Shown: in pieces, positions 1-29,805 of the stretch
Numbering within the stretch: position 1 is the stretch's first letter
Layout: each line of letters starts with the position of its first letter
Virus record (IMG/VR): IMGVR_UViG_3300025853_000443
Span: 1 to 29,805 of that record
DNA from: a virus
DNA: 29,805 nucleotides
Strand: one strand, 5' to 3'
Notes under the pieces: generated by a model
What the model was told of the DNA's origin: nothing
What the model saw: the letters and a program-made list of their open reading frames with translations, nothing else
Databases searched by the model: none
Made by a program: the position numbers and the translations under genes

Positions 1-2
1 AC

Positions 3-821
3 TATGAGCATTTTAGGTTTAAGTATGGCGATTTTAATATAATTTTAGGACACGCTAACGTAGGCAAAACATCGTTGGTGCTTTACTTGATGACCTTATA
101 TGCATTAAAACATAAGATAAAGTGGCTTGTTTTCAGTAGTGAGAATGAGCCATATTCTATTATACGCAAGATAGTAGAGTTTTTAGAAGGCAAACCAATA
201 AACAAAATAGAAGAAACACACTACAAGGAAAGAGTTAAATGGATTGATGAGCATTTTAAGTTTGTTGATGCTTCTAAATTATACACTTACAAATCACTAT
301 TAGATTTAGCACAACACGTAAAAAAGGCTTGGGAGTATCAGGGGTTTTTGTTAGACCCTTACAACTCATTAAATAAGGATAAGGAAGTTTTAAAGGGTAT
401 TAGCGGACACGAATACGATTACCAAGCAACAAGCGAGATACGCATATTCTGCAAAGAAAATAACATATCTACTTGGGTATGTACACACGCTGCTACTGAA
501 AGCCTAAGAATGAAACACTCTAAAGGACATTACTATGAAGGACACCCTATCCCACCAAGTGCAGCATCCGTTGAGGGTGGTGGTAAGTTTGTAAATAGGT
601 GCGATAACTTTTTAGTGATACACAGGTATATTTATTCTCCAAGTGATTGGATGTATTCACACTTACACGTAAAGAAAATTAAAGACGTAGATACAGGTGG
701 CAGACCAACACCATTGGAAGAACCTATAAGACTTGAAAGCGTATTAAATAATGTAGGCTTTAAGATAGAGGGTAAAAACCCAATAGAGTATCCTAAACGA
801 GAACAACAGCAACTTATATGA
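3..821 (+). CDS. RecA/DnaB-superfamily ATPase, 3' part (5' end is at the right edge of the window)
   Basis: The frame is open from the left edge. Joined to the 5' part that begins at 29608, it gives a protein of about 303 residues. The joined protein has a Walker A motif (GHANVGKTS), a segment FSSENEPYSIIRK typical of RecA/DnaB-type ATPases after the first strand, and a Walker B-like strand (GFLLDPYNSL). The C-terminal half (about GHPIPPSAASVEGGGKF onward) looks like the DnaB/RadA-like core used by phage replicative helicases. A role in replication or recombination fits its position directly after two ssDNA-binding-like genes. It could equally be a non-helicase recombination ATPase; no primase domain is visible. 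The next gene overlaps its stop by 4 nt (ATGA). A first in-frame start within the window would be internal, so none is assigned. Confidence 0.8.
   Translation, partial: YEHFRFKYGDFNIILGHANVGKTSLVLYLMTLYALKHKIKWLVFSSENEPYSIIRKIVEFLEGKPINKIEETHYKERVKWIDEHFKFVDASKLYTYKSLLDLAQHVKKAWEYQGFLLDPYNSLNKDKEVLKGISGHEYDYQATSEIRIFCKENNISTWVCTHAATESLRMKHSKGHYYEGHPIPPSAASVEGGGKFVNRCDNFLVIHRYIYSPSDWMYSHLHVKKIKDVDTGGRPTPLEEPIRLESVLNNVGFKIEGKNPIEYPKREQQQLI
4..108. repeat. Terminal direct repeat, left copy
   Basis: This segment recurs at 29702-29805 with one difference: the left copy reads TTGGTGC where the right copy reads TTGTGC, so one G is missing on the right. Identity stops at base 4 and runs to base 108. 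It marks either a circular assembly whose ends were not trimmed or a real terminal redundancy. The left copy keeps the ATPase gene open, so it is probably the correct sequence. Confidence 0.93.
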
Positions 822-1315
822 TAACCGACATACTAACAAGCAAACACAATAAATGGATAAGCTACTGCCGAAGTTGGGGGTGCAACCCTGACACGTCAGA
901 AGACTTGGTACAGGAGATGTATTTAAAACTATTGGTGCTTATTAGGAATGGTATTGATATTTCATATAAAGACGATATAAACGACTTTTACGTTTACAAG
1001 GTACTGCGTAGTATGTTTTTGGATTTATGTCGTAAGGAGCAGCGTACACAAGTCGTAGACCTAACAGACGATTACATAAATTACATCATAGAAGGTAAAA
1101 CAAAGGTAGAGTTGGAAGATGAGAAATTATTTGAAGAAGCCTTTGACAAAGTAAACAAAGCACTCAACGAGATGCATTGGTACGACAAAAAGGTGTTTGA
1201 ACTTGTACAAGATACTGGTAACATATCTGCTTTAGCAAGAAACACCACAATAGAATACAGGAGTTTATACAACACCTATCAGAAAGTTAAACGTAAGATA
1301 AAAGATAAGTTATGA
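818..1315 (+). CDS. Sigma-70-family (ECF-like) RNA polymerase sigma factor
   Basis: This 165-residue protein has the two-domain layout of a small sigma factor. Residues about 27-39 (SEDLVQEMYLKLL) match the region 2.1-2.2 signature DLvQevflkl. Residues about 60-76 (YKVLRSMFLDLCRKEQR) resemble regions 2.3-2.4, where -10 DNA is melted and read. A linker with acidic residues leads to a C-terminal helix-turn-helix (about 116-162, with ISALARNTTIEYRSLYNTYQKVKRKIK) that resembles region 4. Its length is typical of ECF sigma factors. The start overlaps the ATPase stop (ATGA), so it is translated with the early operon. I infer that it redirects host RNA polymerase to the late promoter motif found five times in this genome. 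It could instead be a sigma-like HTH protein without promoter activity, but the region 2 match argues against that. Confidence 0.75.
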   Translation: MITDILTSKHNKWISYCRSWGCNPDTSEDLVQEMYLKLLVLIRNGIDISYKDDINDFYVYKVLRSMFLDLCRKEQRTQVVDLTDDYINYIIEGKTKVELEDEKLFEEAFDKVNKALNEMHWYDKKVFELVQDTGNISALARNTTIEYRSLYNTYQKVKRKIKDKL

Positions 1316-1449
1316 GATTAGGGGATTTAGTATATTACATTACAAAGTACACAGGGATAAGATACATATACAAAAAGATGTATCCTGACTGTGGTTGTGA
1401 TGAACGTAGAAAGAAGTGGAACGAAATAACAATAGACCGCAATGCCTAA
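1312..1449 (+). CDS. Small hypothetical protein with CGC motif
   Basis: A 45-residue basic protein whose start overlaps the sigma-factor stop (ATGA). The N-terminus (MRLGDLVYYITKYTGIRYI) is followed by a Cys pair and a charged stretch (CGCDERRKKWNE). Similar short CGCDERR-type proteins occur in Bacteroidetes phages from memory, but I know no function for them. The next gene overlaps its end by 8 nt, consistent with translational coupling. Confidence 0.6.
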   Translation: MRLGDLVYYITKYTGIRYIYKKMYPDCGCDERRKKWNEITIDRNA

Positions 1450-1663
1450 AGGATATTTAGACGAACACCAAATAACACAATGGGAAGCGTTTTTAAATAT
1501 TAAAAGCGATAGATTACAACCAGATGAGTATAAAATGATTTGCCAAGTACACGCTGATGTATTTGCACACCCATACCACGAGCCTTGTACGTGCAGCCCA
1601 AAGCGCATCAAGAATTGGATAGCACAAATAAACAAGGTATATGAAGATAGAAAAAATAATTAA
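1442..1663 (+). CDS. Hypothetical protein with His/Cys cluster
   Basis: A 73-residue protein. The central part contains H-x-D-x-F-x-H-P-x-x-x-E-P-C-T-C-S-P-K, a His/Cys cluster that could bind a metal, followed by an amphipathic C-terminal helix (RIKNWIAQINKVYED). No family is recognised with confidence. It overlaps both neighbours by 8 and 23 nt, so it belongs to the same early operon. Confidence 0.65.
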   Translation: MPKGYLDEHQITQWEAFLNIKSDRLQPDEYKMICQVHADVFAHPYHEPCTCSPKRIKNWIAQINKVYEDRKNN

Positions 1664-2054
1664 GTTTGAAAAAGCCTTAGTAGCTTCGCTTAATTTAGAC
1701 GGTTGGAGGTTAGTACATACAGGCGAAACTACACTCCCTTTTGATGCACAGGGTATAACACCTAAAGGTTTAAAGTGTGTTATTGAGATGAAGTTTAGAG
1801 ATAAGTATTACGACACTAAAATGTTAGAGGTTAGCAAGTATAAAAACCTTATGAAGTTAGATAGCGATATACAGAAGTTTTACTTCGTAAATGACCCAAA
1901 AGGTAATTATATGTTTTGGCTTAATGATTTAAATTTAGATGACCCTGATGAGCTGTATTGCCCAAAAACTACTATGTGGAATACTAACAAAAGAAAAAAA
2001 AGTGTATATTTGCTAAGAGAGGAACAAAGTATAATAACAAACATATATGAATAA
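1641..2054 (+). CDS. Predicted PD-(D/E)XK-fold nuclease-like protein
   Basis: A 137-residue protein. The core FDAQGI (Asp35), 11-12 residues of loop, then CVIEMKFRD (Glu49-x-Lys51) has the spacing and hydrophobic pattern of a PD-(D/E)XK active site, followed by a helix with K/L residues. The length fits a minimal nuclease such as a Holliday-junction or VRR-type enzyme. Whether it is a resolvase, a repair nuclease or inactive cannot be told from sequence alone. It sits in the replication/recombination operon. A TATATTTG box lies inside its 3' end and may serve the next genes. Confidence 0.5.
   Translation: MKIEKIIKFEKALVASLNLDGWRLVHTGETTLPFDAQGITPKGLKCVIEMKFRDKYYDTKMLEVSKYKNLMKLDSDIQKFYFVNDPKGNYMFWLNDLNLDDPDELYCPKTTMWNTNKRKKSVYLLREEQSIITNIYE
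2005..2012 (+). promoter_or_regulatory. Possible host-type promoter -7 box (TATATTTG)
   Basis: TATATTTG matches the Bacteroidetes -7 consensus TAnnTTTG and lies 35 nt before the next ATG (2047), which is a sensible distance. No clear TTG box is seen at the expected upstream spacing, and chance matches exist inside genes of this AT-rich genome (for example near 9695 and 26903). Treat as weak. Confidence 0.35.
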
Positions 2055-2190
2055 AAAGAGAGCAAGTCAATCTGCACGTATAACAGAATTAGAGCAGCAC
2101 GTAGTAAAGCTGTATATGATATTAGAACAAGTAGTAAATAAATTAAAAGATGCCGATACCAACACCGAAGAAGAACGAGAAAAGGAATGA
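2047..2190 (+). CDS. Small coiled-coil hypothetical protein
   Basis: A 47-residue charged protein predicted as one long helix: ARITELEQHVVKLYMILEQVV shows heptad-like spacing of hydrophobic residues, then an acidic tail. It overlaps the upstream stop by 8 nt and the next gene by 41 nt in another frame. No family recognised. Confidence 0.55.
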   Translation: MNKKRASQSARITELEQHVVKLYMILEQVVNKLKDADTNTEEEREKE

Positions 2191-2296
2191 GTTTATACAA
2201 AGATGTATAACAGACCCAACAATGGTTAAGGAGTTTAAGAACACCGACCAACGATTAGCAATATGCGCTAAAGTATATAGAGATGCAACTGTTTGA
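2150..2296 (+). CDS. Small protein with PxP...F-x-x-R-C-x-x-D motif
   Basis: A 48-residue protein. MPIPTPKKNEKRNEFIQRC followed by a Q-R-L-A-I-C element resembles a short conserved segment (P-P-K...FISRCM.D...Q.LAVC) that I recall as an N-terminal or linker piece of prohead-protease-like proteins in phages. Here it stands alone in the early region. Function unknown. It overlaps the preceding gene by 41 nt and the next by 14 nt. The recognisable pattern makes it more likely real than its neighbours of similar size. Confidence 0.65.
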   Translation: MPIPTPKKNEKRNEFIQRCITDPTMVKEFKNTDQRLAICAKVYRDATV

Positions 2297-2552
2297 GTTA
2301 AAGTTTCAAGGGGATTTTGGAGCAGCAAGTGATGTTGTGCTAAAAGGATTAAAGCAAAAACCCGATAGCAAACAGCTTGAAATAATAAGCAATTATTTAA
2401 GCACGTCTTACTTGTATGTTAATTCATTACAGATGCAACTGCAAGAAGCTAAACTAAGAATAGAAAAACTAATAGATAGTAGAGATGAAGCATTAAAAGA
2501 TGCAGAACAGTATAAACAATTTTACAAACAATTACAAGAGAAACAATTATAG
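2283..2552 (+). CDS. Hypothetical protein, C-terminal coiled coil
   Basis: An 89-residue protein. The C-terminal half (about 45-89) is a predicted coiled coil rich in Q, E, K and L (QMQLQEAKLRIEKL and on). The N-terminal half has no recognised motif. It precedes the exonuclease gene by 30 nt, a gap that contains only an A-rich leader. Confidence 0.65.
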   Translation: MQLFELKFQGDFGAASDVVLKGLKQKPDSKQLEIISNYLSTSYLYVNSLQMQLQEAKLRIEKLIDSRDEALKDAEQYKQFYKQLQEKQL

Positions 2553-2582
2553 TAATTTAAACAAACTAAAAATAGAGAAATT

Positions 2583-3350
2583 ATGATACAATTATTAAAC
2601 GGAGAAAAGTGGGATGAGCAAGAGTTACTTGCTAAAATGGATGACGATAGTTTTTATTACGGACACTTAGGCAAACACGCACTAAGTAGCAGTAGTATTA
2701 AATTATTACAGTCAAGTCCTAAAAAGTACCATTACGTTACACAATACGGTAATGAAGAAAGCCAAGCATTAAGAGATGGGTGGTTATTCCATACAAGCAT
2801 ATTAGAGCCTGAAGTATTTAATTCACAGATATTTGTGGATGTACAAAGCAAGAACACAAAGAAGTATAAAGAAGCACTTGCGGAACACGGTAAAGTTTTT
2901 ACTATGAAAGAAAAGTCAGATGCTGAAAGATTAGCTGATGCGTTTTTAAAAAACGAACAAGCATTACAACTCATCACAGATTGTGATTTTGAAGTACCTG
3001 CTGTTGGAATTATTGACGATTTACCACTTAGGGGTAAGGCTGATGTATTAGGTAAGCACGGTATTGTAGATTTAAAAACTACAACTGACATACGAGCATT
3101 CCCTTATTCAGCTAAAAAGTACGGGTACGATATACAGGCTTATATTTACTGCCAATTATTTAACGTGCCTTACACAGAGTTTAAGTTTATAGTTTTAGAC
3201 AAAGGCACTTTAGATATTGCTATATATGACGTAAGTGAGCAATTTTATTTTGACGGCGAACGCAAAACATTAGAATCAATAGAAAGGTATAAAATGTTTT
3301 TTATAGAAAATGCAGATTTAAACAGCTACACATTAAGGGGGACATTATGA
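2583..3350 (+). CDS. RecE/YqaJ-like PD-(D/E)XK exonuclease
   Basis: A 255-residue protein fitting the phage family of putative exodeoxyribonuclease VIII PDDEXK-like domains. Visible landmarks in order are LSSSSIKLLQSSPKKYHY (about 34-51), the conserved His in GWLFHTSILEPE (His70), RGKADVLGKHGIVDLKTTTD (Asp154 and the D-x-K pair 163/165) and QAYIY (Gln185, the RecB-family motif). Such enzymes resect double-stranded ends so that a single-strand annealing protein can act. No RecT-like annealase is recognised, but two ssDNA-binding-like proteins are encoded around 29 kb. The start follows an A-rich leader (AATAGAGAAATT). The next gene overlaps by 4 nt. Confidence 0.8.
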   Translation: MIQLLNGEKWDEQELLAKMDDDSFYYGHLGKHALSSSSIKLLQSSPKKYHYVTQYGNEESQALRDGWLFHTSILEPEVFNSQIFVDVQSKNTKKYKEALAEHGKVFTMKEKSDAERLADAFLKNEQALQLITDCDFEVPAVGIIDDLPLRGKADVLGKHGIVDLKTTTDIRAFPYSAKKYGYDIQAYIYCQLFNVPYTEFKFIVLDKGTLDIAIYDVSEQFYFDGERKTLESIERYKMFFIENADLNSYTLRGTL

Positions 3351-3571
3351 TTAAATTATTTGAAGACGACTGGGGTGTTGATAACAGTCCAACAGACAAC
3401 ACAGAAATAACAACTACTATTTTATATTTTAGTGAAGAAGAATTAAAGTTGTTTAAAAGGCTATGTAAAAAAGGCATACAAATACTATATAAAGAAGAAT
3501 ACCAACAAAAGGGTAATTTAAGTGATTTTTTATTACACACTTTAAAAGAAAATTATGGCAAAGACATATAA
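3347..3571 (+). CDS. Hypothetical acidic protein
   Basis: A 74-residue protein with an acidic N-terminus and a helical middle (YFSEEELKLFKRLCKKGIQILY), ending in a segment like that of small phage accessory proteins. The start overlaps the exonuclease stop (ATGA) and the end overlaps the dioxygenase start by 17 nt. No family recognised. Confidence 0.6.
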   Translation: MIKLFEDDWGVDNSPTDNTEITTTILYFSEEELKLFKRLCKKGIQILYKEEYQQKGNLSDFLLHTLKENYGKDI

Positions 3572-4427
3572 GTTAAAAAAGAAACTAACAGACAAACAGG
3601 CGGCTAAATTAAAATCAAAGTATTTAGACCAAACTCATTATGATTTATTAATAGACCACGATGCAGATGGCTATGATTTAGCAACAGGCGAATTACTATT
3701 TAGGTTTAGAAAGAATGCAATACCTATGGATTTACTTAAAACAGGTTATAATTCTTTTAAAGACAGCATACAAGTAACCGAAAGCAGGGGTGCAGCAAGT
3801 GGCAGCATACATAAAAGAATACGTAAAGACGGAAGTGTAAGTAATATAACAGTTGGTAATAAGGTAACTTCTGGCAATGTAGGCTATATGGATAAAAGCG
3901 CAATGACACACTATTGCAGGAAAACAGCTTTTGCTAAAAAACATTTTGATAAATTTAAAAAAGGAATACCTTTTGTAAAATATATAGACGATAAATACAA
4001 AGAATTATGTCCTGAACATTACGCAAGGCAATCAGCAATAGCGCAAGGGACAAACAAAAATTACATAATACAAGATACTTGTTTTACAACTGTTACTGTA
4101 AATAAAAATTTTAGAACAGCAGTACACCAAGACTCTGGCGATTACAGGGATGGGTTTGGCAATTTAATTGTTTACAGGGAAGGTCATTATGATGAAGGCT
4201 ATTTTGTATTACCCGAATACCGTGTTGCTGTTGATTTACAAAACACAGACATACTTTTTGTTGATGTGCATAAGTGGCACGGTAATACTGAATTTAAAAA
4301 TTGTTCCGAAGACTGGCTCCGCATAAGTTTTGTACTATATTATAGAGAGTATATGTATAAATGTGAAAGTCCAACAAAACAATTACAAACATTAAAACAA
4401 GAAAAGACAGGATATTTAACACTATAA
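3555..4427 (+). CDS. TET/JBP-family 2-oxoglutarate/Fe(II) dioxygenase (DNA base hydroxylase)
   Basis: A 290-residue protein. The C-terminal half carries the double-stranded beta-helix signature of 2OG-Fe(II) dioxygenases: NKNFRTAVHQDSGD gives the H-x-D iron ligands (His191, Asp193), DVHKWHGN gives the distal His (His242), and LRISFVLYYR gives the Arg that binds 2-oxoglutarate (Arg256, 14 residues after the distal His). Upstream, SRGAASGSI (about 77-85) and TCFTTVTVN resemble conserved TET/JBP elements. In known family members these enzymes hydroxylate 5-methylcytosine or thymine within DNA. It is followed at once by a nuclease-like gene and a glycosyltransferase of the type found with phage TET genes, which supports a role in making hypermodified DNA. 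No cytosine C5-methyltransferase is seen, so the substrate base is open. Confidence 0.8.
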   Translation: MAKTYKLKKKLTDKQAAKLKSKYLDQTHYDLLIDHDADGYDLATGELLFRFRKNAIPMDLLKTGYNSFKDSIQVTESRGAASGSIHKRIRKDGSVSNITVGNKVTSGNVGYMDKSAMTHYCRKTAFAKKHFDKFKKGIPFVKYIDDKYKELCPEHYARQSAIAQGTNKNYIIQDTCFTTVTVNKNFRTAVHQDSGDYRDGFGNLIVYREGHYDEGYFVLPEYRVAVDLQNTDILFVDVHKWHGNTEFKNCSEDWLRISFVLYYREYMYKCESPTKQLQTLKQEKTGYLTL

Positions 4428-4429
4428 CA

Positions 4430-4891
4430 ATGCAAACACATAAATACAAACAAGCAAATAATTTTGAAGAATACATTTACGATTATTTTAATGACGAACT
4501 TAATATAACTTTAAGCCATTTTGTAAGCAAAAAAGGGCAATACGAAAGAGGTGAAAACAGGCAGGGGGTTGAAATAAAAAACGATCAATCATATAATAAA
4601 TACAATAACCTATTTATATCAGTTTTAAGAAAATACCCAGATAAGCAATACCCAAGTGGTATATTTAGGGAAACTAAAACAAAGCAGATGTTTTATGTAA
4701 TTGGTGACCAAAACAATTTTTGGCTGTTTTCAACAAAACAACTTAAAGATTATTATAATAAAAACAACCCTGAACTTAAAAAGGGGTTCACAACACAAAC
4801 AGGCGGAACAGATTATGGTTTTTTATTAAGCATAAGTAAAGCAAACCAATTATGCATCCATAAATATAGTAAACAATTACAGCTATGCTAA
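4430..4891 (+). CDS. PD-(D/E)XK-like restriction-endonuclease-fold protein
   Basis: A 153-residue protein placed between the dioxygenase and glycosyltransferase genes. GENRQGVEIKND (Glu48-x-Lys50) looks like the metal-binding E-x-K of PD-(D/E)XK enzymes. It is followed by strands YNNLFISVLRK and TKQMFYVIGDQNNFWLFSTKQLKDYY, a pattern I associate with restriction-endonuclease-fold domains. It starts 2 nt after the previous stop and overlaps the next start by 7 nt, so the three genes are co-translated. It might cut unmodified host or competitor DNA, or take part in the modification pathway; both are inference. The catalytic acid upstream of the E-x-K is not clear. Confidence 0.5.
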   Translation: MQTHKYKQANNFEEYIYDYFNDELNITLSHFVSKKGQYERGENRQGVEIKNDQSYNKYNNLFISVLRKYPDKQYPSGIFRETKTKQMFYVIGDQNNFWLFSTKQLKDYYNKNNPELKKGFTTQTGGTDYGFLLSISKANQLCIHKYSKQLQLC

Positions 4892-5640
4892 ATATATTTA
4901 TACCCACTAAAGCAAGATACAATAATTGCAAGACAGCAGATTTACTGGCAAATCATAAGGGCTTATATTTAGTAGTTGAGCCACAAGAAGAACAAGCATA
5001 TAAAAACAAATACCCTAATAGTAATTTTATTGTTTTACCGCAAAACAACAAGGGCATTGTGTATGTAAGAAACTATATAAAAAAATATACAGAACAAAAT
5101 AATATTGATGAATATTGGCAATTAGATGATGACATTACTGCACTTTATTACAGGGATGGCACAAAATTAATTAAAGACAACAATGTGCTTATAAATGCCC
5201 AAAAACAATTTAAAGAACTTGATGTATCTTTAGGAGCTTTAGAATACAGGCAATATGCTTGGAGCGCAACAAAGCCTATTATATTAGATAGCTTTTGTGA
5301 TTCTTGTGTGTACGTTAGTAATAATAAGATTAAAAACATATATTACAGGGAACAAGTGTCAGGAAAGGAGGATAGAGATTTTGCTATGCAGGTAATAAAA
5401 CAAGGTTTAAAAACAGGCAGGACTACATTGTATGCCTTTTCTGCACCGCCTAACGGTAGTAACGGTGGTGGTTTAAAAGAAATTTTTTACGATGTAAATG
5501 GCAAAGAATTAAATTCTTGTAAAAAAATGGTTGAACTATGGGGAGATGAAATATGCCAACATATAGTAAAAAAAGATGGCAGGAATGATTTAAAAATTAA
5601 TTGGAAAAAAATAAACAGTAAACAAATATCTTTATTTTAA
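4885..5640 (+). CDS. TET-associated-type glycosyltransferase (GT-A fold)
   Basis: A 251-residue protein. MLNIFIPTKARYNNCKTADLL starts a nucleotide-sugar-binding strand-loop. YLVVEPQEEQ and NNKGIVYVRN follow, then the metal-binding acidic triad WQLDDDI (Asp81-83), and KEDRDFAMQV (161-170) can provide the catalytic acid region. This order matches the glycosyltransferases that accompany phage TET/JBP genes and the GREB1 C-terminal domain. The expected job is to transfer a sugar to the hydroxymethyl base made by the upstream dioxygenase, giving glucosylated-type DNA that resists host nucleases. The sugar cannot be predicted. The start overlaps the nuclease-like gene and its stop TAATG overlaps the next start. 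Confidence 0.72.
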   Translation: MLNIFIPTKARYNNCKTADLLANHKGLYLVVEPQEEQAYKNKYPNSNFIVLPQNNKGIVYVRNYIKKYTEQNNIDEYWQLDDDITALYYRDGTKLIKDNNVLINAQKQFKELDVSLGALEYRQYAWSATKPIILDSFCDSCVYVSNNKIKNIYYREQVSGKEDRDFAMQVIKQGLKTGRTTLYAFSAPPNGSNGGGLKEIFYDVNGKELNSCKKMVELWGDEICQHIVKKDGRNDLKINWKKINSKQISLF

Positions 5641-5774
5641 TGCAAGAGTTTATAAACGACATAGAGATGATTCAGTTAGCAATTAAGTTAGGGGATTATT
5701 ACGATGCCTTACAAATGCTACAAGAGGTTAAAGAAGAAATGATTATATTAGACGCTTTAAATTATGATGCGTAA
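5640..5774 (+). CDS. Small acidic hypothetical protein
   Basis: A 44-residue, all-helical, acidic protein (FINDIEMIQLAIKLGDYYDALQMLQEVKEE) that begins in the overlap TAATG with the glycosyltransferase stop. The next gene overlaps it by 8 nt. The repeated hydrophobic spacing suggests a helical hairpin. No family recognised. Confidence 0.55.
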   Translation: MQEFINDIEMIQLAIKLGDYYDALQMLQEVKEEMIILDALNYDA

Positions 5775-5922
5775 AACAACACTAATAAAAAGTTATGCCT
5801 ATTTTAAAGGCGAACTACAAAGAGCATATGAAAACGATAACGAGAAACTAATAAACTATTATACAGATGAGATACACAAAATACTTACAAGGTACTACAC
5901 AGGAACAAAGAACACAGATTAA
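5767..5922 (+). CDS. Small basic hypothetical protein
   Basis: A 51-residue protein with a Tyr- and Lys-rich sequence (KSYAYFKGELQRAYEND...KLINYYTDEIHKILTRYY), probably helical. It overlaps the preceding gene by 8 nt and the DnaA-like gene by 56 nt in a different frame, which makes either its end or the start of the next gene uncertain. Function unknown. Confidence 0.5.
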   Translation: MRKTTLIKSYAYFKGELQRAYENDNEKLINYYTDEIHKILTRYYTGTKNTD

Positions 5923-6370
5923 GAAGCTAAAGAGCATAATTAAACAAATAACAGACATAGACATAGAGAGGGTAAGTAGGAAACAAGAAGTAGTAAGAGC
6001 AAGAAAGGTTTACTTTAAAGCACTAAGCCAAACAACTAAAATAAGTTATACAGCTATGGCACATTCGGTAGGTCAGACACACGCTACAACACTACACGCA
6101 TTAAGAAACTTTGACTATGATTATAAGACAGATGTATTACTAAAAGAACTATACGATAGTGTATATGATGTATTTGTAAAGGGTGTGAAGATTAAAACTC
6201 CCGATGACTTTGTACAGGAAAACCTTAGGATGCAACAAAAGATTAGTGAACTAACAAATGAAATTGAGCAACTAAGAAACCAGTTAAAAGAAGCAAGAAG
6301 CAACAACATAAGACCAAGAAACCAACAAACAAAGATATACAACGCATCAGAAACAATAGTAGCATTTTAA
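5867..6370 (+). CDS. DnaA C-terminal-domain-like DNA-binding protein
   Basis: A 167-residue protein. Residues about 35-82 resemble the DnaA domain IV helix-turn-helix: VSRKQEVVRARKVYF matches the aR.va.yl helix, and SVGQTHATTLHALRNF matches the signature GRDHTTVLHA. DnaA-like domains read 9-bp origin boxes, so an origin- or promoter-binding role is plausible. The rest (about 103-150) is a predicted coiled coil for dimerisation. No AAA+ ATPase domain is present, so it is not a full DnaA. The start overlaps the upstream gene by 56 nt; a later start would still keep the domain. Confidence 0.65.
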   Translation: MRYTKYLQGTTQEQRTQIKKLKSIIKQITDIDIERVSRKQEVVRARKVYFKALSQTTKISYTAMAHSVGQTHATTLHALRNFDYDYKTDVLLKELYDSVYDVFVKGVKIKTPDDFVQENLRMQQKISELTNEIEQLRNQLKEARSNNIRPRNQQTKIYNASETIVAF

Positions 6371-6373
6371 TTA

Positions 6374-6535
6374 ATGAAACTAAAAACAGGCAGATACCAC
6401 AGTCAATTAGGCATAGGTTTAACTTACACATATTTTAATGGTATATATAAATCTATTGTACTCGATTTAGTATTCTTTTATATTGAGTTAGTGATAAAAG
6501 ATTATCCTGAAAATGAAAAGTGGTTTTATGAATAG
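6374..6535 (+). CDS. Small hypothetical protein
   Basis: A 53-residue protein with a central hydrophobic/aromatic segment (SIVLDLVFFYIELVI) that could be a buried helix or a weak membrane helix, and an acidic C-terminus (KDYPENEKWFYE). It starts 3 nt after the DnaA-like gene and is the last gene before the late promoter motif. No family recognised. Confidence 0.5.
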   Translation: MKLKTGRYHSQLGIGLTYTYFNGIYKSIVLDLVFFYIELVIKDYPENEKWFYE

Positions 6536-6539
6536 CCTA

Positions 6540-6573
6540 TAAAATAAAGCAATAAGTACGTTATACTAATATG
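6540..6573 (+). promoter_or_regulatory. Putative phage late promoter 1 (TAAAA - 14 nt - CGTTATACTAATATG)
   Basis: TAAAA (6540-6544), a 14-nt spacer and CGTTATACTAATATG (6559-6573) ending in the start codon of the small terminase gene. The same arrangement occurs before four other late genes (8736, 15621, 17260 and 19463). The fixed spacing to the ATG suggests a promoter giving a leaderless transcript. CGTT is a common -10 core of ECF sigma factors, so the phage sigma factor is a candidate reader. Confidence 0.6.
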
Positions 6574-6933
6574 TACGATACCAAAGAACTTGAACGGAAA
6601 GCATTAGAAGCCATTACAGAGCATAAGTTGATGTTTATAGAACACGTTGTAGCTTATTTGCCTTGCGCTAAAAAAACCTTTTATGAGCATAATTTACACG
6701 AAAGTAACGCTATAAAAAGGGCAATAGAAGAAAATAGAACAAGCAAGAAGGTAGCACTACTTAATAACTGGATAAAAGAAACGTCTGCTCCTGTATTACA
6801 AATAGCTGCTATGAAAATGATAAGTAGCGATGAAGAAGCTCATAGACTTAATGGTACTAAGCGAGAGATAAAGCACGATACGAAACAAAAGAGTTTCAAA
6901 GTAGAAGTGATTGACAACAATACAGGTAAATAA
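6571..6933 (+). CDS. Terminase small subunit
   Basis: A 120-residue protein directly upstream of, and overlapping by 23 nt, the large terminase gene. It shows the pattern of small terminases in Bacteroidetes phages: an N-terminal helix (KELERKALEAITEHKLMFI), a helix-turn-helix-like segment (VVAYLPCAKKTFYEHNLHESNAIKRAIEEN), a central oligomerisation helix and a basic tail. It binds packaging sites on phage DNA and hands them to the large subunit. It is the first gene after late promoter motif 1. Confidence 0.75.
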   Translation: MYDTKELERKALEAITEHKLMFIEHVVAYLPCAKKTFYEHNLHESNAIKRAIEENRTSKKVALLNNWIKETSAPVLQIAAMKMISSDEEAHRLNGTKREIKHDTKQKSFKVEVIDNNTGK

Positions 6934-8062
6934 AGTATATAACCACCTAACCAACTCTAATAAAAAAATAACATTAGAGATAGGCGGTACAAGAAGCGGT
7001 AAGACCTACAACATACTGCTATGGATTATACTACACTACTGCCAACACAACGATAACAAAACCATTACTATATGTCGTAAGACGTTCCCTGCTGTTAGGG
7101 CAACAGTAATGAGGGACTTTATGGATATACTTAAACGTATGGACTTATACGATGAGCAGTACCATAATAAGTCAAACCACGAATACAAGTTAGATAGCAA
7201 CCTTATAGAGTTTATTAGTTTAGACCAACCACAAAAAGTAAGAGGGCGCAAAAGGGATTTACTGTTCTGTAATGAGATGAACGAGTTAGACTTTGAAGAC
7301 TGGCAGCAGTTGGTATTCAGAACAACAGACAAGATTATAGGCGATTTAAACCCATCAGATGAGTATCATTGGATATGGGAGAAGTTAGAAGCAAGAGAAG
7401 ACGTAGAAACCTATCAGACTACTTATTTAGATAATCCATTTTTAGATGATAGTATAATAAGCGAGATAGAACTACTAAAAGAAACAGATGATACTTATTG
7501 GCGTATATATGGACTTGGGGAAAGGGCAATATCTAAAGCAACTATATTTAAGTACACGGAGATTGATAGCATACCTGACGATGCACAGCTTGTGGCTTAT
7601 GGGATGGACTTTGGATTTAACGACCCTACTACATTTATTGCAACATACAAGAAAGACCATAATCTCTACTTTAAGGAACTGCTATATAGGTCTAAGATGA
7701 CAACAGAGGACATACACCAATACTTAAAAGGTGTTGAGGTAAACGGTATTACATACGCTGATAGTGCAAGACCTGAAATAATAGAACAGCTTAGAAGATA
7801 CGGACACAAAGTAATGAAGTCGTATAAAGGTAGCAACTCTGTATTAGCAGGGATAGACTTACTTAAACGCTACAAACTCCACGTAACAAAGGATAGCGAG
7901 AATATGATAAAAGAATTTAGAAGCTATAAGTGGAAAGAAGATAGAGCAGGTAGAATAACCAACGTACCCGAAGATGCATTTAACCACACACTTGATGCAG
8001 CACGTTACTCTTGTTACTCTATATTAAGTAAGCCTAACTTTGGTAAGTACTACATACATTAA
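6911..8062 (+). CDS. Terminase large subunit (packaging ATPase and nuclease)
   Basis: A 383-residue protein with Walker A GGTRSGKT, Walker B strand LLFCNEMNE, and the RNase H-like nuclease acids in AYGMDFGFNDPT, ITYADSARPEII and FNHTLDAARYS. It cuts concatemeric phage DNA and pumps it into proheads. No ATG is available before the Walker A motif. A stop (TGA) lies at 6908-6910, so the only normal start is TTG at 6911 (the frame continues TTIQVNKVYNHL). This start overlaps the small subunit gene. The length is normal for a compact terminase. Confidence 0.93.
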   Translation: MTTIQVNKVYNHLTNSNKKITLEIGGTRSGKTYNILLWIILHYCQHNDNKTITICRKTFPAVRATVMRDFMDILKRMDLYDEQYHNKSNHEYKLDSNLIEFISLDQPQKVRGRKRDLLFCNEMNELDFEDWQQLVFRTTDKIIGDLNPSDEYHWIWEKLEAREDVETYQTTYLDNPFLDDSIISEIELLKETDDTYWRIYGLGERAISKATIFKYTEIDSIPDDAQLVAYGMDFGFNDPTTFIATYKKDHNLYFKELLYRSKMTTEDIHQYLKGVEVNGITYADSARPEIIEQLRRYGHKVMKSYKGSNSVLAGIDLLKRYKLHVTKDSENMIKEFRSYKWKEDRAGRITNVPEDAFNHTLDAARYSCYSILSKPNFGKYYIH

Positions 8063-8080
8063 AAAAAAACTTTATAAACA

Positions 8081-8111
8081 TTTTGTAAATAAATATATTT
8101 GTGTATATTTG
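8081..8111 (+). promoter_or_regulatory. Host-type promoter (TTTTG - 18 nt - TATATTTG)
   Basis: TTTTG at 8081-8085 and TATATTTG at 8104-8111 match the Bacteroidetes -33/-7 boxes (TTG and TAnnTTTG) with a normal spacer. It lies between the terminase stop and a four-gene cassette that ends in a terminator, so the cassette can be transcribed separately from the late genes. Confidence 0.7.
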
Positions 8112-8131
8112 CTGTATAAATAACAAACATT

Positions 8132-8290
8132 ATGAGAACAGAGTACAAATACAATCCGATTTTAACAGTAGTAAATGGTGGTCAGTTTTATGACGTAGAG
8201 TATAGCGTGTGGAATAAAGCACCTGAAACTGTATCTTTTAGAACCTATGAAGAAGCTAAAACTTTTTTCAATACAATCCCTTTAAGCTAA
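8132..8290 (+). CDS. Small hypothetical protein of the inserted cassette
   Basis: A 52-residue protein starting 20 nt after the -7 box, with the A-rich leader ATAACAAACATT. It looks like a small alpha/beta protein (TVVNGGQFYDVEYSVWNKAPETVSF...YEEAKTFF), similar in shape to small phage host-takeover proteins, but no family is recognised. Confidence 0.6.
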   Translation: MRTEYKYNPILTVVNGGQFYDVEYSVWNKAPETVSFRTYEEAKTFFNTIPLS

Positions 8291-8294
8291 TACT

Positions 8295-8411
8295 ATGAAA
8301 CGTAAGATAGAAAACTTTATATTTGACTTTATCATTTACTTTGCAGCCTTTGGATGGGTTTGCTTATTTTTGCAGATATGCGCTCACGTAGATAAATGGA
8401 TAGGATTATGA
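8295..8411 (+). CDS. Small predicted membrane protein
   Basis: A 38-residue protein with a basic start (MKRKIEN) and one predicted membrane helix (about FIFDFIIYFAAFGWVCLFLQI), then a short polar end. The topology and size fit a small inner-membrane peptide such as a superinfection-exclusion or lysis accessory protein, which is inference. Its stop overlaps the next start (ATGA). Confidence 0.55.
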   Translation: MKRKIENFIFDFIIYFAAFGWVCLFLQICAHVDKWIGL

Positions 8412-8539
8412 ACATTATAGAAATAGGAAACAAGCATTACGAGTACAATGGAGATTTAGAAATAATGAGAGAGGTATATTGGAATGAAACCTTTAAGGAG
8501 TGGACACCTGTACTTTGGGAACAAGAAATGAGGATATGA
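8408..8539 (+). CDS. Small acidic hypothetical protein
   Basis: A 43-residue protein (NIIEIGNKHYEYNGDLEIMREVYWNET...) beginning in the ATGA overlap with the membrane peptide gene and ending in an ATGA overlap with the next gene. Several Trp residues in the C-terminal part. No family recognised. Confidence 0.55.
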   Translation: MNIIEIGNKHYEYNGDLEIMREVYWNETFKEWTPVLWEQEMRI

Positions 8540-8688
8540 AACTACATAAACTACATACAGGCGTTATAATAACACACATCGACATAGGAACAGGGATAAG
8601 CGTAAAAGCAAGGCATCCACAAGACAAAGATTATATTGTGTGGGATTTACTCCACAGAACACAAGAATTTTATAGAGGGCTTTTATAG
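8536..8688 (+). CDS. Small hypothetical protein, last gene of the cassette
   Basis: A 50-residue protein. I chose the start at 8536 because it overlaps the upstream stop as ATGA, like the other junctions of this cassette; a longer frame from 8500 would run 40 nt into the preceding gene. The stop lies within the loop of the terminator hairpin. No family recognised. Confidence 0.55.
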   Translation: MKLHKLHTGVIITHIDIGTGISVKARHPQDKDYIVWDLLHRTQEFYRGLL

Positions 8689-8699
8689 CCCTTTTTTTT
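8674..8699 (+). terminator. Rho-independent terminator after the four-gene cassette
   Basis: AGAGGGC (8674-8680) pairs with GCCCTTTT (8688-8695) across a short T/A loop and is followed by a T run to 8699. The hairpin overlaps the stop of the last cassette gene. Late promoter motif 2 begins 6 nt further on. Confidence 0.8.
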
Positions 8700-8704
8700 G
8701 TTTC

Positions 8705-8738
8705 TAAAAACTTCGTATATATACGTTATATTTATATG
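8705..8738 (+). promoter_or_regulatory. Putative phage late promoter 2 (TAAAA - 14 nt - CGTTATATTTATATG)
   Basis: TAAAA at 8705-8709, then 14 nt, then CGTTATATTTATATG (8724-8738) ending in the start codon at 8736. It sits directly after a terminator, where a new promoter is needed for the tail genes. This position is strong support that the motif is a promoter. Confidence 0.65.
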
Positions 8739-9377
8739 AAGTATGCACTAAACGTACCAACAAATCTAAATGACATTACATTAGGGCAATATCAGCAGTA
8801 TCTTAAATTACCCGAAGGACTGACTGAAAACCAAATAGCCCTAAAGATGATTACTATATTTTGCAATGTACCCGATAAGATTGCAAGGCACATTAAAGCA
8901 TCTGACATACAAACGATAGTTACAAAGCTATCTAAGATGTTTGAAGGCACTCCACCACTAAAAAGACGTTTTAAAATAGGCAACGTAGAGTATGGGTTTA
9001 TACCTAATCTTGATGAGATGAGTTTTGGGGAATATATAGACCTTGACACATACTTAGGCGATTGGGATAACATAGAACGTGCAATGGCGGTACTTTACAG
9101 ACCGATTAAGGGCAAATATGATACTTTGTATAACATAGAAGAATACGAAGTAAAAGATGCAACCGTATATAAGAATATGCCTTTAGATGCCGTACTTGGT
9201 TCTATTGTTTTTTTTTACAATTTAGGGAACGAGTTATGTCAGACTATGATAGCCTATTCACACAATCAGGGGGACTTACAGCAGAAAGCAACTTTGGAGC
9301 AAAATGGGGTTGGTATCAATCAATATACGGATTGGCTAACGGAGATATTACAAGATTTGAAAATATCACTAAATTAG
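8736..9377 (+). CDS. Tail assembly chaperone, G-like (short form)
   Basis: A 213-residue protein without enzyme motifs, mostly alpha helical. It overlaps the next frame (9236-9460) by 142 nt, and a run of nine T residues (9208-9216) lies just before the overlap. That is the layout of the lambda G/G-T tail chaperone pair, where a -1 slip on the run adds a second domain. It ends in ...INQYTDWLTEILQDLKISLN, which resembles the ends of such proteins in related phages. An alternative is that the run contains a sequencing error and the two frames form one gene. It is the first gene after a terminator and late promoter motif 2. Confidence 0.6.
   Translation: MKYALNVPTNLNDITLGQYQQYLKLPEGLTENQIALKMITIFCNVPDKIARHIKASDIQTIVTKLSKMFEGTPPLKRRFKIGNVEYGFIPNLDEMSFGEYIDLDTYLGDWDNIERAMAVLYRPIKGKYDTLYNIEEYEVKDATVYKNMPLDAVLGSIVFFYNLGNELCQTMIAYSHNQGDLQQKATLEQNGVGINQYTDWLTEILQDLKISLN
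9209..9215 (+). promoter_or_regulatory. Candidate -1 ribosomal frameshift site (T TTT TTT)
   Basis: Within the run T9 (9208-9216), the upstream frame reads GTT TTT TTT TAC. A slip of one base back gives T-TTT-TTT then TTA CAA TTT AGG, which leads into the frame of the 9236-9460 gene. That frame is open from 9173, with no stop between the run and the ATG at 9236. The predicted fusion is 160 + 81 = 241 residues. No obvious pseudoknot was found by eye. Confidence 0.55.
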
Positions 9378-9460
9378 GTGTACACGATTGTTTGTATGCG
9401 TTGGAGTTTATGAAAGAGAAAAACGAGTTAGAAGCGAAAAGAATTAAAAATGGCAAATAA
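9236..9460 (+). CDS. Tail assembly chaperone T-like domain (probably made as a frameshift fusion)
   Basis: The 74-residue frame contains SNFGAKWGWYQSIYGLANGDITRFENITKL, a segment I recognise from tail-assembly-type proteins of Bacteroidetes phages, followed by a basic helix (FMKEKNELEAKRIKNGK). An ATG exists at 9236, but 142 nt overlap with the previous gene and the open frame back to the T9 run suggest it is mainly made as the C-terminal part of a frameshift product. It overlaps the next gene start by 11 nt. Confidence 0.6.
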   Translation: MSDYDSLFTQSGGLTAESNFGAKWGWYQSIYGLANGDITRFENITKLGVHDCLYALEFMKEKNELEAKRIKNGK

Positions 9461-9920
9461 AGGAGTAAGAGGTTTTTACCTTATAACACAAACAATAAAA
9501 GACCAACTGTTACTTGATGAAAATGTAAATACAGTAACAACAGGCGACTTAACAGAAATAGATTTGTCTAAACAAACCATATTCCCACTATCACACCTAA
9601 TCATAAATAGCGTAACCGTACAGGAACAAGTACTTAATATAAACATTAGTTTACTATCTATGGATATTGTAGATGTAAGCAAAGATGAGGTTACGGATAT
9701 ATTTGTAGGCAATGATAACGAGCAAGATGTACTCAACACACAATTAGCAGTACAGAATAAGCTATTTGGTTTACTAAGACAGGGAACACTATACAACGAT
9801 AACTACCAATTAGTAGGCGACCCAAGCTGTGAGCCATTTTACGATAGGTTTGAAAACGAATTAGCAGGATGGTCTGCAACCTTTGACATACAAATACCAA
9901 ACGATATTTACTTATGTTAG
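9450..9920 (+). CDS. Tail terminator/completion-like protein
   Basis: A 156-residue protein, with an alpha/beta pattern like small tail-terminator or neck proteins: GFYLITQTIKDQLLLDENVNTVTTGDL at the N-terminus, VLNINISLLSMDIVD and AVQNKLFGLLRQG in the middle, and a terminal WSATFDIQIPNDIYLC strand. No exact family assigned; position between a chaperone pair and a gp10-like gene points to the tail end. It starts inside the end of the previous gene and its end overlaps the next by 7 nt. Confidence 0.5.
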   Translation: MANKGVRGFYLITQTIKDQLLLDENVNTVTTGDLTEIDLSKQTIFPLSHLIINSVTVQEQVLNINISLLSMDIVDVSKDEVTDIFVGNDNEQDVLNTQLAVQNKLFGLLRQGTLYNDNYQLVGDPSCEPFYDRFENELAGWSATFDIQIPNDIYLC

Positions 9921-10420
9921 ACAACACAGAGGACATATTAAAAGGGTTTGCCAAGCGTGTTATACAGCAGTCAAGAACACGTTTAACAAAGGGTAAGAAG
10001 AATAGTAGTAACGAACTATACAATAGTTTAAGATACGACCTTAAAACTTCTGCAAATGCCTTTATCCTAAACTTCTTTATGAAGGATTACGGTATATACC
10101 AAGACAAAGGTGTAAGTGGCACTAAAAAGAAGTATAAAACGCCCTTTAGTTATAGGGATAAGATGCCACCACCAAAAGCATTGGATAAATGGTTAGTTAG
10201 AAAAAACATTAAAGGAGTAAGAAACGCACAAGGGCAATTTATAAAGAGAAAGAGTTTACAATACCTTATAGCACGTAGCATATTTAGAAAGGGTATAAAA
10301 CCGAGCAATTTCTTTACAAAGAGTTTTGAACAAGCATTTGACAAACTACCAAAAGAGTTAGTGGATGCGTATAAATTAGATTTAGAAGAATTTTTAACAT
10401 CAGCAACAAGTGGCAACTAA
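9914..10420 (+). CDS. HK97 gp10-like tail completion protein
   Basis: A 168-residue basic protein. It has an N-terminal helix (ILKGFAKRVIQQSRTRLTKGKKNSSNELYNSLRYDLK), a central element YGIYQDKGVSGTKKKY found in gp10-like joining proteins, and the KMPPPKALDKWLV loop, ending with a helix. These proteins help join the tail to the head or finish the tail end. It overlaps the previous gene by 7 nt and the next by 11 nt. Confidence 0.55.
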   Translation: MLDNTEDILKGFAKRVIQQSRTRLTKGKKNSSNELYNSLRYDLKTSANAFILNFFMKDYGIYQDKGVSGTKKKYKTPFSYRDKMPPPKALDKWLVRKNIKGVRNAQGQFIKRKSLQYLIARSIFRKGIKPSNFFTKSFEQAFDKLPKELVDAYKLDLEEFLTSATSGN

Positions 10421-11561
10421 AATAAACGTAAGAAGCCCTTTTTATATAAAGGTTACACCATCTGCAAACACGATAACAAGTGTTCAGTTGGAATTATATA
10501 TTTATACAGGTGTAAAACTTACACCACCAACATCAAGCGAATTAAGATACACAATAACTAAAACACCAATAGGAAGTAACAATTATGTAGTATTTGAGAT
10601 TAGCGAACTTGTAAGGGACTATTTAGATATTGAGTTTGACGGAGAATACGACAGCCAAACAGTTTGGGCAAGACCTGATTTTACTATAACTACAACAGGT
10701 GGAACTGAAAACCCTGCTGAAATTGATTATATAGCTTTTGACGGTTATGGTTATTTTGAAGATGGCATCAATCCTGAACTTAGCAGAACGTACCTACAAA
10801 GTAATAACAAGATATTCAGACTTGACGACCAAAATGTAAGAGTGCCTGTATTTACAGAAGACACAGATAGTGTTTCTTTTTTATACAAAGGAGAAGTTAA
10901 AAGAGTACAGGCAGTAAGTAGCTCCACCAATACTAACGGACAAATAGACTACATCACAGTATCAGGAAGCGATAATACAGACACATACAAAGAACGTGTA
11001 TTAGCAGACGGTGGTACATTTGAGGATAACAGCCTTTTAGATGCGTTTTTAGACAGTATTGATGTAGGATTGGTAGATGAACTATATATAAACTCCGATA
11101 GTGGCACAGAAGTGCTTAAAATAGTTACAGAGCCTTGTACTAAGTATGAGCCAATAAAAATAACCTTTGTAAATAAGTTTGGAGCATTACAGGATATTTG
11201 GTTTAGCCTTAAAAGCACAGAAAGCCTAAATACAACAGGCGAAACGTATAAGGCAAACGTAGTGGACTTTGGAACGCTAACATACGCAACATACAAGCCA
11301 CAAGTAGCACAGTACAATAAATTAGGAAAAGAAAGCATTACACTAAACACTAACTATTTAAGTGAAGATTACAACGAAGTAATTAAACAGCTTATGATGA
11401 GTGAACAAGTATGGCTTACCAAACTAACAGACACAGAATTAGTATTGGCTGTTATTCCTAAGACACAAAGCGTAACATACAAAACAAGCCTAAACGATAG
11501 ACTTGTACAATACACCATTGACTTTGAGTATGCCTTTGATAAAATTAACACGGTAAGATAG
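10410..11561 (+). CDS. Tail structural protein (beta-rich)
   Basis: A 383-residue protein, beta-strand rich, with no enzyme motif. It starts at GTG (10410), overlapping the upstream stop by 11 nt; the frame then reads ATKINVRSPFYIKVTP. The pattern (NVRSPFYIKV..., repeated I-T-V-T strands, a long extended C-terminus) is typical of tail or distal-tail proteins in Bacteroidetes phages. Its place just before the large tail-tip gene fits. It ends in TAGTG overlapping the next start. Confidence 0.5.
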   Translation: MATKINVRSPFYIKVTPSANTITSVQLELYIYTGVKLTPPTSSELRYTITKTPIGSNNYVVFEISELVRDYLDIEFDGEYDSQTVWARPDFTITTTGGTENPAEIDYIAFDGYGYFEDGINPELSRTYLQSNNKIFRLDDQNVRVPVFTEDTDSVSFLYKGEVKRVQAVSSSTNTNGQIDYITVSGSDNTDTYKERVLADGGTFEDNSLLDAFLDSIDVGLVDELYINSDSGTEVLKIVTEPCTKYEPIKITFVNKFGALQDIWFSLKSTESLNTTGETYKANVVDFGTLTYATYKPQVAQYNKLGKESITLNTNYLSEDYNEVIKQLMMSEQVWLTKLTDTELVLAVIPKTQSVTYKTSLNDRLVQYTIDFEYAFDKINTVR

Positions 11562-13732
11562 TGGTTATACAATTATACATAGAAGGACAAAGGCTAGAAC
11601 TTTTTAAGGATGAAAGTGTTACAATAACAGACAGCATCCAAAATGTAAAAGATATAGGTTCTATATTTACAGCCTTTAGTCAATCTTTTAATGTACCAGC
11701 GAGTAAGACTAATAATAAAATTTTTAAGCATTATTATAATTACGATATTGACATTGCGTTTTCTTTTAATGCTAATGATTTAGTATCAGCAACAATTGAA
11801 TTAAATAGTTTAACTTTTAGAAAAGGTTTTATAGGACTTGATGGTGTTACATTAAAAAACAATAAAGCGCACTCGTATAAGATTACATTCTTTGGAGAAA
11901 CAGTAGATTTAAAAACAAAACTAAAAGAAACTAAACTAAGTACAGTATTTCAAGGTGTTACTACTTATGACCACGAGTACGGAGTATCAACTGTAAAAAC
12001 AGGATTAGAAAGTAGTTTAGCAAGTGGAGCAATACGCTATCCCTTAATATCACATACTGAAAGATTATTTTTTGATAGCGGTACACATACTGCTGATGAC
12101 CGTAATTTACATTATGATACAGGAGGTGGAGGTAGTGGTTCACATAATCACGGGATAAGATATAATGATATTAAACCCGCTATTAAATTAAGTACTATTG
12201 TAGACGAGATAGAAAGCTATACAGGCTTGACTTTTACAAGTGGAGCAAGTGATGACTTTTTTGACGAAACTAATAATCCTTTATGGGGTACTTTATATTT
12301 GTGGTTAAGTAGAGTAAAAGGCGCACTAGGCTTAAATGTAACAGGTACAGCAGTTGTAGATATGCCAATTACAGGCTTTGATTTTTCTAGTGCAAGTCCT
12401 AATCAATGGACACCTGCCTTACAGGGTGGCAATCCAGCTGTATCTCCTTATTCTTCAATGACAATTTTATCAGGCAGTCAAACAGAGGGTATATGGACTA
12501 TAAGACCACAAGCTAGTTTTTTAGGTAGCCCATCATATCAATACTACACTACTTTTATATTAACAAGTACATCACAATACACAATGATTATTGAAGATGT
12601 TACAAGCACACCGTTTACAGTAGCCTCAATAACAGGAACAGGTACACTTTCATTAATTAATGTATTTGTAGGTACAAGCAATCCTTATGGTCAAATAAGA
12701 AAAATAAGATACAGGGTAACAAGTGAAGACCCTGCTATAACATTTACACCTACAATAAATTTTAGGTATCAAGTATTTAGTGGGGGTACTGTTACAAATT
12801 ACGATACACAAATTACAGGTAGCGCAATAGAGCCTAACGGTGCTGTTAGTAATATAGTAGTATCAGACCAAATGCCTGATTTAAAAGTTATTGATTTTCT
12901 TACTGGCTTATTTAAGATGTTTAACCTTACAGCCTTCGTACAAGACGATGGTAAGATTAAGGTAATGACGTTAGATAATTTTTATAGCGCAGGAAATTCT
13001 TACGATGTAAGCGAATTTATAGACGTAAATGAAAGCAATGTAAATTTTGCCATACCTTACCAAGAGATAGCCTTTAGATTTAAAAAACCAAATACATTTT
13101 TAGGTATAAACTTTAGTGAGATTAACAACAAAGTTTTTGCCGACTTAGAAAGTACAACAGCATCTAATCCAGATGTACAAACAACAAATAGAGGTGGTAA
13201 GTATGTAGTGCAATTGCCTTTTGGTAAAATGATTTACGAAAGACTTAATGATTTGGCTAATAATAGTCAAAGTTTAATGCAATACGGTTACTGTACTGAT
13301 AAAGACCAAAACCCAATAAACATAGACCCCCTTATTTTAAATATAACAAATGAAACTTTAACAGTAGGGAATTATTTAAGTTTTTACAATGGCATAAGTA
13401 CAGGCACAGCAGCAGGATTAACTACATATAATAGACCATCTAATACGTATGGTACAAGTCAATCTTTAAATTTTGGTGAAGAAGTTGATGAGTATACTGG
13501 TTTAGTAGAAGATGATAGCTTATTTGAAAACTATTATAAAAATTATATTGTAGATACTTTTAATGCTAAAAGAAGGCTAGTAAAAGTAAAAGCATATTTG
13601 CCATTAAGGATATTATTAAACTATAAGCTTAATGATGTATTTATTATAAATGGTAGGGAGTATATTATAAACAGCGTAAACACAAACCTACTAACAGGCG
13701 AAAGCAACTTAGAATTATTAAACATAGTATAA
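11561..13732 (+). CDS. Large tail-tip/baseplate-type protein
   Basis: A 723-residue protein with a GTG start overlapping the previous stop by one base. The N-terminal region (QLYIEGQRLELFKDESVTITDSIQNVKDIGSIFTAFSQSFNVPAS) and the C-terminal region (MPDLKVIDFLTGLFKMFNLTAFVQDDGKIKV..., then RLVKVKAYLPLRILLNYKLNDVFIINGREYIINSVNTNLLTGESNLELL) resemble tail-hub/distal tail proteins that bind the baseplate. A glycine-rich loop (GGGGSGSHNHG) separates two structural regions, and the middle part (about 270-420) looks like an inserted beta domain. Long size and position before the tape measure support a tail-tip role. Exact family not assigned. Confidence 0.6.
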   Translation: MVIQLYIEGQRLELFKDESVTITDSIQNVKDIGSIFTAFSQSFNVPASKTNNKIFKHYYNYDIDIAFSFNANDLVSATIELNSLTFRKGFIGLDGVTLKNNKAHSYKITFFGETVDLKTKLKETKLSTVFQGVTTYDHEYGVSTVKTGLESSLASGAIRYPLISHTERLFFDSGTHTADDRNLHYDTGGGGSGSHNHGIRYNDIKPAIKLSTIVDEIESYTGLTFTSGASDDFFDETNNPLWGTLYLWLSRVKGALGLNVTGTAVVDMPITGFDFSSASPNQWTPALQGGNPAVSPYSSMTILSGSQTEGIWTIRPQASFLGSPSYQYYTTFILTSTSQYTMIIEDVTSTPFTVASITGTGTLSLINVFVGTSNPYGQIRKIRYRVTSEDPAITFTPTINFRYQVFSGGTVTNYDTQITGSAIEPNGAVSNIVVSDQMPDLKVIDFLTGLFKMFNLTAFVQDDGKIKVMTLDNFYSAGNSYDVSEFIDVNESNVNFAIPYQEIAFRFKKPNTFLGINFSEINNKVFADLESTTASNPDVQTTNRGGKYVVQLPFGKMIYERLNDLANNSQSLMQYGYCTDKDQNPINIDPLILNITNETLTVGNYLSFYNGISTGTAAGLTTYNRPSNTYGTSQSLNFGEEVDEYTGLVEDDSLFENYYKNYIVDTFNAKRRLVKVKAYLPLRILLNYKLNDVFIINGREYIINSVNTNLLTGESNLELLNIV

Positions 13733-13875
13733 TGCTACAAAATATATTAGAGTTATTGAAGTACGCAAATGGCGAAACAGAAAACATACGCATAGCACAA
13801 GGTAAGTATGAATTACCAAGTGGGTTTATGGGTGCAGGTAAAAAGATTAAAAGAGAAGCGGGATGGAAAAAATAG
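13732..13875 (+). CDS. Small conserved protein before the tape measure
   Basis: A 47-residue basic protein (ENIRIAQGKYELPSGFMGAGKKIKREAGWKK) of a type I recall from Bacteroidetes-phage tail regions. It starts in the TAATG overlap with the tail-tip stop. Its last 13 nt overlap the tape measure start in the -1 frame at an A6 stretch. Function unknown; a tail assembly role is possible. Confidence 0.65.
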   Translation: MLQNILELLKYANGETENIRIAQGKYELPSGFMGAGKKIKREAGWKK

Positions 13876-15590
13876 TATTACAATTAGATGCAGACACTAC
13901 ACAAGCTATAAAGGGTATTAAGAAAGTAGATGAAAGCATACAAAACCTAAATGATGACCTTGTTACCACAGGAGAGGGCTTTGAGGGTATGGAAACAGGT
14001 GCTAAGAAAGCATCAAGGGGTATTAAAGGTATTGGCACAGCTTTAAAAGCAGCAGGTATTGGTTTAGCTATTGCTGCCTTTGCTAAACTTAAAGAGATAT
14101 TTGAGCAAAACCAACAAGTGGCAGATGCGTTTAACACAGCATTTGAATTTGTGTCTATTGCTTTTAATGACTTTGCTAATTTTGTAATAAACAATAGCGG
14201 TAAGATTACAGGCTTCTTTAAAGCTATATTTGAAGACCCTAAACAATCACTACAAGACTTTGCGGATGCTTTTAAAAGAAACATACAAGAAAGGTTTGAA
14301 AGCTATTTAGACACTTTAGGATATTTAGCAAGTGCTGTTAAAAAAGTATTTAGTGGAGATTTTAAAGGTGCTTTAGAAGATGTTAAAAGCGCAGGAAAAG
14401 AAAGTATTGATGTACTAACAGGCGTTAATAACTCATTTGACAAAGGAACAGAAGCAGTAAACAAAATAGTTAAGGGTACTTCTGATTATGTTAAAGAAAC
14501 AGGCAAAGCAGCACAAGCTAACGTACAATTAGAAAAGACAGCACGATTAGCAGAAACAGCCAATCAAGGTCTTATTGAAAAATACGACAGACAAGCAGAA
14601 CAGTTACGCCAAACAAGAGATGACGAAAGCAAGAGTTTTGAAGAACGTATAAAAGCTAATGAAGAATTGGGTAAACTTTTAGACGAGCAGGAAAAAACTA
14701 TGATGGCTAATGCAGATGCAAGAGTAGCCCAAGCAGCAGCGGAATTAGCTAAAAACAAAGATAATGTAGACTTACAAATAGCATACCAAGAAGCCTTAAA
14801 CGAACAGGCAGCTATTGAAGCACAAATTACAGGGTTTAGAAGTGAGCAACAAACAAACGCTAACTCACTATTAAGAGAGCAGAAAGACCTACAAAATGAA
14901 TTAGCACTTATAGGAAAGTCAGAACGTGAGATAGAACGATTAGAACTGCAACAAGACTATGATGCTAAAAAGGCACTTATAGAACGTGAGATAACAGATG
15001 AAGCACAAAAGAATGAAATGTTATTAGCGTTAAAAAAAGACTTTGATGACAAAATAAATGGCTTAAACGAACAAGCTGCTGATAATGAGATTACTTGGGC
15101 TAAAATGACACAAGACCAAAAACTTGCTTATGCTCAACAAGGTTTAGCAGGGTTGGCAGCTAACTTAGGAAAAGAAACAGCAGCAGGTAAAGCAGCGGCT
15201 ATATCAAGTGCTTTAATATCTACATATCAAGGTGCGCAAGATAGTTATGCTTCACTTGCAAAAATACCTGTTGTAGGTCCTGCTTTAGGTTTTGCAGCCG
15301 CAGCAGCAGCAACAGTAGCGGGTTTAGCAAACGTTAAAGCTATAACATCTACAAAAACACCAAACACAGCAGGGTTAGGTGGTGGTGCGCCAAGCGTTAA
15401 TGTGTCAAGACCAAGTACACCGTCTGCTCAACCACCTGCATTTAACATTGTGGGAGCAGGAGCAGGAAACCAATTAGCAGAAACTATTGCAGGACAAAGT
15501 CAAAGACCTATAAAAGCGTTTGTAACATCACAAGACGTAACAACAGCACAGAGTTTAGAACGTAATATAGTAGAGGGCGCATCAATTTAG
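13863..15590 (+). CDS. Tape-measure protein
   Basis: A 575-residue protein with the usual composition: an N-terminal polar region, an early hydrophobic segment (GTALKAAGIGLAIAAF, about 58-73), a long coiled coil rich in A, E, Q and K in the centre (about 215-400), and a hydrophobic Ala/Gly-rich region (about 455-495, GPALGFAAAAAATVAGLANV), with a Pro/Ser-rich tail. It would set tail length; at the usual ~1.5 angstrom per residue this predicts a tail of about 85 nm. No lysozyme or peptidase domain is visible. The start ATG 13863 overlaps the preceding gene by 13 nt. Unusually, the head genes follow it rather than precede it. Confidence 0.85.
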   Translation: MEKIVLQLDADTTQAIKGIKKVDESIQNLNDDLVTTGEGFEGMETGAKKASRGIKGIGTALKAAGIGLAIAAFAKLKEIFEQNQQVADAFNTAFEFVSIAFNDFANFVINNSGKITGFFKAIFEDPKQSLQDFADAFKRNIQERFESYLDTLGYLASAVKKVFSGDFKGALEDVKSAGKESIDVLTGVNNSFDKGTEAVNKIVKGTSDYVKETGKAAQANVQLEKTARLAETANQGLIEKYDRQAEQLRQTRDDESKSFEERIKANEELGKLLDEQEKTMMANADARVAQAAAELAKNKDNVDLQIAYQEALNEQAAIEAQITGFRSEQQTNANSLLREQKDLQNELALIGKSEREIERLELQQDYDAKKALIEREITDEAQKNEMLLALKKDFDDKINGLNEQAADNEITWAKMTQDQKLAYAQQGLAGLAANLGKETAAGKAAAISSALISTYQGAQDSYASLAKIPVVGPALGFAAAAAATVAGLANVKAITSTKTPNTAGLGGGAPSVNVSRPSTPSAQPPAFNIVGAGAGNQLAETIAGQSQRPIKAFVTSQDVTTAQSLERNIVEGASI

Positions 15591-15623
15591 TAAAATTAAA
15601 AATAAACACGTTATATTAATATG
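15591..15623 (+). promoter_or_regulatory. Putative phage late promoter 3 (TAAAA - 13 nt - CGTTATATTAATATG)
   Basis: TAAAA (15591-15595) directly after the tape measure stop, a 13-nt spacer, then CGTTATATTAATATG (15609-15623), where the last ATG is the protease start. It matches the other sites with the same spacing to the start codon. Confidence 0.6.
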
Positions 15624-16550
15624 AGAATTGTAGAACTTATACTTGACGAGGATAGTGTAGCAGGAATAGAGGCTATATCAATAGTAGAAAACCCTGCCAT
15701 TGAAGAAGATTTTATAGCACTAAACTCACAAGAAATACAATTAGCAGAAGTAGACAAAGACAAGCAAATACTTGTAGGTGCGTTATTAGTCCCTAATAAG
15801 CCCATATACAGACGTAAAGGCGATGATGAGTATTATATATATTTCTCTAAAGATACTATCCGTAAGGCTTCAGAAATGTACTTAATTAAAGGCAACCAAA
15901 ACAACAGTACTTTAGAACACCATTACAAACTATCAGGGCTATCACTTGTTGAGAGTTGGATAGTAGAAGATGAGGTACACGATAAGTCAAGAAAGTACAA
16001 TATGGAAGTGCCTGTTGGTACTTGGATGGGAGTAGTAAAAGTAAACAATTCAGAGGTTTGGAATGACTTTGTAAAGACAGGTAAAGTAAAAGGGTTTTCA
16101 ATAGAGGGCTACTTTGTAGATAAAATGGAACGCCCTAACGAGCCTATAAACGACTTTGAAGAAGAAGAAGCAGAGGAGATGTTGTCTTATATCCGTAGAA
16201 TTGTTAGAGATGACAAAAGGTATAAGAATGGCAAAAAAGAAGAATTAGAAAGCTACTCTGACTATCCTGATGCTGTAAAAAACAATGCACAAAGAGGCAT
16301 AGACCTAAACAAAGAAGTAAACAATAAATGTGCAACAGACGTAGGTAAGATAAGAGCGCAACAATTAGCACAGGGCAAACCTATAAGCATAAACACTATA
16401 AAACGTATGTACTCTTATTTATCAAGAGCAGAGGAGTATTACGATGAAGGAGATACAAAGGCTTGTGGTACTATATCTTATTTATTGTGGGGTGGCAAAG
16501 CTGCTAAACGTTGGGCTGAAAGTAAACTAAAAGAATTAGACCAACTGTAA
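15621..16550 (+). CDS. Prohead protease, XkdF-like, with extra C-terminal domain
   Basis: A 309-residue protein. Residues 1-170 resemble XkdF-type phage serine proteases: strands VELILDEDSVAGIEAISIVENPAIEEDF and QILVGALLVPNKPIYR, a candidate catalytic His in STLEHHYK (100/101), ESWIVED, and the Ser in VKGFSIEGYF (160). The C-terminal part (about 213-309; SDYPDAVKNNAQRGIDLN..., RMYSYLSRAEEYY, GTISYLLWGGKAAKRWAESKL) is an extra domain that I recall attached to other phage proteins. It would process scaffold or capsid inside the prohead. It begins at late promoter motif 3 and its stop overlaps the next start (TAATG). Confidence 0.75.
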   Translation: MRIVELILDEDSVAGIEAISIVENPAIEEDFIALNSQEIQLAEVDKDKQILVGALLVPNKPIYRRKGDDEYYIYFSKDTIRKASEMYLIKGNQNNSTLEHHYKLSGLSLVESWIVEDEVHDKSRKYNMEVPVGTWMGVVKVNNSEVWNDFVKTGKVKGFSIEGYFVDKMERPNEPINDFEEEEAEEMLSYIRRIVRDDKRYKNGKKEELESYSDYPDAVKNNAQRGIDLNKEVNNKCATDVGKIRAQQLAQGKPISINTIKRMYSYLSRAEEYYDEGDTKACGTISYLLWGGKAAKRWAESKLKELDQL

Positions 16551-16681
16551 TGGCTAAAAGAATTGAAGTAGCGCATATAGTAAAACCCAAAGTAAAAAGA
16601 AAGGGTGTACACGCTAAAACAAAAATGTCAAGTTTAAAAGGTAGTAAACTATATAAGAAAAAAAACAGAGGGCAGGGATGA
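16550..16681 (+). CDS. Small basic protein (KGVHAKTK motif)
   Basis: A 43-residue, strongly basic protein (VKPKVKRKGVHAKTKMSSLK...). Proteins with VKRKGVHAKT recur between head genes in Bacteroidetes phages. It may bind nucleic acid, which is inference from charge only. It begins in the TAATG overlap with the protease stop and its own stop overlaps the next start as ATGA. Confidence 0.7.
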   Translation: MAKRIEVAHIVKPKVKRKGVHAKTKMSSLKGSKLYKKKNRGQG

Positions 16682-16818
16682 GAGATATTAAATACTTAAC
16701 ACCATCACATACAAGTCCTAAAGGTAGCAGACGTGGTTGTTTGTGTGCTGAAAAAAACACTTACAGTATAAAGTGCTGTAAAGGTAAATTAATAAATCAA
16801 GGTATAGGTAAAATATAA
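16678..16818 (+). CDS. Small Cys-rich protein (RGCLC...KCC)
   Basis: A 46-residue protein with four Cys residues in GCLC (21/23) and KCC (33/34), a possible zinc site. The pattern RGCLC..KNTYS.KCC...L..QGIG is familiar from head-region genes of Bacteroidetes phages. It overlaps the preceding gene as ATGA. Function unknown. Confidence 0.7.
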   Translation: MRDIKYLTPSHTSPKGSRRGCLCAEKNTYSIKCCKGKLINQGIGKI

Positions 16819-16821
16819 ATT

Positions 16822-17223
16822 ATGAATAAAAAAGTAATGGCTAAAGTAGCCAAGATTAACAAAGAAGAACTGTCTAAAGTAGAATTGAGTATTGTTGGGG
16901 ATGCTAACAAGGCTGTTAGAGATTTAAAAGGAAAGGTAAAAACCCTTAAAGACGTTCAGGATAGATTTTCAAAAGCTACTATGGACGTTATTAGAGCCAA
17001 GCAACAAGCAGAAAAGGCAGCAAGTTTAAAAAGTCCTTTTGTTGGTGGTTTTAGTATCAATCCCTATCAGGTTATGGATGACATAGAAAGAGCAGCTAAA
17101 GAATTAGGTGTGGATATTAAAAGAATTGATGGATATGGGGAACTAAATGACCTTATACAACAATATGAATTACAACTCAAAAAAGCAGAAGAAGGAAAAC
17201 AAAGGCTTAATAAGGAGTTGTAA
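16822..17223 (+). CDS. Coiled-coil protein of the head region
   Basis: A 133-residue lysine-rich protein with predicted coiled coils at about 12-65 and 105-133. A central PFVGGFSINPYQVMDDIERAA segment is Gly/Pro-containing. Its place between the protease and scaffold genes suggests an assembly role, but no family is recognised. It starts 3 nt after the preceding stop. Confidence 0.65.
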   Translation: MNKKVMAKVAKINKEELSKVELSIVGDANKAVRDLKGKVKTLKDVQDRFSKATMDVIRAKQQAEKAASLKSPFVGGFSINPYQVMDDIERAAKELGVDIKRIDGYGELNDLIQQYELQLKKAEEGKQRLNKEL

Positions 17224-17228
17224 AAATG

Positions 17229-17262
17229 TAAAATAGTTAATTAAAATAGTTATAGTTATATG
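17229..17262 (+). promoter_or_regulatory. Putative phage late promoter 4, degenerate (TAAAA - 14 nt - AGTTATAGTTATATG)
   Basis: TAAAA (17229-17233), 14 nt, then AGTTATAGTTATATG (17248-17262), the last ATG being the scaffold start. It differs from the other four at the first base of CGTT and at one inner position, but keeps the box order and spacing. Weaker than the others. Confidence 0.45.
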
Positions 17263-17847
17263 AAAGCAACTGAAATGTTAAACAAGATTAAAACCTTTCT
17301 TGGAGAAGAAACTGCTGATATTGTAGAAAATATAGAGCAGACCGAGAAAGTAGAGTTAGCACAAGCTAAACTTGAAAACGGAACTGTACTTGAAGCAGAA
17401 GCGTTTGAAGCAGGAAACGAAATTTTTATTGTTACAGAAGACGAAAGAGTAGCAGTACCTGTTGGCGAGTACGAAATGGAAGACGGTAAAATTCTTATCG
17501 TAGCAGAAGAAGGTCTTATTGGCGAGATTAAAGATGCGGAAGCAGAAGAAGTAGAAGCTGAAAAAGAAGAAATGGGATACGTTACCAAAGAAGAACTTGC
17601 CGAAGCTGTATCTGAAATTAAGGCAATGATTGAGGACTTAAAGAAAGAAGAAATGAGCGAGGAAGTAGAAACTACTAACGTAGAAGAAACTGAATTGTCA
17701 GAAGATTTGAAAGAGGAACTTTCACAACCTGCTGCCGAGCCTATTGCTCATAATCCTGAACAAAAACAAAATAACATTAATGTGAAGTTTGCACAAAACA
17801 GAAAGCAGACCACACTTGATAGAGTATTATCAAAAATTAACAACTAA
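17260..17847 (+). CDS. Scaffold-like capsid assembly protein
   Basis: A 195-residue, very acidic protein. It has a beta-rich middle (VLEAEAFEAGNEIFIVTEDERVAVPVGEYEMEDGKILIVAEEG), then a glutamate-rich coiled coil (about 88-150), and a basic C-terminal end (NRKQTTLDRVLSKINN) that may bind the capsid protein. Acidic, helical proteins right before the major capsid gene are typical scaffolds. The protease upstream would remove it from proheads. Confidence 0.65.
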   Translation: MKATEMLNKIKTFLGEETADIVENIEQTEKVELAQAKLENGTVLEAEAFEAGNEIFIVTEDERVAVPVGEYEMEDGKILIVAEEGLIGEIKDAEAEEVEAEKEEMGYVTKEELAEAVSEIKAMIEDLKKEEMSEEVETTNVEETELSEDLKEELSQPAAEPIAHNPEQKQNNINVKFAQNRKQTTLDRVLSKINN

Positions 17848-17861
17848 ATAAATAAATAAAA

Positions 17862-18782
17862 ATGGCTAATCCAACAATTACAGGTTCATCTTATGCAGGA
17901 GAGTTTGCAGGTAAATACCTTGCTGCTGCCTTATTGAGTGCCGACACTTTAGATAGCGGTACAATCACTATCTTACCTAATGTAAAGTATAAAGCTGCTA
18001 TGAAAGTAGGTTCGTTTGCTAATTTAGTACGTTCTGCTGATTGCGACTTTGACAGCTCTACATCAACAATGACACTTACTGAAAAAGTGCTTACTCCAAC
18101 TGAATTGCAAGTAAACTTACAGATTTGTAAGAAACAGCTACACGCAGATTGGGAAGCTGCTCAAATGGGCTTTAGTGCTTTTGACGAATTGCCTCCACTA
18201 TTCTCTGACTTTGTTATTGCACAGGTAGCAGCAGAAGTAGCAAACGCTACTGAAACTTCTATTTGGCAAGGTAGCGCAGGAGAGGGTTCTTTTGATGGTT
18301 TCGATACACTTTTAACTGCTGACGGTGGTGCAGATGTAACTGCTACAACTGTTGATAGTACAAACGTAGTTGCACAACTTGGTGCTATCGTAGATGCTAT
18401 CCCTACAACAGTTTACGGAAAAGAGGATTTGAACCTTTATGTATCTTCTAACATTGCTCGTGCTTATGTACGTGCTTTAGGTGGATTTGTTGCTACTATT
18501 GGTGCAAACGGTGTAGATAACAAAGGTACTACTTGGTACAATGGCGGACAGCTTTCTTTTGAAGGTATCAATATGGTAGTAGCTAAAGGACTTGCTAACA
18601 ACACAGCAGTAGCTGCTCAAAAATCTAACTTATTCTTTGGTACAGGTCTATTAGATGACCGTAACGAGGTTAAAGTTATTGATATGGCTGACCTTGACGG
18701 TTCACAAAATGTACGTGTAGTAATGCGCTATACAGCAGGTGTACAGTACGGAGTAAGAGGGGATATTGTTCTTTACTCATAA
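17862..18782 (+). CDS. Major capsid protein (HK97 fold)
   Basis: A 306-residue protein with a compact composition (Ala, Thr, Val, Gly-rich) that fits a capsid shell protein. Landmarks include the N-terminal helix EFAGKYLAAALLSADTL, the A-domain-like LFSDFVIAQVAAEVANATETSIWQG, and the C-terminal VVMRYTAGVQYGVRGDIVLYS. It is preceded by an A-rich leader (AAATAAATAAATAAAA) suited to strong translation in Bacteroidetes and followed at once by a terminator. Codons such as TTAGGT, GCT and CGT are used more evenly than in nearby genes, consistent with high expression. Confidence 0.8.
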   Translation: MANPTITGSSYAGEFAGKYLAAALLSADTLDSGTITILPNVKYKAAMKVGSFANLVRSADCDFDSSTSTMTLTEKVLTPTELQVNLQICKKQLHADWEAAQMGFSAFDELPPLFSDFVIAQVAAEVANATETSIWQGSAGEGSFDGFDTLLTADGGADVTATTVDSTNVVAQLGAIVDAIPTTVYGKEDLNLYVSSNIARAYVRALGGFVATIGANGVDNKGTTWYNGGQLSFEGINMVVAKGLANNTAVAAQKSNLFFGTGLLDDRNEVKVIDMADLDGSQNVRVVMRYTAGVQYGVRGDIVLYS

Positions 18783-18795
18783 TAATAACTAACAT

Positions 18796-18836
18796 AAAAG
18801 GGGGTGGGATAGGTAAATGCCTACCTGCCCTTTTTT
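18796..18836 (+). terminator. Rho-independent terminator after the capsid gene
   Basis: AAAAGGG (18796-18802) pairs with CCCTTTT (18828-18834), with an inner stem AGGTA/TACCT around AATGCC, followed by a T run. The downstream gene starts 16 nt later and shows no late promoter motif, so some read-through is likely. Confidence 0.75.
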
Positions 18837-18851
18837 AATAAAAATATAAAT

Positions 18852-19376
18852 ATGGCTTGTGCAGTAACTAAAGGGCGTTCACTCCCTTGTAAAAATTCAG
18901 TAGGTGGATTAAAAAACATCTACATTCTTGACTATTCTTCGACAATAGCAGATTTGACAGACACAAGTGGTACTATTACACTACCTACTGATGGAAGTGC
19001 GGAGTTTTTTAAGTATGAGATTAAAGGAAATTCATCTTTAGAAACATCTGTAACATCAAGTAGAGAAAACGGTACTACTTTTTATGAAACTACACTAAAT
19101 GTAACATTTACCTATCTTGATGTAGCAACACAAGAAGAAATTAAGCTATTAAACGCAGGTAGAGCGCATTATGTAGTTGAGGACTATAATGGCAACTATT
19201 TCTTAATTGGTAAGGAACACGGTGCAGAGATTACAGGTGGAACGATTGTAACAGGCGCAGCAATGGGCGACCTGTCAGGGTTTACACTTGTAGCTACTGC
19301 ACAGGAAACAGCACCGCCTTTCTTTGCGACTGCTCCTGACGTAAGTGCTACTACACCGATTACCCCTGATGCATAA
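18852..19376 (+). CDS. Tail tube protein (probable)
   Basis: A 174-residue beta-rich protein. The start MACAVTKGRSLPCKNSVGGLKNIYI, the middle FKYEIKGNSSLETSVTSS...GTTFYETTLNVTFTYLD and a strand-rich C-terminus (VVEDYNGNYFLIGKEHGAEITGG) resemble major tail tube proteins of Bacteroidetes phages. It lies between two terminators after the capsid gene, consistent with a strongly expressed structural gene. A different virion protein is possible. Confidence 0.6.
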   Translation: MACAVTKGRSLPCKNSVGGLKNIYILDYSSTIADLTDTSGTITLPTDGSAEFFKYEIKGNSSLETSVTSSRENGTTFYETTLNVTFTYLDVATQEEIKLLNAGRAHYVVEDYNGNYFLIGKEHGAEITGGTIVTGAAMGDLSGFTLVATAQETAPPFFATAPDVSATTPITPDA

Positions 19377-19392
19377 TTAGGTAGTCTATTAT

Positions 19393-19423
19393 AAAGGGGG
19401 AGCTATATGCTCCCTTTTTTTTT
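19393..19423 (+). terminator. Rho-independent terminator after the tail tube gene
   Basis: AAAGGGGGAGC pairs with GCTCCCTTTTT across TATAT, followed by a T run up to 19423. It is one of the strongest hairpins in the window. Late promoter motif 5 begins 10 nt downstream. Confidence 0.85.
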
Positions 19424-19432
19424 GCCTTATAG

Positions 19433-19465
19433 TAAATATTCATATTTGTACGTTATACTTATATG
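19433..19465 (+). promoter_or_regulatory. Putative phage late promoter 5 (TAAAT - 13 nt - CGTTATACTTATATG)
   Basis: TAAAT (19433-19437), 13 nt, then CGTTATACTTATATG (19451-19465), ending in the start codon at 19463. It follows a terminator by 10 nt, as promoter 2 does. A TATTTG lies at 19443-19448 but has no matching upstream box. Confidence 0.6.
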
Positions 19466-19822
19466 AAGATTGTATCAGTTTCACAAACGCAGACATTTAC
19501 GTTTATACCTCGTGTATTTGCTAACGAAACGCTTACATACGTTGTAACTGACGAACAAACAAATAAGTCAGAAACTATAACAGCTTCTACAAGTACAAGT
19601 GGTAATTACTTAACAGCTAATATGACGTTTGGCAGTAGTAATGCACCATTTAGAGAAGCACATTTTTATACTTTAGAAGTAACCAAATCAGACGGTACTT
19701 TAGTGTATAGAGATAAGTTATTTTGCACAGACCAAACACCTGTAACACAAAGCAGGTACGATGTGAACGATAATGTTTACGAAACAAACGACACAGTCGA
19801 TAACGATTATATAGTATTATGA
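19463..19822 (+). CDS. Virion structural protein, small beta-rich
   Basis: A 119-residue protein with alternating strands (TQTFTFIPRVFANETLTYVVTD..., FYTLEVTKSDGTLVYRDKLFCTD) that looks like an immunoglobulin-like or small beta-sandwich structural protein. It ends with an acidic tail. Its stop overlaps the portal start (ATGA), so it is co-translated with the portal. Similar small proteins precede the portal or fibre genes in related phages; exact role unknown. Confidence 0.55.
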   Translation: MKIVSVSQTQTFTFIPRVFANETLTYVVTDEQTNKSETITASTSTSGNYLTANMTFGSSNAPFREAHFYTLEVTKSDGTLVYRDKLFCTDQTPVTQSRYDVNDNVYETNDTVDNDYIVL

Positions 19823-21603
19823 TACACGCAATAAGTTTATCAAATTATGTTAGCCCTACTATTGAAGAAAAAAAAGGTAGGGATTATGTTACATACGGAG
19901 ATAAAAACTCATACTTTCAGTACCTAATAGACCGTTACAATGGTAGCCCTACCAACAACGCTATTATTAACGGTATTAGTGAAATGATATACGGTAAGGG
20001 TTTAGATGCTACTGATAGCGACAAGAAACCCGAAGCATACGCACAGGCTGTAACGCTTTTACATAAAGATTGTGTAAGAAAATTATGTAGCGACCTTAAA
20101 TTATTCGGTCAATGTTCTATGCAGGTTATTTATAGTAAGGATAGAAAAAAAATAGCAAGGGTTGAGCATATGCCTGTTGAAACGTTGGCAGCCGAGAAGT
20201 GCAATGATAAAGGGGAAATAGATGCTTATTACTATTCAAGTGATTGGTCTAAATACAACCGTATTAACCAATTAAAGCGCATACCTGCTTTTGGTACAAG
20301 TAATGAAGCAATCGAAATACTTTATGTTAAGCCTTACAGAGCAGGATACAAATACTACTCAACACCCGACTATCAAGGTGGCTTACAGTATGCAGATTTA
20401 GAAGAAGAAATATCTAACTTCCATATAAATAATATACAGTCAGGTCTTAGTCCTTCAATGCTTATTAATTTTAATAGTGGTACTCCAAGTGCAGAAGAAA
20501 GAGAAGCAATAGAAAGACGTATTTATAATAAGTTTTCAGGAAGTAGTAATGCAGGTAAGTTTATTTTATCTTTTAATGACAGTCCTGAAACAGCAGCTAC
20601 CATAGACCCTGTACAATTAAGTGATGCACACAATCAGTATCAGTTTTTAAGCGATGAGAGCAGTCGTAAGATAATGGTAGCACACAGGGTGGTATCTCCT
20701 ATGCTTTTGGGAATTAAAGACAATACAGGGCTTGGAAACAACGCAGAGGAGTTAGAAACAGCTACTAAGCTAATGATGAATATAGTTATCAGACCATTTC
20801 AGAACTTACTTATAGATGCTTTTGATACGATATTAGCTTACAATGATATTTCTTTAAATTTATACTTTAAGACTTTACAACCTTTAGACTTTCAGGATAA
20901 CGCTATTGTAGATGAAGAAACAAGAGAAGAAGAAACAGGCGTAAAGTTAAGTAGTGATTTAGATAAGTTTGTAGATACAGAAATAGCTGATGCGCTTATA
21001 GACTTAGGTCAAGACGAAGAAGAACTTTTAAAGGAGTTTGAGGTTATAGATGAGCAAGAAGTGGACTATGACAATGATGATGACCTTAACCAAAAGATTA
21101 AAGAGTTAAACGAGCAGACAAACCTTGCAAGTACAGGAAGTGCCAAGCCATATAGTGAGAGTGAGCAAGACGGTAAGTCAAAGCAAAAAGGGCAAGAGGA
21201 CAAGGTGTATCTTGTAAGGTATATGTACAATCCTGCAAAGACTAAAGACACATCAAGGGAGTTTTGCAAGAAAATGGTAAGTGCTAAAAAAGTGTACCGT
21301 AAAGAGGATATTGTAGCTATGGAAACCAAAGCGGTTAATGCAGGTTTTGGCAAGGGTGGTTCTGATACTTATTCTATTTGGCTTTACAAAGGTGGTGCAA
21401 GATGCCATCATAAATGGTTTAGACGTATTTATGCACGTAAGGAAGGCTCTAAAAGTTTAGGAGATGTAATCAGTACAACAGAAGCAAGAAGTCAAGGATT
21501 TAAGCCTGAAGCTAACGCACAAAAAGTACCTGTTGCACCCAAAGATATGAAGTATAAAGGTTATACTGCTGCTTATTGGAATAAAATGGGATTTAAAAAC
21601 TAA
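19819..21603 (+). CDS. Portal protein with long C-terminal extension
   Basis: A 594-residue protein. The first ~370 residues look like a siphophage portal: an N-terminal clip region (NNAIINGISEMIYGKGLDATD), LHKDCVRKLCSDLKLFGQCSMQVIYSKD, LYVKPYRAGYKYYSTPDYQGGLQY, the conserved LIDAFDTILAYNDI helix, and an acidic crown. After an acidic linker (about 385-445), residues about 450-594 form a second part (VRYMYNPAKTKDTSREFCKKMV..., YSIWLYKGGARCHHKWFRRIY, then ...AYWNKMGFKN). I recall similar tails on portals of Bacteroidetes phages, but I cannot name the domain; its Cys/His content may bind metal. Portals in HK97-type phages are usually near terminase; this one is 12 kb from it. Confidence 0.75.
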   Translation: MIHAISLSNYVSPTIEEKKGRDYVTYGDKNSYFQYLIDRYNGSPTNNAIINGISEMIYGKGLDATDSDKKPEAYAQAVTLLHKDCVRKLCSDLKLFGQCSMQVIYSKDRKKIARVEHMPVETLAAEKCNDKGEIDAYYYSSDWSKYNRINQLKRIPAFGTSNEAIEILYVKPYRAGYKYYSTPDYQGGLQYADLEEEISNFHINNIQSGLSPSMLINFNSGTPSAEEREAIERRIYNKFSGSSNAGKFILSFNDSPETAATIDPVQLSDAHNQYQFLSDESSRKIMVAHRVVSPMLLGIKDNTGLGNNAEELETATKLMMNIVIRPFQNLLIDAFDTILAYNDISLNLYFKTLQPLDFQDNAIVDEETREEETGVKLSSDLDKFVDTEIADALIDLGQDEEELLKEFEVIDEQEVDYDNDDDLNQKIKELNEQTNLASTGSAKPYSESEQDGKSKQKGQEDKVYLVRYMYNPAKTKDTSREFCKKMVSAKKVYRKEDIVAMETKAVNAGFGKGGSDTYSIWLYKGGARCHHKWFRRIYARKEGSKSLGDVISTTEARSQGFKPEANAQKVPVAPKDMKYKGYTAAYWNKMGFKN

Positions 21604-21606
21604 GAT

Positions 21607-22107
21607 ATGGCTACTGCATTATTCATAAACAGAACAGACCTTGTAAAGAACAGTATCATAGACGGTAATGTAGATACCAATAAATTTATACAGTTTATTA
21701 AGATAGCCCAAGAGATACACGTAAGAAACTACACAGGTAGTAAATTATACGACAAACTACAAGCTGATATTATTGCAGGTACACTAACAGGCGATTACCA
21801 AACCTTAGTAGATGAGTATCTTGCTCCTATGCTTATTCATTTTGCAATGGTGGAGTATTTGCCTTATTCAGCGTATCAGTTAAAGAATGGTGGATTGTTT
21901 AAGCACACAAGCGAAAACGCAGAAACACCTACTAAAGATGAGGTTGATTTTTTAGTACAGAAGGAACGTAATTTAGCAGAGTATTATACAACAAGGTTTA
22001 TAGACCATATGAGTTTTAATAACGACCTATATCCTGAATATGAGCAAAATTCAGATGACGATATATACCCTGACAAAGATAGTTTATTTAATGGATGGGT
22101 TCTATGA
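21607..22107 (+). CDS. Head-tail connector protein (DUF6712-like)
   Basis: A 166-residue helical protein. FINRTDLVKNSIIDGNVDTNKFIQFIKIAQEIHVRNYTGSKLYDKL and YLAPMLIHFAMVEYLPYSAYQLKNGGLFKHTSENAETPTKDEV match a small connector family of Bacteroidetes phages that forms the ring below the portal. Its place immediately after the portal supports this. The next small gene overlaps its stop (ATGA). Confidence 0.65.
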   Translation: MATALFINRTDLVKNSIIDGNVDTNKFIQFIKIAQEIHVRNYTGSKLYDKLQADIIAGTLTGDYQTLVDEYLAPMLIHFAMVEYLPYSAYQLKNGGLFKHTSENAETPTKDEVDFLVQKERNLAEYYTTRFIDHMSFNNDLYPEYEQNSDDDIYPDKDSLFNGWVL

Positions 22108-22202
22108 GAATGTACAAACCAAAGAATAAAAATATAGTTAAACTAAAAAAGTATATAGATGCCAAACGAAATATATCACAGAAGCGAGTGGGGAAATCCT
22201 AA
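22104..22202 (+). CDS. Very small basic peptide
   Basis: A 32-residue basic peptide (MRMYKPKNKNIVKLKKYIDAKRNI...). It starts in an ATGA overlap with the connector stop and overlaps the next gene by 44 nt in another frame. The start spacing fits coupling, but the short length makes it uncertain. Confidence 0.4.
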   Translation: MRMYKPKNKNIVKLKKYIDAKRNISQKRVGKS

Positions 22203-23994
22203 TCCTGAAGGTTGGGGAGATATTTACTTTGACCCTGCTGCTACTAATAAGCTGTACAATCATTCTGACTATTACGAGAACTCTGATGGCACAGATAAGA
22301 TATTAAGGGATATACCTAACAAAGCGAGTATTACGCTTACTCCTACTGCTTATAGTGATGGCTCTATAAATACTGTTATACCGCCTTATCAAGTCTTACC
22401 ACAAGAATTAGTTACTAATGGTAATTTTGATACGGATAGTGATTGGGATTTAGGAAGTGCTTGGAGTATAGGAAACGGTAAAGCATTATATGATGGAAGT
22501 TCTAATGGTTCTTTAATTCGACAATATGGTATTTTAACAAGTGGAAAAAAATATAAAGCAAGTTTTAATGTTTTAGATAATAGTGGAAGATTTAGAATAA
22601 GTGTCGATGGTGGTAGTTCTGTTTATAAAACATATACGACAGGTAACGGATATTATACTTTTGAATTTACATCTATCACAAGTGATTTTAGAATTGGTGC
22701 TTCAATGGCTGACAATGCTGATACTTTTTCAATAGACAACGTAAGCGTAAAAGAAATACAAGAAGCCGACTTTGACTTTAGTAGAGGTTCAAGTGCTACA
22801 CGAGTAAACGAGAAAGGACTTATAGAAGATGTTGCAAGTGGTATTCCAAGAATAGATTACACAACAGGTTTTGGTAGTTGGTTATTAGAGCCACAGAGGA
22901 CTAATTTAATTACTTATAGTGAGGATTTTAGTGATGCATCTTGGACAGCTTCAAACACAAGTGTCAGCTCCAATCAAACTACTTCTCCTGATGGTTCAGT
23001 AAATGCTGATAAACTTACAGATAATGCAACAAGTAATGTACACAGAATAAGAGATGCGGTTTCATTAAGTGCATCTACTGATTATTCTTTAAGTGTATTT
23101 GCTAAAAAAGATACATTATCTAATATACAACTTGCCCTTGTAAATACATCTAATAGTAATACAATTAGTAAAGTATTTGATTTAGAAAATGGTATTATAG
23201 GCGAAGAATTATCACAAGGCGGAACTACGGTTTCAGATGCAAAAATAGAGAATTTTGGTAATGGTTGGTATAGGTGTACAATCGTAGGTCAATTAGGTTC
23301 TACACCAAATCAATATCAAATAAGTTTAGCTACTAAAACAACAGGTAATTCAGATACGTTAAGTCAAGTAACTTATAGTGGAGATGGAACAGGTAGTGTG
23401 TTTTTATATGGCGCACAACTCGAAGCAGGAAGCTATCCAACATCCTACATCGTTTCCAATAGTGGAAGTACCACCACTCGTGCTGCTGAAACAGCAACCA
23501 ATAGCGGTAATGCCGACTTGTTTAACGATAGTGAAGGGGTTTTGTATGCAGAGATTGCAGCTTTAGCTGATGATGGTACTAATAGAATTTTAGGTATTAG
23601 TAATGGTGGGGATTTTAATAATTCTGTTTTATTAAGATTTTCAAGTTCATCAAATAGAATACAAGCACAAGTTAGGTTAGGCGGTGTGTATCAATGTAGT
23701 TTAAATTATGATGTTAGTGATGCAATTGAATTTAATAAAATTGCTTTTAAATATAAACAGAATGATTTTAGTTTATACGTCAATGGTGTAGAAAGAGCAA
23801 CAGATACAACTGGCAATGTTATTACAGGGTTAGATGTTTTAGACTTTGATATTTCAACTACAAATGAATTTTACGGAAAAACAAAAGAACTTGCAGTATT
23901 TAAAGAAGCATTAACAGATGCAGAGTTGGAAAGTTTAACAAGTTGGATTAGCTTTACAGAAATGGCAACCGATTTAGAATACACATTAGAATGA
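22159..23994 (+). CDS. Receptor-binding/tail-fibre-type protein 1 (with CBM-like insert)
   Basis: A 611-residue beta-rich protein, the first of three tandem paralogs. Residues about 84-200 form a carbohydrate-binding-module-like unit (LVTNGNFDTDSDWDLGS ... SIDNVSVKEI). Residues about 204-258 hold the shared core DFDFSRGSSATRVNEKGLIEDV and WLLEPQRTNLITYSEDFS. A central beta-sandwich then ends in YGAQLEAGSYPTSYI, and a LamG/concanavalin-A-like domain closes with ALTDAELESLTS plus a short extension. Such proteins bind surface polysaccharides and decide host range. They follow the connector and precede the lysis genes. Its stop overlaps the next start (ATGA). Confidence 0.65.
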   Translation: MPNEIYHRSEWGNPNPEGWGDIYFDPAATNKLYNHSDYYENSDGTDKILRDIPNKASITLTPTAYSDGSINTVIPPYQVLPQELVTNGNFDTDSDWDLGSAWSIGNGKALYDGSSNGSLIRQYGILTSGKKYKASFNVLDNSGRFRISVDGGSSVYKTYTTGNGYYTFEFTSITSDFRIGASMADNADTFSIDNVSVKEIQEADFDFSRGSSATRVNEKGLIEDVASGIPRIDYTTGFGSWLLEPQRTNLITYSEDFSDASWTASNTSVSSNQTTSPDGSVNADKLTDNATSNVHRIRDAVSLSASTDYSLSVFAKKDTLSNIQLALVNTSNSNTISKVFDLENGIIGEELSQGGTTVSDAKIENFGNGWYRCTIVGQLGSTPNQYQISLATKTTGNSDTLSQVTYSGDGTGSVFLYGAQLEAGSYPTSYIVSNSGSTTTRAAETATNSGNADLFNDSEGVLYAEIAALADDGTNRILGISNGGDFNNSVLLRFSSSSNRIQAQVRLGGVYQCSLNYDVSDAIEFNKIAFKYKQNDFSLYVNGVERATDTTGNVITGLDVLDFDISTTNEFYGKTKELAVFKEALTDAELESLTSWISFTEMATDLEYTLE

Positions 23995-25289
23995 GCATAT
24001 ACGACAAGGCATCTTTAGTACAAATACCAAGTGGCTACAAGGGTGGTGGTACAAAAAACCTATATTCTGTTGTGCCTAATACTGCTGATGGAGATTTTGA
24101 CTATTCAGGTGGTACTAACGGGACACGAGTAAATAAAGATGGTCTTATAGAAACAATAGCTGCTGATACGCCAAGACTAAACTATCCTTTATTAAACGGA
24201 GTAGTACAAAGCAATCCTACGCTATTGTTAGAACCACAGAGGATTAACATATATACATATAGCGAAGATTTAAGTCAAGGTACTACGCTTACCAATACAT
24301 CAGTAAATGAAACAAGTATCGTATCTCCTGATGGTGCTTTAACAGGAAACAAGCTAACACAAACAAGTGGTGCGTATTTAAGAAAGAATTTAAGTGTTGT
24401 ATTAAGCGGTACTTATGCTTGGTCGTTCTTTGCTAAAAAAGGAGATTTAAGGTATTTAAACGCAAGAAGTTTATTTGTGCTTAATGGTACTACACCTGCT
24501 AACGGAAACACTATTATTGACCTTGATACTAATACAATAGCATACAAAGGCACAAATGTAACAAGCGCAACAATAGAGCAATATCCTAATGATTGGATAA
24601 AAGTAGAAATAGTAGCAACAGATAACGCAACAGGAAGTGGAGATTTTGTAGATTTCTTTTTTACTGATAGCGATACGAGTACACAAAGTACAGGTGTAGC
24701 GGGTAATGGTTATATATGGGGCGTACAGTTTGAGAGCGGAAGCTACCCAACAAGCTACATACCAACAACAGTAGCAGTTACAAGGACAGTAGAACAATGC
24801 GAAGTAACAAGTGGTTTAGAAAACATAATAGGACAAACAGAGGGTACAGTATTTATAGATTTTGAGTATTTATACGAAACTACTAGTAGTAGCAGTACAG
24901 ACGCTTTAATGGATATTTTTGTGGTGGGTACAGCTAGCGATTTAAGCGAGGGTATAAGTATAGATAACTACCGTAGTCAATTTAGGGTGTTTGTACAAGG
25001 TAGTGGAATGACTACCCAAAGCATAGGAAATAATACTACTGGCGCAGCTCAACCAAACACACGCTACAAATTAGCGGTAAAATATAAAACAGGCGACTGT
25101 AAGGCGTATCTAAACGGTAGCTTATTAGGTTCTTCAACAGGAACGGTAAGTTTTGCAACAGATTTAGACGGTATGTTTTTTAGCTATAATGACAGTAGTA
25201 GGTCATTTAAAAACCAAAAAAGAGTATATCAATTAATGGTATTCAACGAAGCATTAACAGACGCAGAACTTCAAACACTTACAAGCTAA
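23991..25289 (+). CDS. Receptor-binding/tail-fibre-type protein 2 (paralog)
   Basis: A 432-residue paralog of the upstream protein. It lacks the CBM-like insert but keeps DFDYSGGTNGTRVNKDGLIETI, LLLEPQRINIYTYSEDLS, WGVQFESGSYPTSYIPT and the C-terminal sequence ALTDAELQTLTS, which is its very end. The N-terminal ~35 residues (SLVQIPSGYKGGGTKNLYSVVP) are unlike those of its neighbours and may attach it to another tail part. It overlaps upstream by ATGA and its stop is TAATG with the next start. Confidence 0.65.
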   Translation: MSIYDKASLVQIPSGYKGGGTKNLYSVVPNTADGDFDYSGGTNGTRVNKDGLIETIAADTPRLNYPLLNGVVQSNPTLLLEPQRINIYTYSEDLSQGTTLTNTSVNETSIVSPDGALTGNKLTQTSGAYLRKNLSVVLSGTYAWSFFAKKGDLRYLNARSLFVLNGTTPANGNTIIDLDTNTIAYKGTNVTSATIEQYPNDWIKVEIVATDNATGSGDFVDFFFTDSDTSTQSTGVAGNGYIWGVQFESGSYPTSYIPTTVAVTRTVEQCEVTSGLENIIGQTEGTVFIDFEYLYETTSSSSTDALMDIFVVGTASDLSEGISIDNYRSQFRVFVQGSGMTTQSIGNNTTGAAQPNTRYKLAVKYKTGDCKAYLNGSLLGSSTGTVSFATDLDGMFFSYNDSSRSFKNQKRVYQLMVFNEALTDAELQTLTS

Positions 25290-26470
25290 TGGCAAATACA
25301 TTTAATTTAGGAAACGGTAATTGGGCGCAAAAGACAGAGAATTTACTTGCGTATAATGCCGAGAATAACAACTACAAACCTCTACCTTTTGACTTTGACA
25401 GGGCATCAACAGCAACAAGGGTAAATAGAGATGGGTTAATCGAAACAGTACGTATTGACGAACCACGTATTGACTTTCTAAATAACACTAAAGGGCATTT
25501 GCTATTAGAGCCACAGAGGCAGAATATTATTACTTATAGTGAGGATTTTAGTGAGTGGTCGCTCGGTCAAAGTGGAACAGGTTCTGCTGTTGTAATTTCT
25601 AACAATGCTATTTCTCCTGATGGAAATAATACTGCCGATAAGGTTGTATTAGATATGAACGGTGGAACTACTTCTTCTGATTTTAGTTTTATTACCATTG
25701 GTTACACATCTTCTGCTACTACATTTACTCTTTCTTGTTATTTAAAAGGGGTTAATGGCGGAGAAGAAATATTTTTTGATTTCGATAACCAAAATAGCAA
25801 TTTAATAACACTTACTACTGAATGGGTAAGATATGATTTTACCAAAACTGTTAGCGCAACAGGCACAAGACTTATAAGAATTGGATTAAGAGGAGGTTCT
25901 ACTACTGACGACACCGCATCTTTTTACGCTTGGGGTGCACAATTAGAGGAAGGAAGCTACGCTACTTCGTATATACCAACGTCAGGACAATCTGGGGGTG
26001 TAACAAGAAGTGCGGAAACTTGTAATAATGCAGGTAACTTAAATGTGTTTAATGATAGTGAGGGTGTGTTGTATGCAGAGATAAGTGCTTTGGCTAATGA
26101 TAGTACATATAGGTTAATGAGTATTTCAGACGGAACAGCTATTAATAGAATAGTATTAGGGTATAGCAATGGCAGTAATCTATTACTTGTACAAGTACGT
26201 TCAAGTGGGAATAATGAAGTGGATTTTATATACTCTATTTCAGATATAACATTATATAATAAAATAGCTCTTTTATACAAATCAAACGAAGTAACTATAT
26301 GGGTAAATGGTGTCAAAGGAACATCAGATACATCTGCATCTATGCCAATAGGTTTGAGTGAATTTAATTTTAATTATACAAATTCTTTACCTCTCTACGG
26401 AAACGTTAAAGACGTAAGAGTTTACAACACCGCACTAACAGACGCAGAACTAATAGCATTAACAAGTTAA
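25289..26470 (+). CDS. Receptor-binding/tail-fibre-type protein 3 (paralog)
   Basis: A 393-residue paralog with DFDRASTATRVNRDGLIETV, LLLEPQRQNIITYSEDFS, WGAQLEEGSYATSYIPT and the C-terminal LamG-like part ending ALTDAELIALTS. The nucleotide sequence GAGCCACAGAGG and TTACTTATAGTGAGGATTTT recur almost identically with the first paralog, so duplication or recombination between them is recent or ongoing. Its short N-terminus differs from both others. Confidence 0.65.
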   Translation: MANTFNLGNGNWAQKTENLLAYNAENNNYKPLPFDFDRASTATRVNRDGLIETVRIDEPRIDFLNNTKGHLLLEPQRQNIITYSEDFSEWSLGQSGTGSAVVISNNAISPDGNNTADKVVLDMNGGTTSSDFSFITIGYTSSATTFTLSCYLKGVNGGEEIFFDFDNQNSNLITLTTEWVRYDFTKTVSATGTRLIRIGLRGGSTTDDTASFYAWGAQLEEGSYATSYIPTSGQSGGVTRSAETCNNAGNLNVFNDSEGVLYAEISALANDSTYRLMSISDGTAINRIVLGYSNGSNLLLVQVRSSGNNEVDFIYSISDITLYNKIALLYKSNEVTIWVNGVKGTSDTSASMPIGLSEFNFNYTNSLPLYGNVKDVRVYNTALTDAELIALTS

Positions 26471-26479
26471 TTTAATACA

Positions 26480-26878
26480 ATGAAATATATATTTAAAAAA
26501 TATGAGTTTGAAACTCAAGAGTTAGCAGAAACAAGAATTGCTGCTCTACCACACCAAGAAGATGAGGAAGGGAATAGCCACCCTTCACACAGCCATACGG
26601 TTGTTAAATTAGGACACGTAGTAGTAACTGAAGGCACTTACGATGAGGAAGGCAACGAGCTTACTGCGCCTGTACTTGCAGACAAGTATTCTGTTGATGT
26701 TCTTTGGAAGGCATCAGAGATTACAGAAGAAACAGAAGCTGCTGTACTTGACGAAGAAGGTAACGTAATTACTCCTGCTGTAACAGAGATACAATTCCCT
26801 TATGGTTGGGTGTCTAAAGAAATTGAAGTAGAAGGTAACGGTGTCCACACTTTTGCAGGGTGGTCTTTTAACAACTAA
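26480..26878 (+). CDS. Hypothetical acidic virion-region protein
   Basis: A 132-residue acidic protein with repeated E-E-G-N elements (DEEGNSHPSHSHT, DEEGNELTAPVL, LDEEGNVITPAV) and C-terminal aromatic strands (FPYGWVSKEIEVEG). The His-rich HPSHSHT stretch could bind metal. Similar proteins follow fibre genes in Bacteroidetes phages; function unknown, possibly a fibre accessory or assembly protein. Confidence 0.6.
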   Translation: MKYIFKKYEFETQELAETRIAALPHQEDEEGNSHPSHSHTVVKLGHVVVTEGTYDEEGNELTAPVLADKYSVDVLWKASEITEETEAAVLDEEGNVITPAVTEIQFPYGWVSKEIEVEGNGVHTFAGWSFNN

Positions 26879-26882
26879 TAAA

Positions 26883-27038
26883 ATGGATTTGACTACTCTT
26901 AGAATATATTTGCTAAATTTATCAGCGATAACAGTCAGTACATTTGACCTTATAGAAGATAGTTTAAAATTATTGCTATTAGTAGTTTCTATTGGATATA
27001 CCGTACAGAAGTGGTGGCAACTAAGAAATAAGAAGTGA
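26883..27038 (+). CDS. Small membrane protein, holin/spanin-type candidate
   Basis: A 51-residue protein with one strong membrane helix (SLKLLLLVVSIGYTVQKW, about 27-44) and a basic C-terminus. I chose ATG 26883 because an in-frame longer version would start inside the preceding gene. It lies directly before the endolysin with a 4-nt overlap, the usual place for a holin. No family recognised. Confidence 0.55.
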   Translation: MDLTTLRIYLLNLSAITVSTFDLIEDSLKLLLLVVSIGYTVQKWWQLRNKK

Positions 27039-27388
27039 AGTACTTTAATTACAGCGAGTTTGATAGCCCTGATGTGCAAGGTTCAGGACAAATGATGGAT
27101 AAGACCCTACTTGAAATGTTAGACGATGTACGAGATAAATTCGATAAGCCTATACACATTACAAGCGGTTACAGAACAGAACAACACAATGAAGCTGTTG
27201 GCGGTGCAGAAGGCAGTAGTCATACAAAAGGACTTGCAGTAGATATAGCCTGTACCAATAGTAAAGATAGATTTGATTTAATTAATTGCCTTTTAGATGT
27301 AGGGTTTAGTAGGATAGGAGTAGCAGATACTTTTATTCACGCTGACATAGATACCGATAAAGTACAGGGCGTAATATGGACTTACTAA
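27035..27388 (+). CDS. Endolysin, peptidase M15 family (D-Ala-type peptidase)
   Basis: A 117-residue protein matching the compact M15 peptidases. Zn ligands are His63 and Asp70 in SSHTKGLAVD and His102 in FIHAD, with SGYRTEQHN upstream. It would cut peptide cross-links in host peptidoglycan. It begins at GTG (27035) with the upstream stop as GTGA. There is no signal peptide, so it needs a holin to reach the wall. Confidence 0.88.
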   Translation: MKYFNYSEFDSPDVQGSGQMMDKTLLEMLDDVRDKFDKPIHITSGYRTEQHNEAVGGAEGSSHTKGLAVDIACTNSKDRFDLINCLLDVGFSRIGVADTFIHADIDTDKVQGVIWTY

Positions 27389-27400
27389 ACTAACGTACTA

Positions 27401-27562
27401 ATGATAAGTGTAGCAATAATTTCTTTATTTCCAACATCCTTTATAGGTGGTTTAAGTTACTATCCTAAAAATGATGAGTATAACTTTGATGAGTTAAACA
27501 TTTATTTATTTATAGTACAGTTTCAAATTAGAATATATGAAAAAGAAATTCAAGGATACTAA
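27401..27562 (+). CDS. Small protein, possible lysis accessory
   Basis: A 53-residue protein with a hydrophobic N-terminus (ISVAIISLFPTSFIGGL) and a polar Asn/Asp/Glu-rich centre (KNDEYNFDELNIYLFIVQFQIRI). YPKNDEYNFDELNIYL resembles small proteins near lysis genes of other Bacteroidetes phages from memory. It overlaps the next gene by 26 nt in a different frame. Function unknown. Confidence 0.5.
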   Translation: MISVAIISLFPTSFIGGLSYYPKNDEYNFDELNIYLFIVQFQIRIYEKEIQGY

Positions 27563-27980
27563 AGTAGGCAAGTTTCTTGTTGGCGAGAAAGGTCTGTTTA
27601 AGAATTTAAGCGATACATTGCCCGATAAGGGCTTATTAGGCGTTTTAAAGAACTTAATAGACAAGGACAATACCCTAAGCCCATTTGAAAAAGAAAAGGC
27701 GTTAGAACTGCTTAAAATGGATATTTTAGAAATAGAAGAAGTATCTAAGCGTTGGGATGCGGATATGGCTTCTGATAGTTGGCTAAGTAAAAACACAAGA
27801 CCATTAACACTTATTTATCTTACGGTTGCTACTACACTTTATATAGTTTTGGATAGTATGAATATCAGCTTTGATATAGATGCAGCTTGGGTTGAACTTC
27901 TTAAAACTTTGCTTGTTACTGTTTATGTAGCGTATTTTGGTAGCAGAGGTTTTGAAAAGTTTAATAAAATTCGTAAGTAA
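27537..27980 (+). CDS. Holin-like membrane protein (3TM-type family)
   Basis: A 147-residue protein. A soluble N-terminal half is followed by RWDADMASDSWLSKNTRPLT, the signature of GTA-type/3TM holins, then hydrophobic segments LIYLTVATTLYIVLDS (about 93-108) and LLKTLLVTVYVAYFG (about 121-135). It would permeabilise the inner membrane to release the endolysin. Two helices are clear, a third is not. It is the last gene before the AT-rich region. Confidence 0.7.
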   Translation: MKKKFKDTKVGKFLVGEKGLFKNLSDTLPDKGLLGVLKNLIDKDNTLSPFEKEKALELLKMDILEIEEVSKRWDADMASDSWLSKNTRPLTLIYLTVATTLYIVLDSMNISFDIDAAWVELLKTLLVTVYVAYFGSRGFEKFNKIRK

Positions 27981-28158
27981 TATATAGCTATATATAGATA
28001 TATATAATATATATAATATATAATATAACTACTATATATCATTTAACTATATATAGTATTAACTAATATATAACATATAACAAATAAATAAAAACAAGTA
28101 TATAGTAATTAATATATATGTGTTTAAAAGTATTTTTTTAGATGTTTAGTAGTATGGT
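27981..28158. other. AT-rich palindromic intergenic region, candidate origin
   Basis: This 178-nt stretch has no gene and only about a tenth G or C in its first 150 nt. It contains perfect palindromes TATATAGCTATATA (27981-27994) and ACTATATATAGT (28046-28057) and many TATATA/ATATAA repeats. It lies between the last late gene and the first early promoter. Candidate replication origin, or a transcription boundary with strong secondary structure. No DnaA-box-like 9-mer was identified. Confidence 0.5.
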
Positions 28159-28166
28159 TATCTTTG
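28159..28166 (+). promoter_or_regulatory. Host-type early promoter -7 box (TATCTTTG)
   Basis: TATCTTTG matches TAnnTTTG and lies only 4 nt before the ATG at 28171, so the transcript would start at or near the start codon. The arrangement TATCTTTGACATATG is nearly the same as TATATTTGCCATATG at 28833-28847. A T-rich stretch (28133-28139) sits where the -33 box is expected, but without a clear TTG. Confidence 0.5.
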
Positions 28167-28170
28167 ACAT

Positions 28171-28383
28171 ATGATAGAGAATATATTAGCAGAACAAATA
28201 ACAGACAAAGAGAAAATAGACAAACTTTTAGAATTAGATTGCAACCTATATACAAACTTAGGTATTGACAGCACAAAAAGTGAGAAGCAAGAAGTAAAGC
28301 GTATGTCAAGAAAAATATATAGAGCAATACAGTCTATTAGTGAGCCTATTGGTAAGTCGCTTTTACAAGCTATTGACAAATGA
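28171..28383 (+). CDS. Hypothetical early protein
   Basis: A 70-residue charged, helical protein (KEKIDKLLELDCNLYTNLG...). First gene after the AT-rich region. It overlaps the next start by 4 nt (ATGA). It is probably expressed first in infection; function unknown. Confidence 0.6.
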   Translation: MIENILAEQITDKEKIDKLLELDCNLYTNLGIDSTKSEKQEVKRMSRKIYRAIQSISEPIGKSLLQAIDK

Positions 28384-28745
28384 CACGAAGTAAGATAGTA
28401 AAAAAATTAGACAAAGTATTCAGCCTATACATAAGGAATAGATATTCTAAGAATGGCAAAGCTGAATGTTTTACTTGTGGCAAAATAGATGACGTAAGTA
28501 GATTACACGCAGGACACTTTATGAGTAGAAAACACTATGCTACACGTTGGGATGACGTAAACGTACAGGTACAATGTCCTAAATGCAATTTATTTGGGCA
28601 AGGGGAGCAGTACATATTTGGCTTAAACTTAGATATAAAGTATGGCAAGGGTACTGCTGAACAATTACAACAAAAAGCACGTAACACAGTAAAGTTATCC
28701 AACGATGACTTAAACGAATTAATACATAAGTATTCAACAATATAA
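28380..28745 (+). CDS. NinG/Rap-like recombination protein
   Basis: A 121-residue protein resembling phage lambda NinG (Rap). Cys30/Cys33 in ECFTCGK, LHAGHFMSR (His43/His46), YATRWDDVN, and QCPKCN (Cys66/Cys69) form a zinc/HNH-like core. Family members bind or resolve branched DNA in recombination. It fits with the exonuclease and ssDNA-binding genes downstream. It is followed by a terminator. Confidence 0.75.
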   Translation: MTRSKIVKKLDKVFSLYIRNRYSKNGKAECFTCGKIDDVSRLHAGHFMSRKHYATRWDDVNVQVQCPKCNLFGQGEQYIFGLNLDIKYGKGTAEQLQQKARNTVKLSNDDLNELIHKYSTI

Positions 28746-28784
28746 CCTATGTCTTGTAGGTTAGTTTCTCTATATGTTTGTATG

Positions 28785-28817
28785 AAAAGGGGTTGGTTTA
28801 TAACTGACCCTTTTTTT
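28785..28817 (+). terminator. Rho-independent terminator after the NinG-like gene
   Basis: AAAAGGGGT (28785-28793) can pair with ACCCTTTTT (28807-28815, with one G-T pair), with an inner stem GGTT/AACT around a TAT loop, followed by T residues. It ends the first early transcript before a new promoter starts. Confidence 0.7.
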
Positions 28818-28832
28818 ATTAAAAATAATTTG

Positions 28833-28840
28833 TATATTTG
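28833..28840 (+). promoter_or_regulatory. Host-type promoter -7 box (TATATTTG)
   Basis: TATATTTG followed by CCATATG puts the ATG (28845) 4 nt after the box, the same layout as at 28159. Directly after a terminator. A T-rich stretch fills the -33 position. It probably drives the replication operon, including the ATPase and sigma factor genes. Confidence 0.6.
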
Positions 28841-28844
28841 CCAT

Positions 28845-28976
28845 ATGACATATATAGAGGATTTATTACGGTTACGAGAAGCAGAAACCGAAGTACTTCG
28901 AAAAAGAGTAGAAGAACTTGAAGCTAAATTAGAGGTGCTAACCAATCAAATACAAGAAGATGAATTATACAAGTAA
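28845..28976 (+). CDS. Small coiled-coil early protein
   Basis: A 43-residue helical protein (MTYIEDLLRLREAETEVLRKR...). I chose ATG 28845 because a longer frame from 28749 would contain the terminator and promoter. The C-terminal end overlaps the next gene by 17 nt. Coiled-coil heptads are clear (LRKRVEELEAKLEVL). Function unknown. Confidence 0.6.
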   Translation: MTYIEDLLRLREAETEVLRKRVEELEAKLEVLTNQIQEDELYK

Positions 28977-29349
28977 GATAGTATCTGTAAACAAAACAGA
29001 TAGCTTTAAAACAGGAGATGGCAAGACGATGAATAAATACAACGTAACATTTGCCAACGGACACAACCCACATATGTACGCACTCGGAGAGTTTAAGTAC
29101 GAGGTGGGAACGGAAGTAACATACGACTTAGACCAAAACAAAAACAAGGCTAAGATTGTAAACAAAGACTTTCCAAGAGGTAATGGCGAACCTTATCAGC
29201 CAAAAGCTAATTACACTAATAAAGACCAAATCATTATTAGACAAACAGTAATTAAAGCTGCTTCGGAGTTCCACGCAGGAACTTCATCAACAGCAGATGA
29301 CGTAGTAAAAACAGCACAAACATTTTTAAATTGGATTAACAATGACTAA
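28960..29349 (+). CDS. ssDNA-binding-like protein (OB-type, putative)
   Basis: A 129-residue protein. The N-terminal part has beta strands (SKIVSVNKTDSFKTGDGKT, NKYNVTFANG, GTEVTYDLDQNKNKAKIVN) like a small OB fold, and the C-terminal part has the helix DQIIIRQTVIKAASEFHAG with ADDVVKTAQTFLNWIN, a pattern found in phage replication proteins. It is followed by a second gene with an SSB-like tail. Assignment is from pattern only; it could be an annealing protein. Confidence 0.5.
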   Translation: MNYTSKIVSVNKTDSFKTGDGKTMNKYNVTFANGHNPHMYALGEFKYEVGTEVTYDLDQNKNKAKIVNKDFPRGNGEPYQPKANYTNKDQIIIRQTVIKAASEFHAGTSSTADDVVKTAQTFLNWINND

Positions 29350-29608
29350 GACTTGGGTAAACGGAATACGAGTATTTGAAAATAAGCAAGATTGGATTGT
29401 GTGTGATATTAAGATTAACGCAGATGAAATGATTGCTTGGATAAACGAGAATAGAGCAAACGTAAACAGCAGAGGCTCTATTCCTATTACAATAGCTAAA
29501 AGCGAGAAGGGATTATATTCTATGCTTAACAGCTATGAAATACAAAAATCAAAAGAGGTAACTACTGCACAACATTCTCCCGACAGAGAAGAAGATTTAC
29601 CTTTCTGA
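29342..29608 (+). CDS. SSB-like protein with acidic C-terminal tip
   Basis: An 88-residue protein ending in EEDLPF, an acidic tip with terminal Pro-Phe like that of bacterial SSB, which recruits partner proteins. The N-terminal part (WVNGIRVFENKQDWIVCDIKINADEMIAWINE) has the look of a small OB-type or accessory domain. It overlaps the previous gene by 8 nt and its stop overlaps the ATPase start (TGATG). It may pair with the preceding protein to coat ssDNA for the ATPase. Confidence 0.55.
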   Translation: MTKTWVNGIRVFENKQDWIVCDIKINADEMIAWINENRANVNSRGSIPITIAKSEKGLYSMLNSYEIQKSKEVTTAQHSPDREEDLPF

Positions 29609-29787
29609 TGTTAATAGAGATTAATCAACATATAAAAAAGTTAGACGAATACCGAGCAGGAACTTTGAAAACAGGGTTAAGGCTTGGTATTCCAAGACTT
29701 GATGAGCATTTTAGGTTTAAGTATGGCGATTTTAATATAATTTTAGGACACGCTAACGTAGGCAAAACATCGTTGTGCTTTACTTGA
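29608..29787 (+). CDS. RecA/DnaB-superfamily ATPase, 5' part (broken by the contig end and a one-base deletion)
   Basis: The true start of the ATPase whose 3' part opens the window. MLIEINQHIKKLDEYRAGTL and IPRLDEHFRFKYGDFNIILGHANVGKTS lead to the Walker A motif. In this right copy a missing G after TCGTTG shifts the frame and gives a stop at 29785-29787 (59 residues). In the left copy the frame stays open. The truncation is therefore probably an assembly or sequencing error at the contig end. Confidence 0.8.
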   Translation: MLIEINQHIKKLDEYRAGTLKTGLRLGIPRLDEHFRFKYGDFNIILGHANVGKTSLCFT

Positions 29788-29805
29788 TGACCTTATATGC
29801 ATTAA
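29702..29805. repeat. Terminal direct repeat, right copy
   Basis: This segment is the same as 4-108 except for one missing G (TTGTGC instead of TTGGTGC, near 29775). See the left copy. Confidence 0.93.

Follow-up and report, generated by a model that had tools for sequence, protein, structure and literature searches.

The stretch of DNA analysed here (hereafter the window) comes from a virus and forms a contig of 29,805 bases, the two ends of which share about 104 bases but for a single 1-nt indel. Since the ends overlap and a DnaB-like helicase ORF continues across their junction, we probably have the complete genome, of about 29.7 kb. The terminase, portal, prohead protease, tape measure, tail, M15 endolysin, holin, NinG, helicase and sigma-like genes lie on the same strand. 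A phrog_1530 'DNA methyltransferase' match on positions 15621-16550 was rejected, as the ORF also matches protease PHROGs and sits in the head gene region. The locus under study comprises the following features:

2583..3350, + strand: DUF3799/exonuclease VIII-like recombination gene, upstream context (PF12684, E 5e-19; phrog_412, E 4e-35)
3347..3571, + strand: 74-aa ORF directly before TET, syntenic partner (precedes TET in nearly all loci)
3555..4427, + strand: TET, a TET/JBP 2OG-Fe(II) dioxygenase of 290 aa (PF12851 match, AlphaFold2 model, invariant residues)
Codons 4125-4127, 4131-4133, 4278-4280 and 4320-4322: TET metal and 2OG residues H191, D193, H242 and R256
4430..4891, + strand: MID, a PD-(D/E)XK-like protein of 153 aa, TET-linked partner (AlphaFold2 model, nearest folds, synteny)
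Residues 41-50 of MID: conserved GEN-x-Q-G-x-E-I-K
4874..4888, + strand: MID tail, clamp-binding-type, variant QLQLC, residues 149-153 (tails of relatives)
4885..5640, + strand: TAGT, a TET-associated glycosyltransferase of 251 aa with a W-x-L-D-D-D motif (PF20691, phrog_842, alignment)
5623..5637, + strand: TAGT tail, clamp-binding-type, QISLF, residues 247-251 (alignment conservation)
5867..6370, + strand: DnaA C-terminal-like HTH protein, downstream context, conserved cassette flank (PF08299, E 6e-6, below cut-off; synteny)

TET and MID are separated by a 2-nt gap, MID and TAGT overlap by 7 nt, and the start of TET overlaps the preceding ORF. The three adjacent, overlapping or nearly touching genes described in a sequence-only reading of this DNA are thus present, all on the + strand, and its remark that a TET and a glycosyltransferase occur together in a genome of about 30 kb holds for a genome that is probably complete.

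Families and folds of the three proteins

TET matched PF12851 in a profile search with E 3.9e-27 and 94.9 bits, against a curated cut-off of 34.9. Across 54 aligned sequences, its residues H191, D193, H242 and R256 do not vary. The AlphaFold2 model (pLDDT 90.8) has TET2 as its nearest solved fold (Z 21.2 over 258 residues), followed by CMD1 (19.6) and NgTET1 (17.9), while AlkB-type enzymes score lower, with Z about 14 or below. The HxD...H iron triad and the 2OG arginine are present on the double-stranded beta-helix fold, which bears out the earlier assignment of a TET/JBP dioxygenase with H191-x-D193, H242 and R256. A scan of genome contigs retrieved only distant TETs in MAGs, at 31-38% identity. 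Searching PDB sequences with the profiles of TET, MID and TAGT yielded no useful match.

The earlier proposal of a GT-A-type glycosyltransferase with a W-x-L-D-D-D signature was likewise upheld. TAGT matched PF20691 with E 4.1e-24 and 86.1 bits against a cut-off of 27.5 in the profile search, and phrog_842 with E 6e-37; its motif reads WQLDDD, of the GT-A DxD type, with D82 and D83 invariant in the alignment. At the other end of the protein, Q247 and F251 are as invariant as the catalytic aspartates and L250 nearly so, with TAGTs of only 21-25% identity to that of the window among the aligned sequences.

MID has no usable family match: the best was phrog_13596, of unknown function (E 1e-4), and tblastn against 50,697 phage records returned no match. 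Its AlphaFold2 model has a pLDDT of 91.6, with low values for the last residues, so that the C-terminal tail is probably flexible. The top structural matches of the model are nearly all PD-(D/E)XK proteins, namely I-Ssp6803I (Z 7.6), D212 (5.8), RecU (5.8) and PvuII (5.6); Foldseek alone gave E above 0.1 and no significant match. G41, E42, G46, E48, I49 and K50 are invariant among 49 sequences, the first catalytic acid not being placed with certainty. MID therefore likely adopts a PD-(D/E)XK fold and is nuclease-like at the fold level, the fold being likely rather than proven because Z stays below 8. It is at this level that the PD-(D/E)XK-like label given earlier to the middle gene stands, on the model matches and on the invariant E48-I-K50 and E42. 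The family and fold matches of TAGT and MID specify no sugar and no activity.

A conserved neighbourhood with an exchangeable slot

Scanning IMG/VR with TET, the TET alignment and the MID alignment yielded over 100 loci. In most of them the genes follow the order exonuclease, 74-aa ORF (66 distinct copies), TET, MID, slot gene, DnaA-C-like gene and terminase. The TET-MID-TAGT arrangement is not due to chance, since dozens of independent viral contigs share it. The phage of the window belongs to a marine phage group.

TET lies directly before MID in 58 of the 59 scorable MID loci, and MID is missing from 17 of the 71 TET loci; MID is a dedicated but dispensable partner of TET. The nuclease-like gene had been described as 'wedged' between the other two: it is indeed placed between TET and TAGT, but its position behind TET is too constant to be incidental. 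MID might nevertheless act apart from modification, as a recombination or packaging nuclease that lies by chance between TET and TAGT, and its fold neighbours do include the RecU and Hjc resolvases. We consider this unlikely in view of the near-constant linkage to TET and of the clamp-type tail, described below, that is common to MID and the modification enzymes.

The gene that follows was surveyed wherever 1.8 kb or more of sequence lay downstream of TET, in 71 distinct loci. A glycosyltransferase was found with MID in 43 loci and without MID in 17, an amino acid:DNA transferase (ADDT) with MID and a P-loop protein in 6, MID with a P-loop protein in 4 and a radical SAM/SPASM protein in 1. By class, the slot after TET thus holds a TAGT in 60 loci, a P-loop NTPase with or without an ADDT in 10 and a radical SAM enzyme in 1, accounting for all 71; it is never empty, and a glycosyltransferase and a P-loop protein never share a locus. 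The slot ADDT matches PF18724 (E 5e-18) and adjoins a TET 79% identical to that of the window, and the P-loop protein is weakly kinase-like (best match PF18751, E 0.0014). As its contents differ among relatives and it is never empty, the position after TET is an exchangeable decoration step.

From its family and fold, TET would hydroxylate a 5-methylpyrimidine in phage DNA and TAGT would add a sugar to the hydroxymethyl group; with other slot enzymes in relatives, the final base would differ between phages. ADDT-type transferases act on 5hmU in known phages. PF00145, the C5-methyltransferase family, is absent from the window, from the isolated phage P12024L and from 15 of 17 long records, and was found in the other two. 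With no such enzyme encoded, thymine or the host must be the source of the 5-methyl group. Because the window encodes no C5-methyltransferase and close relatives pair TET with an ADDT and a P-loop NTPase, it seems fairly probable that the substrate is thymine, converted to 5hmU, rather than 5mC, converted to 5hmC. A pathway starting from a 5hmdU DNA kinase acts on 5hmU in known phages (PMC6449724). In M6, ViI and phi W-14 this kinase is followed by transferases, and relatives of the window likewise carry a PF18724 transferase and a P-loop NTPase, here beside TET (PMC6449724). In those phages 5hmdU enters as a nucleotide, whereas in the window group TET would make 5hmU in DNA; the window itself carries TAGT in place of the ADDT and P-loop protein. 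In Cooper-type mycobacteriophages TET also adjoins an ADDT homologue (Zemanar gp2 and gp3), as in the relatives of the window, but Zemanar has no TAGT or MID beside TET and no QxxLF on gp1-gp3.

Other phage TETs are reported to act with C5-methyltransferases (PMC12730594), and the cassette might work in the same way, a host or phage enzyme making 5mC, TET converting it to 5hmC and TAGT glycosylating the product. A 5mC route is possible for some of these phages, since a few relatives (L013, L017, L061, L087 and G015) carry a C5-methyltransferase, in some cases with a clamp-type tail of its own. For the cassette as a whole this route appears doubtful, set against the absence of PF00145 from the window, P12024L and most long records and against the pairing of the same TET group with ADDT and P-loop proteins.

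Phage hypermodification clusters that join TET/JBP and TAGT were reportedly described by Iyer in 2013 and by Burke in 2021. The pairing of the two enzymes in phages is already known, and the window adds a member in which the oxygenase and glycosyltransferase families are the same, the genes are adjacent and a sugar-bearing base is predicted. It differs from the known clusters, summarised in PMC12730594, by the absence of a C5-methyltransferase from an apparently complete genome, by the inserted MID, by the exchangeable slot and by the clamp-type tails, the last two being what seems new over known TET/TAGT phages; neither had been noticed in the sequence-only reading. The Burke-type 5mC TET cluster, for its part, co-encodes a C5-methyltransferase, whereas the window lacks PF00145. 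No description of either the slot or the tails was found in the literature searched, which excluded the papers of Burke 2021 and Iyer 2013. The DNA hypermodification system put forward in the sequence-only reading is well supported by HMM, structure and synteny, and the phage DNA is probably sugar-decorated. That the system is 'self-contained' is doubtful, because no C5-methyltransferase is encoded and the QxxLF tails point to the host sliding clamp.

C-terminal QxxLF tails on modification enzymes

We took a census of C-terminal tails in 1433 proteins, de-duplicated by single-linkage BLAST clustering, from the loci picked by TET or MID homology. The strict QxxLF tail ends 114 of 147 modification-type proteins and 1 of 1286 others, with a Fisher p-value of 3e-137 that is inflated by the relatedness of the sequences and by the homology-based choice of loci. 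A stronger point than this p-value is that the tail recurs in about eight unrelated families. It ends 61 of 63 glycosyltransferases, all 12 P-loop proteins, all three short C5-methyltransferases, two of five N6/N4 methyltransferases (one cluster) and one further N4/N6 methyltransferase, as well as the radical SAM protein and the protein directly after it. Among ADDTs it is found on two of six, the remaining four lacking the strict form. MID carries it in 31 of 55 cases, or 50 of 55 when hexapeptide forms are counted, the same relaxed pattern ending 20 of the 1286 other proteins; most relatives have QTKLF, and the hexapeptides include QLELSL, QLELTF and QLTLQL. The strict tail was found on none of 70 distinct TET copies and on none of 36 terminases, 45 exonucleases and 41 sigma-like proteins.

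Residues 2 and 3 of the tail vary, while residues 1, 4 and 5 are constant. The codons vary synonymously (CAA/CAG; TTA/TTG/CTA/CTT/CTG; TTT/TTC) and all three stop codons are used, which argues that selection acts on the tail peptide. The shared ends could instead be a DNA-level trace of cassette exchange, left where recombination took place at a short stretch in common, and exchange of the slot among relatives is indeed clear. We rejected such a remnant as very improbable, on the grounds of the codon and stop codon variation, of the constancy of positions 1, 4 and 5 beside variable positions 2 and 3, and of the presence of the motif at the ends of genes elsewhere in the genome and on the other strand, as in P12024S gp51 and hemulen gp005.

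Four complete isolates of flavobacterial phages, P12024L, P12024S, hemulen6-1 and Nekkels_1, were also inspected. Among their 272 ORFs, 8 end with the strict motif, seven of modification type and one a 59-aa neighbour of such a gene. Their annotated DNA methyltransferases carry the strict tail in 5 of 9 cases and lack it in 4, with 2 of 5 positive in Flavobacterium phage hemulen6-1 and 1 of 2 in Cellulophaga phage Nekkels_1. Nonlabens phage P12024L resembles the window in its TET (about 74% identical) and its TAGT (62%, with tail, ending NQLEIF); unlike the window, it has no MID, and an N6/N4 methyltransferase ending SQQTLF follows TAGT. Its sister P12024S, 97.8% identical over 3 kb and from the same host strain, differs from both in lacking TET and TAGT. 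In P12024S, an ATPase-GNAT protein that ends in NQISLF occupies the cassette position, and a distant methyltransferase ends in RQESLF. The tail is also found on methyltransferases away from any TET, including those of TET-less phages.

Outside this group, the tail was absent from the TET, ADDT or TAGT proteins checked in Zemanar, two Vibrio phages, DLP6, Cr30 and HTVC112P, of which DLP6 and Cr30 encode their own clamp, and we rejected the view of it as a general trait of TET/TAGT phages. Nor is it supported as a general feature of the methyltransferase family, as 1 of 7 homologues taken from phages that infect other bacteria carried it. One Streptococcus phage methyltransferase carries QxxLF. 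On the sequences compared, the tail is neither universal nor strictly flavobacterial.

Proposed docking on the host sliding clamp

QL[S/D]LF, or more generally QxxLF, is a common bacterial beta sliding clamp-binding motif (PMC12309361). Compared with the clamp consensus (Q at position 1, L or hydrophobic at position 4, F or hydrophobic at position 5), the TAGT tail QISLF fits and the MID tail QLQLC is a variant. No beta-clamp gene was recognisable in the window or in the 17 records searched; as the phages have no recognisable clamp gene, it is to the beta clamp of the host that the tails would bind.

Departing from the observed families, folds, synteny and motif distribution, we consider it likely that the locus is a host-clamp-tethered, replication-coupled cassette for post-replicative hypermodification, of which the clamp binding, the coupling, the chemistry and the protection are what we infer. 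Through their QxxLF-type tails, TAGT and MID would dock behind the fork on the beta clamp of the host, and new phage DNA would be modified as it is made. MID, with its probable PD-(D/E)XK fold, would act at the same place, perhaps cutting or nicking unmodified DNA, or alternatively as a DNA-binding accessory for TET, which has no motif; its role is the weakest step of the scheme. Once modified, the phage DNA would be shielded from restriction or CRISPR.

The tails might instead bind a partner other than the clamp, such as a phage scaffold protein or each other, and so build a modification complex around TET. That TET, the common partner, has no tail and that the tails are mostly confined to the modification set would agree with such a complex. 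We hold it to be quite improbable, since the tail fits the published clamp consensus at the same positions (1, 4 and 5), hexapeptide variants occur, and methyltransferases far from TET carry the tail even in phages without TET. Points that weigh against clamp docking are the shortness of the tail, its absence from TET, and the four ADDTs and four isolate methyltransferases without the strict form.

A precedent for docking is found in T4, whose alpha-glucosyltransferase is said to have been found bound to the gp45 clamp by Sommer in 2004. The likeness to the window lies in a DNA glycosyltransferase associated with a sliding clamp, an association predicted from the tail in the case of TAGT. The T4 enzyme pulls down, or co-purifies with, gp45; as a point against the docking scheme, the same study found clamp binding not to be the main determinant of alpha-glucosylation levels (PMC13216743). 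T4 has its own clamp and a GT-B enzyme, whereas the phage of the window has no phage clamp, a GT-A enzyme and a host-type QxxLF, and in its group, unlike in T4, the tail is common to many unrelated enzymes. In the literature searched, T4 alpha-glucosyltransferase was the one phage modification enzyme found with a clamp motif. Enzymes of mobile elements that use the host clamp are also known, the transposases of many IS families binding it (PMC4549789); the window group differs in that its enzymes are DNA modification enzymes of phages.

On the wider question, we lean towards the view that a general targeting code arose in phages of Flavobacteriia and was combined with a TET that makes 5hmU directly in DNA, so that hypermodification became replication-coupled and thymine could be hypermodified even by a clamp-less 30 kb phage. 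Glycosyltransferases, PD-(D/E)XK-like proteins, P-loop NTPases, ADDTs, C5 and N6/N4 methyltransferases, radical SAM enzymes and ATPase-GNAT proteins would each have gained the putative clamp peptide. If this is true, a small phage without a recognisable clamp modifies its DNA ahead of the host defences by docking its enzymes on the host clamp. The tail, being present on about eight unrelated families, would then serve as a simple sequence flag for unknown DNA-modification enzymes and as a source of new DNA-decorating ones; MID, the P-loop protein, the radical SAM enzyme and the ATPase-GNAT protein are already flagged in this way. The question can be tested directly with P12024L and P12024S, an isolated pair that grows on a single host strain.

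Genes at and behind the TET position

Clamp-type tails, C-terminal motifs matching the bacterial beta sliding clamp-binding consensus, were found on proteins at two positions associated with the TET/JBP dioxygenase (TET).

L149:3314-4453 (NC_018271.1 16313-17452), P12024S gp24, P-loop ATPase-GNAT fusion, ending in NQISLF
L099:6858-8736, radical SAM/SPASM protein and 309-aa protein after TET, both with QxxLF-type ends

The gp24 fusion occupies, in P12024S, the position held by TET, its associated glycosyltransferase and a methyltransferase in the sister Nonlabens phage P12024L, and is perhaps a different base-modifying enzyme. Behind it, gp25 (59 aa) ends in the same way. At L099 the 309-aa protein had no family match, and the gene pair possibly performs a novel base modification.

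Methyltransferase tails and the TET C-terminus

Some relatives encode short C5-methyltransferase-like proteins with clamp-type tails, located away from the exchangeable slot behind TET and, at 213-223 aa, unusually small for the family.

L017:1954-2595, C5-methyltransferase-like protein
L061:5767-6438, C5-methyltransferase-like protein
L087:1883-2536, C5-methyltransferase-like protein

Clamp-type tails on phage methyltransferases may range beyond Flavobacteriia, since a methyltransferase homologue in Streptococcus phage MissD (L157:301-975) also ends in SQIKLF. TET itself ends in TGYLTL or TGYLNL (window 4407-4424), strongly conserved in most of 70 relatives; this end lacks the Q, yet resembles a hexapeptide clamp motif. 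The TET reading frame is broken in one otherwise near-identical relative (L026:1027-1895), through either decay or sequencing error, while relatives hold intact copies.

TET annotation and other genes of the window

Public records (Zemanar gp2; Cr30, DLP6, S-CBWM1, HTVC112P) list phage TETs under the names 'queuine tRNA-ribosyltransferase', a label that phrog_6059 bears as well, or 'SNF2 DNA repair protein', which conceals the family. Two further features were noted in the window.

1641-2054, second PD-(D/E)XK-like protein (FDA...VIEMK), near a sigma-like gene
22159-26470, three tandem paralogous tail proteins

The likeness of the former was judged by eye, and neither Pfam nor PHROG gave a match. 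The tail paralogues share LamG-like C-termini and DNA repeats, and possibly reflect receptor-binding diversification.

Follow-up and report, generated by a model that had tools for sequence, protein, structure and literature searches.

The window, i.e., the whole stretch of 29,805 nucleotides analysed here (IMG/VR virus record IMGVR_UViG_3300025853_000443), stems from a phage of flavobacterial type. Encoded on its plus strand are a 165-aa ECF-type sigma factor (818..1315; assigned by profile and fold matches, and the proposed reader of five promoter candidates) as well as the following proteins, the genes of which lie downstream of these candidates: (i) a terminase small subunit-like protein (6571-6933; role inferred from position, no family match) and the terminase large subunit (6911-8062; Terminase_3, E=2.9e-22), (ii) the products of a tail gene block (8736..15590) including a tape measure protein (13863-15590; PHROG tail length tape measure matches), the remaining genes matching families of unknown function, (iii) an XkdF-like prohead protease (15621..16550; PF14550, E=6.7e-16), (iv) a scaffold-like protein (17260-17847) and a probable major capsid protein (17862-18782), matching PHROG 24921 and 11320, the functions of which are unknown, with roles inferred from gene order, and (v) a 119-aa protein together with the portal protein (19463..21603; portal gene at 19819-21603, PHROG portal, E=3.4e-127). 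A tRNA search of the window yielded none.

Five motif copies fused to start codons

The original prediction had named five copies of a bipartite motif, each composed of TAAAA (once TAAAT), a gap of 13 or 14 nt and a box ending exactly in an ATG. All five were confirmed in position and spacing, with upstream parts at 6540, 8705, 15591, 17229 and 19433, boxes at 6559, 8724, 15609, 17248 and 19451, and gaps of 14, 14, 13, 14 and 13 nt in site order. The candidate late promoters, all on the plus strand and each directly followed by ATG, are TAAAA-14-CGTTATACTAAT (6540..6573) before the terminase small subunit-like gene, TAAAA-14-CGTTATATTTAT (8705..8738), TAAAA-13-CGTTATATTAAT (15591..15623), TAAAA-14-AGTTATAGTTAT (17229..17262) and TAAAT-13-CGTTATACTTAT (19433..19465). 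The fourth carries A in place of C, and all five have orthologous sites in relatives. Each ATG opens a frame of 119-309 codons, located 30-86 nt from the preceding stop.

Allowing at most one mismatch, CGTTATANTNATATG was found five times on the plus strand of the window and not at all on the minus strand, compared to a mean of 0.09 expected; none of 100 dinucleotide shuffles reached five. With up to three mismatches, no excess was apparent in the window (22 observed vs 21.3 expected), and the signal is therefore confined to near-exact copies. Chance origin, to which the latter search alone would have pointed, is rejected by the shuffles: the five sites are not chance occurrences. The upstream TAAAA part alone is a weak signal in an AT-rich genome and draws its support from the AAA found in relatives.

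The claim that two copies directly follow terminators held for the boxes at 8724 and 19451, which are located directly 3' of terminator-like hairpins with T-runs (8674..8694 and 19393..19419, both plus strand); such hairpins are no more numerous in the region than expected by chance (9 observed vs 7.1 expected). The claimed mismatch to the host TAnnTTTG box, i.e., the -7 box of Bacteroidota sigmaA, also held (0/5 sites), and a host sigmaA promoter at these sites is rejected for want of this box. Host-type -7 boxes are present on the plus strand as candidate early promoters, namely TATCTTTG (28159..28173), 4 nt before the ATG of the gene at 28171, and TATATTTG (28833..28847), likewise 4 nt upstream of an ATG, which opens a frame of 43 codons; the box arrangement near the former gene is repeated in G001, G002, G005 and G006. 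The predicted position at late gene-block starts is supported by the placement of the sites before structural gene blocks and on the coding strand only, as expected of late promoters; late timing itself is inferred.

The phage sigma gene

The gene at 818-1315 had been missed by the original prediction, as had the resemblance of the box, in its CGT form, to ECF promoters and the leaderless mRNAs that would follow from the ATG fusion. It is ECF-like by profile and fold; binding to core polymerase and promoter-specific initiation are inferred. The protein matches Pfam Sigma70_r2 (PF04542) with E=1.2e-4 and 22.2 bits, under the 24-bit cut-off, and TIGR02937 (sigma70-ECF) with E=2.2e-9 over residues 13-165; since its 37.1 bits do not reach the curated NCBIfam cut-off for the latter (42.9 bits), it represents a diverged member at best. 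In the aligned sigma family, all 23 members match PF04542 at E≤1 and TIGR02937 at E≤0.1, and the presence of sigma-70 region 2 required of an ECF factor is met by the family (the window member being below the Pfam cut-off); Pfam Sigma70_r4_2 is matched by only one of the 23.

The fold of the structure model of the window sigma matches ECF sigma domains 2 and 4, with residues 101-165 superimposing on region 4 of sigmaE at 2.5 Å over 65 residues (Z 8.4); for helical folds, a Z score under about 13 is not decisive by itself. The typical ECF layout is likewise present, i.e., region 2 linked to a region 4 helix-turn-helix, with regions 1 and 3 missing, in about 165 aa. No related sigma was found in named phages by tblastn with the window sigma. 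A single sigma match came from bacterial genomes; the 3.5-kb contig in question, part of a Campylobacterales MAG, lacks the box, and the match is not informative.

Conservation in related phages

Among 80 of the 371 sigma relatives, 24 contigs have a length of at least 20 kb, 22 of which were searched (L011 and L050 left out). CGTTATA-N5-ATG is present in each of these 22 records with 1-5 copies, amounting to 70 sites (possibly 69, the first and last sites of G004 perhaps being one site in a terminal repeat), all on the sigma strand and none opposite; the reversed pattern, serving as control, was found twice. Two records chosen by terminase, i.e., by neither sigma nor motif (G023 and G024), both harbour sigma gene and motif (five same-strand sites, none opposite). 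Taking the sigma- and terminase-chosen records together, sigma and motif co-occur on the same strand in all 24 that were searched. A further 26 records (at least 15.9 kb, not already found) were chosen by motif. Three motif-rich records (G032, G047, G048) lack the sigma gene, probably due to truncation, although this is not proven. Among the 31 sigma-positive records, G003, G004, G007, G009, G016, G021, G025 and G043 were not read whole, and of the 20,645 bases of G028 the first 20,000 were covered.

Across 27 genomes (765,334 bases), the sigma strand carries 161 copies of CGTTATA, followed by an ATG exactly 5 nt later in 87 cases and at other offsets of 0-9 nt in 26, vs 56 copies on the opposite strand with an ATG 5 nt later in one case and at other offsets in four. 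Of the 87 fused sites, 85 have AAA at the right upstream distance, as do 26 of the 74 same-strand copies without fusion and 3 of the 56 opposite copies. The original prediction would have been refuted by a motif just as common on the minus strand or within genes; checked for strand and ATG distance, this outcome did not occur. The consensus of 85 distinct sites consists of AAA at -17 to -15 (80, 81 and 80 sites by position), CGTTATA and a T directly before ATG; repeated sites had been dropped beforehand, as had two AGTTATA sites opening short frames of 27 and 57 codons, and the sites are largely orthologous and therefore not independent. Though not demanded by the search, this T is present in 83 of the 85 sites (98 % at fused sites vs 42 % at other starts). 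The 12-nt distance from the C of the box to the ATG is retained in records whose sigma is 41-52 % identical. With a CGT in the -10 region and an AAA upstream element at near-fixed spacing, the sites conform to ECF-type promoters. The classical ECF -35 element is GGAAC, which is not present at the sites; only AAA is found there.

Seven control phages (read except for the last 12-3,664 bases) contained two motif matches in 320,000 bases and nothing matching the sigma at E≤0.01 (lowest E 0.049). When 6-mers at a fixed distance before ATG were searched for without bias, the box or an overlapping word ranked top in 20 of the 27 genomes and not in the other seven (G017, G018, G022, G023, G024, G028, G035), five of which have at most two fused sites, under the test minimum of three; words in three control phages reached 10^-5.5 to 10^-6.3, as high as in some of the 20 genomes.

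A minority of promoters in relatives retains the bipartite element with a short leader, the ATG following 13-44 nt after the C of the box: 13 nt in G008 and G022, 14 in G032, 16 and 19 in G036, 21 and 29 in G024, 25 in G023, 33 in G035, 34 in G042 and G047, and 44 in G002 and G006. An inserted gene places the ATG at 10 nt in G010, and an inherited insert has shifted the ATG away from the box in 14 contigs. Retention of the box with a short leader, including these 14 contigs, therefore points to a promoter rather than to a signal for translation. Leaderless fusion is the predominant arrangement, though not a universal one.

A cultured relative is Nonlabens phage P12024S/L (Inhavirus; host of P12024S: Persicivirga sp. 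IMCC12024), linked to the window phage through the portal (38 % identity) and a tail-region protein, not through sigma. P12024S possesses its own sigma-region-2 gene (gp33; 25.2 bits with PF04542, above the 24-bit cut-off), which is only distantly similar to the window sigma (E=4e-7). Its box is CGTTAnTA rather than CGTTATA, with CGTTA[AC]TA 12 nt before six annotated starts and CGTTAATT at 11 nt before a seventh. The six starts are located at 179, 3031, 5412, 23961, 25201 and 26802 of P12024S. In this group, a diverged sigma is paired with a shifted box.

Proposed mechanism and alternative readings

The motif, its strand, the 12-nt distance, the conservation and the sigma gene are shown by sequence. 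The five motifs are likely to represent late promoters of the phage-encoded ECF-type sigma giving leaderless starts; the reading as phage-specific late promoters is supported by placement, strand bias, near-fixed geometry, conservation in distant relatives and the sigma of G023 and G024, whereas sigma recognition, late timing and leaderless starts remain inferred in the absence of transcription data. Early genes, including that of the 165-aa sigma, would probably be transcribed by the host polymerase, using promoters of the TAnnTTTG type. Once made, the phage sigma would bind the host core polymerase and direct it to sites composed of [T/C]AAA(A), a spacer of about 14 nt and CGTTATA, the CGT of which is the predicted ECF-type -10 signature, and the virion operons at the five sites would start as leaderless AUG-first mRNAs. 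With the C positioned 12 nt upstream of the A of the ATG, the usual ECF start distance, the first transcript base is placed on this A (T at -1, A at +1); this 5' end is inferred from the distance and the T at -1, i.e., from sequence alone.

Four alternatives were considered. First, promoters and sigma may be as proposed, with transcription starting a few bases off the A of the ATG (very short leader) or translation starting elsewhere. The varying distances at a minority of sites (13, 14, 10, 16-34 and 44 nt in relatives, 11 nt at one P12024S site) are in favour; the 12 nt kept at 87 sites and the near-invariant T before ATG, yielding a pyrimidine -1/purine +1 context, render this unlikely. Such a context is the preferred one for transcription starts. 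Second, a host ECF sigma or another factor may read the motif, the phage sigma having a different function. Flavobacterium psychrophilum indeed possesses seven ECF sigmas and CGT-box promoters (PMC9723704), and binding by the phage sigma is inferred from sequence alone. This possibility is likewise considered unlikely in view of the same-strand co-occurrence in 24/24 records, the near absence of the motif from the sigma-lacking control phages (at most two copies in all) and the pairing of a diverged sigma with a shifted box in the P12024S group.

Third, the motif could be a translation-initiation context, as it ends in ATG, is A/T rich and is followed by an unusually A-rich codon 2. Against this very unlikely reading stand the conserved AAA element about 28 nt upstream of the ATG and the known determinants in F. 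johnsoniae, which are A at -3, -6, -12 and -13 (PMC6847099), not CGTTATA. A signal for translation only is rejected on the AAA-bearing boxes without fused ATG (26 on the sigma strand vs 3 opposite), including the inherited insert. Finally, the sites could serve a different DNA-binding protein (repressor, origin or phage RNA polymerase) or be fortuitous; this reading is all but excluded by the strict orientation and ATG distance, by the shuffles and by the absence of RNA polymerase families among the matches (Pfam and/or PHROGs) of 33 window proteins, a non-exhaustive scan leaving out 22159, 25289, 26480 and small ORFs; nothing specific speaks in its favour.

Returning to the phage sigma as reader, one may speculate further, with slight preference over the contrary, that in a widespread lineage of Bacteroidota phages most virion operons are expressed as leaderless AUG-first mRNAs via a phage ECF sigma whose promoter is merged with the start codon, with one 12-nt rule fixing where both transcription and translation begin. 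"Most" rather than "all" is chosen because a minority of promoters is leadered. Counting against leaderlessness, 87 % of F. johnsoniae transcripts with a probable promoter have leaders of >10 nt (PMC6847099). If true, virion mRNAs would be leaderless in a phylum whose mRNAs normally carry leaders, providing a natural test of leaderless translation by ribosomes not using Shine-Dalgarno signals. Sigma gene and target motif would further constitute a defined late-gene switch for Bacteroidota phages and a simple rule for locating late operons in the genomes of uncultured phages. As an orthogonal pair of sigma and promoter, they would add to the limited genetic tools of this phylum. With P12024S as cultured relative, the proposal is directly testable.

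Phage sigmas with start-codon-fused promoters were not found described in the open-access literature searched (titles, abstract starts, relevant sections). Phage ECF sigmas as such are already known from phiEco32, and the new part is the fusion of promoter and start codon. Phages of the phiEco32/7-11/Kuravirus group similarly possess an ECF-type sigma with own promoters before structural genes, some other genes being read from host promoters (PMC4331800, PMC7881722); these phage-specific promoters are middle and late ones. They differ in their box (TAATGTATA/TGATGT with TATA) and their enterobacterial hosts, and neither "leaderless" nor "start codon" appears in the main text of PMC4331800. The CGT box is shared with the ECF-type SM6 promoters of F. 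psychrophilum (PMC9723704), which however serve chromosomal genes, e.g., for type IX secretion components, without ATG fusion being described in the relevant sections. Phage transcripts were remarked in passing to be often leaderless in a paper on phage AR9 (PMC5312081), and lambda cI is a known leaderless case (PMC9031893), but the relevant sections of both do not describe a common unit of promoter and start codon controlled by a phage sigma. Late genes of T4 also depend on a phage sigma, in contrast with a sliding clamp as activator and box-only late promoters; the T4 late sigma is gp55, and the promoters consist only of a TATAAATA box. In Deinococcus and Actinobacteria, a TANNNT box located some 12 bp upstream of the start is taken as evidence of leaderless mRNA (PMC3160421), the boxes there being sigma-70-like host elements, whereas that of the window phage is of ECF type and tied to a phage sigma.

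Promoter-like sites fused to start codons

The virus record (29,805 bases) shares a direct repeat of about 100 nt between its two ends (5-108 and 29703-29805; the copies differ by one missing base) and is therefore likely to represent a close to complete phage genome; the repeat also explains the division of a DnaB-like gene between both record ends. A simple gene caller places 42 genes on the plus strand and 6 on the minus strand. The original prediction of five bipartite copies at start codons proved correct: CGTTATANTNATATG matches five times with at most one mismatch, always on the plus strand, against 0.09 matches expected from dinucleotide shuffling, and all five sites are fused to ATG. 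In their order along the window, these sites open (i) the terminase block (box at 6559), (ii) a block containing the tape measure gene (8724), (iii) an XkdF-like protease gene (15609), (iv) a presumed scaffold/capsid block (17248; both roles inferred from gene order) and (v) the portal block (19451). None of the five is located in the region of the sigma factor, helicase and other non-structural genes.

The shape of the element was determined from 27 genomes (the window and 26 fetched ones). CGTTATA is followed by ATG exactly 5 nt on in 87 of 161 same-strand copies versus 1 of 56 copies on the other strand, and every one of the 87 fused sites opens a frame of at least 72 codons. Among 85 distinct sites, an AAA element at -17 to -15 from the C of the box is present in 80, 81 and 80 sites, respectively, separated from the box by an A/T-rich, poorly conserved spacer. 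The base immediately 5' of the ATG, left free by the search, is T in 83 and the base immediately 3' is A in 79 of these sites; across 95 motif starts the respective shares are 98 and 94 %, versus 42 and 52 % of 805 other gene starts. Replacement of ATG by GTG or TTG at the motif distance was not found, the sole GTG match residing inside a 253-codon frame. The gap behind the previous frame measures 28-40 nt at 34 of the 87 fused sites, just enough room for the promoter, and is longer at 48 and shorter at 5.

Box and distance to the ATG are kept at orthologous promoters of genes whose proteins are as low as 36-60 % identical. The fused box is absent from the terminase small-gene starts of three related contigs (L124, L130, L132) and from two further starts of L132. 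Since sites share ancestry, their counts do not represent independent events.

The window site at 17248-17262 is the only one with AGTTATA in place of CGTTATA, the A being kept in 6 of 7 orthologous starts compared; this variant may be functional, e.g., by lowering promoter strength ahead of the scaffold and capsid genes.

The phage sigma factor as putative reader

The gene at 818-1315 (plus strand) encodes a protein of 165 aa with sigma-70 region 2. Region 2 and the C-terminal helix-turn-helix are conserved in an alignment of 23 relatives, all of which match Sigma70_r2 and TIGR02937 (sigma70-ECF); the window protein itself scores slightly under the curated cut-offs of both families, and its four best PDB sequence matches are sigma factors, albeit weak (E about 0.04). 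The best Foldseek rows for its AlphaFold model (mean pLDDT 83, pTM 0.45) are ECF sigmas within transcription complexes, with domain 2 superimposing on Bartonella RpoE (2.3 A over 74 residues) and domain 4 on region 4 of E. coli sigmaE (2.5 A over 65 residues). Superposition over the full length gives high rmsd values (mostly 8-17 A), which would follow from a different placement of the two domains; for helical folds, a Z of 8-10 is not decisive by itself. In two relatives, the phage sigma gene is followed immediately by another sigma-like gene of diverged sequence (G002:C1:17263-17766 and G006:C1:18828-19331; E about 2e-21).

The sigma profile and the pattern CGTTATA-N5-ATG were both run against fifty records. 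The sigma search had supplied 22 of them (out of 24 contigs reaching 20 kb), and all 22 contain the motif, its 70 sites lying exclusively on the sigma strand; a reversed-pattern control yielded 2 matches. Both records chosen by their terminase harbour the sigma gene (E=1.4e-28 and 1.6e-31), with 3 and 2 motif sites. The remaining 26 records were picked by a motif-like DNA pattern, and sigma was detected in 7 of them. Among the 19 without it, 12 have a single site, as chance alone would produce across so large a collection; the other 7 have at least two. Three of these sigma-less records (G032, G047 and G048) carry 3-4 sites on one strand of a short contig. In reading direction, the contig start and the first site are 2.6, 3.4 and 0.5 kb apart, and in sigma-bearing records sigma precedes the first site downstream of it by about 2.4-11 kb; truncation is thus the probable, albeit unproven, reason for the missing gene. 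Seven control phages (Flavobacterium, Cellulophaga, Polaribacter, Riemerella, Bacteroides; 320,000 bases) contain CGTTATA-N5-ATG twice and the P12024S-type variant CGTTAnTA-N4-ATG three times. None of them yielded a sigma relative at E<=0.01 (lowest E 0.049, in the second round).

Among named phages, portal matches (38 %) are limited to the cultured Nonlabens phage P12024S, which infects Persicivirga sp. IMCC12024 and whose annotated gp33 contains sigma region 2, and to its sister P12024L. Six annotated P12024S genes display an A-rich AAAC element and CGTTA[AC]TA exactly 12 nt before the ATG, and a seventh has CGTTAATT 11 nt before its start. Extra copies at 12 nt are confined to one on the plus strand (2-codon frame) and a single CGTTA on the opposite strand (12-codon frame). 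The arrangement is kept with the box CGTTA[ACGT]TA in five related contigs (L314-L316, L318, L319; sigma 48-92 % identical), and was not found in the 4.7-kb contig L317. Thus, a diverged sigma accompanies a one-base shift of the box with unchanged distance to the ATG. Taken as phage-specific late promoters, as originally predicted, the five sites are well supported, and the phage sigma is likely to be their reader, recognition being inferred.

Predicted transcript start and its exceptions

The start distance of ECF-type promoters in F. psychrophilum (PMC9723704) would make the A of the ATG +1 and the conserved T -1. Leaderless late mRNA is the likely consequence at the five window sites, with the transcript start inferred and not measured. 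In other bacteria, leaderless genes have been called from TA-type boxes located about 12 bp ahead of the start (PMC3160421), and the absence of non-ATG starts fits the far better leaderless translation from AUG than from other codons in E. coli (PMC9031893). Leaderless late mRNA would depart from the habit of the host, judging from F. johnsoniae, where leaders exceed 10 nt in 87 % of the transcripts for which a probable promoter is known (PMC6847099). As such, leaderless phage mRNA is not new, since phage transcripts were described as often leaderless in the study of phage AR9 (PMC5312081). Likewise, phiEco32-like phages are already known to encode ECF sigmas that have late promoters of their own (PMC4331800, PMC7881722). 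The present case differs in its box, in the phylum of the hosts and in the fusion of promoter to start codon across a wide phage lineage; no description of such fusion under a phage sigma of this kind was found in the literature searched.

Fusion at 12 nt is the rule, but not a law. An AAA element at the right distance accompanies 26 of 74 unfused same-strand boxes versus 3 of 55 opposite-strand copies. Distances from the C to the start are 13 nt (G008, G022), 14 nt (G032), 16 and 19 nt (G036), 21 and 29 nt (G024), 25 nt (G023), 33 nt (G035), 34 nt (G042, G047) and 44 nt (G002, G006) in these related records, and some of the remaining boxes with AAA have no nearby start codon. The element therefore works, or at least persists, apart from the ATG, chiefly in more distant lineages. 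At 24 loci on 14 distinct contigs (e.g., L106:1591-1637), the intact terminase small-gene box is followed by AAG rather than ATG, and an insert of 31-32 nt separates box and start codon. It folds as a hairpin, its first base being the predicted +1, and contains no in-frame ATG, GTG or TTG in the five loci checked; as the contigs are for the most part closely related, one or two events may underlie it. G010 (L053:13058) departs most clearly from the proposed start position: a methyltransferase-like gene (labelled from its translation, without family search) is inserted there between terminase promoter and terminase small gene, and its ATG follows the C by 10 nt.

In G042:C1 (oriented position 14359) and G047:C1 (1938), the palindrome TTGATTAATCAA lies between the unfused late-type box and the ATG, and might conceivably serve as operator or hairpin.

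Putative early genes and a probable modification cassette

The host-type boxes TATCTTTG (28159-28173) and TATATTTG (28833-28847) are placed exactly 4 nt before the ATGs at 28171 and 28845, the former arrangement recurring in four relatives (G001, G002, G005, G006). Since sigmaA often initiates 4-5 nt past its box (PMC6847099), it is possible that these putative early genes are leaderless, too. TAHHTTTG occurs 20 times on the plus and 10 times on the minus strand of the window, so many copies are due to chance.

The window also encodes a TET/JBP dioxygenase (3555-4427; PF12851, E=3.9e-27) and a TET-associated glycosyltransferase (4885-5640; PF20691, E=4.1e-24), which probably form a cassette for DNA base hypermodification.
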